From Roseivivax sp. THAF197b (lineage in GTDB: Bacteria > Pseudomonadota > Alphaproteobacteria > Rhodobacterales > Rhodobacteraceae), in contig NZ_CP045318.1 in NCBI RefSeq assembly GCF_009363255.1, positions 3,089,501-3,153,500 on the forward strand: 64,000 nt of DNA. Reading direction: 5' to 3'. Each line of letters begins with the position of its first letter. Positions within the stretch are counted from its first letter, which is position 1. The translations under genes and the position numbers were made by a program. Below the pieces are notes generated by a model, which ran no database searches, was not told where the DNA came from, and saw only the letters and a list, made by a program, of their open reading frames with translations. Positions 1 to 64,000 of this stretch are shown piece after piece.

Positions 1-437
1 AAAAGCTCCGGCGGGTGGATGCCGCCACGCAGGTGCTTCCAGGGCACGAAGCCCGAGGCCACATGCCCATCGAGCGGCGGCGCAGGATAGAAACCGAAGA
101 AGTTCAGCGCCGTCGTCCGCTTGCCGCCGCGATTGGCGATGGAGAAGACCGTCTCGGCGTGATTGTCGCGGCGGTCGTTGATCTTCAGGAAGACGCCCCC
201 ATCCTCGAGGAAGGCCGGCCGCAGAAAGTCGTAGATACCATGCGTCTCGGGGCTGACACCCGTGGTCATCGAAGTCCAGGCGGGGGGCGTCAGCGGATTG
301 CGGGTGGACATCAGCTGCGCCACGGTGCCCTTGCGGATGAGGCTCGTGAGGAAGGGCAAATGGCCTTCCTGCGACAGGGGCGACAGAAGGCTGAACGTGG
401 CCCCGTCGAGGCCGATCATCAAAACGCGATTGGACAA
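1..437 (-). CDS. AlkP-superfamily phosphodiesterase/phosphohydrolase, C-terminus cut by window
   Basis: The minus-strand frame begins MSNRVLMIGLDGATFS and runs off the left edge. The N-terminal GLDG metal-binding segment and PPAWTSM around residue 55, where the Thr is the expected nucleophile, fit the type I phosphodiesterase/nucleotide pyrophosphatase branch of the alkaline phosphatase superfamily. These enzymes hydrolyse or transfer phosphate or sulfate esters using two metals. I chose the TTG at 437 because GGAG lies six bases upstream; an ATG at 419 is the alternative. The gene diverges from the small coiled-coil and sulfotransferase genes to its right. It is one of two AlkP-fold genes at the two ends of the megasynthase locus. 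Substrate unknown. Confidence 0.8.
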   Translation of the reverse strand, partial: MSNRVLMIGLDGATFSLLSPLSQEGHLPFLTSLIRKGTVAQLMSTRNPLTPPAWTSMTTGVSPETHGIYDFLRPAFLEDGGVFLKINDRRDNHAETVFSIANRGGKRTTALNFFGFYPAPPLDGHVASGFVPWKHLRGGIHPPEL

Positions 438-545
438 AACTCACTCCGGAATAAAGCATCGAAGTCGCAATGGACCTCTCAAGGGTTAAAGTCCGAAGCC
501 GGAGGGGGTGCAACCCTTGGCGCACCAACTTCTTGCACTCTGATG

Positions 546-563
546 CCGGGCTGCTAAGCCCGG
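546..563. repeat. Short perfect hairpin before the small coiled-coil gene
   Basis: CCGGGCT, four bases, then AGCCCGG form a perfect 7-bp stem. It ends just before the GTG at 567, the first possible start of the next gene. It has no T-tract, so it is not an intrinsic terminator. It could be a leader hairpin or an operator. Confidence 0.4.
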
Positions 564-587
564 TCTGTGAATGAACAGGGCCAGTAC

Positions 588-899
588 ATGAACGACGCGG
601 CGAAATCCGAAGACGCGACGACGATCGACCGCGATCTCCAGGACCTGCTGCGCGATCAGCAGGAACGCCAGACCCGCATGCGGCATGTGCAGGAATTTCT
701 CACGACGCCTGCCTTCCTCGACCTGGCGGATATGAGCCTTGAGGTGTCGGACGATCCCGAAACCCTTCAGGAGCGGCGGCGCGATCTCGATTACCGAATC
801 AAGGTGATGCGCGCGATCCTGAAGCTCATGGAAGACGAACGGTCCGCCCTCGACCGCGTGGAAAGCGTGCAGGAACCCGCATCGCCCTCCGACAGGTAG
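588..899 (+). CDS. Small charged coiled-coil protein, function unknown
   Basis: This frame encodes about 103 residues rich in Glu, Arg, Asp and Leu. Two heptad-like stretches, DLQDLLRDQQERQTRMRHVQ and a C-terminal RRRDLDYRIKVMRAILKLME, suggest a soluble helical or coiled-coil protein. There is no signal peptide or membrane segment. The GTG at 567 would add seven residues but has a hairpin, not a ribosome site, in front. The ATG at 588 has AGGG about eight bases upstream and is preferred. It precedes a sulfotransferase gene on the same strand by 115 bases. An opposite-strand frame covers the same stretch but looks like a shadow. No family recognised. Confidence 0.6.
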   Translation: MNDAAKSEDATTIDRDLQDLLRDQQERQTRMRHVQEFLTTPAFLDLADMSLEVSDDPETLQERRRDLDYRIKVMRAILKLMEDERSALDRVESVQEPASPSDR

Positions 900-1014
900 C
901 CCCGCGCGCCACACTCTTTCCAGCGCCGCGACAAAGGGGTTGCGAGCGTGATTGCCCGAGGGCTATCACTTCGTCGCAGGCCGTTATTTGTTGGACGGTC
1001 CTTTGGAATATTAG

Positions 1015-1920
1015 ATGCCTGATCCCCTGTTTTTGATTGCGCCGGGCCGCTCCTACACGTCGCTGATCGGCGGCATGATCGGACAACACCCAGAAATTTA
1101 CGGCATGCCGGAGCTGAGCATCTCGCATGTGGAAACGGTCGGCGAGGCGCTGCAAAGCCTGCGCGGCCCACTGGCCTTCGGTCTGGCGGGCATCCTGCGG
1201 CTTCTGGCCGAATTGCACGAAAAGGAACAGTCCGAAGAGGCCGTGCTCCGCGCCAAGGAATGGCTGATGCAGCGCGGCCATTGGCGCATCGCCCAGCTTT
1301 ACGAGCATATCCAGTCGGAAGTCGGCGACCTGCATCTGTTCGACAAGAGCCCGCTCACGGTGTTGAAACCCGAAAATCTGCAGCGCACCGCCGAGATTTT
1401 CCCGAGCGCTTTCTATCTGCATCTGACGCGCAACCCGATCACCACCGGCAAATCCGCGATGTCGCTGCGCAAGGACATCCAATCGGGTAAGGTTTCGGGC
1501 GGGACGATGCAAACCCGGCGCGGCCTCGACCCCGAGATGTCCTGGCTGCGCGGACATCAGAACATCACGAATTTCACGGCTACCCTGCCCGTGGGACAAT
1601 GCCTGCGCATCAAGGCGGAAATGCTGCTGAGCGATCCGGAGAAATACCTGGCCCAGATCTGCGAATGGATCGGGATTTCAAGCGATCCCGCTGCGATCGA
1701 GGAGATGATGCATCCCGAACGCTCGCCCTTCGCGACGCTTGGTCCCCCCTCCGCGCGCTACGGCAACGACCCGAACTTCCTGAAAAACCCGGTGCTCGAC
1801 ATGTCGCGCCTGCAGAACATCCAGGAACCGGACGTGACCATGCCCGCGCCCTGGCGCGATGACCAAAGCTCCCTGTCGGCCGACACGATCAAGCTGGCCC
1901 GGCAATTCGGATACGGATGA
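1015..1920 (+). CDS. Sulfotransferase family protein (PAPS-dependent)
   Basis: 301 residues beginning MPDPLFLIAPGRSYTS. The PGRSYTS loop at residues 10-16 matches the 5'-phosphosulfate-binding loop of sulfotransferases. HLTRNPITTGKSAMSL near residue 140 matches the 3'-phosphate-binding strand and helix with its conserved Arg and Ser. The expected reaction is transfer of sulfate from PAPS to an alcohol or amine. There is no signal peptide, so it is cytoplasmic. The tail carries EEMMHPERSPFATLGP, which recurs in the second sulfotransferase at 3342-4154, so the two are related. The next gene starts four bases after this stop, implying co-transcription. The acceptor is unknown; the neighbouring megasynthase product is the obvious guess. 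Confidence 0.8.
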   Translation: MPDPLFLIAPGRSYTSLIGGMIGQHPEIYGMPELSISHVETVGEALQSLRGPLAFGLAGILRLLAELHEKEQSEEAVLRAKEWLMQRGHWRIAQLYEHIQSEVGDLHLFDKSPLTVLKPENLQRTAEIFPSAFYLHLTRNPITTGKSAMSLRKDIQSGKVSGGTMQTRRGLDPEMSWLRGHQNITNFTATLPVGQCLRIKAEMLLSDPEKYLAQICEWIGISSDPAAIEEMMHPERSPFATLGPPSARYGNDPNFLKNPVLDMSRLQNIQEPDVTMPAPWRDDQSSLSADTIKLARQFGYG

Positions 1921-1924
1921 GATC

Positions 1925-3310
1925 ATGAACACAGCCCTGTCCCCGATCTCCTTCAAGACGATTGCCCGCCGCGGGCTCGGAAACGAGGCGTCGACGCTGG
2001 CGCATGCGCTCATCTGGTACAACGATTGGCTCTATCTCGGCGTGACGACCCCGCGTGGCGCCGGACCCGAGGATTGCGCGCGCATCCTGCGCCACAAGCC
2101 CGCGACCGGTGCATGGGAAACCGTCTACGAGGCTCCGGCCCGCGACACCGACGCCGAAAGCGTCGCCCGGCACCAGGCCCGATCGGCGGAATACGGGATC
2201 AAGACCAGCCCGCCGGTTCTTGCCGATGCGTTCGGCGTGCGCTCCTTCGCGGTCTATCAGGGCGCGAGCGACCCGCATCCGTGCCTCTATGCCGGGGTGA
2301 TGTCGGTCTTCGGCGGACAGATCCTGCGGTCCGAAGACGGGATCACCTTCGCGCCTGTCGTGTCGGACGGGTTGCACGATTCCACGATCATGTCGTTTCG
2401 CGGACTGACGCCTTTCAAGGGCTGGCTTTTCACCGCGCCCGCCGGGATCACATCGGCAGAGCGCGCCGATCTGAACTTCCCGCCCGAAACCGAGGCCATG
2501 GTCTATTGCACCACCGACCCGGAAGGCGGCCCGGATACGTGGCAGGCGGCCTGCCTGCCGGGCTTTGACGACCCGATCAACGAGGCGGTCTTCGCGCTCG
2601 GCAAGGCACATGGATACCTTTACGCGGGCACCGCATCCGCCAAGCGCGGTTTCCAGCTGTGGCGCACGGATGCCGAAGGCACCCCGCCCTTCACCTGGGA
2701 GCGGGTGCTGGTCGACGGCGCGTGGCGCTTCAACCACAACCATTCCGTCGCCACCCTCGCGGAATTCGACGGCGATCTGTACGTGGGCGGCGGCATTCCG
2801 GGCCTCGGCGAAGACCGCGAGAACAATGTCGGCCCGGCAGCGGCGGAGCTTCTGGTCGTGCGTCAGGACGGCTCCTGGGATGTGGTCTTCGGCGAGCCGC
2901 GCTGCACGCCCGACGGGCTGAAAGTGCCACTATCGGCGATGGGTCCGGGCCTAGATGATCCCTATAATTCGGTGGTCTGGTGCATGGAGGTGCATGAGGG
3001 CGCGCTCTATGTCGGCACGCACCATTGGGCGCCGTTCGACTACGCCCTGAATGCGCGCGGCGAGCCGCTTCAGGGTGGCTACCAGCTTTGGCGCAGCGGA
3101 GACGGCATCACGTGGGAGCGGGTCATCAACGACGCGCTTGGCCATGTGTCGCATACCGGTCTGCGGTCGCTGGAATCGACGCCGGACGGCCTTTTCATGG
3201 GCACGACGGTGCATGCGAAACTGCTGCAGGTGCTGAGCCGCAATTCCGACGCCGTGCGCGCGCAGATGGAGACGGAAAGCAACGGCTTCACCATCCTGCG
3301 CGGGACCTGA
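1925..3310 (+). CDS. Beta-propeller-like protein with repeated LYxG strands
   Basis: 461 residues with no signal peptide. Short strand motifs recur: WLYLGVTT, CLYAGVMS, YLYAGTAS, DLYVGGGI, ALYVGTHH and LFMGTTVH. Each lies in a segment of roughly 60-80 residues, and several are followed by QLWR and GITWERV. This spacing is what a six- or seven-bladed propeller would show, and the LYVGT style resembles uncharacterised proteins annotated as hypothetical or exo-alpha-sialidase-like. No catalytic motif was found, so a binding or scaffold role is as likely as an enzyme. The start ATG follows the sulfotransferase stop by four bases, which ties the two together. It converges on the next sulfotransferase with only 31 bases between stops. 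Confidence 0.65.
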   Translation: MNTALSPISFKTIARRGLGNEASTLAHALIWYNDWLYLGVTTPRGAGPEDCARILRHKPATGAWETVYEAPARDTDAESVARHQARSAEYGIKTSPPVLADAFGVRSFAVYQGASDPHPCLYAGVMSVFGGQILRSEDGITFAPVVSDGLHDSTIMSFRGLTPFKGWLFTAPAGITSAERADLNFPPETEAMVYCTTDPEGGPDTWQAACLPGFDDPINEAVFALGKAHGYLYAGTASAKRGFQLWRTDAEGTPPFTWERVLVDGAWRFNHNHSVATLAEFDGDLYVGGGIPGLGEDRENNVGPAAAELLVVRQDGSWDVVFGEPRCTPDGLKVPLSAMGPGLDDPYNSVVWCMEVHEGALYVGTHHWAPFDYALNARGEPLQGGYQLWRSGDGITWERVINDALGHVSHTGLRSLESTPDGLFMGTTVHAKLLQVLSRNSDAVRAQMETESNGFTILRGT

Positions 3311-3341
3311 TCGGGGGTGCTGCGCAGCGGGCAGGCTGCGA

Positions 3342-4154
3342 TCAGCCGACCAGCGCGCCTTGGCTCAACGCATCGAACCGATGGACATCGCTGGGACTGT
3401 GCGCGCCGTAGGGCCCCGTCCCGGCGAAGAGACCGGCCTCGGGATGCATCATGCGCTGCAGAGAGGCGGCATCCGATGGCAGGGAAAGCGCGCCCGCCAG
3501 CCGTTTGAGTTCCGCGGCCGGATCGGCCAGCAGATCGTCGAGATGCAGATGATGCGCCCGGCTTTCGGGCAGCAATTCGAGCATCTGCTCCATGCCCGCT
3601 TCGGTCAGATCGCGCAGCATGTCGAAATCGGGGATCGCCGTGCCCGCACCGTCCGAGCTGTAGGCGCCCAGAAGGATGGCCGCGGCACCCTCGTGCTGGG
3701 CCATCAGCGCATGATCGTGGCTGTCCGGATCGCGGGTCACGATCAGCAATTCCGCGTCGTGGTACATCTCCACGAGACGCCGCCTTGCGGTTTCGCTCAG
3801 AAGTCCCGAGCCCACGGGCTGCACGATGCGGCGCGGGGCGAGGCGCGCGGTCAGCCAATGGGCGATCTCGGCACTTGGCAGGTGCAGCCGCCCCATCAGC
3901 CAGCGGCGCGCCATCTCGACGGAATGCAGGCTCTGCTCCCCGCCCAGGCATTGCGCAAGCACCCGCAAGAGGCCGTGGATCTGCGCCCCACGCAGCCCCT
4001 GCATTTCGAGCACGATGTCGTAGACGCTCGCCTCCAGCTCGAGATTGAGCGCAGGCACGCCGAACGCGCCCGAATTTCGCCCGATGGCCGAGGCAATGGT
4101 CGGGCCGCCCGCTCCGGGAGCGGCCAGCACCAGGATAGGCGCAGGCGCGGTCAT
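3342..4154 (-). CDS. Sulfotransferase-like protein with degenerate PAPS loop
   Basis: 270 residues starting MTAPAPILVLAAPGAGGPTI. It aligns by eye with the sulfotransferase at 1015-1920: APG loop, then GAFGVPALNLELE against EIYGMPELSIS, and a shared tail, QRMMHPEAGLFAGTGPYGA. The 5'-phosphosulfate loop reads PGAGGPT, not PGRSYTS, so the Arg and Ser/Tyr positions are lost and activity is uncertain. LLIVTRDPDSHDHALMA keeps the Arg-Asp-Pro of the 3'-phosphate site. The ATG at 4154 lies five bases past the stop of the esterase gene, so it is translationally linked to it. A longer in-frame start exists upstream but overlaps that gene. It may be an inactive or substrate-binding partner of its homologue. 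Confidence 0.7.
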   Translation of the reverse strand: MTAPAPILVLAAPGAGGPTIASAIGRNSGAFGVPALNLELEASVYDIVLEMQGLRGAQIHGLLRVLAQCLGGEQSLHSVEMARRWLMGRLHLPSAEIAHWLTARLAPRRIVQPVGSGLLSETARRRLVEMYHDAELLIVTRDPDSHDHALMAQHEGAAAILLGAYSSDGAGTAIPDFDMLRDLTEAGMEQMLELLPESRAHHLHLDDLLADPAAELKRLAGALSLPSDAASLQRMMHPEAGLFAGTGPYGAHSPSDVHRFDALSQGALVG

Positions 4155-4158
4155 ATAG

Positions 4159-5214
4159 TTACAGGCCGTATCCCCGGAAGAATCCCAGCGAGGCGCTGGT
4201 TGCGCTGATCTCACGGCTGACGGCGCCGGTGATGAAGCTGCCCCCCATATCGGAATCGGGCCAGGTGTGGCCGCCCCCCTCGATCTGGTAGAAGCGCAGG
4301 TCGACGCCGTTGGCGCAGTCGTAGCTGATCAGCTGAAGCTTGGTCTCGTCGGCCACGCGATCTTCGCGCGCGCTTGTATTGGCCGGGCCGCAATTGTTGA
4401 TCCGGCTCCAGAAATCACGGGTTTCCGCATTCGACAGGACCGAGCCACCAGCCCCCGCACCCAGCATGCGCGACGATGCGATCTGACCGCCTCCGAAGGG
4501 CATGATCCGATCATCGGTGCCGTTGAAGAAGATCATTGGGCTGGTCGGGGCGGTGTTGCACCGGCTCGCAAGATTTGCCGGTATGTTCGCCGCGATCACG
4601 GCATAGGCACGGAACAGACCGGGCGCATCGCAGGCCAGACGCTGCACGAACATTCCGCCGTTCGACATGCCTGCCGCGAAGGCGCGCGACGTATCCGTTC
4701 CGAACCGCGATCGCAGATCGTTCAGCATCGCGCGGGTGTAGCCCACATCGTCGATACCCGAGGCGGTCGTCTCCCGCCCGTCATTCCATTGCTGGCCGGG
4801 CGAGTTCGGGAACACCGCCGTGAAGCCCTGCTGGCGCGCAAGGCCCGCCAGATCGGTGATGCGTTGCGCTTTCGTGCCGTCGCCCTCGCCGCCATGGAAC
4901 ACGAGGACCACGGACTTGCCGGCCCCGGTGGTGGCCGGATCGACGAAATAGGATCGCTCACGGCCCTGGAACGAGAAACTGACCAATTGCAGGTCGGATG
5001 TCGACGCGCCCGCGCCCACGCCTGCCCCGCCGCCCGCATTGAAGATCCCGCCATCGCTTTGACGCTCGGCGCGGCGTTCTTCGGCGCGCGCCCGGATCGC
5101 ATCCCGGATCGGTGAGTTGGAGACCCCGGGCTCGGGGTTTCGGACCGCAGAGGCGGTGCAGGCCACCAGGAAAACAGCGGTGATCGTCAATGCAGCGATA
5201 CGAAATCGAGACAT
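4159..5214 (-). CDS. Alpha/beta-hydrolase lipoprotein, PHB-depolymerase/feruloyl-esterase type
   Basis: 351 residues. MSRFRIAALTITAVFLVAC is a lipoprotein signal with the acylated Cys at 19. A low-complexity Gly/Ala linker follows, then an alpha/beta-hydrolase domain. The oxyanion segment VFHGGEGDG, the nucleophile elbow GMSNGG (Ser184), the DDRIMP acid region and GGGHTWP (His316) are those of the LpqC/polyhydroxybutyrate-depolymerase-like esterases. It should act in the periplasm or on the envelope on an ester substrate. AGGAAG lies upstream of the ATG. It is 139 bases downstream of the second megasynthase on the same strand and could be read from that operon. Its place there suggests esterification or release of the lipid product, which is an inference. 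Confidence 0.8.
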   Translation of the reverse strand: MSRFRIAALTITAVFLVACTASAVRNPEPGVSNSPIRDAIRARAEERRAERQSDGGIFNAGGGAGVGAGASTSDLQLVSFSFQGRERSYFVDPATTGAGKSVVLVFHGGEGDGTKAQRITDLAGLARQQGFTAVFPNSPGQQWNDGRETTASGIDDVGYTRAMLNDLRSRFGTDTSRAFAAGMSNGGMFVQRLACDAPGLFRAYAVIAANIPANLASRCNTAPTSPMIFFNGTDDRIMPFGGGQIASSRMLGAGAGGSVLSNAETRDFWSRINNCGPANTSAREDRVADETKLQLISYDCANGVDLRFYQIEGGGHTWPDSDMGGSFITGAVSREISATSASLGFFRGYGL

Positions 5215-5353
5215 GGATTATGACTTCCTCTTGATCCTCAGGAGCGACGGTTCAGGGGTCGAGGGTCAGCGCCGCCGATTTGGCGCGACCGTACGCGATG
5301 CGCTTGCAGGCTGTCTACGCCGCCCACGCGACATGGGCCATATCCAGCCAATT

Positions 5354-8300
5354 TCATTCCAGGGCCAGAGCCAGGATGCAATTGCCCTCCTGACCGAGCA
5401 AAACGGAGACGGTTCCGCCCGAAGGTACCGTGACACGGGCTTGGGCCGCGCTTTCGTCAATCGCGCTCAGCACGAAGGCGCGGGGGCGTCCGGTCAGACC
5501 TTCGCCCAGCATCTTTGCCGCCGCCTCCTTGGCGCACCATCCACGCAAGAGCGCGGGCAAGGCGGCGGCATCCGGCGTGCCGGTCAGTCCGAGCCGGCTC
5601 AGTTCCTCGCTGGAGAACGCGCCTTCGGACAGAAGATCGGGCGCGATCCCCTCAGGCGTCTCCATGTCGACGCCGAGCCTGCGGCCTGCGGGCCCGGCCG
5701 CAGCCAGGGCCGCCCCCCCGGCATGGGACAACGTGACCTCGGGCATGGGGCCGGTCACTCCCATCAAGGCGGGGCGGTCAGGCAGCACGTAGGGGCGACC
5801 GGCCTCATCAGCCGCAATCTCGATATCCGCGGGCAGCAGCGCCAGGCCGTGGCTGGCCAGGATGTGCGCGCGTGCGGCTTCCTTCAACGCGATCCGGCCC
5901 ATGATCCAGTCGCGGCGCCGCTTGCCGGTGAACCCCGCAAAGACCGCGCGTTCCGCACCCGACAGGATCGTCGCGGCCAGAACGCGGGTCCAGATCCCGC
6001 CCGCATCGTCGAGAAAGCCCTGCGGAAACGGCGGAACGGACCAGATCGTCACGTCGCCCGGCGCACCATCGAACAGCGCGCGGGCATCATGGCCGTACCA
6101 TGCCTCGCGCGGGCGGTAGCGGGCCTCGTAGAAGCGATGGGGCACATCGAAGAAACGGTCGCGCCAGCCGCGCACCGACAAAAGCCGCGTGCCATCGGGG
6201 CCGAGGCAGTCGAAATCGCCTTCGAGGAAGCGGGCATAGGCAGGATCGCCCACGGGCCGGTCGTCGCCGTCGCGAAAGCCCAGCCGCCCCTTCACGCTGC
6301 CACCCGCGACGGCTTCGGCACGCGCGCCGGGCAGGTCGATCCGGGCAATGCCGGACGGGAACGAACTGAAATCCGTGCCCCAGCCCTGCGCGATCCAGAA
6401 GGCCGTCACGTGCCCCACCTGATCGAGAAGGGCGGGATTGATCAGAAGGCCATCGGGCGCCTCGCCATAGCCGAAGAAGCCATCAAGCGGCAGATCGTGC
6501 AATTCGGCATCGAGCCCGCCCGCATCCCAGCATGTCAGCGCCGCGATGCCCTGAAACAGCGGGCCGTGGAACATGCCCGTCGTATAGAGCGCGTCGTCGG
6601 ACCAGATCGGCGGCTGCGGATGCGCAAGATTGGCAAGCGGCGGGGGCAGGTCGCCTGCACTCAGAACCGCTTCGGCCTCGAAGAGCAGCCCGCCATCTCG
6701 CAGGAGCCGCACCGCGACCCGGTCACCCGTGCGTACGGCTTCGGTGGTCAGGGTGGCGGGGCCGTCGTCAAAGGCGACCCAATCGCGCGCGCGCACGTTT
6801 TCAAGGCGCGTGGGCACTTGCCCGGTCAGCGCGGCCGCCGCTTCGAGCACCATCTCGAGGCTGACAGCGAGCGGCAGAACCGGCAGCGATTGCAGCTCCG
6901 GATCGGTGTCCGACACCATGTCGGCATAGAACGTGTGATGGGCGATGAATGGATCGCCAAGCGGGTCGAAATCGCTTTCTGCAACGAGCGTGTCTTCGCC
7001 GTAATCGATGCGGTGCAAGAGCGGCGGATACCATTCCGAAGCAGCAGGCTCCGCGGCTGCGAGACCGGGTGCTTGTGCCTCTCCCATGGCAACAGCGGCG
7101 ACATTTCCGGCCGTGTCGAGGAAGCGTTGCATCAGGTCGAAATGCCCATGCAACACATCTTGCGGCACGTCCTGCATGACAGATGCCTGCGCTGCGGAAG
7201 GTACAACGGATGGCTGCGGGTCTGCAGGTGTGGGCAGCGCGGCTTGTGTCTGCACAGGTTGTGTCTGCGCGGGTTGTGGCACGACCGGGGGCATGGCGGC
7301 CCCGGTATCTCGGCCAAACGCCTGCGCGATGTCCGCCGCGACCTCTTCGGCCACCTCGGCAGGCAGGCGCATCACGGGCAGCGTGTTGTCGATATGGCGC
7401 GCACGGCGCTTTTTCGGCTCGGCGGCGAGATCAACAGCCTCCAGCCCGCGATCGGAATAGAGCGCTGTTGCATCGACCTCGCGGCCCGCGCACCAGATCC
7501 GGCCCAGCGCCTGCAAGAGATGCGACAGCCCGCCCCGGCGGCGCGAATCGAGCGCGATGGCCTGCGCATCGCGGCCCTTCAGCGTGTCGTCGACAAAGCC
7601 CGTGAGGTTCGACGAGGGCCCGATCTCGACGAACAGACGCACGCCGTCTTCGTAAAGCCGTTCGACCGTTTCTGTGAAACGCACGCGCGACGCCCATTGA
7701 TGCGCGGCCAGCGCGCGGATCTCGGCGGGTGCTTCGGGCATCGGCGCGGCGGTGGCACAGGAATAGACCGGCAGGTGCGGCGCGGTGAAGGCCATGTCCG
7801 CGTAAACGCCCTGCACCTTCTCGGCGACATCGGCGAAAAGCGGCGTGTGATAGGGCCGGTCGAAGGGCAGAAAGGCGGTCATGCCGCCCTCGGGTCGCAA
7901 CTCCTCGGCGACCTCCTCCATCCGGGTGCGGCTCCCGTAGAGCACCGCCTGATGTTCGCAATTGTCGAGCGCCAGGTGCACGTCCGGATCCGCCTCGGTC
8001 AGTGCGAGAATACGCTCGCGCGGCACGCCGCCCACGGTCAGGAGCGCGCCGCCGCCAATCCCGCCCGACGCCTCGATCTCCTGGTAGAGACGGTTGAGGG
8101 AGCGGATGCGCGATGCAAACTCGGCCCGATCTTCGGCGGTGCGGGTGGCGCCGAAGACGCCTGCCGCAGCCAACGCCGAATGCTCGCCCGAGGAATGCCC
8201 CACGACGAGATCGGGTGCGAGGCCCACGCGGTCGGTCACGCCCAGAAGCGCCTGCGCGGCGATGAACATCGATTCCGAGCCAAATTCGAGCCCGAAGAGC

Positions 8301-10222
8301 TTGTCGGCAAGCGCGGCTTCCAGCGGCCCCGACAGCGTGGTCGGCGGCGGAAAGACCGAGGCGGAGGGCGGCGTCTCGCGGTCGGGAAACAGCCCGTCCC
8401 AGAAGTCGAACCAGGATCGCGCCTCGGGGAAGGCGGTCAGGATCTCGGACAGCATGCCCTGATATTGCGCACCTTCGCCCGGAAAGATGAAGGCCATCTT
8501 GCCGGTGACGGGCGTGTCGCTCGCGATGATGCCCGACTTGATGCGGAAGCTGCCCTTGCCCTTGGCGAGACGGTCCGCGGCCTTGCCAAGCTTCTCGATC
8601 AGGTCATCGCGGCTCTCGGCCACGAGCGCCAGTCGCGCCGGGCCCGTGCCACGATGTTCGGCCAGGTAGGCCGCGACCTGCGAGAGATCGGCATCGACAT
8701 GGGTGGCGATGCGATCCGCCAGATGTTGCGCGGTCTCGGCCAGGTGCGCGGGGCTTTCCGCCGCCAGAAGGATCAGCTCCTGCGGCCAATGCGCAGGCGT
8801 CGCACCGGCGGGGCGCGCGGCATCAAGTGCGGCCTCTTCCAGAACCGCATGGGAGTTCACGCCACCGAAGCCGAACGCGTTGACCGCCGCCCGGCGCGGG
8901 GTATCCGGCGCGGAGATCCAGGGCCGCGCCTCGGTGTTGACGTAGATCGGCGTCTCCTCGACCCCGAGCCCGTCGCGCAGCTTGTCCGACAGGGTGGGCG
9001 GCAGGGTCTTGTGATAAAGCGCGAGCGCGGTCTTGATCAGGCCCGCAGCGCCCGCCGCCGGAATGCAATGGCCGATCATCGACTTCACCGAGCCGATGGC
9101 CGTGGTGGGCAGGCCCGAGGCGTCGCGATTGCCGAAGATCGTCTGCAGCGCGCCGATCTCCGTCTGATCCCCAAGCGGGATGCCGGTGCCATGCGCTTCA
9201 ATGAGGCCCGGCGGGGTCGCTTCGGTGCCTGCGTCTTCGATGGCGCGGCGTATGGCCAGCGCCTCCCCTTCGAGACGCGGCGCGAGCAGGCCCGACCCCT
9301 TGCCGTCGCTCGATTGGCCCGCCCCTTTCAGGATTGCGTAGATCCGGTCGCCGTCGCGTTCCGCATCGGCACGGCGCTTGAGCGCCAGAAGGCCCAGCCC
9401 TTCGCCCAGAAGCGTGCCATCCCCGCCTTCGGAAAAGGGCCGCACATGGCCATTGCCCGACAGCGCGCCCAGTTGGTTGAAGACCATGTAGACCTCGGCC
9501 GAGATCGAGGCATTGACCCCACCCGCCAGCATCAGGTCGGACCGGCCATGGCGCAGCTCCTCCATCGCCGACAGAACCGCGAGGATCGAAGACGAGCAGG
9601 CCGCGTCGAGGATGTAATTCGGCCCGTTCAGGTTGAGTCGGTTCGCAATGCGCCCCGACATGACGTTCGGCACGAGGCCCGGCGCGATATCGGCGTTGAA
9701 GGGCGGCAGCTGCTTGGCCATCTCGGCGCGGACCCGGTCGAGCGTCGCCGCATCGGCCCAGGGCATGAGTTGGCCCAGAAGTTCGCGGGTCTGATCGAGC
9801 ACGACACCGTGCTGCACGACGGCGGCATTGCCGCGATGCAGGTAGGTGGAATGGCCGACGATGACCCCGGTGCGTTCGTGATCCCCGTCGAGATAACCCG
9901 AATCCGCCAGCGCCGCGCGAGCGATCTTGAGAGCGAGGAACTGGTCGGGCTCCGAGCCGTCGACGGATGTGGGCATCACGCCCAGCTCGGCAGGATCGGC
10001 GGCGAAGGCCTCTCCGAGATAGCCGCCGCGCGCGGTCGGGATATGCGTGGGCCCCTGCCCGTTCAGGTAGCGCTCGGCCTCCCATTCGGGGGGCGGCGCG
10101 CCGACGAAATCGAGCTTGCCGCAGATATTGGCCCAGAAGCGGTGAATATCGTCCGAGCCCGGAAACATCCCGGCCATGCCGATGATGGCGATGTCCCGGT
10201 CGGTCGCAGGCGTTCTGGTCAT
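5354..10222 (-). CDS. Type I PKS/PUFA-synthase-like megasynthase: KS-AT-DH-PPTase
   Basis: 1622 residues. KS at about 10-470 has a complete triad: DAACSSS (Cys209), EAHGTG and GHCIPAAG. AT at about 590-880 has GHSSGE near 674. A helical segment, GHFDLMQRFLDTAGNV, follows near 1030. A hot-dog DH lies near 1085-1300, with PVLPLAVSLEM and a PALLDQVGH acid motif. A fused Sfp-type phosphopantetheinyl transferase is near 1430-1620, with GVDMETPE and WCAKEAAAK. There is no ACP, so it must work on the single ACP of the upstream partner, which its transferase can activate. The ATG overlaps the partner's stop by four bases (ATGA) behind GAGG, giving coupled translation and likely equal amounts. PfaA/PfaC-type PUFA synthases are the nearest known relatives, but the second KS here keeps its Cys, whereas PfaC has a chain-length-factor domain. 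Confidence 0.85.
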   Translation of the reverse strand: MTRTPATDRDIAIIGMAGMFPGSDDIHRFWANICGKLDFVGAPPPEWEAERYLNGQGPTHIPTARGGYLGEAFAADPAELGVMPTSVDGSEPDQFLALKIARAALADSGYLDGDHERTGVIVGHSTYLHRGNAAVVQHGVVLDQTRELLGQLMPWADAATLDRVRAEMAKQLPPFNADIAPGLVPNVMSGRIANRLNLNGPNYILDAACSSSILAVLSAMEELRHGRSDLMLAGGVNASISAEVYMVFNQLGALSGNGHVRPFSEGGDGTLLGEGLGLLALKRRADAERDGDRIYAILKGAGQSSDGKGSGLLAPRLEGEALAIRRAIEDAGTEATPPGLIEAHGTGIPLGDQTEIGALQTIFGNRDASGLPTTAIGSVKSMIGHCIPAAGAAGLIKTALALYHKTLPPTLSDKLRDGLGVEETPIYVNTEARPWISAPDTPRRAAVNAFGFGGVNSHAVLEEAALDAARPAGATPAHWPQELILLAAESPAHLAETAQHLADRIATHVDADLSQVAAYLAEHRGTGPARLALVAESRDDLIEKLGKAADRLAKGKGSFRIKSGIIASDTPVTGKMAFIFPGEGAQYQGMLSEILTAFPEARSWFDFWDGLFPDRETPPSASVFPPPTTLSGPLEAALADKLFGLEFGSESMFIAAQALLGVTDRVGLAPDLVVGHSSGEHSALAAAGVFGATRTAEDRAEFASRIRSLNRLYQEIEASGGIGGGALLTVGGVPRERILALTEADPDVHLALDNCEHQAVLYGSRTRMEEVAEELRPEGGMTAFLPFDRPYHTPLFADVAEKVQGVYADMAFTAPHLPVYSCATAAPMPEAPAEIRALAAHQWASRVRFTETVERLYEDGVRLFVEIGPSSNLTGFVDDTLKGRDAQAIALDSRRRGGLSHLLQALGRIWCAGREVDATALYSDRGLEAVDLAAEPKKRRARHIDNTLPVMRLPAEVAEEVAADIAQAFGRDTGAAMPPVVPQPAQTQPVQTQAALPTPADPQPSVVPSAAQASVMQDVPQDVLHGHFDLMQRFLDTAGNVAAVAMGEAQAPGLAAAEPAASEWYPPLLHRIDYGEDTLVAESDFDPLGDPFIAHHTFYADMVSDTDPELQSLPVLPLAVSLEMVLEAAAALTGQVPTRLENVRARDWVAFDDGPATLTTEAVRTGDRVAVRLLRDGGLLFEAEAVLSAGDLPPPLANLAHPQPPIWSDDALYTTGMFHGPLFQGIAALTCWDAGGLDAELHDLPLDGFFGYGEAPDGLLINPALLDQVGHVTAFWIAQGWGTDFSSFPSGIARIDLPGARAEAVAGGSVKGRLGFRDGDDRPVGDPAYARFLEGDFDCLGPDGTRLLSVRGWRDRFFDVPHRFYEARYRPREAWYGHDARALFDGAPGDVTIWSVPPFPQGFLDDAGGIWTRVLAATILSGAERAVFAGFTGKRRRDWIMGRIALKEAARAHILASHGLALLPADIEIAADEAGRPYVLPDRPALMGVTGPMPEVTLSHAGGAALAAAGPAGRRLGVDMETPEGIAPDLLSEGAFSSEELSRLGLTGTPDAAALPALLRGWCAKEAAAKMLGEGLTGRPRAFVLSAIDESAAQARVTVPSGGTVSVLLGQEGNCILALALE

Positions 10223-13200
10223 TCGGCAGCCTCGGCGCGGGGATTGCCGATCACGTCGCGCAGGATCTCGCCCTTGAAGCCGCAGAAGCGCGCCAGCCCG
10301 GGATCGGACGTGCATTCCAGCCCCTGAACGAGGAAGACCGGCTGATCCGCTTCATCCACGATCACCGCATCGCACAGGACCTGCGGCGCCTGCGCATCGG
10401 GTCGCATCGCGAGGATCATCCGCGCGGGCACGCCGTCTCCCATCGGGATAAGACGCTCGATCGCATTGGGCAGCGCGGGCGCCTCGCGGGTGACGATGGA
10501 CCAGACCCAAGCCATTTGCGCGACGGCATCAAGCAGGCCGGGATCGATCAGCCAATCCGTGCCAGCGCCGAACGCCCCTTGCGGGCTGGGCGCGACACGG
10601 GCGACGACCGCGCCCTGATCGAGCCCTTCGAGGTCCTTCACGCGCTGATATTCGGGGCCGTGGAACAGCATCTCGCGGTATGCACGGCGGGCCGAGACGG
10701 GGGAGGCCTTCGCGCGGGCCATCATCACATCGAGCGCCAGCTCCTCGGCGCCCTCGGGCAGGCCGCTGCCATGGGGGCGCAGGATCGCCGAGGCCCGGTA
10801 ATGGCCGCGATGGGGCGGCTCGGCGGCTTTCAGGTCGACGCGGGCGGAAAAGCCCGTGGGATCACCATGCTCAGCCGAATTTCCGACCACGAGAAGCTCG
10901 CGATCCGCCTCACCCTCGAGGCGCAGACCGGCGAGCGCGCGCAGATCCGACAGGCCCGCGACGCGCCAATCGGGCCAGATCACGGAAGCTGCCTCGGCGC
11001 ATAGCTCCGCCGCGCAGGCCAGCGGCAGGACCGGCGTCTCGCCGATGCGATGCGCGCCCAGCCAGGGATCGCCCGCAAGCGTCAGGCGGCGCGGAATGGC
11101 GGTGCCGCCCTTGGGCGCAGGTTCCGGACGCGGATCGGCCAGGAGCGGCGTGGCACTTTGCGAGGCGGGCACGAGGGATGGCGCCATGGCCAGCGCGGGC
11201 GCGGGATCGCCGCCCGCACGGTCGGTCTCGTGGCGTTCCCACGGCCCCGCGCCAAGCGTGACCTCTGTCGCTGCGCGCGGGCCGCGCAACATCTCGTCGA
11301 AGAAGGCCTCTGCCCCGCCTTCCGCAGGCACGAGCGTCACGCCCTGCGCCTCGAACTTGAGCCGCACCGCGTCCGACACCATGCCCGCGCCGAACTTGGT
11401 CGCGTCCCACGGCCCCCAATTGATCGCCGTCGCGCGGGTGCCCTGCCAGCGCGCGGAGAGCGACGCGGCGAGGCGGTTCAGCACTTCATTCGCCGTGGCG
11501 TAATCCGTCTGACCGGAATTGCCGTAGCGGCCTGCGACGGAGGCGAACATCGCGAAGAAGGCAGGCGGTGCCGCGTCCAGCCCTGCTGCGAGCGCCATGG
11601 CGCCCATCACCTTGGTCTCGACCACGCGGTCCCAGCTTTCGGGCGTCTTGTCCTCGATGCGGCGATCCTCGATCACGCCTGCCCCATGGATCACGCCGTG
11701 AACGGGGCCGAGATCCGCCAGGAGGGCCGCGACCGCATCCGGATCGGACATGTCGCAGATGCGATATTCGACCGCAGCCGCCCCCTGCGCCGTCAGGTCG
11801 GCGAGGTTCGCGCGCATTTCGCGGTCGCGCAGGATGGCGGCGATCCGACGCTCCAGATCGGCGGGTTTCACGGGCTGGCCGGACGCCTTGGCCGCAGATG
11901 CCAGCGCGCGGCGCAACTCGCCCGCATCCGAGAGGTTGACCGTTTCGGCATCTTCCGCGCCGGGCAAGGCAGAGCGCCCGACAAGCACGAGCCGCGCCCC
12001 GGCCCGGGCGAAGGGCCGCAGACATTCGGCGGTGATGCCGCGCGCGCCGCCCGTGGCCAGGATCGTCGCCGCTTTCGGCAGATCGGCGGCGGGCAGATCC
12101 GCGACCTCGGCGGGCAGGCTGCGGAAAATGTGGCGCGCGCCACCGGGATAGCCCACCTCGATCCGACCCTCGGAGGCGGCGAGTTCGGCAAACAGGATCT
12201 CGGCCATACGCTCGGGCGTGAGCGCAGGATCGAGATCGACCGCGCGGCTCCGCGTATCCGGCCATTCCTCGCGCAGGGATTTCGCAAGCCCCGTGGCGCC
12301 GCCCGACAGCATCAGCCCGGACGCGCCGTCGCGCCCGAACATCCCGCCCATGGCCGAGGCCAGAAGGACACGGCCCGACTTCAAGCTGTCGGCATGGGTC
12401 CGCATGAGGGCATAGGCGCTTTTCTCGGACTGAGAGAGGGCTGTGCGCCACGCCGATATCCCGGCATCGAGCGTGACCGGAACCGCGTCGAGCGGGGCGA
12501 GATGGACAAGACCCGCAAGGGGCGCGGACATGCTCTCCGCCGCAGCGGCGGGCATGATCTCGGCGGTGCCGCCTGCCGCTGCGATCTTCTCCGCCAGAAG
12601 CCGGGCCACGCCTCTCGCGTCCTCGGTCAGAAGGTAGGTGCCCGAAGGCAGCGCGGCGGGGCCGGGCCCCTCCTGCGCCTCGGGCGACGTGACGAACCGG
12701 GGCGGTCGGGACTGCGTCTGCAGCTCCGCATTCTCCGCCCCGGCGGGATCAAAAGGGGCTGTCGCCCCCTCTTTTTCCAAATGCTCCACCAGCGTGTCGA
12801 CAATCGCGCCGAGGGTCTTCTGCGCGTTCAGTGTCTCGCCCGCGGGCGTCGCCGCCGCCGATTGCCCGGCAGGCAGCGCCTTGATCAGCGCGCCCACGAT
12901 TTCCAGCCGCTTGATCGAGTCGATCCCGAGATCGGCCTCGATCCCCTGATCCATGTCGAGCATGTCCGAAGGATAACCGGTGCGGTCCTCGACGATCTCG
13001 AGAAGCAGCGCCGAGATGCCGTCGCGATCGAGCGCCCCTGCCGGTGCGGCTGTTGCTGCCGGAGCCGGTGTCGGAGCGGGCGCAGGCGCTGCGGGAGCAG
13101 GCTGCGGCGCAGGAGCGGCTGCGGCAGGCGCCGGTGCAGAGACCGGTGCGGGTGCCGACGCGGGTTGGGCGGGCGGTGCGGCCGGTGCCGGTGCTGCGGG

Positions 13201-16200
13201 GATCGCCGCGCGCGGTGCGGGGCGCGCCATCGGGGGCCGCGCCATCGGGCGCTGCGGCGCAGCCTGGGTCACTTGCGCGCCGAGGCTCGCAAGCATCACC
13301 CGTTCCTGGGTCTCGAGGAAGCGCGTCATGGTGGCCTGGAATGCCGCCATGATGCTGTCCCCCTCGTAATATTGAGTGGGATGGACCGCCTCGCTCTGAG
13401 ACAGGTCCTGTGGAGAGTGATCCATGATGGACTCCTTTCGCGGTCGGGGTGGTCGGGCCATGGAAGGCGCTGTGGCAGCGGACCCGGTCGGAGATTGCGT
13501 CGATTGCGCGGTCGGCGCTGCGACGGGCATGGCAGCAGCGGCAGCGCGTGCCGTTTTGCGCGCTTCGATGTCTTCCAGCGTCAGCACCGGCAGCGGCGGG
13601 CTGCCCGCCTGTCGCGCGCCGGAGCCGTTGAGCATCCAGATGTTCTTGCCGGGCACATCCTCAGCCTCGACCGGGCCTTTCAGCGCCACGATCTGCGCCT
13701 CGCGCCCCCGGAAGAGGGCAGCCAGATTGAGCGCCGCGCCCTCGGACAGAAGCGTGCCGACCGCCGTGAGCAGGCCCTTCAGCCCGCCCTCTTCGTCATC
13801 GGTAGTGATCGCCGCATGATCCTGTCCGGCCAGGCATTGCCGCACCATCGCCGCATGGGCCGATTTCGGCCCGACGCTGAGGAAAACGCGCGCGCCATCT
13901 TCATGCATCGCCCGCACTTCCGACAGGAATTCGACCGGCCGCGCCAATTGCCGCGCCAGCGTCGTGCGGATCTTCTTCGCGCCGGCCTCGTAGGGTTCCG
14001 CGGTGGTGTTGGCATAGACCGGGAAGCGCGGATCGGAGACCGGCATCTTGTTGAGGTAGCTCGCCAGACGTTTCTCCGCAGGCGCCACGATGGGCGAATG
14101 GAAGGCCGCACCCACGGGCAGCGGGCGGAACGAAAGGCCCTGCGCTTCGGCGCGTTTGCCAGCCTCCTCGATGGCGGCGCGGGTGCCCGACAGGATCGAC
14201 TGCTCGGGCGCGTTGTGATTGGCGATGACCACATCCGGCAGCCCGTCGATCAGCGCCTCGATCTCCGCGCGTTCGGCGCGCACGGCGGCCATGGTGCCGA
14301 GATCAGCGCCCTCGCCCGCCTCGACCATGAAGCGGCCCCGCGCTTCGGAAACGCGGTAGAGGTCATCCTCCGCGATGGCGCCTGCCGCATGCAATGCCAC
14401 GAACTCACCATAGCTGTGGCCCGCGGCCATATGCGCCTCGACACCCAGATCCGCGAGGATTGCCCAGAGCCCGGCCTCGACCGCGCCCAAAGCGGGCTGG
14501 GCCACATCGGTGCGCGTCAGGTTTGCGGCAGCGGCTTTCCGCGCCTCGGCATCATAGACCGCTTCGGGCAGGATCGCCCGGCTGAGCGGCTGACCGAGTG
14601 CTGCATCGGCGCGCGACAGTGCCGCGGCCATCTGCGGCATCAGCACCGCGAGATCGGCCATCATGTCGGGATACTGACTGCCCTGTCCGGGGAAGATCAG
14701 CGCGAGTTTGCCACCATCTGCGAGGCGCGGCGTCTCGGACCAGCTGGCCCCCGGCGGGACCGGCGTGCCGGTCTCAAGCGCCGCGAGCAGCGCCGACATC
14801 TTCTCGGGCAGTTGCGCGGGATCCGAGATCACGAGCGTGGCTGTCAGGCCCTTCTTCGGCGCCGCCTCCCAGAGCGAACGCGCGAGGTCTGCAATCGCGG
14901 GCGACCAGCCCTGTCCCAGCCGGTCGAGCTGCGCGCGGATCTGGCTGGCCACGCCCTTGGCCGACGCGCCGCGCCAGACCAGCAGCTCATGCGGCCAGCG
15001 CGTGCGGGCGGCAGGGGCCAGCGCGGGGATCGCGCGCTTGGCGTCATGTTCCTCGAGGGTGACGTGGAAATTCGTGCCGCCGAAGCCAAAGGCCGACACG
15101 CCCGCGCGGCGCGGGCCATTCCCCGAAAGCCAGGGGCGCGGCCGATCCACGAGGTAGAGCGGCAGCTCTTCATCGAGAAGCTTCTCGTTCGGTGCACCAG
15201 CACGGCCATGGGGCGGCAGCACACCATGATGGCAGGCGAGCGACGCCTTGATCAGACCGGCAATGCCCGCGGCAGCCTTCGTATGGCCGATCTGGGTCTT
15301 CACCGAGCCGATGGCGGCCGAACGCGGGGTCGCGCCCGCATCCTCCAGAAGCCGCGTCACCGTTTCCATCTCGGCAGTGTCGCCGACCACGGTGCCGGTG
15401 CCATGCGCCTCAAACAGGCCCACGGTTTCAGGCCCGTAACCCGCCATGTCGTAGGCGCGGGAAAGGGCGCGGATCTGCCCGTCGGGATGCGGCGCGGTCA
15501 TCGACTTGGCCTTGCCGTCCGAGGAGCCGCCGACACCCTTGATCACCGCATAGATGCGGTCGCCATCGCGCTCGGCATCCGCCAGCCGCTTCATCGCGAT
15601 CATCGCGAGGCCTTCGGAGATGACGATGCCATCCGCCCCGGCCTCGAACGAGGAACAGCGCCCGCGCGGGGAAAGCGCGCGCGTCTTCGAGAAACACAGA
15701 TAGCCGAACGGGCCCTGCACCGTGTCGATGCCGCCCGCGAGCACCATGTCGGACCGGCCCGTCTCCAGCTCCAAGACGCCCTGGTAGACGGCGGCCAGCG
15801 ACGAGGCGCAGGCCGCGTCGATCGTGTAGTTCACGCCGCCGAAATCGAGCCGGTTCGCCGTGCGGCCCGCGGCCACGTTCAAGAGGATGCCCGCGAAGCT
15901 GTCCTCGGTCCATTCGGGCAGGAAGCCCGCCGCCTGTTCGTCAATCTCACCCAGAAAGCGCGGCATCTCGGAGCGGACAGCGTATTGCGCGCCCACATCG
16001 CCCGCGCCACCCGACGCGCCGAGGATCACGGAGGTCTTGAGCCGGGGGCCGGAGACGCCCGCCTCCCCCGTCAGACCCGCATCGTCGAGGCAGCGCCGCG
16101 CCACGTCGAGAGTCATCAGCTGCAACGGATCAAGCGCCTTGATCGCGCGCGGCGGGATGCCGTAGCGCATCGGATCGAAGGGCATATCCTCAAGGAACCC

Positions 16201-18432
16201 GCCCCATTTCGAGTAGATCTTGTCCTTGACGGTCGGATCCTCGTCGAAATAGATCCGCCAATCCCAGCGATGGCGCGGGATCTCGGAGATCGCAGAGCGC
16301 CCGTCGAGCAGGTTTTCCCAATAGGCCTTGAGGTCATTGGCACCGGGCAAGAGCGCGGACATGCCGACGATAACGATATCGGCAGGTTCGGGCGCTTTGG
16401 GCCGGGCGTGCAGCAGCTCGGGCTCGGACGCACCGGCGGCAATCTCGCGCACCAGCGCGGCACCGTCTTCGCAGATCTCCGAATGCAGGCCCTTCACATT
16501 GGTCAGACCGTCGCGCAGCTGCGCCACCTGCCCGATCATGTACATGCCTTCCTGTTTCTGCCGCGCGACGGGCACCTCCAGCAGGTCATCGCCCTGCCGT
16601 TCGGTCGCCTTCGAAGCGATGCGCAGACGGCCCAGGGTCAGGCTTTCCAGCTCCTCGCGCATGTCCTCGGCGCCCATGCCCTGGGCTTCGAGCGCGCGGC
16701 GCTTCGCGGCGAATTCCTCGGCAAAGGGCGTCATGGCGGCGCGGGAGGCATGGCCCGCGCCGGTCTCAAGCGTGACGGTCTCGGTGCAGTCGAGCAGGGT
16801 CTGCTGGAAGGTGTCGGCGATGGCGCCGTCGCGGACCGCTTCTTCGGTGAAGAGATACGCCGTGCCGATCAGCACGCCGACCTTGATGCCGCGCGCGGCC
16901 AGGGGGGCCGCGAAGGCCGCCACGATCGCCGCCGAGGTCGCATCGTGAATGCCGCCCGCAAACAGCACCCGGATTTCGGAGGCGGTCTTGGCGTCGTCCA
17001 CTTCCTCCAGAAGGGTGCGCACCATGTTGTCCCAGAGGACGAGCGAGGACATCGGGCCCACATGGCCGCCGCATTCGCGCCCCTCGAAGACGAAGCGCCG
17101 CGCGCCCTGTTCGAGGAACATCGACAGAAGCCGGGGTGACGGCACGTGCAGGTAGGACGGGATGCCATCGGCCTCGAGCGCCACAGCCTGATCCGGACGC
17201 CCGCCTGCGATGAGCGCGAAGGACGGGCCGTGCTTCAACGCGACGGCGACCTGATCCTTGACGAGCTGCGAGGGCGCGAATCCCAGAAGGCCCACGCCCC
17301 AGGTCTTGCCCTTCAGCCGCTCGGCCACGTCGGCCAAGAGCTTGTCCGCCTGACCGGGACGCATCAGCGCCAGCGCGATCATCGGCAGCGCGCCGCCCTC
17401 GGCCACGGATTGCGCGAAGGGGGCGACGTCAGAGACCCGCGTCATGGGGCCCTGCACGATGGGATAGGTGGTGCCGTGATCCTGCGCGAGCGGACAATCG
17501 GCGCCCAGGATATCCGTGTCGGCGGCGCGCGCGACCGCATCCGCGCTGACCTTCAGAAGGGCCGCACAAAGCCGCCCAAGACCACCGTACCGGCGCGCAA
17601 GATCGGGCGCGAAGGCCGCGGCCTGCCCCATGGGGGCCAGTTGGCCCGCGCCGATATCCCAGCCGAACGCCGCTTCCGCGACGCCGTCCTGCGACGCCAC
17701 CTCGGATTGCGCGATAACTGCGCGCAAAGTGGCCGCCGCGTTCCGGCCCGGCATCTCGACACCGCGCCAGCGGATCCCGGCCTGCCCTTCGATCAGGGCT
17801 GTCTCGCCGCCCGTCATGCGGGCCAGCACGGGGGCGACGCGATCCGCAAGCGCGCTTTCGCGCAGCATCAGGCATTGATCGTCGAGCACGATACCCGCCG
17901 CACCACCCGCGCGCACGGCACCCGCCGAATGCATCCCGATCCCGCCGCGAATGAACACGGGCGCGAGACCAGCCGCGCGGGCTTTTTGCAACAGGATGAA
18001 GCTGGTGGCTTCGCCGACCCGGCCGCCCGCCTCGTGGCCTTTGAGGATGACGCCCTGGGCCGCGATCGGTCCCGTCAGGCGGTCGTCCCAGCTTATGGCT
18101 TCAAGGATCACGCGCAGACCCGCCGCACGCAGGGCCTCCACCTCGGTCGGCGCATCGAAGGCCGCCGCAGCGGGAAGGATCACCGTGGCCAGACCGCGCG
18201 CGCCGTAGTCGCCCGCGATCTCGGTCGCCAGGGCGGCGTCGGACAGGGCAACACCCCAGCCCGCAGGCGCGCTTGCCGCCAGATGGTCGAGCGCGTCGGT
18301 CAACACGCCCTCCGGCAAGGGCAGCTCGGCGTTCAGAACCCCAAGATGCCCGGCTCTTTGCGCGGCGACCGCGAGCGCGGGATCGCCGGTGCCGGCCGGG
18401 GTCAGAACGATGATGCCGAATGCATGATCCAT
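10219..18432 (-). CDS. Type I PKS/PUFA-synthase-like megasynthase: flavin barrel x2-KS-AT-ACP-KR-DH
   Basis: 2737 residues, ATG behind GGAGTG. Residues 1-330 and 340-640 both look like nitronate-monooxygenase/PfaD flavin barrels: KGHEAGGRVG with RGGIGMHSAG, then GRECGGHVGPMSS with FAGGIHDATS. The second is the likely enoyl reductase. KS at about 680-1120 has DAACASS (Cys875), EAHGTG and GHTKAAAG. AT at about 1245-1530 has GHSYGE near 1339. A helical linker near 1690, a Pro/Ala linker at 1735-1805 and one ACP (GIDSIKR, Ser1839) follow. KR at about 2125-2400 has TGGARGIT and YATAN (Tyr2311). DH at about 2455-2700 has HRIGETPVLP and DPGLLDAVAQ. These cover all steps of full reduction or dehydration. 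Product inferred as a long acyl chain or polyketide. PUFA synthases normally carry several tandem ACPs and a separate PfaD. Confidence 0.87.
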   Translation of the reverse strand: MDHAFGIIVLTPAGTGDPALAVAAQRAGHLGVLNAELPLPEGVLTDALDHLAASAPAGWGVALSDAALATEIAGDYGARGLATVILPAAAAFDAPTEVEALRAAGLRVILEAISWDDRLTGPIAAQGVILKGHEAGGRVGEATSFILLQKARAAGLAPVFIRGGIGMHSAGAVRAGGAAGIVLDDQCLMLRESALADRVAPVLARMTGGETALIEGQAGIRWRGVEMPGRNAAATLRAVIAQSEVASQDGVAEAAFGWDIGAGQLAPMGQAAAFAPDLARRYGGLGRLCAALLKVSADAVARAADTDILGADCPLAQDHGTTYPIVQGPMTRVSDVAPFAQSVAEGGALPMIALALMRPGQADKLLADVAERLKGKTWGVGLLGFAPSQLVKDQVAVALKHGPSFALIAGGRPDQAVALEADGIPSYLHVPSPRLLSMFLEQGARRFVFEGRECGGHVGPMSSLVLWDNMVRTLLEEVDDAKTASEIRVLFAGGIHDATSAAIVAAFAAPLAARGIKVGVLIGTAYLFTEEAVRDGAIADTFQQTLLDCTETVTLETGAGHASRAAMTPFAEEFAAKRRALEAQGMGAEDMREELESLTLGRLRIASKATERQGDDLLEVPVARQKQEGMYMIGQVAQLRDGLTNVKGLHSEICEDGAALVREIAAGASEPELLHARPKAPEPADIVIVGMSALLPGANDLKAYWENLLDGRSAISEIPRHRWDWRIYFDEDPTVKDKIYSKWGGFLEDMPFDPMRYGIPPRAIKALDPLQLMTLDVARRCLDDAGLTGEAGVSGPRLKTSVILGASGGAGDVGAQYAVRSEMPRFLGEIDEQAAGFLPEWTEDSFAGILLNVAAGRTANRLDFGGVNYTIDAACASSLAAVYQGVLELETGRSDMVLAGGIDTVQGPFGYLCFSKTRALSPRGRCSSFEAGADGIVISEGLAMIAMKRLADAERDGDRIYAVIKGVGGSSDGKAKSMTAPHPDGQIRALSRAYDMAGYGPETVGLFEAHGTGTVVGDTAEMETVTRLLEDAGATPRSAAIGSVKTQIGHTKAAAGIAGLIKASLACHHGVLPPHGRAGAPNEKLLDEELPLYLVDRPRPWLSGNGPRRAGVSAFGFGGTNFHVTLEEHDAKRAIPALAPAARTRWPHELLVWRGASAKGVASQIRAQLDRLGQGWSPAIADLARSLWEAAPKKGLTATLVISDPAQLPEKMSALLAALETGTPVPPGASWSETPRLADGGKLALIFPGQGSQYPDMMADLAVLMPQMAAALSRADAALGQPLSRAILPEAVYDAEARKAAAANLTRTDVAQPALGAVEAGLWAILADLGVEAHMAAGHSYGEFVALHAAGAIAEDDLYRVSEARGRFMVEAGEGADLGTMAAVRAERAEIEALIDGLPDVVIANHNAPEQSILSGTRAAIEEAGKRAEAQGLSFRPLPVGAAFHSPIVAPAEKRLASYLNKMPVSDPRFPVYANTTAEPYEAGAKKIRTTLARQLARPVEFLSEVRAMHEDGARVFLSVGPKSAHAAMVRQCLAGQDHAAITTDDEEGGLKGLLTAVGTLLSEGAALNLAALFRGREAQIVALKGPVEAEDVPGKNIWMLNGSGARQAGSPPLPVLTLEDIEARKTARAAAAAMPVAAPTAQSTQSPTGSAATAPSMARPPRPRKESIMDHSPQDLSQSEAVHPTQYYEGDSIMAAFQATMTRFLETQERVMLASLGAQVTQAAPQRPMARPPMARPAPRAAIPAAPAPAAPPAQPASAPAPVSAPAPAAAAPAPQPAPAAPAPAPTPAPAATAAPAGALDRDGISALLLEIVEDRTGYPSDMLDMDQGIEADLGIDSIKRLEIVGALIKALPAGQSAAATPAGETLNAQKTLGAIVDTLVEHLEKEGATAPFDPAGAENAELQTQSRPPRFVTSPEAQEGPGPAALPSGTYLLTEDARGVARLLAEKIAAAGGTAEIMPAAAAESMSAPLAGLVHLAPLDAVPVTLDAGISAWRTALSQSEKSAYALMRTHADSLKSGRVLLASAMGGMFGRDGASGLMLSGGATGLAKSLREEWPDTRSRAVDLDPALTPERMAEILFAELAASEGRIEVGYPGGARHIFRSLPAEVADLPAADLPKAATILATGGARGITAECLRPFARAGARLVLVGRSALPGAEDAETVNLSDAGELRRALASAAKASGQPVKPADLERRIAAILRDREMRANLADLTAQGAAAVEYRICDMSDPDAVAALLADLGPVHGVIHGAGVIEDRRIEDKTPESWDRVVETKVMGAMALAAGLDAAPPAFFAMFASVAGRYGNSGQTDYATANEVLNRLAASLSARWQGTRATAINWGPWDATKFGAGMVSDAVRLKFEAQGVTLVPAEGGAEAFFDEMLRGPRAATEVTLGAGPWERHETDRAGGDPAPALAMAPSLVPASQSATPLLADPRPEPAPKGGTAIPRRLTLAGDPWLGAHRIGETPVLPLACAAELCAEAASVIWPDWRVAGLSDLRALAGLRLEGEADRELLVVGNSAEHGDPTGFSARVDLKAAEPPHRGHYRASAILRPHGSGLPEGAEELALDVMMARAKASPVSARRAYREMLFHGPEYQRVKDLEGLDQGAVVARVAPSPQGAFGAGTDWLIDPGLLDAVAQMAWVWSIVTREAPALPNAIERLIPMGDGVPARMILAMRPDAQAPQVLCDAVIVDEADQPVFLVQGLECTSDPGLARFCGFKGEILRDVIGNPRAEAAE
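13423..13440 (-). promoter_or_regulatory. Internal ribosome binding site and in-frame ATG inside the large synthase
   Basis: Within the 2737-residue gene the coding strand reads AAAGGAGTCCATCATG, a strong Shine-Dalgarno six bases from an in-frame ATG (codon 1670). The site sits exactly between the AT domain and the helical linker before the ACP. Initiation here would give a 1068-residue protein with ACP, KR and DH only. It may be the scar of a gene fusion or a working second start. No interruption of the reading frame is seen. Confidence 0.5.
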
Positions 18433-18488
18433 GGGGTCACTCCGAAACCGGACCGTGCGACGGGATCGCACAGATCCGGGCTCCTAGG

Positions 18489-19208
18489 TCAGGTCGTGGT
18501 TTTGCCTTTCGAGGCTGCGGGCGGCGGTGCGGTCTCCGCGATGTCGATGGTCTCGGCATCCTCGATCCCGTCATCGGGCGTGCCCGATCCGGCTTCGAGC
18601 GCGTCGATGCGCGCCTGCAACTTCTCTATCCGCTCTTCCAGAACCTGGCGCAGCTTGTCGGGGTCACGGTTTGCAGCCGCGCCGCCGCCTGCACGGGCAC
18701 CGCCGCCCAGGCCGCCACCGAGGCCGGCACCAAGACCGGCACCGCCCGCAGCACCGCCACCTGCGCGTTGCTGCATCAGCTTGCGCAGAAGAGGACGGTC
18801 GCCGCCGCCTGCGGCACCCGCACCGGCCCCGCCGCCCAAGCCGCCACCAAGACCGCCGCGCCGCCCCGCGGCACCGCCTGCGCCCTGCCCGGCCCCTGCA
18901 CCGCCGCCTGCGGCCCGTGCCTGGAGGATTTCACGGAGCTTGCCGCCACCGCCTGCACCGGCCGCGCCGCCACCGAGGCCCGCGCCGCCGCCCAGTCCAC
19001 CACCCAGACCGCCGCCCGCGCCACCGCCCGCACGAGCTTTCAGGAGTTCGCGCAGCTTGCCGCCGCCGCCCGCGCCGCCAGCACCGGCGCCCGCTCCGCC
19101 ACCGGCACCGCCCTGGCCCAGAAACTGCCGCGGCCCCTCGCCGGCGCCGCGCCGTTCCCGAAGCCGCTGCAACGCTTCGCGCCGCTTGTCACTTTCTGAA
19201 TCCGCCAT
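18489..19208 (-). CDS. Glycine-rich protein with repeated short Leu/Arg helices
   Basis: 239 residues, about half of them Gly and Ala. Charged helical units are spaced through Gly-rich linkers: ALQRLRERR, KLRELLKAR, KLREILQAR, LLRKLMQQR and KLRQVLEER. The last continues into a heptad coil, IEKLQARIDALEAG, and an acidic tail follows. It has no signal peptide, membrane segment or enzyme motif. The architecture, evenly spaced near-identical helices on flexible tethers, suggests a scaffold or multivalent docking protein. The start has GAGG upstream. The gene sits between the small AlkP-fold gene (44 bases) and the first megasynthase (56 bases) in one operon, so a role in organising the synthase or its membrane site is plausible but unproven. 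Confidence 0.7.
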   Translation of the reverse strand: MADSESDKRREALQRLRERRGAGEGPRQFLGQGGAGGGAGAGAGGAGGGGKLRELLKARAGGGAGGGLGGGLGGGAGLGGGAAGAGGGGKLREILQARAAGGGAGAGQGAGGAAGRRGGLGGGLGGGAGAGAAGGGDRPLLRKLMQQRAGGGAAGGAGLGAGLGGGLGGGARAGGGAAANRDPDKLRQVLEERIEKLQARIDALEAGSGTPDDGIEDAETIDIAETAPPPAASKGKTTT

Positions 19209-19252
19209 CCTGTCCCTCTTTCGTAATGTGCCGCCCCACCTGGCAGCGCTGT

Positions 19253-20107
19253 CTAAATCAGTCGTGCCTTGCGGGGCCGCGGCCCCTCCACGAATGGCAC
19301 CTCGAAAACCTTCTCGTGCATGACCGGGCCATGGCCGAAATATCCCTGCTCGCCGAATGCCTCGCCATGATCACCCATGATCATGAACCACGTGTTCGAC
19401 GGCGCCTTGTCGTAAAGTGCGTCCAGCAACCCATCGAGATATTCGACGCAGCGGATCTGCTGCTCATGCAGGCCGCGCATCACGTCGTCGCTGAAAAATT
19501 CCTCAACGGACATGGCACCCGCGCCGCGCCCGCCGGCGTCCCCGCCTGCCGCCAGCGTCTTGGCCACCCCGTGCAGCCCGGAGATATGCGGCAGCGCATC
19601 GTCCCGAAGCATGTAGGGGTAATGCGTCTCGCCGAGATTGAAGAAATGGAAGCTGGGATGGTCGCGCGAAAAGCTGACCTCGTCGATCATGCCCGCGAAA
19701 TCGTTGTGGTTGGACATCAGCTTGTAATCGTCGAACGCGTTCGAGATCACCGTTTGCGGGTTCAGAACCGGCATCGAAACCCGGCCCACCGTGCGATAGC
19801 CGTATTGGCGCAGCATGCCCGGAAGCGACAATTGCGGCAGGAACGTCTCGAAGGCGAGATCGGGGATCTCGAGCCGGTCCGACCACTTGGCGAAGTCTTC
19901 CTTGTAGACCTCGGACGCGTAGACATTGGGCGGCGAGGTGTGCGGCACCAGCCCCATCATGAAGGTGTAATGCGACGGCGCCGTCCAGGACGCGTAGGAA
20001 TATCGCTTCTCGATCTCGCCCAGCTTTCGCAGGTTGGGCGCCTTGGCGGCCAGCACGGAGTCGAAACGGCAACTGTCATAGGTGATGAGGACAAGGTTGC
20101 GCGGCAT
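19253..20107 (-). CDS. Small sulfatase/alkaline-phosphatase-fold hydrolase or transferase
   Basis: 284 residues starting MPRNLVLITYDSCRFDS. ITYDSCR gives the first metal-binding Asp. WTAPSHYTFMMGLVP is the nucleophile region, with Thr or Ser in place of the formylglycine motif CxPxR of true sulfatases. MGDHGEAFGEQGYFGHGP followed by EVPFVEGP supplies the second metal site and the typical C-terminal core. This fits the sulfatase-like AlkP branch that includes phosphoglycerol transferases, though it is shorter than most. It has no signal peptide or membrane anchor. It follows the TPR gene by 13 bases and precedes the Gly-rich gene by 44. It probably handles a phosphate or sulfate ester linked to the megasynthase product. 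Confidence 0.75.
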   Translation of the reverse strand: MPRNLVLITYDSCRFDSVLAAKAPNLRKLGEIEKRYSYASWTAPSHYTFMMGLVPHTSPPNVYASEVYKEDFAKWSDRLEIPDLAFETFLPQLSLPGMLRQYGYRTVGRVSMPVLNPQTVISNAFDDYKLMSNHNDFAGMIDEVSFSRDHPSFHFFNLGETHYPYMLRDDALPHISGLHGVAKTLAAGGDAGGRGAGAMSVEEFFSDDVMRGLHEQQIRCVEYLDGLLDALYDKAPSNTWFMIMGDHGEAFGEQGYFGHGPVMHEKVFEVPFVEGPRPRKARLI

Positions 20108-20120
20108 CGTGTGGCCCCCC

Positions 20121-21269
20121 TCAGCCGGCGAGCAAGCGTTGGCGTCCGCCGCGGCGCGACCGTCGCGCACCGCCTCCGGCCGCAGCCCCGTTCTCGCCGG
20201 AAAGCTCGGACATGCGGGCCTTCATCTCGTCGCGCAGCTTGACCGCGAAGGCCGCCTTGTCGTCCGGCACGGCCTCGGTGGCGAGCGCGACAAGATCGGG
20301 GGCCTTTTCCGCGATGGATTGCGCGTTCAGGATCGCGGCGCGGTAGGTGTCGATCGCATCGTCGTACCGCTCCATCCCGAGGAAGACATCGCCCATCACC
20401 TTCTGGACATAGCCCATGCGACGCACTTTCGGGCCAAGCCGCTGCAGCATGTCCAGCGCTTCGGCGTGACGGCCCGTCCGCGCACGGGCCTGCGCCGCGC
20501 GCAGCGTCGCGCGCAGGTTGTTGGGTTTGAGCTCAACCGCGCGGTCGAAGGACTTCACCGCCTTGGCGTGCTCCTCCATCTTTGCCTGCACCGCGCCGAT
20601 CGCCTGGTGCACCGGGGACTTGTCGGGCGCGAGCGTTGCGGCGCGCTGGAGCGCCTTCAGCGCATCCTCGAGCTCACCGGCTTTCATGTGCATGCGGCCC
20701 AATTGGTAATGCGGCAGCCACAGATCGGGCTTCATCTGGGTGACGCGGTCCAACTCGGCCTTGGCCGCGTCGATATCGCCTTCCCGCCCGAGGGCCGAGG
20801 CGAGCGACAGACGCAGCCGGATGTCCTGAGGATTGTGCAGAACCGCATCGCGCAGAACGCCGAGCGCGTCTTCGGTGCGGCCCGTATCCGCCATGATGCG
20901 CGACATGCGCAGATAGGCGGTGGAGGCCGACGGATCGAGCGCGACAGCGGTTTCAAGCTCCGCGAGCGCCTCTTCTGGAGCGCCCAGCTTCTGCAGCATC
21001 TGCGCGCCGAGAACCTGAGCGGGCACGAGGTCGGGCTTCAGAACCAGCGCCTCCTGGAAATGTTCCAGCGCGCGCTGATGATCCTCGAACTTGGCGAAGA
21101 CCTGGCCCAGACCGAGATGGCCCACGGCAAGTTCGGGCTCCGCTTCGAGCAGATCGGTGAAGATCTGCTCCGCCGTTTCGAGATCATTCTGCTTGAGCGC
21201 GACCATCCCCTCTTTGAAGCGCTCCCGCAGCAAAGCTTGGTTGTCCCGAGCCAAGCGACGATTTTCCAT
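20121..21269 (-). CDS. TPR-repeat protein heading the megasynthase operon
   Basis: 382 residues. From about residue 15 to 340 it is a run of tetratricopeptide repeats: ALKQNDLETAEQIFTDLLEAEPE, then EDHQRALEHFQEALVLKPD and EEALAELETAVALDPS, among others. Roughly nine units are visible. The C-terminal 25 residues are Gly/Arg-rich and basic (GGGARRSRRGGRQR). It has no signal peptide. TPR proteins act as protein-binding scaffolds, and here the partners may be the Gly-rich protein or the synthases. ATG follows GGGGAGAG. It is the first gene of the leftward operon, behind two candidate promoters. Confidence 0.85.
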   Translation of the reverse strand: MENRRLARDNQALLRERFKEGMVALKQNDLETAEQIFTDLLEAEPELAVGHLGLGQVFAKFEDHQRALEHFQEALVLKPDLVPAQVLGAQMLQKLGAPEEALAELETAVALDPSASTAYLRMSRIMADTGRTEDALGVLRDAVLHNPQDIRLRLSLASALGREGDIDAAKAELDRVTQMKPDLWLPHYQLGRMHMKAGELEDALKALQRAATLAPDKSPVHQAIGAVQAKMEEHAKAVKSFDRAVELKPNNLRATLRAAQARARTGRHAEALDMLQRLGPKVRRMGYVQKVMGDVFLGMERYDDAIDTYRAAILNAQSIAEKAPDLVALATEAVPDDKAAFAVKLRDEMKARMSELSGENGAAAGGGARRSRRGGRQRLLAG

Positions 21270-21343
21270 AATCTCTCCCCAAGATCAAAACTCGCAAAAA
21301 TGCGGCCAACCCAAAAATACCGAGCAGCGCGACAGACGTGAAA

Positions 21344-21372
21344 TGTATAGCGACCCCGATCATAGCGGTAAA
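21344..21372 (-). promoter_or_regulatory. Candidate sigma-70 promoter of the megasynthase operon (proximal)
   Basis: On the minus strand TTTACC, 17 bases, TATACA resembles the -35/-10 consensus. It ends about 75 bases before the TPR gene start. It lies downstream of the FNR-type promoter, so the operon could have two start points. Confidence 0.45.
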
Positions 21373-21387
21373 CTTAAACTACGTCGC

Positions 21388-21403
21388 GTCAGGGAATCCT
21401 GAC
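21388..21403. promoter_or_regulatory. Inverted repeat in the operon control region
   Basis: GTCAGG, GAAT, CCTGAC is a perfect 6-bp inverted repeat. It lies between the FNR-type promoter and the proximal promoter, just upstream of the latter's -35. An operator or small leader hairpin is possible. Confidence 0.35.
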
Positions 21404-21413
21404 CCAAATGACA

Positions 21414-21454
21414 CATATAGAGGCAATTGTTTCCAAGCGCTTGATTTTCATCAA
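21414..21454 (-). promoter_or_regulatory. FNR/FnrL-type box with class II promoter spacing
   Basis: TTGATTTTCATCAA at 21441-21454 matches TTGAT-N4-ATCAA exactly. Reading toward the TPR gene, 21 bases follow, then a -10-like TATATG (21419-21414). A start about seven bases further would put the box centre near -41, the class II activator position known for FNR. The box is in the only intergenic gap upstream of the megasynthase operon and points at nothing else nearby except the 3' end of the heme oxygenase gene. Confidence 0.6.
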
Positions 21455-21721
21455 TATCCATCGCGCCCGATTGCCTAGATCGCGGGCAGTCGGCGCATTT
21501 TCGTGACCCGTTCAGTCGTCGCTTCGAGATAGGCGGACAGGCGCACCGCGCGTCTTAAACCAGAGGTTGCACATCCCCCCTTGAACCGTGGTCTCTGACG
21601 GTTTCATGCCCGGGTTGGTCGTCGGGTCCGGGCCGGTTGTGGCGAATCGTGTGAAGCGGTTTGCGGCCGAATGTTTGTTTCAGAGATTCCCGTCGGGCTT
21701 TGCGGCTTCGAAACGCGCAGC
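21455..21721. other. Intergenic stretch without a recognised gene
   Basis: This stretch separates the FNR-type box from the end of the heme oxygenase gene. Short frames exist, but none has a ribosome site or family-like sequence. I see no tRNA, no clear terminator and no further strong palindrome. Confidence 0.5.
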
Positions 21722-22396
21722 TCATCGGCCGGAACCGGCCTCTTCGCCGATGACGGGCGGCGTCTTTGAAAAGGTCATGGGCGGCAATTGTCCGAACATT
21801 GGAGAGGCGCTGAATTCGGCGATGCAATGCTCGGTCACAAACTGCCCGAAATCGCGGAATGTCTGAGCGGCCGCGCGACACAAGGCCTGGCATCCCGCAT
21901 CATCCCGACCATGTCTTTCGAGCTCTGTCAGAAGTGTCGCCCAGAGGCGTCTGTCCTGCGCCCCGCCGAAGAAATGCCGCGGCGCACCGGGGAGCACACC
22001 CGCAACCTTCCCGCGGAGCACCTGCCCGCCGAATTGCGCCCCGTGCAGCACATAGAGGGCGGCGAGCACCGCGCGGGGGTGATCCGGCGTTGCAGGATCG
22101 CCTGCGGACACGGGTTCAAGCGGGACAGCCAGACACCGCAGATCTGCACGCAGCGCCGCGAGTGTCCGGTCCAAAGACAGCGTCTCGAAAACGCAGAGCG
22201 CCTGCCGGGCCTGCTCAATCCGCGAGAAAAACGCGCAATAGGCCTGCAGAAGCACGGAATATTCCCGAAGCGTCAGATCCGGCGCAGACAGGCGACGCAG
22301 CCAGGGATGTACGTGCAGCGCGTGATGGTCGGCCTGTGTGGCAGCGGCGATCCGTGTCCGAACGGCATGCGCGCCGTCGTCGCGCTCAGCGCTCAT
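21722..22396 (-). CDS. bphO: Biliverdin-producing heme oxygenase
   Basis: 224 residues starting MSAERDDGAHAVRTRI. AATQADHHALHVHPWL carries the proximal-His region of bacterial heme oxygenases. LREYSVLLQAYCAFF, LYVLHGAQFGGQVL and a distal-helix stretch rich in Gly follow, as in the BphO/HemO family. It opens heme to biliverdin IXalpha, releasing iron and CO. The ATG overlaps the stop of the phytochrome kinase by four bases, so the two are co-translated and this enzyme supplies the chromophore. A longer upstream in-frame start lies inside the kinase gene and is rejected. Confidence 0.88.
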   Translation of the reverse strand: MSAERDDGAHAVRTRIAAATQADHHALHVHPWLRRLSAPDLTLREYSVLLQAYCAFFSRIEQARQALCVFETLSLDRTLAALRADLRCLAVPLEPVSAGDPATPDHPRAVLAALYVLHGAQFGGQVLRGKVAGVLPGAPRHFFGGAQDRRLWATLLTELERHGRDDAGCQALCRAAAQTFRDFGQFVTEHCIAEFSASPMFGQLPPMTFSKTPPVIGEEAGSGR

Positions 22397-24642
22397 GCGG
22401 CGTGCTCCGCCTGGGCGGGGTTGGGCAGGGAGACGACAAATCGCGAGCCGCCGGAATACGCCGTATCGAGATAGATGCGCCCGCCATGCCGCTTGACGAT
22501 GCGGTCGCAAATGGACAGGCCAAGCCCCGCGCCTTCGAACTTGCTTTGGGGATGCAGTCGCTGCATCGCCTCAAAGATGTATTTCGCATACTGCTCGGGA
22601 ATGCCGATCCCCGTATCTTCAACCGCGAAACTGACGAACCCGTCCGGCCCTGCGACCGGCATGATGCGCACACAGATCGGGCGGTCCGGATCGCGATATT
22701 TCAGGGAATTGCCGATCAGGTTCAGGAAAAGACGCACGAGGAGATGCGGATTTCCCCGCACCATCGCGATCGGCGCGATGTCGACCTCGCCCGAGACCTC
22801 CGCGATCTGCGCATTGAGCAGCGCGCGGGCGTCACGGGCCGCATTGCCAGGATCGACATCACAGAAACTGTGCTTTTGCTCCTGCACCATTTCCAATTCG
22901 AGCAATCCCGCCGTCAGATCGATCAGGCGCGCGGCGTAGGTTTCCGCCATCGCGTGATTTTCGCGCACGGCCTCGGGCTCGAAGCCGTCTTCATGCATGA
23001 AGGCAAGAGCGTTCCGGATGCCGCGCAGGGGCGCCTTCAGATCATGGGCAGCGGTCGCAGCGAACCGCTTCAGCGACGTGTTTTCATCCTTGAGCAGGAG
23101 CTGCGCGATCAGGATATCGAGAAATTCCTTGAAGATCTCCCGCGCGCTTTCGAGTTCATGGGCGAGCCAGGGTTTGCTTTCCTCGCGGTGCGCCTCTTCC
23201 CATTTGGCGAAGGATTCCCGTGGCATGAGGCGCGCCATGGGATCGCCACCCGACGGATCGGCATCCGCTTTGTGCGGCTTGCCGGCCCAGGCGACCTTCT
23301 GGGTGATCGGCCCGCGAAACCACATGAGCTGACAGACGCGGTGCGTGGCTATGGGCTGGATCAGAACACCGCAGGCGGTTTCGATATGTGCGCGGGCGGC
23401 GAGGAACTGGCGGTGAAATGCGGTGCTTTGGAACTGGTCCGACGTCTCCGTCTCCTTCATCGCCCACTGGATCATGTCGCGAATGATATCGGGCGGCGGC
23501 GTGCGGCCGGACAGGTGCAGATTGCTGCCATATTGAAACGCGAATCCATCGGCATCGAGGAAATCCTGCAGCACGGGCACAAGCGTGACGACCACATCCT
23601 CCACATCGCCGGAATTGCGCAGCGCGGAGGCGAAGGCATTCTCGATCCGCCGAAGTTCGGTGATCTTCGAGGCGGTCCGGATGCGTTCATGCTGGTCGAG
23701 CCGCAGCATGAGCGACGTGCCGACCTCGTGCACGAGGCTCCAACTGTCGAAGGGCAGAAGGCCAGGCTGATCGTTATGGGCCGCGATCAGGCCCCACAGC
23801 GCGCCGCGTTGCATGAGCGAACAGCCGAACGTCGCCTCCACCCCCATGTTCCGCAAATACGCGGTATGCATGTGCGAGACGGACCGTGAAACCGCCCAGG
23901 TCAGGTCAATCGGTTTGCCCCGGTGATGAAGCGTGCGGATCGGCACCGCATTGTCGCAGATGGAGCCGATGGCGCGATAGGGCACCATGGTCATGATCTC
24001 GCGCACCTGCTTCGGGATGTCGCCCGCGGGGAAATGCAGCCCGAGATAGGATGGCATGCCGGACGCACAGCTCTCCGCGATCGTCTTGCCCGACCAATCG
24101 GGCAGGAACTGGTAGATCTTGACCCGCGCGAAGCCTGTGATCTCGCGCACCGCGTCCACGGTGATCCGCATCGCGTCGTCGAAATTGTCCGCGTGCATGA
24201 TCTGCGCGCTCGTTTTCGTGGCCAGGCGCATCTTCGAGCGCGCGATCCGCGCCGAGGGGATGGAATTCGGCAGAAACTCGATGAGGCGCAGCCCGTCATG
24301 GCAATGGGTCACGGTGTCGAAAATGGCGCCGTCGCGCGTGACGGTGAAGTTCAGGACCTCATGCAGAAGCTGCGTGCCGTAGGAGAGCGCCGCCACTTCG
24401 GCGCCAAGCTCCGGATCGAGATCGGAGAGGTTGGCGGACAGCATCCGGTCGGCAGGGACGCCCAGGAAATCGGCGATATTGTCGGACGCGGCGATCACCA
24501 AGTTCGTTTCGGGATCCACGGCGATCAAACCGCCGAGCTTCTGGATCATGCCCGAGAAATGTATCTGTTCCTGGTCGCAATTATCGAGCGTGGTCAGGTC
24601 CGTCCGGGTGAAGAATTCCGACAGGGATTTGGGTGCATTCAT
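22393..24642 (-). CDS. bphP: Bacteriophytochrome histidine kinase
   Basis: 749 residues. The PAS domain starts with DNCDQEQIHFSG, where Cys22 is the expected biliverdin attachment site. The GAF domain contains FPAGDIPKQVR, the equivalent of the PASDIP motif. The PHY domain shows the tongue WFRGPITQKVAW and PRESFAKWEE. The kinase part has AATAAHDLKAPLRGI (His533), an N box and GAGLGLSICDRIV. It should sense red/far-red light in the cytoplasm and phosphorylate a response regulator, but none is encoded nearby. The ATG at 24642 was chosen because upstream in-frame sequence runs into the LacI-family gene on the other strand. It is divergent from that regulator. Confidence 0.93.
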   Translation of the reverse strand: MNAPKSLSEFFTRTDLTTLDNCDQEQIHFSGMIQKLGGLIAVDPETNLVIAASDNIADFLGVPADRMLSANLSDLDPELGAEVAALSYGTQLLHEVLNFTVTRDGAIFDTVTHCHDGLRLIEFLPNSIPSARIARSKMRLATKTSAQIMHADNFDDAMRITVDAVREITGFARVKIYQFLPDWSGKTIAESCASGMPSYLGLHFPAGDIPKQVREIMTMVPYRAIGSICDNAVPIRTLHHRGKPIDLTWAVSRSVSHMHTAYLRNMGVEATFGCSLMQRGALWGLIAAHNDQPGLLPFDSWSLVHEVGTSLMLRLDQHERIRTASKITELRRIENAFASALRNSGDVEDVVVTLVPVLQDFLDADGFAFQYGSNLHLSGRTPPPDIIRDMIQWAMKETETSDQFQSTAFHRQFLAARAHIETACGVLIQPIATHRVCQLMWFRGPITQKVAWAGKPHKADADPSGGDPMARLMPRESFAKWEEAHREESKPWLAHELESAREIFKEFLDILIAQLLLKDENTSLKRFAATAAHDLKAPLRGIRNALAFMHEDGFEPEAVRENHAMAETYAARLIDLTAGLLELEMVQEQKHSFCDVDPGNAARDARALLNAQIAEVSGEVDIAPIAMVRGNPHLLVRLFLNLIGNSLKYRDPDRPICVRIMPVAGPDGFVSFAVEDTGIGIPEQYAKYIFEAMQRLHPQSKFEGAGLGLSICDRIVKRHGGRIYLDTAYSGGSRFVVSLPNPAQAEHAA

Positions 24643-24788
24643 CGGTGTTGCGCGATCTCTCTGGGACAATCGCGCCCAAGGAACGCCATAAAGCTTAAAA
24701 TCTTGCGAAGACACGCCAAGCTTCTGGAATCGCTCCATTCGCGGCCGCGTTGCGCGAGAAGTTGACGTGGCGCGCGGAGTGAAAATCA

Positions 24789-24802
24789 TTTGCGCGCGTA
24801 AA
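24789..24802. promoter_or_regulatory. Operator-like palindrome before the LacI-family gene
   Basis: TTTGCGCGCGTAAA is palindromic apart from one base pair. It shares CGCGCGTAAA with the site ahead of the polyol-binding-protein gene. It lies 45 bases before the regulator's start, so autoregulation is likely. Confidence 0.5.
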
Positions 24803-24846
24803 AAAATCGGCAATACTGGGGAAAATACTCGGTCCCGGAGCCTCGC

Positions 24847-25881
24847 ATGAGCCACATAAAACTGCGCAACATGGAGGAGTTCGCCTCGGCGAGCGGCATC
24901 TCGCGACCGACCCTGTCGAAATACTTCAACGACCCCGACAGCGTCCGGGCCTCGACGCGCGCGCGGATCGAGACGGCGCTCGAGACCTATGATTACCGCC
25001 CCAACATCTACGCGGTGAACCAGAACCGGAAACTGACCAAGACGGTCGGTATCGTCGTGCCTTATCTGTCCGATCCGTTCTTCGCGGAAATCGCCCGCAA
25101 CATCGAAGAGCGTTGCATCGAGGCAGGATTTCACCCCTCGCTCTTCAGTCCCTACGGCAAACCCGAGAGCGAAAGCGCGATCCTCGACAACCTGCGCGCG
25201 ATGAAACCGGCGGGCGTTCTGCTGGCGCCGCTTGGACGGCGCAGTTCGGACCACAAGATCATCGAGGATTTCTGCCGCGACGTACCCACCATCCTTTTCG
25301 ACAGCAATATCGAGGGGTTGGGCGAGGCCTTCGTGGGCTCCGACAATGCCAGCTTCGTCACGCAGACGGTGGATTACCTGCGCCGCACCGGGGAGCCGCC
25401 GTGCTTCTTCGAGATGTCGCAACCAGCCAACCCCAACGCCGTCCGCCGCCGCGACGCCTACATCAAGGTCATGACGGAGCTTGGCCTGACGCCGCATGTG
25501 CTGCAGGCCGAAGGGTCCGGCTGGGCCTTCGAGGAGATCGGCAAGCAGGGCGCTCTGAAGCTGCTCCAGGAAGACGCGCTGCCGACGAGGACGGTGCTGT
25601 GTTCGAATGACCGGCTGGCGATCGGCTTCCTGTCGGCCTGTTACGATCTGGGGCTGAAGGTGGGGCACGGGCCGGATTGCGACCTGCGCGTCGCCTCGAA
25701 CGACGATCATCCCTTCGCGCGCTACACCTGCCCGGCCCTGACCACGGCCGCGCATGACTACGAATCGGTTTCCCGACTCGCCGTCGAAACGCTTCTGAAA
25801 TTGATTCTCTCGGATGGAAAACTCAGCGAACGGACCGAAACGCTGGTACCCGCGCGCCTTGTTCTGCGCCAATCCGCCTGA
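24847..25881 (+). CDS. LacI-family transcriptional regulator of the polyol operon
   Basis: 344 residues. The N-terminal helix-turn-helix reads MEEFASASGISRPTLSKYFNDPDSVR, followed by the hinge YRPNIYAVNQNRK. The sugar-binding periplasmic-protein-like domain begins at KTVGIVVPYLSDPFFAEI and contains CSNDRLAIGFLSAC near the C-terminus. It should bind a polyol or sugar ligand and release or bind operator DNA. It sits 128 bases upstream of the sorbitol/mannitol transporter genes on the same strand. Matching palindromes lie in front of both. Confidence 0.9.
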   Translation: MSHIKLRNMEEFASASGISRPTLSKYFNDPDSVRASTRARIETALETYDYRPNIYAVNQNRKLTKTVGIVVPYLSDPFFAEIARNIEERCIEAGFHPSLFSPYGKPESESAILDNLRAMKPAGVLLAPLGRRSSDHKIIEDFCRDVPTILFDSNIEGLGEAFVGSDNASFVTQTVDYLRRTGEPPCFFEMSQPANPNAVRRRDAYIKVMTELGLTPHVLQAEGSGWAFEEIGKQGALKLLQEDALPTRTVLCSNDRLAIGFLSACYDLGLKVGHGPDCDLRVASNDDHPFARYTCPALTTAAHDYESVSRLAVETLLKLILSDGKLSERTETLVPARLVLRQSA

Positions 25882-25923
25882 TTGCTCATTTCTTTTCGCA
25901 AATCAAATCAAGCACCTGCACCT

Positions 25924-25944
25924 AAATTTATCGCGCGTAAATTT
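25924..25944. promoter_or_regulatory. Operator-like palindrome before the polyol operon
   Basis: AAATTTA and TAAATTT arms flank a TCGCGCG core, a 7-bp perfect inverted repeat. The CGCGCGTAAA part matches the site upstream of the LacI-family gene. It lies 66 bases before the binding-protein start codon. Confidence 0.6.
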
Positions 25945-26009
25945 TTGATTGACCGCGCGGCACATATCGACGCATGATTTATGGGCATTCACCAAGGGAG
26001 GACATCCGG

Positions 26010-27326
26010 ATGCCCATCAAGAACGCACTTCGTGCGGCGACCGCGCTCGGCCTTTTGACGGCCACCGGCGCATTCGCTGAATCTCACAGCCCCACAATCA
26101 CCATCGCCACCGTGAACAACGGCGACATGATCCGCATGCAGGGCTACACCGACACCTTCACCGAGCAGACCGGCATCAATGTCGAGTGGGTCACGCTTGA
26201 AGAGAACGTGCTGCGCCAGCGCGTGACCACCGACATCACCACCAAGGGTGGCCAGTTCGACATCACCACGATCGGCATGTACGAAGCGCCGATCTGGGGC
26301 GCCAATGGCTGGCTTGTCCCGCTGGACGATCTGTCCGACGAGTATGACGTCGACGATATCCTCCCGGCCATGCGCTCTGGCCTCAGCCATGACGGCACGC
26401 TCTACGCGGCACCGTTCTACGGCGAATCCTCGATGATCATGTATCGCACCGACATGATGGAAGAAGCGGGCCTCGAAATGCCCGACGCCCCCACCTGGGA
26501 ATTCATCCGCGAAGCGGCTGCGGCGATGACCGACCGCGATGCCGACATCAACGGCATCTGCCTGCGCGGCAAGGCCGGCTGGGGTGAAGGCGGTGCCTTC
26601 ATCAACACGATGGCCAATTCCTTCGGCGCGCGTCCCGTCAACGAGAACTGGGAGCCGCAGCTCGACAGCGACGCATGGGCCGAAACGCTCACCTTCTACA
26701 CCGAGATGATGGAAGAATCCGGCCCGACCGGCTACGCCACGAACGGCTTCAACGAGAACCTGTCGCTGTTCCAGCAGGGCAAGTGCGGCATGTGGATCGA
26801 CGCGACCGTCGCGGCCTCCTTCGTGACCAACCCCGACGAATCCGAAGTGGCCGACAGCGTGGGCTTTGCGCTGGCCCCCAACAAGGACGGCGTCGACAAG
26901 AAGGCCAACTGGCTCTGGGCCTGGGCCCTCGCCATCCCGGCGGGCACCGAGCAGGAAGACGCGGCCAAGCAGTTCATCGAGTGGTCCACATCGAAGGGCT
27001 ACATCGAGCTTGTCGCCGAGAACGAAGGCTGGGCGAACGTGCCCCCGGGTGCGCGCACCTCGCTCTACGAGACGGCTGAGTATCAAGAAGTGCCCTTCGC
27101 GCAGAAGACCCTCGACTCGATCAATGCAGCCGACCCCAACAACCCGACCGTCGAGCCGGTGCCCTACACGGGCATCCAGTTCGCCGCGATCCCGGAATGG
27201 GCCGGCATGTGGGGCCAGGTGAGCCAGGAATTCTCGGCGGCCTATGCGGGTCAGCAGTCGATCGAGGAAGCGCTCGAAAAAGGTCAGGCCATCATGACCG
27301 AAGAACTGGAAGCGGCAGGCTACTAA
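26010..27326 (+). CDS. smoE: Sorbitol/mannitol ABC transporter substrate-binding protein
   Basis: 438 residues. MPIKNALRAATALGLLTATGAFA is a Sec signal peptide, cleaved before ESHS. The rest is an extracellular solute-binding protein of the sugar (maltose-binding-like) type, with TPFTEQTGI-style lobes and WLWAWALAIPAG near the hinge. It would bind polyols in the periplasm for the two permeases downstream. The start at 26010 is preferred over an upstream in-frame ATG because GGGAGGA precedes it. The gene order matches the Rhodobacter smo operon. Confidence 0.9.
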   Translation: MPIKNALRAATALGLLTATGAFAESHSPTITIATVNNGDMIRMQGYTDTFTEQTGINVEWVTLEENVLRQRVTTDITTKGGQFDITTIGMYEAPIWGANGWLVPLDDLSDEYDVDDILPAMRSGLSHDGTLYAAPFYGESSMIMYRTDMMEEAGLEMPDAPTWEFIREAAAAMTDRDADINGICLRGKAGWGEGGAFINTMANSFGARPVNENWEPQLDSDAWAETLTFYTEMMEESGPTGYATNGFNENLSLFQQGKCGMWIDATVAASFVTNPDESEVADSVGFALAPNKDGVDKKANWLWAWALAIPAGTEQEDAAKQFIEWSTSKGYIELVAENEGWANVPPGARTSLYETAEYQEVPFAQKTLDSINAADPNNPTVEPVPYTGIQFAAIPEWAGMWGQVSQEFSAAYAGQQSIEEALEKGQAIMTEELEAAGY

Positions 27327-27340
27327 GCCCGGCACTTCCC

Positions 27341-27369
27341 AAGGGGTGGGCGGCCTTCCGCCCCCCCTT
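27341..27369. terminator. GC-rich hairpin after the binding-protein gene
   Basis: AAGGGGTGGGCGG pairs with CCGCCCCCCCTT around a CTT(C) loop. There is no T-tract after it. Such hairpins between binding-protein and permease genes often stabilise the upstream message or lower downstream expression. Confidence 0.5.
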
Positions 27370-27441
27370 CCCCAGCGTGACCAGTATCACCGTTGTTTTT
27401 CCTCACGGGACCGTTTTGCCCGAACAGAGAGGTCTTGCGTC

Positions 27442-28308
27442 ATGGCTACCCAACATTCCCGATCCGCCGCGCGCTTCATGATGGCCCCAGCCGTGATCCT
27501 GCTTCTGGGCTGGATGCTGGTTCCCCTCACGATGACGCTTTACTTCTCGTTCAAGCGCTACCTGCCCCTGAGGGGCGGCGATCTGGGCTGGACGGGCTTT
27601 GACAACTACGTCCGCTTCGTCACCTCGAGCGCCTTCTGGCCCTCGGTGATCACCACGCTGGTGATCGTGGGCGGCGTTCTCGTCATCACGGTGTGCCTGG
27701 GCATCCTTCTGGCGATGCTTCTCGATCAGCCGATGTGGGGCCAGGGCGTTGTCCGCATCCTCGTCATCGCGCCCTTCTTCGTCATGCCGACCGTCTCGGC
27801 GCTGGTGTGGAAGAACATGTTCATGGATCCCACCAACGGGCTTCTGTCGCATCTGTGGCGCTTCTTCGGGGCCGATCCGATTGCCTGGCTGTCCGAGGTG
27901 CCGACCACCTCCATCGTGATGATCGTGTCCTGGCAATGGCTGCCCTTTGCGACGCTCATTCTGCTGACCGCGATCCAGTCGCTCGACAGTGAGCAGCTCG
28001 AGGCTGCCGAAATGGACGGTGCACCACTGCACAGCCGGTTCATCTACATCATCCTGCCGCACCTTGCGCGGGCCATCACCATCGTGGTGCTGATCCAGAC
28101 GATCTTTCTTCTGTCGATCTTCGCCGAGATTTTCGTGACCACCGGCGGGGCCTTCGGGACCCGGACCCTGACCTACCTGATCTACCAGCGCGTGCTGGAA
28201 AGCCAGAATGTCGGTCTCGGGTCTGCCGGCGGTGTCTACGCCATCATTCTCGCCAATATCGTTGCCATCTTCCTGATGCGCATCGTCGGCAAGAACATGG
28301 ACGCGTGA
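27442..28308 (+). CDS. smoF: Sorbitol/mannitol ABC transporter permease 1
   Basis: 288 residues with six predicted membrane segments, beginning at FMMAPAVILLLGWMLVPLTMTLYFSF. The permease coupling loop EAAEMDGAPLHSRFIYIILPHL carries the EAA-G motif that contacts the ATPase. It belongs to the MalF-type binding-protein-dependent permeases. I start at MATQHSRSAARF because the upstream frame extension lies in the hairpin region; GAGAGG precedes the ATG. It forms a pair with the next permease, 13 bases on. Confidence 0.9.
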   Translation: MATQHSRSAARFMMAPAVILLLGWMLVPLTMTLYFSFKRYLPLRGGDLGWTGFDNYVRFVTSSAFWPSVITTLVIVGGVLVITVCLGILLAMLLDQPMWGQGVVRILVIAPFFVMPTVSALVWKNMFMDPTNGLLSHLWRFFGADPIAWLSEVPTTSIVMIVSWQWLPFATLILLTAIQSLDSEQLEAAEMDGAPLHSRFIYIILPHLARAITIVVLIQTIFLLSIFAEIFVTTGGAFGTRTLTYLIYQRVLESQNVGLGSAGGVYAIILANIVAIFLMRIVGKNMDA

Positions 28309-28321
28309 GGAGGAACTGACC

Positions 28322-29152
28322 ATGGCACGTGCCGTCACATCACAACGCAAGGCGATCAACACCGCCATCGCCTGGACCATCGGGTTCGTGATCTTCTTCC
28401 CGATCCTCTGGACCATCCTGACCTCGTTCAAGACCGAGGGCACCGCGATCGCCGATCCGCCCGTCTTCCTGTTCTTCGACTGGACGCTGGAGAATTACGC
28501 GGTCGTGCAGGAACGCTCCAACTACATGCGGTTCCTGTGGAATTCGGTCATCATCGCGGGCGGCTCCACGCTTCTGGGTGTGATCGTCGCGGTGCCGGCC
28601 GCCTGGGCCATGGCCTTCGTGCCCTCGCGGCGGACCAAGGACATCCTGCTGTGGATGCTCTCGACGAAGATGCTGCCCGCGGTCGGTGTGCTCTACCCGA
28701 TCTACCTGATCTGCATCGAGCTCGGCGTTCTCGACAACCGCGCGGCACTGGTGATCATCCTGATGCTCATCAACCTGCCGATCATCGTCTGGATGCTCTA
28801 CACCTACTTCCGCGAAATTCCGGGCGAGATCCTGGAAGCCGCGCGGATGGACGGGGCGAGCCTGCGCAACGAGATCCTCTACGTGCTGACGCCCATGGCG
28901 ATCCCTGGCATCGCCTCGACGGTCCTTCTGAACTTCATCCTCGCCTGGAACGAGGCGTTCTGGACGCTGAACCTGACCGCGGTCGATGCGGCCCCGCTCA
29001 CCGCCTTCATCGCCAGCTATTCCAGCCCCGAGGGTCTGTTCTTCGCCAAGCTCAGCGCGGCCTCGACCATGGCCATCGCGCCGATCCTCATCCTTGGCTG
29101 GTTCAGCCAGAAGCAACTCGTCCGCGGCCTGACCTTCGGCGCCGTCAAGTAA
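28322..29152 (+). CDS. smoG: Sorbitol/mannitol ABC transporter permease 2
   Basis: 276 residues of MalG type. The first segment is AIAWTIGFVIFFPILWTILTSF, and the EAA loop reads EAARMDGASLRNEILYVLTPMAI. GGAGGAACTG precedes the ATG. It forms the inner-membrane channel with the first permease, energised by the ATPase encoded 91 bases downstream. Confidence 0.9.
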   Translation: MARAVTSQRKAINTAIAWTIGFVIFFPILWTILTSFKTEGTAIADPPVFLFFDWTLENYAVVQERSNYMRFLWNSVIIAGGSTLLGVIVAVPAAWAMAFVPSRRTKDILLWMLSTKMLPAVGVLYPIYLICIELGVLDNRAALVIILMLINLPIIVWMLYTYFREIPGEILEAARMDGASLRNEILYVLTPMAIPGIASTVLLNFILAWNEAFWTLNLTAVDAAPLTAFIASYSSPEGLFFAKLSAASTMAIAPILILGWFSQKQLVRGLTFGAVK

Positions 29153-29170
29153 TCAACCTGCGCCTGCTCA

Positions 29171-29210
29171 TTGAGCGACGCGAAAGCGCAAAAACAGCAA
29201 TCGCGCTCAA
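29171..29210. repeat. Inverted repeat between permease and ATPase genes
   Basis: TTGAGCG at 29171 pairs with CGCTCAA ending at 29210, a 7-bp perfect stem with a long, GCGA/AGCG-rich loop. It may be an intra-operon stability element. No T-tract follows. Confidence 0.35.
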
Positions 29211-29243
29211 GTAGCGAAGCGATAGCGCAGAAAGGAACATCAC

Positions 29244-30248
29244 ATGGGACGCATTACACTCAACAAGGTGGTCAAGCGCTTCGGCGACGTGGAGGTCATC
29301 CCGCCCCTGGACCTGACCATCGAGGACGGTGAATTCACGGTCTTCGTCGGCCCCTCGGGCTGCGGCAAGTCCACGCTTCTGCGCCTGATCGCGGGACTGG
29401 AGGATGTCAGCGACGGCGACATCGACATCGACGGCACGCCCGCCACGGACCTTCCGCCCGCCAAGCGGGGCCTCGCAATGGTCTTCCAGAGCTACGCGCT
29501 TTATCCGCACATGTCGGTGCGCAAGAACATCGCATTCCCGATGAAGATGGCGGGCCTCAGCCAGGAAGAACAGGACGCGCGGATCAAGAAGGCGGCCGAT
29601 GCGCTGAACCTCACCGATTACCTCGACCGCCGGCCGGGCCAGCTTTCGGGCGGTCAGCGTCAGCGTGTGGCCATCGGCCGGGCCATCGTCCGGGAACCGG
29701 CGGCCTTCCTCTTCGACGAACCGCTGTCGAACCTCGACGCGGCGTTGCGCGTGGGCATGCGGCTCGAAATCTCCGAACTGCACGAGCGGCTCAAGACCAC
29801 GATGATCTATGTGACCCACGACCAGGTCGAAGCCATGACCATGGCCGACAAGATCGTGGTTCTGCGCGCAGGCCACATCGAACAGGTGGGCAGCCCGCTC
29901 GAGCTCTATCGCAATCCGCGCAACCTCTTCGTCGCGGGCTTCATCGGCAGCCCGAAGATGAACCTCATCCCCGGCGCGCCCGCAGACAAGCACAACGCCA
30001 CCCATATCGGCATCCGGCCCGAGCATTTCCGCATCGTGGAAAGCGACGGCACCTTCTCGGGCAAGATCATCGTGTCCGAACATCTGGGCTCCGACACCTT
30101 CTTCCATGTGGATGTGGACGGCATCAAGGAGCCGGTCACCGTCCGCGCGGGCGGCGAGGTCGGGCTGCGCCATGGCGACGTGATCCATCTGGAGCCCGAA
30201 GAAGGCCAGATCCACCGTTTCGACGCGCAGGGCCTGCGCATCGCATGA
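29244..30248 (+). CDS. smoK: Sorbitol/mannitol ABC transporter ATPase
   Basis: 334 residues of the MalK/UgpC type. Walker [10 protein letters not shown] is at 36-44, the signature is LSGGQRQRV, Walker [12 protein letters not shown] follows, and the switch His is in [13 protein letters not shown]-terminal TOBE domain contains [14 protein letters not shown]. It hydrolyses ATP to drive polyol import. AAAGGAA precedes the ATG, and the stop overlaps the next start by four bases. Confidence 0.94.
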
Positions 30249-31018
30249 AACGCCTCGACGGAAAATCCGCGCTGATCACCGGGGCCGCACGCGGCATCGG
30301 CCGCGAATTCGCGCGGACCTACGTCCGGGAGGGCGCGCGCGTGGCGATCGGGGATATCAACCTCGATGCCGCCCGCGCCGCCGCTGACGAGATCGGCGCG
30401 GGGGCCTATGCGGTGCACCTCGACGTCACGCAGCAGGATTCCATCGACGCCGCGATCAAAGCGGTCGTGGCCGAGGCGGGCAAGCTCGACATCCTGATCA
30501 ACAACGCGGCCCTCTTCGATGCCGCCGAGACAGTGGATATCACCCGCGACAGCTATGACCGGCTTTATGCCGTGAACGTCGCGGGCACGCTTTTCACGAT
30601 GCAGGCCGCGGCACGGCAGATGATCGCGCAAGGCCATGGCGGCAAGATCATCAACATGGCGAGCCAGGCCGGGCGGCGGGGCGAGCCCCTGGTGCTGGTC
30701 TATTGCTCCACCAAGGCCGCGGTGATCTCGATGACGCAATCGGCGGGGCTGAACCTGATCAAGCACGGCATCAACGTGAATGCCATCGCGCCCGGCGTCG
30801 TGGATGGCGAGCACTGGGTGCATGTGGACAGCATGTTCGCCAAGCTCGAAGGCAAGAAGCCCGGACAGAAGAAGGCCGAGGTCGAGGCAGGTGTGCCCGC
30901 GGGCCGCTTCGCAGTGCCCGGCGATCTGACCGGCATGGCCGTGTTCCTGGCCTCGGACGAGGCAAATTACATCGTGTCGCAGACCTATAACGTGGATGGC
31001 GGCCAGTGGATGAGCTGA
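30245..31018 (+). CDS. smoS: Sorbitol (L-iditol 2-) dehydrogenase, SDR family
   Basis: 257 residues. The NAD-binding TGAARGIG is at 13-19, and the catalytic triad is Ser140, Tyr153 and Lys157 (YCSTK). [20 protein letters not shown] and a C-terminal YNVDGGQW complete the classical SDR fold. It resembles Rhodobacter SmoS, which oxidises sorbitol, galactitol and iditol with NAD in the cytoplasm. It starts inside the ATPase stop (ATGA). Confidence 0.9.
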
Positions 31019-31035
31019 CAATGGAGGTGCGCGCG

Positions 31036-32499
31036 ATGCATCTGAGCAACGAGACCCTCACCGATCTGCCCGAAGCGATCGAGCGGCCGCGCTACGACCG
31101 GGGCGCCCTGACGGCCGGGATCGTGCATATCGGGCTTGGCAATTTCCACCGCGCGCATCAGGCGTGGTATCTTCACCGCCTGATGCAGGCGGGTCTGGCG
31201 CATGACTGGGCAATCATCGGTGCGGGCGTGCGCGCACCCGACGCCGCGATGCGCGACAAACTTCTGTCGCAGGATTGCCTGACGACGCTCATCGAGCTCG
31301 ACCCGACCGGCATCCGCGCCGAGGTCACGGGGAGCATGATCGACTTCCTGCCCATCGCCGAAGATAACGCGCCGCTCGTTGCCGCCATGTCCGATCCGGC
31401 GATCCGCATCGTGTCGCTGACCGTGACCGAAGGCGGGTATTATCGGGATGCCTCCGATGGCAGTTTCGCCGCGTCCCACCCCGACATGCTGCATGATGGG
31501 GCCAATCCGCAAAGCCCGCGCACGGCGTTCGGCGCCATCATCGCAGCCCTCGCCGCGCGCCGCGCAGGCGGGCACGGGCCCTTCACGGTGCAAAGCTGCG
31601 ACAACCTGCAGGGCAACGGCGATATCGTGCGCGACACGGTGCTGTCGCTCGCGCGCGCCTCGGATGCCGATCTGGCCGACTGGATCGACGCGCATGTGAC
31701 CTTCCCCAATTCCATGGTGGATTGCATCGTGCCCGCGACCGGCCCGAACGAGATCGCCCGCGCGCAGTCGCTGGGGATCGACGATGCCGCCCCCGTCACG
31801 CATGAACCCTTCCGCCAATGGGTGGTCGAGGATGTTTTCTGCGCGGGCCGTCCGCCCTGGGAAGAGGCGGGCGCCACGCTCACCCACGACGTGCATAGCT
31901 ACGAATCGATGAAGCTGCGGCTTCTGAATGCGGGGCATCAGGTGCTGTCCAATGCGGGCGAAATCCTGGGCGTCGAGACCATCGCGGGCTGCATGGCCCA
32001 TCCGCAGATCGCGCCCTTCTTCCGCAAGGTGCTGACCGAGGAAGTCGCGCCCCATGTGGATGCGGTGCCGGGCATGACGCCCGAGGCTTATATCGATCTG
32101 ATCATCGGACGCTTCGCCAACCCCGAAATCCGCGACACGGTACGCCGCGTGGCCTTCGATGGCGGCTCGCGGCATCCGGGCTTCGTTCTGCCGACCGTGC
32201 GCGACGCGGTGGCGGCAGGAACGTCGGTGAAGGGGCTCGCCCTCGTCGAGGCGCTCTGGGCGCGGATGTGCGCCGGAACGCGCGCCGATGGCTCCGTGAT
32301 CGAACCCAACGATCCCGATTGGACCGACCTGCAGGCCGCAGCACTTGCCGCGCGCGAGGCGCCGGGCATCTGGCTCGCCCAGCAGCAATATTACGGCACG
32401 CTCGGTGAAGCGCGGGCCTTCGCGGACGCGTTCGAGGCGCATCTCGCGGCCCTGTGGAAAGACGGCTGCACGGCGGTGCTTGAGCGCTATACCGGCTGA
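31036..32499 (+). CDS. mtlK: Mannitol 2-dehydrogenase, long-chain polyol dehydrogenase
   Basis: 487 residues. IVHIGLGNFHRAHQAWYL is the N-terminal NAD-binding segment of the mannitol dehydrogenase family. The KLRLLNAGH motif supplies the catalytic Lys, Asn and His. It oxidises D-mannitol to fructose. The ATG at 31036 has GGAGG eight bases before it; an in-frame ATG at 31021 would sit on that ribosome site and is rejected. Last gene of the smo operon; no polyol kinase is present. Confidence 0.92.
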   Translation: MHLSNETLTDLPEAIERPRYDRGALTAGIVHIGLGNFHRAHQAWYLHRLMQAGLAHDWAIIGAGVRAPDAAMRDKLLSQDCLTTLIELDPTGIRAEVTGSMIDFLPIAEDNAPLVAAMSDPAIRIVSLTVTEGGYYRDASDGSFAASHPDMLHDGANPQSPRTAFGAIIAALAARRAGGHGPFTVQSCDNLQGNGDIVRDTVLSLARASDADLADWIDAHVTFPNSMVDCIVPATGPNEIARAQSLGIDDAAPVTHEPFRQWVVEDVFCAGRPPWEEAGATLTHDVHSYESMKLRLLNAGHQVLSNAGEILGVETIAGCMAHPQIAPFFRKVLTEEVAPHVDAVPGMTPEAYIDLIIGRFANPEIRDTVRRVAFDGGSRHPGFVLPTVRDAVAAGTSVKGLALVEALWARMCAGTRADGSVIEPNDPDWTDLQAAALAAREAPGIWLAQQQYYGTLGEARAFADAFEAHLAALWKDGCTAVLERYTG

Positions 32500-32624
32500 T
32501 CGTCCCGTCCCCCGAAGGCGCATTCCCACCGATCGGGCCGTGCCACAGGCGGCGCGTGCAACTGGGGTCTTGGCGCTCTCGCAGGGCTTGGATAGACGGG
32601 TGATCCGACGTAGAGGAGGCCCCC

Positions 32625-34934
32625 TTGGACCAGACCGCCAGCCGCATTGCCCGCACCATCGCCACCGAGATTTCCGCCAGCGACAAGCAGGTCGCCGCGG
32701 CGGTGGCCCTTCTCGATGACGGGGCCACCGTGCCCTTCATCGCGCGTTACCGGAAGGAGGCCACGGGCGGGCTCGACGACACGCAGCTGCGGACGCTGAG
32801 CGACCGGCTGACCTACCTGCGCGACATGGAAAAGCGCCGCGCGGCGATCCTCGAATCGATCCGCGGACAGGGCAAGCTGACCGACGATCTGGCCCGGACG
32901 ATTGCCGGGGCGGAGACCAAGGCCACGCTCGAAGACATCTACCTGCCCTTCAAGCCCAAGCGCCGCACCAAGGCGATGATTGCCCGGGAAAACGGCCTTG
33001 AGCCGCTCCTCCGCGCGATCGAGGCCAACCGTCAGGCCGATCCGCACAGTTTGGCCGAGGCCTATACCGGCGAGGCGGTCGAGACGGCGGCCAAGGCGCT
33101 CGAGGGCGCGCGCGACATTCTCGCCGAGGAGCTGTCGGAGAACGCGACGCTGCTGGGCCGTCTGCGCGATTTCATGAAGGCCGAAGCGCGCGTCAGCGCC
33201 CGCGTCGTCCCCGGCAAGGAGGAGGCAGGCGTCAAGTTCTCGGATTATTTCGACCATACGGAAGCCTGGTCGACGATCCCCGCGCACCGGGCGCTGGCCA
33301 TCTTGCGCGCGGCCAAGGAAGAGATCGTCACCGTGGATATCGCGCCCGAGCCCGAAACCGGGGCGGAACGCGCCCAGGGCATCGTCTGCGCCGCGATCGG
33401 GATGCGGGACGACGGGCCGGGCACGGCCTGGCTGCGCGATGCCGCCGCCTGGACCTGGCGGGTGAAGCTGTCGCTGACCATGTATGTCGATCTGATGAGC
33501 GAGTTGCGCCGCCGCGCCCATGAGGAAGCCATAGCGGTCTTCGCCCGGAACCTGCGCGATCTGCTGCTGGCGGCGCCTGCGGGCAACAAGGCGACGCTCG
33601 GCCTCGATCCCGGTATCCGCACGGGCGTGAAGGCAGCCATCGTCGATGCCACGGGCAAGCTGGTGGAGACCGCGACGCTTTATCCGTTCCAGCCCCGGAT
33701 GGACCTGCGCGGCGCGCAATCCTGGATCGCCCAGGCCGTGAAGCGCCACGGCATCGCTCTCATCGCCATCGGCAACGGAACCGCCAGCCGCGAGACGGAG
33801 CGCATGGTCGCGGACACGCTGAAGATGATCGACGGGCCGAAACCCACCAAGGTCGTGGTCTCCGAGGCCGGGGCCAGCGTCTATTCCGCCTCGGAACTCG
33901 CGGCGCGGGAATTTCCCGACCTCGACGTGAGCCTGCGCGGCGCTGTCAGCATCGCGCGCCGCCTGCAGGACCCGCTGGCGGAGCTGGTCAAGGTGCCGCC
34001 CGAAAGCATCGGGGTCGGCCAGTACCAGCACGACGTCGATCAGCGGCGTCTGGCGCAGGCGCTCGAAGGGGTGGTGGAGGATGCCGTCAACGCCGTGGGC
34101 GTGGACCTCAACATGGCCTCAGCGCCGCTTCTGTCGCATATCGCGGGGCTCAGCGGCTCGGTCGCGGCCGCGATCGTCGCCCATCGCGACACGCATGGCG
34201 CATTCGCCACGCGCAAGGCGCTATTGAAAGTGCCGGGCCTCGGTCCGCGCGCGTTCGAGCAATGCGCGGGCTTCCTGCGTATCCCCGAGGGCAAGGAGCC
34301 GCTCGACGCCTCCTCCGTCCATCCCGAAGCCTATGATGTCGCGCGCCGCATCGTGGATGCCTGCGGGCGCGATATCCGCGCGATCATGGGCGCGCCCGAG
34401 GCGCTGCGCGGGCTCCGCGCGCAGGATTTCGTGGATGACCGCTTCGGCCTGCCCACGGTGGAGGACATCCTCGAAGAGCTGGGCAAACCCGGCCGCGATC
34501 CCCGGCCCGAGTTCAAGACAGCCGCCTTCGCCGACGGGGTCGAGGATATAAAGGACCTCAAGCCTGGCATGTCGTTGGAAGGCACCGTCACCAATGTCGC
34601 GGCCTTCGGCGCCTTCGTCGATATCGGCGTGCATCAGGACGGGCTCGTCCATGTCAGCCAGCTTGCGGATCGCTTCGTGAAAGATCCCCATGAGGTGGTG
34701 AAGGCGGGCGATGTCGTGCGGGTGCGGGTCACGGAGGTGGATATCCCGCGCAAACGGATCGGGCTGAGCATGCGCAAGGATGGCGGCAAGGGGGCCGGTC
34801 CCGGCCCGAAGCCCGCGGCCAAGGGCGCATCGAAGGGCGGCAAGGCGCGGTCCGGCAAAGTGCCGGTGCAGGGAAAGCCCGCATCACAGGGCGCGCTTGG
34901 CGATGCGCTGTCGGCGGTCCTGAAGCGGAAGTGA
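32625..34934 (+). CDS. tex: Tex family transcription-accessory protein
   Basis: 769 residues, TTG start five bases after GAGGAGG. The N-terminal helical part contains VPFIARYRKEATGGLDD. It is followed by the YqgF-like domain (GLDPGIRTGVKAAIVD), the helix-hairpin-helix region (LSGSVAAAIVAHRD...KVPGLGPRAFEQC) and a C-terminal S1 RNA-binding domain (LEGTVTNVAAFGAFVDIGVHQ). It ends in a basic Lys/Gly tail. Tex acts on RNA during transcription. It is transcribed separately from the smo operon, 125 bases upstream. Confidence 0.95.
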   Translation: MDQTASRIARTIATEISASDKQVAAAVALLDDGATVPFIARYRKEATGGLDDTQLRTLSDRLTYLRDMEKRRAAILESIRGQGKLTDDLARTIAGAETKATLEDIYLPFKPKRRTKAMIARENGLEPLLRAIEANRQADPHSLAEAYTGEAVETAAKALEGARDILAEELSENATLLGRLRDFMKAEARVSARVVPGKEEAGVKFSDYFDHTEAWSTIPAHRALAILRAAKEEIVTVDIAPEPETGAERAQGIVCAAIGMRDDGPGTAWLRDAAAWTWRVKLSLTMYVDLMSELRRRAHEEAIAVFARNLRDLLLAAPAGNKATLGLDPGIRTGVKAAIVDATGKLVETATLYPFQPRMDLRGAQSWIAQAVKRHGIALIAIGNGTASRETERMVADTLKMIDGPKPTKVVVSEAGASVYSASELAAREFPDLDVSLRGAVSIARRLQDPLAELVKVPPESIGVGQYQHDVDQRRLAQALEGVVEDAVNAVGVDLNMASAPLLSHIAGLSGSVAAAIVAHRDTHGAFATRKALLKVPGLGPRAFEQCAGFLRIPEGKEPLDASSVHPEAYDVARRIVDACGRDIRAIMGAPEALRGLRAQDFVDDRFGLPTVEDILEELGKPGRDPRPEFKTAAFADGVEDIKDLKPGMSLEGTVTNVAAFGAFVDIGVHQDGLVHVSQLADRFVKDPHEVVKAGDVVRVRVTEVDIPRKRIGLSMRKDGGKGAGPGPKPAAKGASKGGKARSGKVPVQGKPASQGALGDALSAVLKRK

Positions 34935-35059
34935 CCGTAGCGCGCCTGCGTCAATGAGCGGGCTAAGACGTCCCGAGCGCGGCGTGATGCGCGGCGGTCA
35001 TGGTTACGGGGTGCGCCCTGCCCGCCTGGGCAGGATCGCCTTCCCCGCCCCGCGGACAG

Positions 35060-36022
35060 TCAGCCCACGCCTTGCAGCATCGTCTCGACCAATCGCTGAA
35101 CCCGCAGCGCCTCGCGCGGGGTGGCCAGCCGGTGAGGACGACCCGCCATGCAAAGCTGCAGCTCATCGAGCTGGGCCTTGAGGCTGGTCGCGCGGGGATC
35201 CTCCGGGCGAGGCTTCGTCTCGGCGAACGCGCCACCATCGGACACCGCGTCGATGTAGAAATCGGTGATCCGCCGAGTGGTCCGCGTGCCCTTGATGGTC
35301 AGCTCCTGCCGGTCGGGCAGTGCTCCGCCCACGCTGGCCAACAGGGTCACCGGAAGGCCATCCGCCGCCTCAAGGCGCGCGGCCAAATGCGTTTCGCACA
35401 AGGTGGGTTCGGCGGGATATGCGGGCTTCGCCCAGACCACGGATAACGGACCCAGCACGCGCTCCGTGAAGAACAGGAAATGCGACACGACCTCGCGGGT
35501 CATGCCGCCCTCCTCGCGCAAGCGCAGCCAATCCGCCGCCTGCTGCCAGGCACGGGGCCAGGCGCCATAGGTCAGGACGATCTCCGCCCCGACCAGATCG
35601 CCCATATCGCCCGCCCGGGCGGCGGCGGTGACATCCGCCAGCGCCTCCCCGGACGCCTGAACGAAGTTGACCGCCGCCGGGACGCCGAAACCCTCGAGGC
35701 GCGTGACGAGATCCTCGCTTTCCCCGAGATCGACGCCAAGCGGCTTTTCCAGAAAGACCGCCTTCCCGGCCTCTGCCGCCGCCAGCGCATAGGCCTTTCG
35801 CGGAGCGGGCGGACAGCCGAGATAGACCAGCTCCGCCCCCTCCATCGCGGCCTCGGCGCTGCCCGACAGAACGGCCTCCGGGGCGAGGTCCTGCGCCGCC
35901 CGGCAGGCCGCAGGATCCGGATCCCACAGCGTGACCGGGCTGTAGCTTTCATGCCGGACCATATTCTCCAGCATGCGGCGGCCCATGATGCCCAACCCGA
36001 TGATTGCCGTCCTTGTCGTCAT
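35060..36022 (-). CDS. Gfo/Idh/MocA-family oxidoreductase
   Basis: 320 residues. TAIIGLGIMGRRMLENM is the NAD(P)-binding Rossmann start, and FLEKPLGVD carries the family Lys-Pro motif. The C-terminal half is the alpha/beta substrate domain. The ATG has GAGGAGCGAC in front; an upstream in-frame extension into the IclR gene lacks family sequence. It lies 94 bases downstream of the IclR-family gene on the same strand, so the two may form an operon. Substrate unknown; sugar or cyclitol derivatives are usual. Confidence 0.85.
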   Translation of the reverse strand: MTTRTAIIGLGIMGRRMLENMVRHESYSPVTLWDPDPAACRAAQDLAPEAVLSGSAEAAMEGAELVYLGCPPAPRKAYALAAAEAGKAVFLEKPLGVDLGESEDLVTRLEGFGVPAAVNFVQASGEALADVTAAARAGDMGDLVGAEIVLTYGAWPRAWQQAADWLRLREEGGMTREVVSHFLFFTERVLGPLSVVWAKPAYPAEPTLCETHLAARLEAADGLPVTLLASVGGALPDRQELTIKGTRTTRRITDFYIDAVSDGGAFAETKPRPEDPRATSLKAQLDELQLCMAGRPHRLATPREALRVQRLVETMLQGVG

Positions 36023-36116
36023 TTGTCGCTCCTCGATTGTTCTTGCCTCTGCCCGCCTTGGCGGGGCGCGATCCCGTCGGCCATCAGGTCCGGCGCCCTT
36101 GCGCACGCCCCCGCTG

Positions 36117-36941
36117 TCACAGGCTTTCGGTGATGGCTGTGGCGGCCTCGATGGCCAGTGGCGCGATCTGGGCCACGAAGGCCTCGCGCGACCATTCCGC
36201 GAGCGATCCCGCCACGTGGATCGCGCCGAGAGGTTGGCCCGGCTCGCGCGCGATGGCCACGCCGATCGCGATCTCGCCCTGGATGAATTCGTCAGTGACC
36301 ACCGCGAAGCCGTCATTTCGGGCAGCCTCGATCTCGGCCTTGATGGCGGCGGCGTCGGTCAGGGTCTGGCCGGTATAGGCGGTCAGGGGCGCGCGATCGA
36401 GGATCTCTGCCACGCGGTCATCGGGTAGCGCGGACAGGACCGCGCGTCCGCCTGCGGTGCAGAAGACCGGGACGCTGTGCCCGACCAGCGTGGCGAAGAA
36501 GGTCTCGCGCTTGCTTTGCATCCGGAGCGCATAGATCAGCCGCGCGTCGTCGAAGAGGCTCAGATCGACCCGTTCGCGCACCGTCTTGCGCAACTCCAGC
36601 AGCACCGGCGTCGCCTTCTGCACCACCGGATCGAGGCGAAGGACATCCAGCGTCCGGTCGAGCAGCCGGACGCCCGGAAGGTACCCCCGGTCGTTGGGGC
36701 CGCGCCGGAGATAGCCCAGCGTCATCAAGGTATGGGTGATCCGCTGCGCCGCCGAGCGATCCATGCCTGCGCGGCTCGCGATGTCACTGAGCGACAGCGG
36801 ACCGCTGGCATGGTTGAACGCCGCCAGAACATGCATCGCCCGGGCCGCGGCGCGCACGAAAAGCGGGTCGTTCTCCTCTGCCTCTTTATTGGGCGGGGCA
36901 ATCGGATCGGCTCTGAAAACTTCCCGCATCGCAGTCCTCAT
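36117..36941 (-). CDS. IclR-family transcriptional regulator
   Basis: 274 residues. The N-terminal winged helix is LSLSDIASRAGMDRSAAQRITHTLMTLGYL, and the effector domain carries CTAGGRAVLSALPDD and FAVVTDEFIQGEIAIGVAI. A second ATG at 36929 is a possible start. It diverges from the seven-gene transporter/peptidase operon across a 378-base gap with nested palindromes, so it probably regulates that operon. Confidence 0.9.
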   Translation of the reverse strand: MRTAMREVFRADPIAPPNKEAEENDPLFVRAAARAMHVLAAFNHASGPLSLSDIASRAGMDRSAAQRITHTLMTLGYLRRGPNDRGYLPGVRLLDRTLDVLRLDPVVQKATPVLLELRKTVRERVDLSLFDDARLIYALRMQSKRETFFATLVGHSVPVFCTAGGRAVLSALPDDRVAEILDRAPLTAYTGQTLTDAAAIKAEIEAARNDGFAVVTDEFIQGEIAIGVAIAREPGQPLGAIHVAGSLAEWSREAFVAQIAPLAIEAATAITESL

Positions 36942-36980
36942 TGTTGACGTTGCGTCCCGAATTGGTCGATGATCGCAGTA

Positions 36981-37007
36981 CGATATAAAAGTATCGCCTG
37001 CCGATAC
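36981..37007. promoter_or_regulatory. Nested palindromes, likely IclR-family operator
   Basis: CGATA-TAAAAG-TATCG overlaps GTATCG-CCTGC-CGATAC; the second is a perfect 17-base inverted repeat. They lie 40 bases before the IclR-family gene in the divergent gap. Confidence 0.5.
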
Positions 37008-37207
37008 ACAAGGAAAAGCAGGCCGGAAACCAAAAAAAGCCCCGCCGCAACTGGCAGAAATCGCTCAAGATTCAGGGGTGCACCAACAGCCGGGGGAATG
37101 CGGGGATCAGACCCGACTTTCGCCAAGCTGATTCGGCTCTCGGAGCAGTCCGGGATGCCGGGGATGGCCGCAGGTCGCGCGCGACAGGCGGCAAAGCCAT
37201 GTGACTT

Positions 37208-37249
37208 CCGGCGGCCTTCCGCCGGGGACAGTGCAGGCGCCCCGCCTGC
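37208..37249 (+). promoter_or_regulatory. Two tandem leader hairpins
   Basis: CCGGCGG-CCTT-CCGCCGG (37208-37225) and GCAGGCG-CCC-CGCCTGC (37233-37249) are perfect 7-bp stems with tiny loops. They lie 70 bases before the binding-protein start. They may protect the message or act in attenuation. Confidence 0.4.
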
Positions 37250-37319
37250 GCAATCGGGCAAGGTGACGGCCTTGTCGGAGATCAATGAACAGACGCGAAA
37301 GACAAACAGGGAAACGTCC

Positions 37320-38915
37320 ATGAAGACACTCAGATCGAATACCCATTGGCTCGCCGCTGGCCTCATGGCCGGCACCACGGCCTTGTCACCGGCCTTCGCG
37401 CAGGAAGACGAGGTCACCATCACGGCCGTGATGCATTCGGGCCTGCGCGTGCTGGACCCGGTCATCACCACCGCGCACATCACCCGCAACCACGGCTACA
37501 TGATCTATGACGTGCTGACGGCGGTGGACGCGGACTTCACCCCGCAGCCGCAGATGGCTGACTGGGAAATCTCCGAGGACGGGCTGGTCTATACCTTCAC
37601 GCTGCGCGACGGGCTGATGTTCCACGACGGCGCGCCGGTGACCGGGGCGGATGTCGTGGCGTCGCTGACCCGCTGGGGTGATCGCGATTCCGGCGGTCAG
37701 CTGATCTTCGACGTGACCGAAAGCCTCGAGGCGCCCGATGACAGCACCATCGTCTGGACCCTGTCGGAGCCGTTTCCGCCGCTGATGGACGTGATCTCGA
37801 AGCAATCGGCGGTGCCGCCCTTCATCATGCCCGCGCGCGTGGCCGAGACGCCGCCCTCGGAAACCATCACCGAATACGTGGGCTCCGGCCCCTTCGTCTT
37901 CAACGAGGGAGAATACGAGCCTGGCGTGTCGGTTACCTATGAGAAGTTCGACGACTACGTGCCCCGCGACGGCGAAGTGTCGTGGATGGCGGGCCCGAAG
38001 GAGGTCAAGGTCGACCGCGTCGTCTGGACCACCATGCCGGACAACCTGACCGCCATCAACGCGCTGGTCGCAGGCGAGATCGACTATATCGAGCAGCTCT
38101 CCATAGACCTGTTGCCGATCCTGGAATCGAGCCCCGATGTCGCCGTCGAGATGCGCGACCCGTTGGGTTACGTCACCATTGGCCGCCCGAACCACCTGCA
38201 TCCTCCGTTCGACAACAAGCTGATCCGTCAGGCGGCGATGGATGCGCTGAGCCAGGAGAACATGCTGGCGACGATGCAGGGCAACCCGGAATACTACAAT
38301 GTCTGCGGTGCCATCTTCGGTTGCGCGACCCCACTCGGTGACGAAACGGGCTCCGAGCCGGTGACGGGCGGCGCCGATATCGAAGCGGCACAGGCCAAGC
38401 TGGAAGAGGCAGGCTATGACGGCACGCCCATCGTGCTGATGGCGCCGACGGACGTGGTCAGCCTGATGAACCAGCCGGTCGTCGCGGCACAGGCCCTGCG
38501 CGAGGCGGGTTTCGAAGTCGACATGCAGTCGATGGACTGGCAATCCGTCGTTCAGCGTCGCGCCCAGCAGAACACCATCGAGGATGGCGGCTGGAACATG
38601 TTCTTCACCAACTGGATGGTGCCGGAAGTCTCCGATCCGCTGATCAACGTGATGGTCAATGGCCGCGGCGATGACGCCTGGTTCGGCTGGCCGGACGATC
38701 CGGAGATCGAGGAGATGCGCGCGGCCTTCGTGAAGGCCACCACGCCCGAGGAGCAGAAGGCCATCGCCGTCGATATCCAGGCGCATGTCATGGACAACGT
38801 GAACTACATCATGATGGGCGAATACCTGATCCCGCAGGCACGCCGCACCACGATCGAGAACATGATCCCGTCGCCGGTGCCGGTCTTCTGGAACATGGAA
38901 AAGACGTCGGAGTAA
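37320..38915 (+). CDS. Oligopeptide-type ABC transporter substrate-binding protein
   Basis: 531 residues. A Sec signal peptide precedes the cleavage after FAQA-like LSPAFA, then EDEVTITAV. GLMFHDGAPVTGADVVASL is the conserved family 5 (DppA/OppA) segment. It binds peptides or related amides in the periplasm. AGGGAAA lies before the ATG at 37320. The following permeases, ATPase and hydrolases are in the same orientation. Confidence 0.88.
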   Translation: MKTLRSNTHWLAAGLMAGTTALSPAFAQEDEVTITAVMHSGLRVLDPVITTAHITRNHGYMIYDVLTAVDADFTPQPQMADWEISEDGLVYTFTLRDGLMFHDGAPVTGADVVASLTRWGDRDSGGQLIFDVTESLEAPDDSTIVWTLSEPFPPLMDVISKQSAVPPFIMPARVAETPPSETITEYVGSGPFVFNEGEYEPGVSVTYEKFDDYVPRDGEVSWMAGPKEVKVDRVVWTTMPDNLTAINALVAGEIDYIEQLSIDLLPILESSPDVAVEMRDPLGYVTIGRPNHLHPPFDNKLIRQAAMDALSQENMLATMQGNPEYYNVCGAIFGCATPLGDETGSEPVTGGADIEAAQAKLEEAGYDGTPIVLMAPTDVVSLMNQPVVAAQALREAGFEVDMQSMDWQSVVQRRAQQNTIEDGGWNMFFTNWMVPEVSDPLINVMVNGRGDDAWFGWPDDPEIEEMRAAFVKATTPEEQKAIAVDIQAHVMDNVNYIMMGEYLIPQARRTTIENMIPSPVPVFWNMEKTSE

Positions 38916-38928
38916 TCTCTGCCTGACG

Positions 38929-38955
38929 AGGGGCGCGCGGGTATCGTGCGCCCCT
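38929..38955 (+). terminator. Hairpin between binding-protein and permease genes
   Basis: AGGGGCGC and GCGCCCCT form a perfect 8-bp stem with an 11-base loop, followed by TCCCT without a T run. It probably stabilises the binding-protein message or lowers read-through. Confidence 0.5.
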
Positions 38956-39030
38956 TCCCTATCTGCGGATCGCACCCATCGCCGATCTGTCTCACCGACA
39001 CGCAGCCCCGTCCCTACGGAGATCCCCTTT

Positions 39031-39972
39031 ATGCTCGGCTATATCCTCAAACGGCTGCTGGCGACGATCCCGGTCATGGCGATTGTCGCCGTCTTCGTCT
39101 TCCTGTTGCTGCGTCTGACGCCCGGCGATCCGGCGGCGATCCTCGCAGGCGATGCGGCGACCCCGGACCAGCTTGAGCGTATCCGCGACCGGCTCGGCCT
39201 GAACGATCCGCTTTATATCCAGTTCTTCACTTGGGCCGGACAGCTTCTGCAGGGCGATCTCGGCACCTCGCTCATTTCCAACACCGCGGTCTCGTCGATG
39301 ATCGGCAACCGGATCGGGCCCACGATCAACATCGCGCTGATGACCATCGCCATCTCGGTGGCTCTGGCCGTGCCGATGGGGGTCATCGCCGCCTGGCGGC
39401 ATCGCACCTGGGTGGACTTCATGGTGATGTCCTTCTCGGTGCTCGGGTTTTCCGTTCCGGTCTTCGTGATCGGCTACATCCTGATCCAGATCTTCGCGAT
39501 CGAGCTGCGCTGGGTGCCAGTGCAGGGCTATGTCGCGCCCGGTGAGGATTTCGGCGAGTTCTTCGTGCGCGCGATCATGCCGTCGCTAACCCTGGCCACG
39601 ATCTACATCGCGCTCATTGCCCGCATGACCCGCGCCTCGATGCTCGAAGTGCTGGGCGAGGATTACATCCGCACCGCCCGCGCCAAGGGCGTGCGCGAGA
39701 ACGTCGTGCTGTTCCGCCATGCCCTGCGCAATGCCGCCGTGCCGATCCTGACGATCATCGGCACCGGCTTCGCGCTGCTGATCTCGGGCGTGGTGGTCAC
39801 CGAGAGCGTGTTCAACATCCCCGGCATCGGGCGGCTGACGGTCGATGCAATCCTCGCGCGCGACTACCCGGTGATCCAGGCGATGATCCTGCTCACGGCG
39901 GGCATCTACGTGGTGGTGAACCTGCTCGTCGACATCTCCTATTCCTTCTTTGATCCGAGGATCCGGTACTGA
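39031..39972 (+). CDS. Peptide-type ABC transporter permease, DppB family
   Basis: 313 residues. MLGYILKRLLATIPVMAIVAVFVFLLLRL and PGDPAAILAGDAA are the classical DppB N-terminus, and the coupling loop is EYIRTARAKGVRE-like (DYIRTARAKGV). It has about six membrane segments. The next permease begins inside its stop codon (TGATG). Confidence 0.92.
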   Translation: MLGYILKRLLATIPVMAIVAVFVFLLLRLTPGDPAAILAGDAATPDQLERIRDRLGLNDPLYIQFFTWAGQLLQGDLGTSLISNTAVSSMIGNRIGPTINIALMTIAISVALAVPMGVIAAWRHRTWVDFMVMSFSVLGFSVPVFVIGYILIQIFAIELRWVPVQGYVAPGEDFGEFFVRAIMPSLTLATIYIALIARMTRASMLEVLGEDYIRTARAKGVRENVVLFRHALRNAAVPILTIIGTGFALLISGVVVTESVFNIPGIGRLTVDAILARDYPVIQAMILLTAGIYVVVNLLVDISYSFFDPRIRY

Positions 39973-40859
39973 TGACCGATACGACCCGATCCACCGGCAG
40001 CGCCTTTTCCGCGCTGACACGGTTCATTTCACTGCCCCGCGGCGCGCGCCTTGGCGGCGGGCCGATCATCGCGGCGCTGATCCTGTTCGTCATCGTCGTG
40101 GCCTCGCTCGCGGCACCGCTTTACGTGCCCTACGATCCGCTCGAGATGCAGGCCTTGTCGCGGCTGCAAGGCCCGTCCGAGGCGCATCCGCTGGGGACCG
40201 ATCCTTTCGGGCGCGACATCTTCAGCCGGGTGATGACGGGCGGACGCGTGTCGCTCTTGATCGGCGTGGGCGCTGCGGTGGTCAGCGTCGCACTCGGGCT
40301 GATCATCGGGCTTGTGGCGGGCTTTTTCCGCATGGCCGACGCGATCATCATGCGCATCATGGACAGCCTGATGGCGATCCCCGCGATCCTGCTGGCGATT
40401 GCGCTCGTGGCACTGAACGGGCCGAGCCTCGGATCCGTAATCATCGCGATCACCATCCCGGAAGTGCCGCGCGTGGTGCGGCTGGTGCGCTCCGTGGTGC
40501 TATCGGCGCGCGAGGAGCCTTACGTGGAGGCCGCCATCGCGCTCGGCTCACCGATGCCGAAGATCCTCTTTCAACACCTGATGCCCAACACCTTTGCGCC
40601 GCTCATCGTGCAGGGCACCTATATCTGCGCCTCCGCGATCCTGATCGAGGCGCTTCTGAGCTTCCTCGGCGCGGGCGTCTCCACCGAGATCCCGACCTGG
40701 GGCAATATCATGGCCGAGGGACGGCTCTACTTCCAGATCAAGCCCGGCCTGATCTTCTGGCCCGGCCTCCTGCTGTCGCTCTGCATCCTGTCGATCAACC
40801 TGCTGGGGGATGCGGCCCGCGACATTCTGGACCCCCGCATGAAGAAACGAGAGGGCTGA
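39972..40859 (+). CDS. Peptide-type ABC transporter permease, DppC family
   Basis: 295 residues. An N-terminal cytoplasmic tail precedes the first membrane segment (IIAALILFVIVVASLAAPLY). HPLGTDPFGRDIFSRVMTGGR and EEPYVEAAIALGSPMPKI are DppC family motifs. It shares one base with the previous gene and is followed one base later by the ATPase. Confidence 0.92.
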   Translation: MTDTTRSTGSAFSALTRFISLPRGARLGGGPIIAALILFVIVVASLAAPLYVPYDPLEMQALSRLQGPSEAHPLGTDPFGRDIFSRVMTGGRVSLLIGVGAAVVSVALGLIIGLVAGFFRMADAIIMRIMDSLMAIPAILLAIALVALNGPSLGSVIIAITIPEVPRVVRLVRSVVLSAREEPYVEAAIALGSPMPKILFQHLMPNTFAPLIVQGTYICASAILIEALLSFLGAGVSTEIPTWGNIMAEGRLYFQIKPGLIFWPGLLLSLCILSINLLGDAARDILDPRMKKREG

Positions 40860-40860
40860 G

Positions 40861-42546
40861 ATGCAGTTCAAGTCGAAGGATTTCACGGATGCGACGCGCG
40901 TCCTGAAGATCCGCAAACTGAAGGTCGGCCTTGCGGGTCGTCCCGATGCAGCGCCGGTTCTGAACGAGATCGACCTCGATATCCGCGCAGGCGAGACGCA
41001 TTGCCTCGTGGGCGAAAGCGGATCGGGCAAGTCGGTGACTTCGCTTGCGGTGATGGGACTTCTGCCCAAGGACGCGCTCGAGGTGCAGGGCGGGCTCATC
41101 GACCTCGAAGGGTTCGAGATCACCGCCGCCACGCCCGCGCAGATGCGCGAGCTGCGCGCGCAGCGCATCGCGATGATCTTCCAGGAGCCGATGACCGCGC
41201 TGAACCCGGTCCTGCGCGTGGGGGAGCAGATCGAGGAAGTGCTGGCCATGCACACGGACCTGTCGGGCGCGGAGGCCAAGGCCCGCGTTCTCGACATCAT
41301 GGACCAGGTGCATCTGCCGGATGTCGAACGCATCTACCATGCCTTCCCGCACCAATTGTCCGGCGGACAGCGCCAGCGCATCATGATCGCCATGGCGCTC
41401 GTGCTCGATCCCGATCTCCTGATCGCCGATGAGCCGACCACCGCGCTCGATGTGACGACGCAGTTGCAGATCCTCAAACTGATCGCCGAGATGCAGGAGC
41501 GTCACGGCACCGCGGTGCTGTTCATCACGCACGATATGGGCGTGGTGGCCGAGATCGCCGATACGGTCAGCGTCATGCAGAAGGGCCAGATCGTCGAACG
41601 TGCGCCGATCCGGCAATTGCTGACCGACCCGAAGGAGCCCTATACCCGCAAGCTGCTGACCGCCGTGCCGAGCCTCGCCCCGCGCATGCGCCGGGACAGC
41701 GACGCGGCAAAGCCGGTGCTCGACGTCGTAAATCTGAACATGACCTATGGCGGCTCGGGCATCTTCCGCAAAACCAAGGAAGTGCACGCGGTGCAGGACG
41801 CGCGCTTCTCCATCGCGCCGGGCCGCACGCTAGGCATCGTCGGCGAAAGCGGCTCGGGCAAATCCACGGTGGCGCGCTGCATCATGCGGCTTATCGATCC
41901 CACCAGCGGGCAGATCACCGTCTCGGGCAAGGAGATCTCGACGTTGGGACGGCGCGCATTGCAGCCACACAGGAAGTCGCTGCAGATCGTGTTCCAGGAT
42001 CCCTACCGGTCGCTCAATCCGCGCTGGACCGTGGCGCGCAGCCTCTGCGAGGGGCCCATAAATTTCGGCACACCAAAGGCGGAAGCAATGAAGACCGCCG
42101 CCGAGCTGATGGAGCTGGTGGAGCTGCCGCGCGACGCGCTCGACCGCTATCCGCACCAATTCTCGGGCGGGCAGCGGCAGCGCATCGCCATCGCCCGCGC
42201 GGTTGCCATGAAGCCCGATCTTCTGGTCGCGGACGAAGCCGTGTCGGCGCTCGATGTGAGCGTGCAGGCGCAGGTGCTGGACCTTCTCGCGGATGTGCAG
42301 AAGCAGTTCGGGATCGCGCTTTTGTTCATCACCCACGACCTGCGGGTCGCCGCACAGATCTGCGACGAGGTGCTGGTCATGCAGAAGGGCCGCGTGGTCG
42401 AGGACGGCCCCGCCGATGAAGTCCTGCTGCACCCCAAACACGACTACACCCGCTCCCTGATCGAGGCCGCGCCCGGCCGGTCCTGGGACTTCGCCAATTT
42501 CCGCGCGCTCGATGGCGCGCCGCTGACGCAAGGAGCCACGCCATGA
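40861..42546 (+). CDS. Fused double ATPase for peptide-type ABC transporter (DppD-DppF)
   Basis: 561 residues with two complete ATPase halves. The first has [11 protein letters not shown] and [15 protein letters not shown]. The second begins near residue 290 and has [11 protein letters not shown] and [15 protein letters not shown]. Each half carries DEPTTALD or DEAVSALD and a switch His. Such fusions replace the separate DppD and DppF. It drives the transporter encoded upstream, and its stop overlaps the next start (ATGA). Confidence 0.94.
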
Positions 42547-43712
42547 GTATCATCCCCGAAATCGCGCAATTCGCCGACGACCTGACCGCGATCCGGCACG
42601 ATTTTCACGCCCATCCCGAGTTGGGCTTCGAGGAGACGCGCACCTCCGGGATCGTGGCCCAGAAGCTGCGCGATTATGGCGTGGACGAGGTGCATGAGGG
42701 CCTCGGTGGCACCGGCGTGATCGGGATCATAAAGGGCAAGGGCGAGGGCAACCGCCGCGTGGGACTGCGTGCCGACATGGATGCCCTGCCGATCGAGGAA
42801 GCCTCGGGCGTGCCTTACGCCTCGACCAATCCCGGCCGGATGCATGCCTGCGGTCATGACGGGCATACGACCATGCTGCTGGGGGCCGCGCGCTATCTGG
42901 CTGCCACGCGCGATTTCGCGGGCTCCGTCGTGCTGATCTTCCAACCCGCGGAAGAAGGCCTTGGCGGCGCGCGGCGCATGATCGCCGAAGGCCTCTTCGA
43001 GAAATTCCCCTGCGACGAGATCTACGGGATGCACAACGATCCCAACACCGATCCGGGCATCGTGACCGTGACGCCCGGCCCCGCCATGGCGGGGGCCACC
43101 TTTTTTGACATCAAGGTGAAAGGCACCGGCAGCCACGCCGCGATGCCGCACCAGTCCCGCGATCCCATCGTGATCGGCACCGCGCTGATCCAGCAGCTGC
43201 AAAGCGTGGTCAGCCGCAATACTCCACCGACAAAACCCATCGTCCTGTCGGTGACGAAGTTCAACGCGGGCTCGGCCTATAACGTCGTCCCGGATGACGC
43301 GACCATCGCGGGCACGATCCGCTATTTTCACCAGGAGGTCGCGGACCTTGCCGAGACGCGTATCCGCGAGCTGTGCGCGGGCCTCTCGCAGGCCTACGGC
43401 GTCGAAATCACGGCCGATCTGCGCAACGTCTTCGACGTACTGATGAACGATCCGGACCTGTCGAAAGCCTATGTGGCCGCGGCTCAGGATATCGTGGGCC
43501 AGGACAATTCCTTCGAGATCGACGACCAGATGACCGGCTCGGAGGATTTCGCCGACATGCTGCACGTCGTGCCCGGAGCCTATTGCCGGGTCGGCCATGC
43601 GGGCAACGTGCCGCTGCACAACCCGTCCTTCGTGCTCGATGACGAGATCCTGCCCATCGGCGCCTCGGTCTATGCGCGGATCGTCGAGACCCGCCTGAAG
43701 CACGACGCCTGA
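42543..43712 (+). CDS. M20-family amidohydrolase, hippurate-hydrolase type
   Basis: 389 residues. IRHDFHAHPELGFEE, GLRADMDALPI, MHACGHDGHTTMLLG and FQPAEEGLGGARRM are the metal-binding motifs of the IAA-amino-acid/hippurate hydrolases. It should cleave N-acyl amino acids in the cytoplasm using two metal ions. The ATG overlaps the ATPase stop, so it is part of the uptake operon and probably acts on the imported compound. Confidence 0.9.
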   Translation: MSIIPEIAQFADDLTAIRHDFHAHPELGFEETRTSGIVAQKLRDYGVDEVHEGLGGTGVIGIIKGKGEGNRRVGLRADMDALPIEEASGVPYASTNPGRMHACGHDGHTTMLLGAARYLAATRDFAGSVVLIFQPAEEGLGGARRMIAEGLFEKFPCDEIYGMHNDPNTDPGIVTVTPGPAMAGATFFDIKVKGTGSHAAMPHQSRDPIVIGTALIQQLQSVVSRNTPPTKPIVLSVTKFNAGSAYNVVPDDATIAGTIRYFHQEVADLAETRIRELCAGLSQAYGVEITADLRNVFDVLMNDPDLSKAYVAAAQDIVGQDNSFEIDDQMTGSEDFADMLHVVPGAYCRVGHAGNVPLHNPSFVLDDEILPIGASVYARIVETRLKHDA

Positions 43713-43766
43713 TCCCTTTGCCCAACGCCGTCGCCCGAAAGGGCGCGGCGCCAAGGAGCCATTCCG

Positions 43767-44906
43767 ATGACCGCCCCACTCGACCTGCCGTTTGACACCG
43801 ACGAAATGCTGGACGGCCTGCGTCCCTGGATCGAAACCGAAAGCCCGACCTTCGATGCGGCGGCAGTGAACCGGATGATGGACCTCGTGCAGCACGAGAT
43901 GGCGGCGCTGGGCGCGCGCGTGGAGCGTATCCCGGGGCGCATGGGGCTCGGCGACAGCGTTCGCGCGACCATGCCCCATCCCCGCGCGGGCGAAGGCGGC
44001 ATCCTGCTTTTGGGGCATATGGACACCGTGCATCCGCTGGGCACCCTGAAGACCCTTCCCTTCAAGCGCGAGGGCGCGATCTGCACCGGGCCGGGCCTGA
44101 TGGACATGAAGGGCGGCAATTACGTCTATCTCGACGCGCTGCGCAAATTGCTGGCCGCCGGGATCGACACGTCGCTGCCGGTCACGGTGCTCTTCACCCC
44201 CGATGAGGAGATCGGCACGCCCTCGACCCGCGCGCTGATCGAGGCGGAGGCCAAGCGCCACCGGTTCATCCTCGTGCCGGAACCGGCGCGTCCCGATGGC
44301 GGTGCGGTGATCGGGCGCTACGCCATTGCCCGGTTCAACCTGCAAACCCGCGGGCGCCCCAGCCATGCGGGTTGGGCGCTGGCGGACGGACGCTCCGCCA
44401 TTGCCGAGATGGCGCGCCATGTGGCGATCATCGAGGGCATGACGACCGAGGATTGCACCTTCTCGCTCGGGGTTATCCATGCCGGGCAATGGGTGAATTG
44501 CGTCTCCAGCGTCTGCGACGCCGAGGTGCTGAGCATGGCCAAGACGCAGGAGCTGCTCGATGAAGGCGTCGAGAAGATGCTCGCGCTGAACGACGACAGC
44601 GGCGACGTCATCATGGAGGTTCGGCGCGGCGTCACCCGCCCCGTCTGGGAGCCGGATCAGCCCGGTACCATGGCGATGCTGGATCTGGCGAACGACATCG
44701 CCGGTGAGATCGGCTTCCAGATGACCGGCCAATCCGCGGGCGGCGGGTCTGACGGGAATTTCACCGGCTTTCTGGGCCTGCCGACGCTCGATTCCATCGG
44801 GGTGCGCGGCAAGGGGCTGCACACGCTGACGGAGCATATCGAGGTCGACAGCCTCGTTGAACGCGCGCGCTTGGCCGCGGGGCTCTTCACGCGGTTGGGC
44901 ACCTGA
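43767..44906 (+). CDS. M20-family peptidase, carboxypeptidase G2 type
   Basis: 379 residues. LLLGHMDTVHP, GPGLMDMKGG, TPDEEIGTPSTR and VPEPARPDGG are the zinc-binding motifs of the glutamate carboxypeptidase/ArgE-DapE clan. It has a dimerisation insert near the middle. It probably releases a C-terminal amino acid, often glutamate, which would complement the gamma-glutamyltransferase encoded directly after it (TGATG junction). No signal peptide. Confidence 0.88.
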   Translation: MTAPLDLPFDTDEMLDGLRPWIETESPTFDAAAVNRMMDLVQHEMAALGARVERIPGRMGLGDSVRATMPHPRAGEGGILLLGHMDTVHPLGTLKTLPFKREGAICTGPGLMDMKGGNYVYLDALRKLLAAGIDTSLPVTVLFTPDEEIGTPSTRALIEAEAKRHRFILVPEPARPDGGAVIGRYAIARFNLQTRGRPSHAGWALADGRSAIAEMARHVAIIEGMTTEDCTFSLGVIHAGQWVNCVSSVCDAEVLSMAKTQELLDEGVEKMLALNDDSGDVIMEVRRGVTRPVWEPDQPGTMAMLDLANDIAGEIGFQMTGQSAGGGSDGNFTGFLGLPTLDSIGVRGKGLHTLTEHIEVDSLVERARLAAGLFTRLGT

Positions 44907-46474
44907 TGTCGGAGGCGCTGTCGCGGTCGATGGAAATCACGAAACACGTGGTCGAGACCGATCGCGGCGTCGTCGCCGCACAGCACCGTCAGGCCGCTGA
45001 AGCGGGCGCCAACGTGCTGGCCGCAGGCGGCGATGCGGTCGATGCGGCGGTGGCCTGTTCCTTTGTCTGCGGCGTGCTCGAGCCGTGGATGTCGGGACCC
45101 GCGGGCGGTGGCGGGGCGATGCATTGGCGCGCCGATACCAGCACAGCGCATGCGCTGAATTTCGGAATGTCGGCCCCTGCGGCGCTGGACGTCGCGGACT
45201 TCCCGCTCTCGGGCGACGGGCTCGCGGGTGATCTCTTCCCGTGGGAGCGCGTGGTGGAGGATCGCAACGTGCAGGGCGCGCGGGCGGTTGCGGTTCCGTG
45301 CGTGGTGGCCGGGCTTGAAGCGGCGCATGAAAGATGGGGGCGCATGCCCTGGGCAGAGCTTTTGCAGCCCGCCATCACCCATGCGCGGCGCGGCATGGAG
45401 GTCGATTGGTTCGCCGCCCTCATCATCGCAAGCGCCGCGCGCGATCTGGCGCAAGACCCGGATGCCGCAGCGCAATTCCTGGTCGAGGACAGGTTCCCGC
45501 GGTCCTTTTCCTGGACGGCGCAAGGCTCTGACCGGATCGATCAATCGCGCATGGCCGACAGCCTCGACATCCTCGCGCGCGAGGGTGCCGGGGCCTTGCA
45601 CGGGGGCGATCTGGGGGCCGCACTCGCCGCTGATGTCGCGGCCAAGGGCGGCTACCTCAGCCGTGAGGATCTGGCCGCCGCGACACCGCGCTTCGAGACC
45701 CCGCTTAGGGTAGACTACCGCGATGCCCGGTTCGAGGTGCTGCCCGGTCTGACAGCCGGGCCGACCTTCGCCCATGCGCTGGCGCATCTGTCGGACGTTG
45801 CGCCCTCCACGCTGGATGAGGCGCGTCCCGCCCATGCGCGCGCACTTCTTTCGGCCTACCGGGATCGCCTGACAAACATGGGGCACGACGGCGAAATTCA
45901 CGCAGCACCGGGATCGACGACGCATTTCTCCGTCGTGGACCGGGAGGGCAACATGGTCGCCCATACCCAGACCTTGCTGTCGGTCTTCGGCGCGCGGGTT
46001 GTCTCGCCCTCGACGGGGCTGCTCTTGAACAACGGGATCATGTGGTTCGATCCGGTGCAGGGGCGCCCCAATTCGCTGCAACCGGGTGCGCCCTGCCTCA
46101 TGAATATCTGCCCGGCCCTTGGCCATGCGGGCGGCATGCGCGTGGCCTTCGGGGCGGCGGGCGGGCGCAAGATCGTCTCCGCCGTGGCCCAGCTTGCCGC
46201 GCTCTTCGCCGATTTCGGCATGGACCTCGGGGCGGCCTTCGCCACGCCCCGCATCGACGTCTCCGGCCCGGAGCGGATCGTGGCCGATGACGCGCTGCCG
46301 GACGCGGTGATCGAGGCCCTGCGCGCAGTTGCGCCCACCTCGACCGTGCGCCGGTCGGTCCTGCCCTACCCGTTTGCGATCCCGTCCGCCGTCTCGACGC
46401 GGGACGGGCGCCAGGCTGGTACATCCGAGGTCATGGCCCCCTGGGCCGATGCTGTTGCGGAGCCTGCGCGGTAA
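44906..46474 (+). CDS. Gamma-glutamyltransferase-family protein
   Basis: 522 residues. It is an Ntn-hydrolase of the GGT fold, with the processing and nucleophile site GSTTHFSVVD (Thr338), the downstream Gly-Asn (DREGNMVA) and GGRKIVSAVAQ. GGTs cleave gamma-glutamyl bonds and self-process into two subunits. No signal peptide is visible, unlike periplasmic GGTs, so it likely acts inside the cell. Last gene of the operon. Confidence 0.85.
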   Translation: MSEALSRSMEITKHVVETDRGVVAAQHRQAAEAGANVLAAGGDAVDAAVACSFVCGVLEPWMSGPAGGGGAMHWRADTSTAHALNFGMSAPAALDVADFPLSGDGLAGDLFPWERVVEDRNVQGARAVAVPCVVAGLEAAHERWGRMPWAELLQPAITHARRGMEVDWFAALIIASAARDLAQDPDAAAQFLVEDRFPRSFSWTAQGSDRIDQSRMADSLDILAREGAGALHGGDLGAALAADVAAKGGYLSREDLAAATPRFETPLRVDYRDARFEVLPGLTAGPTFAHALAHLSDVAPSTLDEARPAHARALLSAYRDRLTNMGHDGEIHAAPGSTTHFSVVDREGNMVAHTQTLLSVFGARVVSPSTGLLLNNGIMWFDPVQGRPNSLQPGAPCLMNICPALGHAGGMRVAFGAAGGRKIVSAVAQLAALFADFGMDLGAAFATPRIDVSGPERIVADDALPDAVIEALRAVAPTSTVRRSVLPYPFAIPSAVSTRDGRQAGTSEVMAPWADAVAEPAR

Positions 46475-46623
46475 TGCAAGGTCTCTCCGTCGCGTTCGGA
46501 GGAGCGGCAGCGCTGTCCGAGAGGCGCATTGCCCCCGCTGTCACGCAGGGATTTTCGCGCTGTCGCCACCCCGCCCGGCAGTCTTTGGCCCACACACGGC
46601 GACATTGGTGATAGCGTGACCGG

Positions 46624-47820
46624 ATGACCCGACCCTTTCTGGACAATACCCGCGCCCGTCATCTGTTCCTCGATCTTCACATGCTGTTGCGGCCGGGTTC
46701 CGGGTCCGGCCGGGACAAGGATCTGGACGGGGTGCTGCACAGCCTCGGCTTCGTGCAGCTCGACAGCGTCAATACGCTGGCGCGCGCCCATGACCTGATC
46801 CTGTGGTCGCGGCGCGGACAATACAGGCCCGCCGCGCTCGAAAAAGCGGTCGCGCGGCATCGTTCCGCCTTCGAACACTGGACACATGATGCGGCGGTGA
46901 TCCCGATGCCGTTCTACCCCGTCTGGCGGCTGAAATTCGCCCGGGATGAGGCGCGGATGCGGGCCCGGTGGTCGGATGCGCGCCGTCCGGGATGGGAGGC
47001 GGAGATCGACGCGGTCCTGAAGCATATCGACAATCACGGCGCGGCCTGCTCGCTCGATGTCGGCGACGTTGAGAAACGCGCCTCCTCGGGTTGGTGGGAC
47101 TGGCATCCGTCGAAGACCGCGCTGGAATTCCTGTGGCGCTCCGGACGGCTGGCCGTGTGCCATCGCCGCGGATTTCGGAAGTTCTACGATCTCGCGGAAC
47201 GGGTCATCCCCGAAGATTACCGCGCGCGCCGCATGGACGATGCGGAGATCGTCGATTGGGCCATGTCGGAGGCTCTCGCGCGGCTGGGCTTCGGCACCAG
47301 CGGGGAGCTGGCGGCCTTTTTCGACATCGTGACCCGAAGCGAGGCGCAGGCCTGGTGCGCAGAGGCGCTTGGCTGCGGGCGCATCATCGAGGCGGATATC
47401 GAGATGGCCGATGGATCTCGGCGCCGCAGCTTCACCACGGAAGCGCTCCTGGAGCATGTACATACCCTGCCCGCGCCGAGCACACGAGTGCGGCTGCTGT
47501 CACCCTTCGATCCGGCCTTGCGCGACCGCGCGCGGGCCGAGCGTCTGTTCGACTTCCATTACCGGATCGAGATCTTTGTGCCCGAGGCGAAACGCCAATA
47601 CGGATATTACGTCTTTCCCGTCCTGCAGGGCGACCGCCTGATCGGCAGGCTCGACGTCAAACGCGCAGGCCAAGCGCTCGTCCTGCGCGCCTTTTGGCCG
47701 GAGCGTGGCGTGCGGATGGGCAAGGCGCGCACATCCGGCTTGATGTCGGAGCTGGACCGGGTCGCGCATTTGGCCGGGACGGACGAGATCCGATATTCGC
47801 CGGGCTGGCTGCGCGGCTGA
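46624..47820 (+). CDS. Winged-helix YcaQ-family (HTH_42) DNA glycosylase-like protein
   Basis: 398 residues. GFVQLDSVNTLARAHDLILWSR contains the QLD (QxD) catalytic signature of the YcaQ/AlkX family. EHWTHDAAVIPMPFYPVW and RLLSPFDPALRDRARAERLFDFHYRIEIFVP are also characteristic. The family unhooks interstrand crosslinks in DNA. ATG follows GTGATAGCGTGACCGG; no strong ribosome site is seen. It stands alone between the GGT operon and the ribonucleotide reductase. Confidence 0.85.
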   Translation: MTRPFLDNTRARHLFLDLHMLLRPGSGSGRDKDLDGVLHSLGFVQLDSVNTLARAHDLILWSRRGQYRPAALEKAVARHRSAFEHWTHDAAVIPMPFYPVWRLKFARDEARMRARWSDARRPGWEAEIDAVLKHIDNHGAACSLDVGDVEKRASSGWWDWHPSKTALEFLWRSGRLAVCHRRGFRKFYDLAERVIPEDYRARRMDDAEIVDWAMSEALARLGFGTSGELAAFFDIVTRSEAQAWCAEALGCGRIIEADIEMADGSRRRSFTTEALLEHVHTLPAPSTRVRLLSPFDPALRDRARAERLFDFHYRIEIFVPEAKRQYGYYVFPVLQGDRLIGRLDVKRAGQALVLRAFWPERGVRMGKARTSGLMSELDRVAHLAGTDEIRYSPGWLRG

Positions 47821-47934
47821 TCCGCCGGGCTACGGCGTGACGGGGGCAAGCGCGCGGGCCAGCGCAGCAGATCCACCCCGCGCGCCGCTCAGACCCGTGT
47901 CAGAACCAACGCGTTGCGCCTTGCCCGCCCCGCG

Positions 47935-50220
47935 TCATCCGCATTTGCTGTGCCCGCAGGAGGCGCAGGTCATGCAGCCCTCGACCATGCGCATCTCGTA
48001 TTGGCCGCAGGAGGGGCAGGCCTTGCCGCGCGGCGCATCGAGATTGACCACCGCCGCCTGCGGGTCGGATTTGAGGCCCATGCCTTCGCCTTCGAGGAAG
48101 CCGATGGCAATGAGATGCTGTTCGATCACCCCGCCGATCGCGGCGAGGATCGAGGGGATGTATTTGCCCTTCACCCAGGCCCCGCCACGCGGATCGAAGA
48201 CGGCCTTGAGTTCCTCAACCACGAAGGACACGTCGCCCCCGCGGCGGAACACCGCCGAGATCATCCGCGTGAGCGCCACGGTCCAGGCGAAATGCTCCAT
48301 GTTCTTGGAGTTGATGAACACCTCGAAGGGGCGACGGCGTCCGCCGATCACCGTGTCGTTGATGGTCAGATAGATCGCGTGCTCGCTGTCGGGCCATTTC
48401 AGCTTGTAGGTTGCACCCTCCAGCGTCTGCGGCCGCTCCAGCGGTTCGGACATGTAGACGACTTCCGCGCTGCCGTCGCCCTCGGAGACGAGCACCGGCT
48501 TCTCGGCGCTTTTCGGCTCGGAATCCGACACGGACAGGACCGAGCCCGTCACATCGTTCGGACGGTAGGTGGTGCAGCCTTTGCAGCCCGTCTCGTAGGC
48601 CTGCATGTAGACGTCCTTGAAGTCCTCGAAGCTGATATCCTCGGGGCAGTTGATCGTCTTCGATATGGAGCTGTCGACCCATTTCTGCGCCGCCGCCTGC
48701 ATCTTGACGTGATCGAGCGGGCTGAGCGTCTGCGCGTTGACGAAATGGGCGGGCAGCTCGGCGTTCGTGCCGAACTTCTCGCGGTAGAGGTTCACGGCGT
48801 AATCCACGACCTCCTCTTCCGTGCGGGTCCCGTCCTTCTGCAGCACCTTGCGGGTGTAGGAATAAGCGAAGACGGGCTCGATCCCCGAGGACACGTTGCC
48901 CGCGTAAAGGGAAATGGTGCCGGTGGGCGCGATGGAGGTCAGAAGCGCGTTGCGGATGCCGTGTTCGCGGATCGCGTCGCGCACATCCTCATCCATGTTC
49001 ATCATGTTGCCCGAGGCGAGATAGGCGTCGGCATCGAAGAGCGGGAACGGCCCCTTCTCCTTGGCAAGCTCCACCGAGGCGAGATAGGAGGCCCGCGCGA
49101 TCTGCTTCAGCCAGGCTTCGGTCTGGGCCGCCGCCTCGTCCGAGCCATAGCGCAGCCCCAGCATCAGGAGAGCATCGGCCAGCCCCGTGACGCCGAGGCC
49201 GATACGGCGCTTGTTCTGCGCTTCCTGCCGCTGCGCCTCGAGCGGGAAGCGCGAGGCGTCGACCACGTTGTCCATCATGCGAATGGCGGTCGCCACGATG
49301 GTGTCGAGGCGTTCGGGATCCAGCTCGGCATTTGCCTCGAACGGATCCGTCACCAGCCGCGCGAGGTTCACCGATCCCAGAAGGCAGGCGCCATAAGGCG
49401 GCAGCGGCTGCTCGCCGCAGGGATTGGTGGCCGCGATGGTCTCGACGTAGTTGAGGTTGTTGGCCTCGTTGATCCGATCGATGAAGATCACGCCCGGCTC
49501 GGCGTAATCATAGGTCGCCCGCATGATCCGGTTCCACAGGTCGCGCGCCTTGAGCGTGCGGTAGACCTTGCCGCCGAATTCCAGATCCCAGTGCGCATCG
49601 GCCTTCACCGCCTCCATGAAGGGATCGGTGACGAGAACCGAAAGGTTGAACATGCGCAGGCGCGCAGAATCGGCCTTGGCGGAGATGAAATCCTCGATAT
49701 CCGGATGATCGCAGCGCATCGTCGCCATCATCGCGCCGCGGCGCGAGCCCGCGGACATGATCGTGCGGCACATCGCGTCCCAGACATCCATGAAGGACAG
49801 CGGTCCCGAGGCATCGGCGGCCACGCCTTCCACCAGCGCGCCCTTGGGCCGGATCGTGGAGAAATCGTAGCCGATGCCCCCGCCCTGCTGCATGGTCAGC
49901 GCGGCCTCCTTCAGCATGTCGAAGATACCACCCATCGAATCGGGAATGGTGCCCATGACGAAGCAGTTGAAGAGCGTCACCGAACGGCCCGTACCCGCAC
50001 CCGCCGTGATGCGACCCGCGGGCAGGTACTGGAAATCCTCGAGTGCGGCATAGAACCGGTCTTCCCAAGTCTTGGGATCGTCCTCGACCTCGGCCAAGGA
50101 ACGCGCGATCCGACGCCAGGTCGCTTCCACATCGGTATCGATGGGGGTGTCGTCCGCCTCCTTCAGGCGGTATTTCATGTCCCAGATCTGCTCGGCGATG
50201 GGGGCGGCGAAACGGCTCAT
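47935..50220 (-). CDS. nrdJ: Adenosylcobalamin-dependent ribonucleotide reductase (class II)
   Basis: 761 residues. LFNCFVMG holds the first redox Cys, NPCGEQPLPPYGACLLGS the thiyl-radical Cys region, and the C-terminal zinc ribbon is CPSCGQYEMRMVEGCMTCASCG. GGIGYDFSTIRPKGA and APTGTISLYAGNVSSGIEP are class II motifs. It makes deoxyribonucleotides with coenzyme B12 and needs no oxygen. A candidate NrdR box lies about 75 bases before the start, and no cobalamin riboswitch is visible in the short gap. Confidence 0.94.
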   Translation of the reverse strand: MSRFAAPIAEQIWDMKYRLKEADDTPIDTDVEATWRRIARSLAEVEDDPKTWEDRFYAALEDFQYLPAGRITAGAGTGRSVTLFNCFVMGTIPDSMGGIFDMLKEAALTMQQGGGIGYDFSTIRPKGALVEGVAADASGPLSFMDVWDAMCRTIMSAGSRRGAMMATMRCDHPDIEDFISAKADSARLRMFNLSVLVTDPFMEAVKADAHWDLEFGGKVYRTLKARDLWNRIMRATYDYAEPGVIFIDRINEANNLNYVETIAATNPCGEQPLPPYGACLLGSVNLARLVTDPFEANAELDPERLDTIVATAIRMMDNVVDASRFPLEAQRQEAQNKRRIGLGVTGLADALLMLGLRYGSDEAAAQTEAWLKQIARASYLASVELAKEKGPFPLFDADAYLASGNMMNMDEDVRDAIREHGIRNALLTSIAPTGTISLYAGNVSSGIEPVFAYSYTRKVLQKDGTRTEEEVVDYAVNLYREKFGTNAELPAHFVNAQTLSPLDHVKMQAAAQKWVDSSISKTINCPEDISFEDFKDVYMQAYETGCKGCTTYRPNDVTGSVLSVSDSEPKSAEKPVLVSEGDGSAEVVYMSEPLERPQTLEGATYKLKWPDSEHAIYLTINDTVIGGRRRPFEVFINSKNMEHFAWTVALTRMISAVFRRGGDVSFVVEELKAVFDPRGGAWVKGKYIPSILAAIGGVIEQHLIAIGFLEGEGMGLKSDPQAAVVNLDAPRGKACPSCGQYEMRMVEGCMTCASCGHSKCG

Positions 50221-50290
50221 GGTGATGATTCTCTCACGGCTGCGGCAGGACAGGGGTTATCCACAAGGGTTTGAAGACCGTCGCGGAGGG

Positions 50291-50305
50291 ACCACAATAT
50301 AGGCC
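50291..50305 (-). promoter_or_regulatory. Possible NrdR box upstream of nrdJ
   Basis: Reading toward nrdJ the bases are GGCCTATATTGTGGT. TATATTGTGG matches the better half of the NrdR consensus (ACACWATATATWGTGT). Only one box is evident, whereas NrdR usually binds two. Confidence 0.35.
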
Positions 50306-50310
50306 AAGGA

Positions 50311-50326
50311 GATGGCATTTGCCATC
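50311..50326. promoter_or_regulatory. Perfect inverted repeat in the nrdJ/DUF1489 gap
   Basis: GATGGCA-TT-TGCCATC is a perfect 7-bp inverted repeat, 91 bases from nrdJ and 30 bases before the DUF1489 gene. It could be a shared operator for the divergent pair. Confidence 0.4.
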
Positions 50327-50355
50327 ACGAATTGCCGCGCTTTTCCGGGGGGATC

Positions 50356-50790
50356 ATGGGGCAGGACGTCACACATCTGATGAAGCTGAGCGCCGGGACC
50401 GAAAGCGTCGAGACGCTGAGCCGGTGGCAGGCTTCCGCGCGCGCCAAGGGGGCTGATGGGTTGCCCCGTCACGTCACCCGGATGTGGCCCAAGAAGGAGG
50501 CGGAGATCCTCGCTGGCGGCTCGATCTACTGGGTCATCAAGGGCTTCATCCAGTGCCGCCAACGCATCCTGCGCCTCGACGAGGTCACGCGCGAGGACGG
50601 CATACGCCGCTGCGCGCTGGTGCTCGACCCGGAATTGGTGCGCGTGGCCCCAGCACCACGGCGCCCGTTTCAAGGCTGGCGCTATCTCGATCCCGAGGAT
50701 GCGCCGGGCGATCTGGCGCCCGCGCGCGCCGAGGACGATGATCTGCCGCCGGAGCTCGCGGGCGCGCTGGCCGAAATCGGCGTGCTCTGA
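50356..50790 (+). CDS. DUF1489-family protein
   Basis: 144 residues. HLMKLSAGTESVETLSRWQ, PRHVTRMWPKKEAEILAGGSIYWVIKG and DEVTREDGIRRCALVLDPELVRV match the conserved alphaproteobacterial DUF1489 family, whose function is unknown. The WPKK and YWVIKG segments suggest a nucleic-acid- or nucleotide-binding fold. GGGGGG precedes the ATG at 50356; the longer frame from 50332 lacks a ribosome site. It diverges from nrdJ. Confidence 0.8.
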   Translation: MGQDVTHLMKLSAGTESVETLSRWQASARAKGADGLPRHVTRMWPKKEAEILAGGSIYWVIKGFIQCRQRILRLDEVTREDGIRRCALVLDPELVRVAPAPRRPFQGWRYLDPEDAPGDLAPARAEDDDLPPELAGALAEIGVL

Positions 50791-50814
50791 GCCATCTGCC
50801 CTGCGACGCGCCCG

Positions 50815-50881
50815 GACCGGACCGGGGCGAGGGGGCCGTCTGCCCCCTCGCGCTCCCCCGAGAGGTATTTCCGGTCCGGTC
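50815..50881. repeat. Intergenic nested palindrome, copy 1
   Basis: An outer 11-bp perfect inverted repeat, GACCGGACCGG and CCGGTCCGGTC, encloses an inner GAGGGGGC/GCCCCCTC hairpin with a five-base loop. An inverted second copy lies at 52804-52858, sharing GACCGGACC, AAATACCTC and GAGCGCGAGGGG. Confidence 0.65.
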
Positions 50882-51049
50882 GTGACAGGGCGTGGTCCTG
50901 TCATGTCGACCTGGGACACGCGGGCGGTGGGATCGCGGTGTGCCCATGGCCAGAGGTCTGTGCGCAGGGGAACACCGGCGCGTCTGGTCTTTCGGGCCCC
51001 AGCGCATAGGTTTGCCACAACGCAACGCTTTCGAGACGCGAGGATCACC

Positions 51050-51907
51050 ATGAGCTACACGCCCCCTGAAGTCTGGACCTGGGATGCCGAGAATGGCGGC
51101 ACTTGGGGCAGTCTGAACCGCCCCATCGCAGGCGCCACGCATGACAAGGAGCTGCCGGTCGGCAAGCACCCCTTCCAGCTCTACTCGATGGGCACGCCCA
51201 ACGGCGTGAAGGTCACGGTGTTGTTCGAGGAGCTGCTGGAAGCGGGCATAAGCGAGGCCGAATATGACGCCTGGCTCATACGCATCGGCGATGGCGATCA
51301 GTTCGGCTCTGGCTTCGTCGAGGTCAATCCGAACTCGAAGATCCCCGCCCTCGTGGATCGCTCCGGCGACACACCGATCCGGGTTTTCGAATCCGTCGCG
51401 ATCATGATGCACCTGGCCGAGAAGTTCGGCGCGTTCATGGGGCGCCCGGAGGACCGGCCGGAATTGCTGTCCTGGCTGATGTGGCAGATGGGATCGGCCC
51501 CCTTCCTCGGCGGCGGGTTCGGGCATTTCTACGCTTACGCGCCGGAGCCGATGGAATATCCGATCAACCGCTACGCGATGGAGACCAAGCGCCAGCTCGA
51601 CGTGCTCGACAAGCATCTTGCCGACAAGGACTTCATGCTGGGCAATGAGTATTCCATTGCCGACATGGCGATCTGGCCCTGGTATGGCCGCATGGTGCAG
51701 GGACAGGCCTATAATGCGGGCAAGTTTCTGTCGGTGCATGAATACAAGAACGTCATTCGCTGGGCCGACGCGATCGAAGAGCGTCCGGCGGCACGGCGGG
51801 GCCGCATGGTCAACCGCACCATGGGCGAGCCGCACGAGCAGCTCCACGAACGTCACGACGCGTCGGATTTCGAGACCCGGACGCAGGACAAGATCGGCAC
51901 CGAGTGA
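51050..51907 (+). CDS. YghU-type glutathione S-transferase
   Basis: 285 residues. FQLYSMGTPNGVKVTVLFEELLEAG is the thioredoxin-like N-terminus of the YghU/YfcG disulfide-bond oxidoreductases. NPNSKIPALVDR has the cis-Pro, and YSIADMAIWPWYGRMVQGQ is the helical C-terminal domain. It probably uses glutathione to reduce disulfides or organic hydroperoxides. The upstream frame extension has no ribosome site; AGGATCACC precedes the chosen ATG. Confidence 0.9.
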   Translation: MSYTPPEVWTWDAENGGTWGSLNRPIAGATHDKELPVGKHPFQLYSMGTPNGVKVTVLFEELLEAGISEAEYDAWLIRIGDGDQFGSGFVEVNPNSKIPALVDRSGDTPIRVFESVAIMMHLAEKFGAFMGRPEDRPELLSWLMWQMGSAPFLGGGFGHFYAYAPEPMEYPINRYAMETKRQLDVLDKHLADKDFMLGNEYSIADMAIWPWYGRMVQGQAYNAGKFLSVHEYKNVIRWADAIEERPAARRGRMVNRTMGEPHEQLHERHDASDFETRTQDKIGTE

Positions 51908-52752
51908 GCGAAACGGCCAACGCGGCCCAGCAGGATTTCTGGGGCGGGGATCCCGGACGGCGCTGGGTCGCGCATCATCGCGACCTCGATATCCTGCATG
52001 ACGTGGTGCGCGCGCGGCTGATCGCGCGCGCGAACCTCTCGGTCGGCGCGAAGGTGCTCGACGTGGGCTGCGGCGGCGGCGCGACCACCCTTTCGGCTGC
52101 GCGCGAAGTGAGCGCGACGGGGCATGTGGACGGCATAGACATCTCTCAGCCGCTGCTTTCCGTGGCCGAGGCCGCGCGCAAGGCCGCCGCACTCGATCAC
52201 GTGAGCTTTCACCATGCGGACGCGCAGACCTACCCCTTCGCGGCGCGCTATGACGTGATCCTGTCGCGCTTCGGCGTGATGTTCTTCGACGATCCGGTCG
52301 CGGCCTTCGCCAATCTGCGCCGCGCCCTGACCCCGGGCGGACGCTTCGTCGCGGCCACCTGGGCCGCCGCCCAGCACAACCCGTGGTTCTCGACCGCACG
52401 CAAAGCCGCGGTGGCGCGCCTCGGCGCGCCTGCGCCCGGCGATCCCGACGCACCGGGTCCGATGGCGCTGCAAGACCCGGACCGCGTGCGCCAACTACTA
52501 ACCGATGCGGGCTTTCAGAACATAGACGTGGCGCCCGAGGATATCGTCCTGCACCACCCCGAAGGCTGGGACGCGGCGCTGCGGCTTCTGCCCGCCATTG
52601 GCCCCATCGCGGGTATCATGCGCGAACGGTCGGGCACAGGCGAGGACCTGGATGCGATCCTTTCGGACATGCGCACGCGCTGGAGCAGCTACCTGACAGC
52701 CGACGGGCTGCGCCTTCCCGCCCGCATCAATCTCGTGACGGCAACGCGCTGA
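51904..52752 (+). CDS. Class I SAM-dependent methyltransferase
   Basis: 282 residues. VLDVGCGGGATTLSAAREV is motif I, GIDISQPLLSVAE motif II, and DVILSRFGVMFFDDPVAAFANLRRALTPGGRFV the post-motif region of the UbiE/ArsM-like group. The GTG start shares four bases with the GST stop, so the two are translationally coupled. Substrate unknown. The pair is bracketed by two inverted palindromic elements. Confidence 0.85.
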   Translation: MSETANAAQQDFWGGDPGRRWVAHHRDLDILHDVVRARLIARANLSVGAKVLDVGCGGGATTLSAAREVSATGHVDGIDISQPLLSVAEAARKAAALDHVSFHHADAQTYPFAARYDVILSRFGVMFFDDPVAAFANLRRALTPGGRFVAATWAAAQHNPWFSTARKAAVARLGAPAPGDPDAPGPMALQDPDRVRQLLTDAGFQNIDVAPEDIVLHHPEGWDAALRLLPAIGPIAGIMRERSGTGEDLDAILSDMRTRWSSYLTADGLRLPARINLVTATR

Positions 52753-52803
52753 TCCGCGCCACCCGCGCGTCCCACCTGCGGTCCTTGCGCCAACCCGATG
52801 TTA

Positions 52804-52858
52804 CGACCGGACCATAAATACCTCCGGAGAGCGCGAGGGGCTGGCCCCTCGCTCCGCC
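52804..52858. repeat. Intergenic nested palindrome, copy 2 (inverted)
   Basis: Starts with GACCGGACC, then AAATACCTC, then a hairpin of GAGGGGC and GCCCCTC. The reverse complement aligns with copy 1 at 50815-50881. The outer arm on the right is not conserved. Confidence 0.6.
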
Positions 52859-52870
52859 CCCGCCACAAGA

Positions 52871-52899
52871 AAAAGGCCGGTCCCGAAGAACCGGCCCTT
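52871..52899 (-). terminator. Intrinsic terminator of the choline/betaine-binding-protein gene
   Basis: On the minus strand GGCCGGT, an eight-base loop and ACCGGCC form a 7-bp stem followed by TTTTTC. It lies 23 bases past the stop. Confidence 0.8.
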
Positions 52900-52921
52900 C
52901 TCAAACGCACGATGGCCCGCC

Positions 52922-53848
52922 TTACTGAAGCGCGCCCATCACCGCCTCAACCGCGTCGCCGCCATCGAGGGTCGTGACACCGTCGAGCCAGCCTTCGACG
53001 ACACCGGTATTGGCCGACATCCAGGCGGTCGCGGCCTCGTCCGGGTCGGTCCCGTCATTCAGGATCGCGCCCATGATCTCGTTTTCCATCGCCAGCGTGA
53101 ATTCGAGGTTCTGCAGAAGCGTGCCCACATTCGGGCACTCTTCGACCAGACCCGCGCGGGTGTTGGTGTAGACCGTCGCACCACCCAAGTTCGGGCCGAA
53201 CCAGTCGTCGCCGCCTTCGAGATAGGTCAGGTCGAAATTGGCGTTCATCGGATGCGGTTCCCAGCCGAGGAAGACGATCGGCTCGTCGCGATCGGACAGA
53301 CGGCCCACTTGCGCCAGCATGCCCTGTTCGGAGCTTTCGCGGATCGAGAACTCCGACAGGCCGAAGGCATCGGCTTCGATCATGTCGAGGATCAGGCGGT
53401 TGCCGTCATTGCCGGGCTCGATGCCGTAGATCGTCTCGTCCAGCGCATCGGCATTGGCGGCGATCGCCTCGAAGCTGTCGATGCCGAGGGCGGCACCGGC
53501 GGCATTCGTCGCCAGCGTGTATTTCGCACCTTCGAGGTTCGCGCGCACGGTCTCGACGGTGCCTGCCTCGCGGTAAGGGGCGATATCGTTTTCCATCGTC
53601 GGCATCCAGTTGCCGAGGAAGATGTCGATGTCGCCATCGGCCATCGAGGTGTAGGTCACCGGCACGGACAGGACCTTGGTTTCGGTCTCGTAGCCCAGCG
53701 CCTCCAGCACGACAGTGGTCGCGGCGGTGGTGGCGGTGATGTCGGTCCAGCCCACATCCGCGAAGGTCAGCTCCGAGCAAGCCTCCTGGGCCTGCGCCGC
53801 ACCAGCAGCAAGGCCCAAGGCAAGGATGGAGGTGAGGGTCGTTTTCAT
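52922..53848 (-). CDS. choX: Choline/glycine-betaine ABC transporter substrate-binding protein
   Basis: 308 residues. MKTTLTSILALGLAAGAAQA is a Sec signal peptide. The mature part has FADVGWTDITATTAATTVVLEALGY, DGDIDIFLGNWMPTME and a VFLGWEPHPMNANFD segment with the aromatic box residues of ChoX/OpuAC proteins. It binds choline or betaine in the periplasm. I start at 53848 because GGGAGAG then lies seven bases upstream; the ATG at 53854 would be too close. No permease or ATPase gene adjoins it, so its membrane partner must be elsewhere. Confidence 0.88.
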   Translation of the reverse strand: MKTTLTSILALGLAAGAAQAQEACSELTFADVGWTDITATTAATTVVLEALGYETETKVLSVPVTYTSMADGDIDIFLGNWMPTMENDIAPYREAGTVETVRANLEGAKYTLATNAAGAALGIDSFEAIAANADALDETIYGIEPGNDGNRLILDMIEADAFGLSEFSIRESSEQGMLAQVGRLSDRDEPIVFLGWEPHPMNANFDLTYLEGGDDWFGPNLGGATVYTNTRAGLVEECPNVGTLLQNLEFTLAMENEIMGAILNDGTDPDEAATAWMSANTGVVEGWLDGVTTLDGGDAVEAVMGALQ

Positions 53849-53902
53849 GGTCATACTCTCCCAAATTTCGGGGTTAGCCGTCATGGCGCAGATCATGCGG
53901 GT

Positions 53903-53920
53903 TTTGACTCGCGAGTCAAA
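53903..53920. promoter_or_regulatory. Perfect 18-bp palindrome before choX
   Basis: TTTGACTCGCGAGTCAAA is fully palindromic. On the minus strand its TTGACT serves as a -35-like hexamer, with CATGAT-like sequence about 16 bases on. A repressor such as a BetI-type TetR regulator bound here would block transcription. Confidence 0.6.
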
Positions 53921-53983
53921 GAGGTTTCCGGCATCACGACGCGCATGGCTGCAAGCGACTGATATCTCGTAAAAAAGAGGCGA

Positions 53984-54676
53984 TCACAGATCGAGGAGCG
54001 CGATCATTTCGGCCAGCGTCGCGCGGTCCTGATCGGTCAGATCCGCCTTGCGCGCGCGGAACAGCGTCGCCTGGCTTTTCAGGATCGGCTCTTCGCTCAG
54101 AACCTTCAGATGATTGGCGCGCAGCGTCTCACCCGTCGAGGTGATATCGGCGATGGCTTCGGCGGTCAGGTTCTTCACCGTGCCTTCGGTCGCCCCCTGG
54201 CTGTCGACCAGCGCGTAATCCGCGACACCGCCGTCGCGCAGGTGATCCCGCACCAGCCGGTGATACTTGGTGGCGATCCTCAGCCGGAAGCCATGCCGCG
54301 CCCGGAAGGCCGCCGCGGCCGCATCCAGATCGTCCAGCGTCTCGACATCCACCCAGGCCTGCGGCACGGCCAGGATCAGGTCCGCATGACCGAATCCCAG
54401 CTCGGCCAGCGGTTCGACCTTCTGGTCCCACTGCACCAGCTTTTCGCGGACGAGATCGGTGCCCGTGACGCCAAGATGAATGCGGCCCGCCGCCAGTTCG
54501 CGCGGGATCTCGCCCGCAGACAGAAGAACCAGCTGCACGCCGTCGATGCCCTCGACAGCACCCGCATATTCCCGCTCGGAGCCTGTCCGGCTCAGCGTGA
54601 TGCCGCGCGCGCCGAACCACTCGAACGTCTTTTCCATCAACCGGCCCTTGGAGGGCACGCCCAGTTTCAGGCTCAT
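53984..54676 (-). CDS. hisG: ATP phosphoribosyltransferase catalytic subunit, short form
   Basis: 230 residues. KLGVPSKGRLMEKT is the N-terminus, and the phosphoribosyl-pyrophosphate loop reads DSQGATEGTVKNL. It lacks the C-terminal regulatory domain of long HisG, so it needs HisZ, which is encoded just upstream with a four-base overlap. First step of histidine synthesis. A weak hairpin and T6 tract follow the stop. Confidence 0.95.
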   Translation of the reverse strand: MSLKLGVPSKGRLMEKTFEWFGARGITLSRTGSEREYAGAVEGIDGVQLVLLSAGEIPRELAAGRIHLGVTGTDLVREKLVQWDQKVEPLAELGFGHADLILAVPQAWVDVETLDDLDAAAAAFRARHGFRLRIATKYHRLVRDHLRDGGVADYALVDSQGATEGTVKNLTAEAIADITSTGETLRANHLKVLSEEPILKSQATLFRARKADLTDQDRATLAEMIALLDL

Positions 54677-55767
54677 GCCACGCCCTCCAGAAGCAGGGTC
54701 AGGTCGGGCCGGATCACGCCGCCCACGGCCGGAATTGACCGGCCGGCACCCAGCCGGGCGGTCAGCGCATCATAGCGCCCGCCGGTGGCCAGAGGCGGCA
54801 GATCGACCCGTGTCTCCGACGCGAATCCGAAGACGAAGCCGTCGTAATATTCCATCGAGGTGCGCCCGTAGGAGGCCTCGAACCCGAGCGCGTCCACATC
54901 CACGCCCCGCGCCGAGAGGGCTTCGCAGCGCCGTTCGAACCGGGCGACCGCGGCGCGCAATTCCGGCGCATCCATCGCGATATGCTTGAGATGCTCGAGC
55001 GCGAAGGGGCACGTCTCGGAGACCGACAGCAATTCGTCGATCATCCCGAGCTCGGACTTGGAGAGCGGCGGCTCCTTGGCGTCCGCCCGCAGCGTCTCGA
55101 TCCGGGCTGCGATCTCGGCCTCGCCCCGAAGCCCGATCAGCGGGCCCGCCCCCTCCATCGGATCTGCCGCGGCCAGAAGGGCGGCACGCGCATCGGATAC
55201 GGGCGTCCGGCCCGCGTAACGGTTCAAGAGCGCCCGGAAGCGCCGGGGCCGCCAGATATGCCGCATCAGGGCGGCGCGGCGTGCCTCGGAGGTGCGCAGG
55301 CCCGCCACGGCCGCGGTCAGGATGCCGATATCGCCCGTGACCGCGCGCACGGGGATATCGCCCAGCGCCTCGGCAATCGCGACGAACACTTCCGCATCGG
55401 CGGCCTCGGGATCGGCCCGATCGAAGACCTCGTAGCCCACCTGCTGGTATTCCGATGCGCGTTCGGGGTGGTCCTCCTGGCGTCGGAAGACCTCGCCGGC
55501 ATAGGTGTAACGCGCAGGTTCCGCCCCACCCGCCATATGCATCTGCACGACGGGCACGGTGAAATCGGGCCGCAGCATTTGCTCGCCCCGTACGGGGTCC
55601 TGGGTGACATAGGCGCGCGCGCGGATATCCTCGCCGTAAAGGTCGAGCAGCGTCTCGGCCGGTTGCAGGATGGCGCAGTCGATGACAGCCGCGCCGCGGG
55701 CAGCGGCGAACCCGTCCCTGAGCGCCATGGCCCGGTCGCGCGCGGCCCCTGCGACGTCCTGGCTCAT
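54673..55767 (-). CDS. hisZ: ATP phosphoribosyltransferase regulatory subunit
   Basis: 364 residues starting MSQDVAG. It is a HisRS-like class II core without catalytic function: [26 protein letters not shown] and [17 protein letters not shown]. It pairs with short HisG and makes it feedback-sensitive to histidine. The longer frame upstream lies inside hisS; here the start overlaps the hisS stop by four bases. Confidence 0.94.
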
Positions 55768-57248
55768 CGCTGACTGTCCAGGATCTCTTGCACCTTGGCG
55801 ACCATCTCGGCCCGCGGCACTTCGAATTGCGACGGCCGTTCCTGCCATTCCTCGAGCGTGGCGGTCTCGGCGATCTTGGCCCCGAGGATCAGATCCTTGA
55901 TCTGCACCTTGGCCTGATCGAATTCATCCGAACCCGCGATGATCGCCACCGGAGAGGCGCGCTTGTCCGCATATTTGAGCTGGTTGCCGAAATTCTTCGG
56001 ATTGCCGAGATAGACCTCGGCGCGGATGCCTGACGCGCGCAGCTCCGCCACCATCGCCTGGTAATCGGCCATGCGGGCGCGGTCCATGACGGTCACGACG
56101 ACCGGTCCCGCAGCCTCGCTGCCAAGGCGGCCCTTCTCGCGGAGCGCGGCGAGCAGCCGGTCGACCCCGATGGAGACGCCCGTTGCCGGCACGGCCTGCC
56201 CGGTGAAGCGCTTGACCAGATCGTCATAACGTCCGCCGCCCGCAACCGAGCCGAATTGCCGCTTGCGGCCCTTCTCGTCGAGGATCTCGAAGGTAAGCTC
56301 CGCCTCGAAGACGGGCCCGGTGTAGTAGCCCAAGCCCCGCACGACGGACGGATCGATGATGATGCGGTCCGGGCCGTAGCCCTGGGCGGCGAGCAGATCC
56401 GCGATCTGCGACAGCTCCTGCACGCCCTCGGCGCCGACGGGGCTTTCGCCCACGGCACCGCGCAGGTTCGCCAGCGTCTCCTCCGCGCTCGCCCCACGGG
56501 AGGTCAGGAAGGCGATGACCGGCTCGGCTTGCGCGGGCTCCAGCCCGACACCGTCGATATAGGCGCCCGACGCGTCGAGACGGCCCTTGCCCAGAAGCTC
56601 GCGCACGCCCGCTTCGCCGACCTTGTCGAACTTGTCGATGGTGCGCAGCACGGCGTCGCGGGTGGCGTCCTCCGCCACACCCATCGCCTCCAGCACCCCG
56701 TTCAGCACCTTGCGATTGTTGATCCGCACCACGTAATCGCCGCGCGGAATGCCAACCCCCTCCAGCGCGTCACACAGCATGGCGCAGATCTCGGCATCAG
56801 CGGCGACCGAAGGCGCGCCCACCGTATCCGCATCGCATTGATAGAACTGCCGGTAGCGGCCCGGGCCGGGCTTTTCGTTGCGCCAAACAGGCCCCATCGC
56901 GTAGCGCCGGTACGGCGTCGGAAGGTCGTTGCGGTGCTGCGCGTAGACCCGGGCGAGCGGCGCGGTCAGGTCATAGCGCAGGGCGAGCCAATCGCCCTTG
57001 CCGTCTTCTTCGCCTTCCTGCCAGGCGAAGACGCCCGCATTGGGCCGGTCGACGTCCGGAAGGAACTTGCCCAGCGCCTCGACGGTCTCCACGCCCGCGC
57101 TTTCCAGCGCATCGAAGCCGTACATGTGGTAGACTTCGGCAATCCGGGCGAGCATGGCCTGCCGCTCGGTCACCTCGGCGCCGAAGTAATCCCGGAAGCC
57201 TTTCGGCGTCTCCGCCTTCGGACGGGGCTGTTTCTTCACTTTGGCCAT
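55764..57248 (-). CDS. hisS: Histidyl-tRNA synthetase, alphaproteobacterial type
   Basis: 494 residues starting [54 protein letters not shown] (motif 2) and the HisA region [15 protein letters not shown] are visible. The usual bacterial RGLDYYT has Asp where this has Gly, as in the divergent alphaproteobacterial enzymes that pair with a tRNA-His lacking the extra G-1. It charges tRNA-His with ATP. First gene of hisS-hisZ-hisG. Confidence 0.94.
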
Positions 57249-57342
57249 GGTGTAAGCCTCGGGCTGACAGGGGGTGTTTCCGCGCGGCATTCCCTAGCCC
57301 CTCTGCATGTCGGGGGCAAGCAACCCAAGCCACGGAGTGATC

Positions 57343-57549
57343 ATGACCGACCAGATCGACCGGATCGAGGAACGCCTCGCCCATCTCATCGCCCAGATCG
57401 ACGACCTGTCCGACGTCGTCGCCCGGCAGGACCGCACCATCGACACGCTGACCGCGCAGGTGGCCCGGCTGATGCAGCGCGAGGCTACGCGAGAGGCCGA
57501 CAATTCCGGCGCGCATCTCTATGCGGATGAACGGCCCCCGCATTACTGA
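57343..57549 (+). CDS. slyX: SlyX family protein
   Basis: 68 residues. RIEERLAHLIAQIDDLSDVVARQ is a heptad coiled coil, and the tail ends in DERPPHY, as in SlyX. GGAGTGATC precedes the ATG at 57343, so the longer frame from 57307 is rejected. Function of the family is unclear. It diverges from hisS. Confidence 0.88.
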   Translation: MTDQIDRIEERLAHLIAQIDDLSDVVARQDRTIDTLTAQVARLMQREATREADNSGAHLYADERPPHY

Positions 57550-57897
57550 AGTCGCCATGCAAAGACCTGGATGACTTCCGGCCTGACCACGCTCCCTTCG
57601 AGCGGGTTGGACGTTGCGCTGCATCCCTGATGCATTTGCATGTCACCTGAAGCGCAGCATTGGCCGGAAGACACCCCGACCCTACCGAAGGTCCGGGTGC
57701 CGCGTCTGGCCCTGTCCGAGCCCTCCTTTGCCACCCGGGCGGGTCCCGCAGGCAGGCCCGGGCGCGCGGGTGACGCGCAGGCCGCCTCGCCCCTCTTCAC
57801 CTTTCCCGAAAACCGCCGGGGTTCGGGGCAGCGCCCCGTCACGCCGACTGATCCTCACAGGATCAGACGGCCAGACATGTGCCCGCGGTACGCGGGC
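57550..57897. other. Intergenic region between slyX and the lipoprotein gene
   Basis: No convincing gene. It holds two hairpins: CTGATCCT-CAC-AGGATCAG at 57848-57866, and GCCCGCG-GTA-CGCGGGC at 57881-57897, which abuts the lipoprotein stop. Neither has a T run. A GC-rich, unstructured stretch precedes them. Confidence 0.5.
57848..57866. repeat. Perfect 8-bp hairpin
   Basis: CTGATCCT, CAC, AGGATCAG. It lies about 30 bases past the lipoprotein stop on the minus strand, so it could help end that transcript. Confidence 0.4.
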
Positions 57898-58812
57898 TCA
57901 ATTGGATGCGATGTCGATCGCGGCCACGTCGCCGTCATGCAGGAAGGCGTTCATCCAGCGGGCGGCGCCTCCGAAGCTTTCATAGACGGTCACGAACACG
58001 CTGGTTCGGTCGAGCCGCGCCAGGCGCGCGCCACATGGCGCGTTGCGACCCACGCGGCAGACCCGCGATTTCACATCCTTGTAGGCGCTATCCGTGGCGG
58101 TCATCGGAAGATCGCTGGAGGCCGCGCCGTAGCGCAGGCTCTCATGCGTCTCCACCGTCCCGAAAAGCGCAAGCGCAGCCGTGAATTGCCGCGCGCAGCC
58201 GTCATCGAAGCCGGTGATGTACCAGTTGCGCGGGCTGGTCTGCCCGGGCGCCGTGTCATAGAGGCGATAGCGCTGATGGGTCTCGATGGCCGTCGCCAAT
58301 CGGCCGACATCCACGCCGCAGAGCCGCGCCATCCTGCCGAAGGCCACCGCTTCGTTGGGGCCGACCTCGGATTGCGCCGTCGGGGCGTTGCCCCCGCCCC
58401 CGCCAAGGAGACCGGCGAGGAAGCCGCCACCGCCCGTTGCTGCGGGCGCGGGCGCGGCGGGCTGGGCACGGGTCTCGGCGGGCAGACTGGCCAGCACGCT
58501 GTCGCGCGCGCGGTCGGCGGAGGTTTCGGGGGCGGCCGGGGCCGCGGCCTCGGCGCGTTGCCGGAAGAAGCCCAGAAGCCCGCCCTCCGGTGCCGCCTCG
58601 GGCTCCACGGGCCGTCCGCCGACGCCCGGCGCGTCGGACAATGGCTGATCGGCCGTATCCGCGGGAGTGGCGGCGATCTCGGCCTGTCCCACAGCACTAT
58701 CCATATCCAGCTGGGACAAGGTCGGCACCTCCGCCTCGGGACCCGTTCCCGGCTGGGGGGCGCAGGCAGACAGGGCGACGGCAAGACAGATCAGGATCGG
58801 GGCTGCGCGCAA
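57898..58812 (-). CDS. Lipoprotein of unknown function with conserved C-terminal domain
   Basis: 304 residues. I place the start at the TTG (58812) behind GAGG: MRAAPILICLAVALSAC, a lipoprotein signal with Cys17. A low-complexity Pro/Ala/Gly linker spans residues 20-160. The C-terminal 140 residues are ordered, with LCGVDVGRLATAIETHQRYRLYD, WYITGFDDGCARQFTAALALFG and an ending that holds several Cys (SRVCRVGRNAPCGARLARL). The Cys pairs suggest disulfides in the periplasm. No enzyme motif found. Confidence 0.7.
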   Translation of the reverse strand: MRAAPILICLAVALSACAPQPGTGPEAEVPTLSQLDMDSAVGQAEIAATPADTADQPLSDAPGVGGRPVEPEAAPEGGLLGFFRQRAEAAAPAAPETSADRARDSVLASLPAETRAQPAAPAPAATGGGGFLAGLLGGGGGNAPTAQSEVGPNEAVAFGRMARLCGVDVGRLATAIETHQRYRLYDTAPGQTSPRNWYITGFDDGCARQFTAALALFGTVETHESLRYGAASSDLPMTATDSAYKDVKSRVCRVGRNAPCGARLARLDRTSVFVTVYESFGGAARWMNAFLHDGDVAAIDIASN

Positions 58813-58919
58813 GGCGGACCTCTTTGTTCGATGTTCCGCCTCTCTAGCCCGCGGAGCGCCTCGGGGACAAGACGGCGGACTTTTGGGGGCGGCGCCCGAC
58901 CCGCACAATGCCGTGACCC

Positions 58920-61900
58920 TCAGAACTCCACCACGTCCATGATACCCGTCAGCGACTTGATCGCGCCCTTGATCTCGGGCGTGACGGGGAAGGCCTCGTC
59001 GAGGTCGATCTCCACGTCGCCTGGTAGGCCCTGCGCGCTGAGACACAGATGCACCGGGCCGCGATTGGCCTTGGGCAATTGATCGGAGGCCCGGCTCAGA
59101 ACCGACGCGATCTGCGGGATCGCCGCGCGGTCCTCCACGTAGATCCGCAAGCCCGACGCGCCGGCCTTGGCGATGAGCGGATCGGCCAAGCTGACCGAAC
59201 GGCCCAGAAGCTTGAGCTGATCGCTCTCCATCGTGGCCTCGACGGTAATGACGACCTTGGCGCCCGTCTCCAGATGCTCCCGGCTTTTCTCCAGCGTCTC
59301 GGAGAACAGCGTGACCTCGTAGGCGCCGGTGGGGTCGGAGAGCTGGCAGAAGGCAAAGCGGTTGCCGCGCGCCGATTTGCGCTCCTGCCGCCCGGCGACG
59401 GAGCCCGCGAGCTTGGCGAGACACGGCCCCGCCTCGGCCTTCTTCATCACCTCGTCGAGGGTCAGCACGCCCTCGCGCTTCAAGGCGGGCATGTAATCGT
59501 CGAGCGGATGGCCCGAGAGATAGAAGCCCACGGCCTTGAATTCTTCGGCGAGCCGTTCCGCGGGCAACCAGTCATTCACCGGCGCGAGACGCGGCTCGGG
59601 CAGATCCTCGCCCGCCTCCCCGAAAAGCGACACCTGCGCAGAGGCCTTCTGCTCGTGGATCGCGGCGGAATAGGCGGTCAGCGCATCGAGGCTTTCAAAC
59701 ACGCGACGCCGGTTCGGATCGAGTTGGTCGAAGGCGCCCGCGCGCGCCAGCATCTCGAGGGGCCGCTTGCCGATCCGCTTGAGATCGACGCGCCGCGCCA
59801 GATCGTAGACCGTGGCGAAGGGCCGCTCCTCCGCCGTCTCCGGCGTCCTCGCCCCGTCCTGCGAAGACGCCCGCCCGGGCGGATGAGCGGCGCCGCCGCG
59901 CCCCTCGACGATCAGCCGCATCGCATCGAGGCCCACATTCTTCAGCGCGCCCAGCGCATAGACGAGCGCCCCGTCCTGCACGTCGAAGGTCGCCTGGCTG
60001 CGGTTCACGCAAGGCGGCACCCAGGGCAGGCCGAGCCCCTTCTTCACCTCTTCGAAATAGACCGCGAGCTTGTCCGTCAGGTGAATATCGCAGTTCATGA
60101 CGCCCGCCATGAACTCCACCGGGTGGTTCGCCTTGAGCCACGCGGTCTGGTAGCTGACCACCGCGTAGGCCGCCGCGTGGGACTTGTTGAAGCCGTAATT
60201 GGCGAACTTGTCCAAGAGGTTCCAGACCTCGGTGGCCTTCTCCTTGTCGACGCCGTTTTCCTTGGCGCCCGCCAGGAACTTGGGCCGTTCGGCATCCATC
60301 GCCGCCTGGATCTTCTTGCCCATGGCGCGGCGCAGAAGGTCCGCGCCGCCAAGCGAGTAGCCCGCCATTTCCTGCGCGATCTGCATCACCTGTTCCTGGT
60401 AGACGATGATGCCCTGCGTCTCGTCGAGGATATGGTCGATCGACGGGTGCAGCGTGTCGCGTTCTGACAGGCCGTTCTTGACCTCGCAGAATTTCGGGAT
60501 GTTTTCCATCGGGCCGGGCCGGTAGAGCGCCACAAGCGCGATGATGTCCTCGATGCAGTCGGGCTTCATGCGCTTCAGGGCATCCATCATGCCCGAGCTT
60601 TCCACCTGGAACACCGCGACCGTCTTGGCACGGGCATAAAGCGCGTAGGTCTTTTCGTCATCGAGCGGGATCTGCCCGATATCGTTCTCCGCCCCCTCAA
60701 AGGGCGCATAGATCTCGCTGCCGTCCTCGGCCACATGCAGGGGCCGTCCGCCCTTGTGGATGAGGTCGATGGCGTTCTGGATCACGGTCAGGGTCTTCAG
60801 GCCCAGGAAGTCGAACTTCACGAGGCCCGCCTGCTCGACCCATTTCATGTTGAACTGCGTCGCCGGCATGTCCGAGCGCGGATCCTGGTAGAGCGGCACC
60901 AGCTCATCCAAGGGCCGGTCCCCGATCACCACGCCCGCCGCGTGGGTGGAGGCGTTCCGCAAGAGCCCCTCGACCTGCTGGCCATAGGTCAGCAGTCGGT
61001 CCACGACCTCCTCGTTGCGTGCCTCCTCGCGCAGGCGCGGCTCATCTGCGAGCGCCTTCTCGATAGAGACGGGCTTCACGCCCTCGACGGGGATCATCTT
61101 CGACAGCCGGTCGACCTGCCCGTAAGGCATCTGCAGGACCCGCCCCACGTCGCGCACGGCGGCCTTCGACAACAGCGCGCCGAAGGTGATGATCTGGCCC
61201 ACCTTGTCGCGGCCATACTTCTCCTGGACGTAGCGGATCACCTCTTCGCGGCGATCCATGCAGAAGTCGATATCGAAGTCGGGCATCGAGACCCGTTCGG
61301 GGTTCAGGAACCGCTCGAACAGCAGCGAATAGCGCAAGGGGTCGAGGTCGGTGATCGTCAGCGCGTAAGCCACGAGGCTGCCGGCACCCGAGCCCCGCCC
61401 CGGACCCACCGGGATGTCGTGATCCTTGGCCCATTTGATGAAGTCGGCCACGATCAGGAAGTAGCCCGGAAAGCCCATCCCCTCGATAATGCCCAGCTCG
61501 AAATCGAGCCGCTTTTCATAGTCTTCCACGCTCGTTGCATGGGGAATGACCGCCAGCCGCGCGGCAAGGCCTTCCTTCGCCTGGCGGCGCAATTCGTCGA
61601 CCTCGTCATCGGCAAAGCGCGGCAGGATCGGGTCGCGCCTGTAGGCCATGAAGGCGCAACGACGCGCGATCTCGATCGTGTTCTCCACCGCTTCGGGCAG
61701 ATCGGCGAAGAGCGTCACCATCTCCTCGGGCGTCTTGAAGTAATGCTGCGGGGTCAGGCGGCGGCGCGGCTCCTGCTGGTCCACATAGGCGCCCTCGGAG
61801 ATGCAGATCAGGGCGTCATGCGCCTCGTACATCTTGGCCTGCGGGAAATAGACATCGTTTGTCGCGACAAGTGGGATGCCCATCGCATAGGCCATCTCAA

Positions 61901-62483
61901 CGAATCCGCGCTCTGTCTGCCGCTCGGCCTCGGGTGCGCCGTCCTCGCCCGGATGGCGCTGCAACTCGACGTAAAGCCTGTCGCCGAAGATCGCGTGCAG
62001 CCGCACCATCAGCGCCTCGGCCGCACCCCGGCTGCCACTTTGCAACAGCCGGCCGACCGGACCATCCGGCCCACCACTGAGACAGATCAGATCCTCCGAA
62101 TGCGCCTCCAGCTCGTCGAGCGTGACATGCGCCAATTCCCCGTCGCCGCGCAGGTAGAGACAGGAATTGAGCTTCATCAGATGCTCGTAGCCCCGCTCCG
62201 TCTGCGCCAGCAGAACCACGGGCGCCGGGTCGCGCGGCCGCTCGCCGGGACCGGGCTCGACGAAGCGCAGATCGACACAGGCGCCGATGATGGGCTGAAT
62301 GCCCGCATCCGCAGCGCCCACGGAAAATTCGAGCGCGGCAAAGAGGTTGTTCGTATCCGTCACCGCCACGGCGGGCATGCCCGCCTTTGCACAGAGGCCG
62401 GGCAGCTTTTTCAGCCGCATCGCCCCTTCGAGCAGGGAATATTCGGTGTGAAGACGGAGGTGGATGAATCGGGGATCTGCCAT
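58920..62483 (-). CDS. dnaE: DNA polymerase III alpha subunit
   Basis: 1187 residues starting MADPRFIHLRLHTEYSLLEGAM, the PHP domain. The polymerase core carries GPGRGSGAGSLVAY and PDFDIDFCMDRREEVI, with the catalytic Asp residues, and GGADLLRRAMGKK in the fingers. Near residue 870 there is a Gly/Arg/Ser-rich stretch, GRGGAAHPPGRASSQDGART, before the helix-hairpin-helix part, which looks like a lineage-specific insertion. The OB and C-terminal beta-clamp-contact parts follow. ATG at 62483 chosen; a start at 62525 would add 14 unconserved residues. Confidence 0.96.
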   Translation of the reverse strand: MADPRFIHLRLHTEYSLLEGAMRLKKLPGLCAKAGMPAVAVTDTNNLFAALEFSVGAADAGIQPIIGACVDLRFVEPGPGERPRDPAPVVLLAQTERGYEHLMKLNSCLYLRGDGELAHVTLDELEAHSEDLICLSGGPDGPVGRLLQSGSRGAAEALMVRLHAIFGDRLYVELQRHPGEDGAPEAERQTERGFVEMAYAMGIPLVATNDVYFPQAKMYEAHDALICISEGAYVDQQEPRRRLTPQHYFKTPEEMVTLFADLPEAVENTIEIARRCAFMAYRRDPILPRFADDEVDELRRQAKEGLAARLAVIPHATSVEDYEKRLDFELGIIEGMGFPGYFLIVADFIKWAKDHDIPVGPGRGSGAGSLVAYALTITDLDPLRYSLLFERFLNPERVSMPDFDIDFCMDRREEVIRYVQEKYGRDKVGQIITFGALLSKAAVRDVGRVLQMPYGQVDRLSKMIPVEGVKPVSIEKALADEPRLREEARNEEVVDRLLTYGQQVEGLLRNASTHAAGVVIGDRPLDELVPLYQDPRSDMPATQFNMKWVEQAGLVKFDFLGLKTLTVIQNAIDLIHKGGRPLHVAEDGSEIYAPFEGAENDIGQIPLDDEKTYALYARAKTVAVFQVESSGMMDALKRMKPDCIEDIIALVALYRPGPMENIPKFCEVKNGLSERDTLHPSIDHILDETQGIIVYQEQVMQIAQEMAGYSLGGADLLRRAMGKKIQAAMDAERPKFLAGAKENGVDKEKATEVWNLLDKFANYGFNKSHAAAYAVVSYQTAWLKANHPVEFMAGVMNCDIHLTDKLAVYFEEVKKGLGLPWVPPCVNRSQATFDVQDGALVYALGALKNVGLDAMRLIVEGRGGAAHPPGRASSQDGARTPETAEERPFATVYDLARRVDLKRIGKRPLEMLARAGAFDQLDPNRRRVFESLDALTAYSAAIHEQKASAQVSLFGEAGEDLPEPRLAPVNDWLPAERLAEEFKAVGFYLSGHPLDDYMPALKREGVLTLDEVMKKAEAGPCLAKLAGSVAGRQERKSARGNRFAFCQLSDPTGAYEVTLFSETLEKSREHLETGAKVVITVEATMESDQLKLLGRSVSLADPLIAKAGASGLRIYVEDRAAIPQIASVLSRASDQLPKANRGPVHLCLSAQGLPGDVEIDLDEAFPVTPEIKGAIKSLTGIMDVVEF

Positions 62484-62748
62484 GCGGACACGATATGCTG
62501 AGCTCTCTCCCTCCGAAAGCCCCATCCGTAGCGTCAGCCGTCATTTCAGAGGCTGCACGAACAAGGTGGTCGGGCCGGTGACCGACCAGCCTGGATGTCG
62601 CGGGTTTTCGGCATGTCCAAGCCCGCCAACGGGTTTGATCCTGCCCGCAAGCGCCATCCCGACGAATACGTCATACTGCGCGAAGAGACGGGAACCGATC
62701 GCGCCCGCCGACACTTCTTCCACGTCTACAGCGCAAGGAAATGTCGAC

Positions 62749-62922
62749 ATGTCAAAACTCATCGGCTTCATCATCGCGGTGATCGTCATCATCGCAATCC
62801 TGATCTTCTTCGGCTTCCTCGACCTCAGCCCCGAGGGCGAGGCGGCGATCGAGAACACCCAGCAGAATGTGGGCGAAGCGATCGAGAATACCGGCGAGGC
62901 CATCCAGGGCGACGGAAACTGA
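62749..62922 (+). CDS. Tiny single-membrane-segment protein
   Basis: 57 residues, AAGGAA nine bases upstream. A hydrophobic helix, LIGFIIAVIVIIAILIFFGF (residues 4-23), is followed by an acidic tail with two similar units, NTQQNVGEAIENTGEAIQ. It would sit in the inner membrane with a short soluble tail. A strong terminator follows directly. No family recognised. Confidence 0.6.
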   Translation: MSKLIGFIIAVIVIIAILIFFGFLDLSPEGEAAIENTQQNVGEAIENTGEAIQGDGN

Positions 62923-62932
62923 ACCTGCCTCT

Positions 62933-62978
62933 CGCGCGGGCGGCGCGGCCACGTCACGCCCGCCTCCCGCGCGTTTTT
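62933..62978 (+). terminator. Intrinsic terminator after the tiny membrane-protein gene
   Basis: CGCGCGGG and CCCGCGCG form the stem base, with further GC pairing inside, followed by TTTTT at 62974-62978. Confidence 0.75.
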
Positions 62979-63097
62979 CCTTGCATATCCCCGGGTCCCG
63001 CTCCTAGCCTGTCTGACACAAAGACAGCCCGCCGCCTTCTACGCCGCATCGAGGGCGCGCATGTCACGGGCCCACGGTAAGGCGGCAAGGTTTCATC

Positions 63098-64000
63098 ATG
63101 GATATCCGCTTTCTTCTCAACGGAGAGAGTGTCGAGCTGAAGGACGTGGCCCCCACCGTCACCCTGCTCGACTGGCTGCGCGAGACGCGCGGCCTGACCG
63201 GCACCAAGGAGGGCTGCAACGAAGGCGATTGCGGCGCCTGCACGGTGATGGTCACGGACGATCACGGCGCGCGTGCGCTCAATGCCTGCATCCTGTTCCT
63301 GCCGCAGCTTCATGGCCGCGCCGTGCGCACGGTCGAGGGCATCGCGGGCCCGGGTGGCGCGCTGCATCCGGTGCAGGAGGCGATGATCGACCATCACGGC
63401 AGCCAATGCGGCTTCTGCACGCCGGGCTTCGTCGTGTCGATGGCGGTGGCGCATCTCAATGGCGATAGAGGCCATGACGACGCGCTCGCGGGCAATCTGT
63501 GTCGCTGCACCGGCTATGCCCCCATCGTGCGCGCGGCCGAAGCCGCGACCGAGGCACCGGTCCCCGACTGGATGCGGGATGATCTTTCCCAGCTGACCGA
63601 TCCGCTATCCGAGCCCGGTGAGACCGGTCCATTCGCCCCGCGCGACACCGATGATCTGGCACGTCTTTATGCGCGGCACCCGGAGGCCACGCTCGTGGCG
63701 GGCGCCACGGATGTCGGGCTTTGGGTCACCAAGGGTCTGCGCGATCTGGGCACCGTCATATTCCTCAACCGCTGCACCGATCTGCAAGAGATCACCACCG
63801 AAGAGGACCGCATCCGGTTTGGCGCAGGCGTGACGATGGACCGCGTGCTGGACAGGGTCCGCGAAAGCCATCCGGCCTATGCCGAGATGATCCGCCGCTA
63901 CGGCTCCGCGCAGGTGCGGGCCGCGGCGACCATCGGCGGCAATATCGCCAATGGCTCCCCCATCGGGGACAATCCACCGGCACTCATCGCGATGGGGGCG
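63098..64000 (+). CDS. xdhA: Xanthine dehydrogenase small subunit, cut by window end
   Basis: 301 residues seen, no stop before the window end. The N-terminal 2Fe-2S domain has GCNEGDCGACTV, then CGFCTPGF and GNLCRCTGY for the second cluster. The FAD domain begins with TLVAGATDVGLWV and reaches ATIGGNIANGSPIGD. It passes electrons from the molybdenum subunit to NAD in purine breakdown. No promoter is clear in the 119-base gap after the terminator. Confidence 0.93.
   Translation, partial: MDIRFLLNGESVELKDVAPTVTLLDWLRETRGLTGTKEGCNEGDCGACTVMVTDDHGARALNACILFLPQLHGRAVRTVEGIAGPGGALHPVQEAMIDHHGSQCGFCTPGFVVSMAVAHLNGDRGHDDALAGNLCRCTGYAPIVRAAEAATEAPVPDWMRDDLSQLTDPLSEPGETGPFAPRDTDDLARLYARHPEATLVAGATDVGLWVTKGLRDLGTVIFLNRCTDLQEITTEEDRIRFGAGVTMDRVLDRVRESHPAYAEMIRRYGSAQVRAAATIGGNIANGSPIGDNPPALIAMGA

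Follow-up and report, generated by a model that had tools for sequence, protein, structure and literature searches.

Architecture of the locus

The minus strand of Roseivivax sp. THAF197b carries, at positions 3342-21269 of the window (the whole 64-kb stretch of DNA analysed here), a two-protein megasynthase and its neighbours, with the ORFs, coordinates and domains originally predicted (Table 1). The gene cluster extends past the left edge of the window, where several conserved neighbours lie. Domain searches and inspection of catalytic residues confirmed the two KS with Cys-His-His, two AT, one KR, two DH, flavin ER and own PPTase, and domain searches bore out the single ACP, the lack of a chain-length factor (CLF) and the ER fused in front. 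The likely start of P1 (10222) overlaps the stop of P2 as ATGA. Both synthase ORFs are open with their catalytic residues kept, and decay of the locus was therefore rejected.

Table 1. Genes and domains of the synthase cluster in the window
Feature	Position	Strand	Remarks
Type I phosphodiesterase/AlkP-fold gene, 5' part	1..437	-	continues left of window; orthologue L031:8619-10202
CurM/OLS-like sulfotransferase	1015..1920	+	PAPS loop GRSYTS; stand-alone ORF; outside the span originally predicted
beta-propeller protein, partner of synthase	1859..3310	+	likely start 1925; co-occurrence, predicted structure
Degenerate sulfotransferase	3342..4214	-	lacks RSxTS PAPS loop, below Pfam cut-off; paralogue of 1015-1920
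Esterase, PHB-depolymerase-like	4159..5214	-	under the NCBIfam cut-off; by eye, N-terminal LVAC resembles a lipobox
P1 megasynthase, KS-AT-DH-PPTase	5354..10315	-	1653 aa ORF, likely start 10222
P1 PPTase, C-terminal	5441..5677	-	residues 1547-1625; domain search
P1 DH, PKS-type	6326..6997	-	residues 1107-1330; H1126, D1298
P1 AT	7565..8491	-	residues 609-917; GHSSGE; Leu in malonyl-binding Arg column, PfaB-like
P1 KS	8990..10198	-	residues 40-442; C240, H375, H416
P2 megasynthase, ER'-ER-KS-MAT-ACP-KR-DH	10219..18471	-	2750 aa ORF, likely start 18432; domain searches
P2 DH, PKS-type	10306..11148	-	residues 2442-2722; H2474, D2648
P2 KR	11404..12069	-	residues 2135-2356; domain search
P2 ACP, single	12874..13008	-	PF00550 at residues 1822-1866; LGIDSIKR, Ser1852
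P2 AT, malonyl-type	13828..14697	-	residues 1259-1548; GHSxGE; S1353, R1378 kept
P2 KS	15208..16380	-	residues 698-1088; C888, H1023, H1063
P2 second ER, FabK/PfaD-like	16450..17472	-	residues 334-674; EGRECGGH; FabK E 6.3e-19, NMO 1.1e-14
P2 first flavin-ER-like domain, degenerate	17836..18420	-	residues 18-212; KGHEAGGR; FabK model E 8.3e-6
Gly/Ala-rich protein	18489..19208	-	repeated KLRELLxAR helices; conserved in near group
AlkP-fold STM4013-like hydrolase	19253..20170	-	Thr (TAPSH) at nucleophile position
TPR protein	20121..21269	-	domain search, neighbourhood comparison

P2 contains, by its sequence, every domain for iterative, fully reducing growth from malonyl-CoA, to which P1 adds a second, triad-intact KS, an AT like that of PfaB, another PKS-type DH and a PPTase predicted to be able to arm the ACP. 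The weak FabK match at residues 18-212 suggests that the front of P2 comprises two flavin-ER-like domains, the first of them degenerate; a predicted structure of this part, from a 6-row alignment, was too poor for use (pLDDT 53.4). No CLF-type KS was found in P1 or P2, as both KS keep their Cys, and no FabA-type DH matched either protein at E<=1e-3, or cut-out pieces of them at E<=0.1. In the PPTase, the P1b' motif reads VTLSH, with Thr at the second place where Type O has hShxH (PMC3098273).

The two ATs appear to be of different kinds. The malonyl-binding Arg was found in 17 of 17 P2 ATs and 15 of 15 ATs detected with the PfaA model, and in none of 120 P1-type ATs, which mostly have Leu or Met in that column of the alignment. 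The AT of PfaB likewise lacks this Arg (PMC12895367). The second-best alignment of the P1 AT, to 3qat, places an Arg of P1 in the column, contrary to the best one and to these counts.

The beta-propeller gene was present in 13 of the 15 genomes having either it or P1, among 394 genomes searched. Its product gives a good predicted structure (pLDDT 90.7), but the fold matches of this model are ties among many propellers, so we draw no function from the fold, CylK-type alkylating chemistry included. A PAPS-independent arylsulfotransferase was considered for this protein and dropped: apart from a single match at chance level, Pfam gave nothing at E<=0.1, and no such sequence match was obtained.

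Conservation and lineage

Near full-length relatives of P1, with 40 to 76% identity, are present in other genomes, and the megasynthase locus is therefore not a product of chance. The culturable Roseivivax halotolerans also carries a near-type cluster. Among plasmids no such relative was detected, as none of 656 records matched more than 80% of the query, and a scan of viral contigs yielded no matching stretch. The neighbourhood is conserved as well, reaches two genomes outside the class, and includes sulfotransferases, the propeller protein, a phosphodiesterase-fold enzyme and an alpha/beta hydrolase. A comparison of neighbourhoods had been set beforehand as the test able to refute the original prediction; among 19 loci, a sulfotransferase gene lies beside the synthase in 16, a TPR gene in 12 and an AlkP gene in 10, so the prediction was not refuted. 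The alpha/beta hydrolase is found in 14 of them. As to the predicted esterase, AlkP and sulfotransferase neighbours, all are present, except that the sulfotransferase pointed out (3342-4214) is the degenerate one and the intact copy (1015-1920) lies outside the predicted span.

In the KS tree, a near group containing the window locus and a far group containing Dinoroseobacter shibae are sisters, together supported at 100/97, and Beijerinckia and Methylosinus come next outward (98/93). Beijerinckia is a Type P strain, and in Azotobacter the chains of the phenolic lipids are C22-26 (PMC3098273). The D. shibae DFL 12 locus we take to be Type O of PMC3098273, from the strain and from its being the sole PfaA-like locus: all three matches to the PfaA model at E<=1e-60 in this genome, which was recognised by a plasmid match, fall in one locus. 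Compared from sequence, its layout is the same, an ER-KS-AT-ACP-KR protein and then a KS-AT-DH-PPTase protein, and so are its propeller, phosphodiesterase-fold, alpha/beta hydrolase, sulfotransferase and TPR neighbours. Far-type loci (n=6), however, have two to four ACPs, whereas the window branch has one, and the D. shibae P2 lacks the DH found in the window-branch P2. Identity between far-type and window proteins over the best segments is 37 to 39% for P1 and 43 to 44% for P2, a short G174 segment of P2 reaching 51%.

Judged from these comparisons, the window locus belongs to the lineage of Type O secondary-lipid synthases described in 2011 (PMC3098273), in a branch of which the single ACP is a trait. 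Gloeobacter violaceus and Parvularcula bermudensis also have Type O members. The locus is self-contained, as predicted, but not a stand-alone oddity. The Type O product was uncharacterised in 2011 (PMC3098273); among the titles and abstracts listed for open-licence papers none reports it since, and among these papers we found no work on a product of the near branch. A one-ACP branch beside multi-ACP sisters would offer a natural test of the role of tandem ACPs in PUFA-type synthases.

Kinship of the cluster sulfotransferases

OLS and CurM are the only PDB sequence relatives of the window sulfotransferase at E<=0.001 (5e-24 and 7e-21, respectively), and likewise the only ones of the D. shibae cluster sulfotransferase at E<=0.1. 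All 15 intact cluster sulfotransferases tested score 54 to 99 bits with OLS/CurM, and eight of nine non-cluster sulfotransferases from four genomes score at most 22 bits. The tree with all rows groups CurM/OLS with the cluster sulfotransferases at moderate support (87/63), with long branches flagged; an earlier tree, with support 98/94, omitted one non-cluster sulfotransferase (from genome G144) and the degenerate one of the window. Against keeping CurM/OLS as one group, a topology test returned p-AU 0.09, on a tree set aside for one wrong-frame row (G067). Within 40 kb around the G144 synthase no sulfotransferase was found; the same genome has a CurM-like one (81 bits) at another place.

Some cyanobacteria turn fatty chains into hydrocarbons with enzymes of the CurM/OLS type. 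In these, the sulfate is added as a leaving group (PMC3903477). The sulfated lipid product originally proposed is therefore one of two live readings, as the intact sulfotransferases are most like CurM/OLS. Their kinship brings a concrete, testable chemistry to the open question of the Type O product.

Candidate products and known systems

The reading we favour, though we place it just short of evenly balanced, is a very-long-chain synthase whose beta-hydroxyacyl chain would be sulfated in trans, the sulfate either being kept or leaving in an elimination that forms an olefin. A mostly saturated acyl chain, C20 or longer, would grow on the single ACP of P2, and P1 would perform late elongation and acyl transfer; this part is probable. 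The stand-alone CurM/OLS-like sulfotransferase (1015-1920; a second lies left of the window) would then use PAPS to sulfate the chain at its beta-hydroxyl while it is bound to the ACP, a step for which we see the balance as even. Against this reading, a full reducing loop would leave no beta-hydroxyl, save where the DH is skipped in the final cycle. The alpha/beta hydrolase of the cluster would release the chain. Release with sulfate-eliminating decarboxylation, giving a terminal alkene, is conceivable but unlikely, and release with the sulfate kept seems to us rather unlikely. Among the best 60 of 291 matches this hydrolase resembles many esterases, and a kinship with the CurM TE did not emerge, which counts against the scheme. 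The propeller, phosphodiesterase-fold and SDR proteins would modify the product, which the HlyD-type protein may export. That a Pfa-type synthase and in-trans CurM/OLS-type sulfotransferases would act together, single-ACP beta-sulfation being ended by sulfate elimination, is distinctly unlikely. If true, proteobacteria would have a pathway that makes long-chain terminal olefins de novo, and the new propeller protein, a near-obligate partner, may act on the sulfate-activated chain. Against the whole scheme, a product is known for no member examined.

Three other products are considered. In the case of a stably sulfated long-chain lipid, a hydroxyl of the finished lipid would be decorated, and the AlkP-fold and esterase proteins would trim or transfer head groups. 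The two or three sulfotransferase genes found in nine of the 19 loci would fit, as would the AlkP-fold, phosphodiesterase, esterase, methyltransferase and HlyD genes around the synthase loci and the PAPS supply (an APS kinase is present). The AlkP-fold protein (19253-20170) also scores above the Pfam Sulfatase cut-off, but in NCBIfam it matches the STM4013 hydrolase family best, and it has Thr where sulfatases carry the Cys that becomes formylglycine. As the CurM/OLS kinship of the intact sulfotransferases also points to sulfate as a leaving group, we regard this product as somewhat unlikely.

A polyketide, or an alkyl chain passed to another enzyme in Type P- or enediyne-like fashion, is improbable. 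The enediyne PKS layout resembles KS-AT-DH-PPTase, but the enediyne KS lies far away in the KS tree, on a long branch. The next KS kin belong to the synthase of a Type P strain, and in Azotobacter the type III PKSs are supplied with Type P chains (PMC3098273); against this, no type III PKS was found among the scanned proteins. That the locus encodes a genuine PUFA synthase of variant form, with polyunsaturated fatty acids as its product, is very improbable, even though P2 scores 999.3 bits with the PfaA model (TIGR02813), narrowly under the curated cut-off of 1010.1, and the fused FabK/PfaD-like ER and PfaB-like AT are in its favour. The single ACP, the lack of a CLF, the absence of any FabA-type DH hit and the position of the KS outside the PfaA clade all speak against a PUFA product, which is unlikely, and the last two of these features make the original label 'PUFA-like' misleading as to the product.

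Compared with PfaA/B/C/D, P2 shares the KS-MAT-ACP-KR order and a C-terminal match to the PfaA model, and the window has the same kinds of ER and AT; it differs in the ER fused in front and the PPTase fused to P1, besides the ACP, CLF and FabA features. The Beijerinckia indica plasmid locus, taken as Type P, is the nearest KS outgroup and has two neighbours annotated as KAS III C-terminal domain proteins, presumably type III PKSs. In CurM/OLS the sulfotransferase and TE are joined in cis to a KR-ACP module, whereas the sulfotransferases of the window are separate genes, which tells against the favoured reading; no FAAL was seen among the scanned proteins, in a scan not aimed at FAAL. The likeness to these systems lies in the near full-length match of the intact sulfotransferases, with the PAPS loop kept, and in the company of a hydrolase and of a synthase that has a KR.

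Genes, domains and relatives

The original prediction had described a two-protein megasynthase, and this stands: the two open reading frames overlap, Pfam and NCBIfam models find ER, KS, AT, KR and a PKS-type DH in P2 and KS, AT, a PKS-type DH and a PPTase in P1, a single ACP was revealed in P2 once the linkers were cut out and scanned, and a family search at E ≤ 1e-3 found no FabA-type dehydratase in either protein. The ATG at 10222 is the most probable start of P1 and shares bases with the stop codon of P2 (ATGA). The linker scan also gave a weak match to a second FabK-like domain at the front of P2. Such tandem ER-like domains recall, as a resemblance only, the ER heterodimer of thraustochytrids described in the cited portion of PMC13311796.

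Features in the window, elsewhere in its genome and in related genomes
Feature	Position	Strand
OLS/CurM-like sulfotransferase (ST)	1015-1920	
Beta-propeller protein	1859-3310	
Second kind of ST	3342-4214	-
P1	5354-10315	-
P2	10219-18471	-
Gly/Ala-rich protein, repeated KLRELLxAR helices, coiled-coil-like end	18489-19208	-
ORFs, apparently antisense artefacts	21859-24765	+
Bacteriophytochrome-type histidine kinase (PAS_2, GAF, PHY, HisKA, HATPase)	22393-25872	-
Propeller homologue (54%), genome without full synthase	G026:C3:712112-713533	
Propeller fused to extended SDR, D. shibae	L042:9341-11992	
CurM-like ST away from the synthase (L092)	G144:C6:171975-172646	
Far-type cluster of a congener (L048-L049)	G007:C46:1-40000	
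Further large KS-AT protein, frame of 2190 aa, in the window's own genome	G000:C1:3572039-3574159	

Of 7988 candidates scored in a protein search with P1, 2007 matched at E ≤ 0.001, and the PPTase motif WxxKEA lies close to the C-terminus in 109 of the 120 matches listed. At E ≤ 1e-150, P1 is found in 14 of 394 genomes drawn from the family and in 6 of 398 drawn from the phylum (own genome counted in both), two of these six matching in the KS-AT part alone (36-37%). Among the nine genomes of the genus sample, the near type occurs in G000, G004 and G005, and the far type in G007. This far-type cluster, its P1 being 40% identical, occupies the site that the near-type cluster has in the window: the LacI and solute-binding genes on its flanks are those of the window at 90-97% identity, so that the cluster appears to have been exchanged as a whole. 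Frames similar to the second KS-AT protein of G000 exist in many relatives of the genus sample.

G067, which has the far type, was identified as D. shibae DFL 12 by a 4000-base stretch identical to NC_009955.1 20001-24000. In the cited portion of their paper, Shulse and Allen assigned a 'Type O' cluster to this strain and listed the type without a product (PMC3098273). Because all PfaA-model matches of G067 at E ≤ 1e-60 fall within a single locus, the far-type synthase, we take that locus to be their Type O cluster.

The ACP motif is present once in G000, G004, G005, G237, G397, G197, G411, L011 and G380, as well as in G477 and G777 (same phylum, other class), and two to four times in G067, G144, G291, G007, G339 and G174; the cut-off loci L014 and G345 have one apiece. 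In the KS tree, whose long outgroup branches were flagged by the tree tool, P2 sequences divide as the single- and multi-ACP loci do (100/99 and 100/100). Both groups are joined at 100/97, a Type P (phenolic-lipid) strain and Methylosinus come next outward (98/93), and canonical PfaA stands apart. The P2 of D. shibae, the far-type one that was scanned, has no DH at E ≤ 0.01, while that of G477 carries one.

Acyltransferases and expected chain

In one alignment of 152 AT domains, the malonyl-binding Arg is kept in all 17 P2-type and all 15 PfaA-model domains and in none of the 120 P1-type domains (Leu 86, Met 22, Ile 6, others 6). For the AT of P1 in the window, the best PDB alignment agrees with the absence of Arg and the second-best disagrees, local confidence being low in both. 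PfaB, reported in the cited portion of PMC12895367 as a terminal long-chain acyltransferase, likewise lacks this Arg. A division of labour is thus suggested in which malonyl loading falls to P2 and long-chain transfer to P1. Since KR, ER and PKS-type DHs are present and no isomerase-type DH was found in P1 or P2, a saturated chain would be expected.

Conserved neighbours

Around 19 loci, several of which end at contig ends, tblastn at 1e-10 found ST and propeller genes at 16 each, phosphodiesterase-fold and alpha/beta hydrolase genes at 14 each, esterase at 13, TPR at 12 and AlkP at 10; L014 is without P1. The propeller, predicted as a confident propeller model, occurs at E ≤ 1e-10 in 14 of 394 genomes, 13 of them shared with the 14 P1 genomes (Fisher p 3e-22, kinship ignored). 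The exceptions are G174, on a contig of 10.5 kb, and G026, which has of P1 just a PPTase-like piece (57%). The extended SDR to which the D. shibae propeller is fused matches HpnA and OleD models under their cut-offs. The KLRELLxAR-helix protein was found in 7 of 12 inspected loci, its repeat number differing by locus. Left of the window (L051) lie a type I phosphodiesterase, hydrolases, an SDR, more propellers, a methyltransferase, HlyD and an additional ST. In D. shibae, the region upstream of P2 (L043) encodes what we take, by eye and from its motif DLDETFWQG, to be an FkbH-like HAD protein, which could load a glyceryl unit.

Sulfotransferases and proposed sulfation in trans

Within the PDB, sequence matches to the first ST at E ≤ 0.001 are confined to the STs of OLS and CurM, and the same holds for the D. 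shibae cluster ST at E ≤ 0.1. OLS and CurM were compared with cluster STs of 13 loci and with PF13469 proteins of G000, G067, G144 and G477: intact cluster STs (n=15) scored 54-99 bits, no degenerate one exceeded 30, and eight of the nine non-cluster STs of these genomes stayed at 22 or less. The ninth, in G144, scored 71-81 bits and falls together with the cluster ST of D. shibae in the tree, so that G144, where tblastn at 1e-10 found no ST within 40 kb of the synthase locus, may keep its ST unlinked. This ST heads an 820-aa frame and is perhaps fused to another domain. Cluster STs group with it at 97/98, and OLS and CurM adjoin that group at 87/63, a support by which their grouping is favoured, not proven. 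The second kind of ST is a conserved paralogue whose PAPS loop is lost in all seven near-type loci seen.

According to the cited portions of PMC3903477 and PMC6274090, the ST of CurM and OLS sulfates a beta-hydroxyacyl chain, and hydrolysis by the TE is then accompanied by decarboxylation and desulfation, giving a terminal alkene. Given this chemistry, the likeness of the STs and an APS kinase in the genome, we propose that the cluster ST would act in trans on the synthase chain in the same manner; retention of the sulfate on the product is kept as a rival.

The locus is a real, conserved biosynthetic cluster and its synthase, judged by sequence, a new single-ACP variant of a lineage known but unexplained, for which the kinship of its ST, the proposed trans-acting enzyme, to those of OLS and CurM is a new and useful point.
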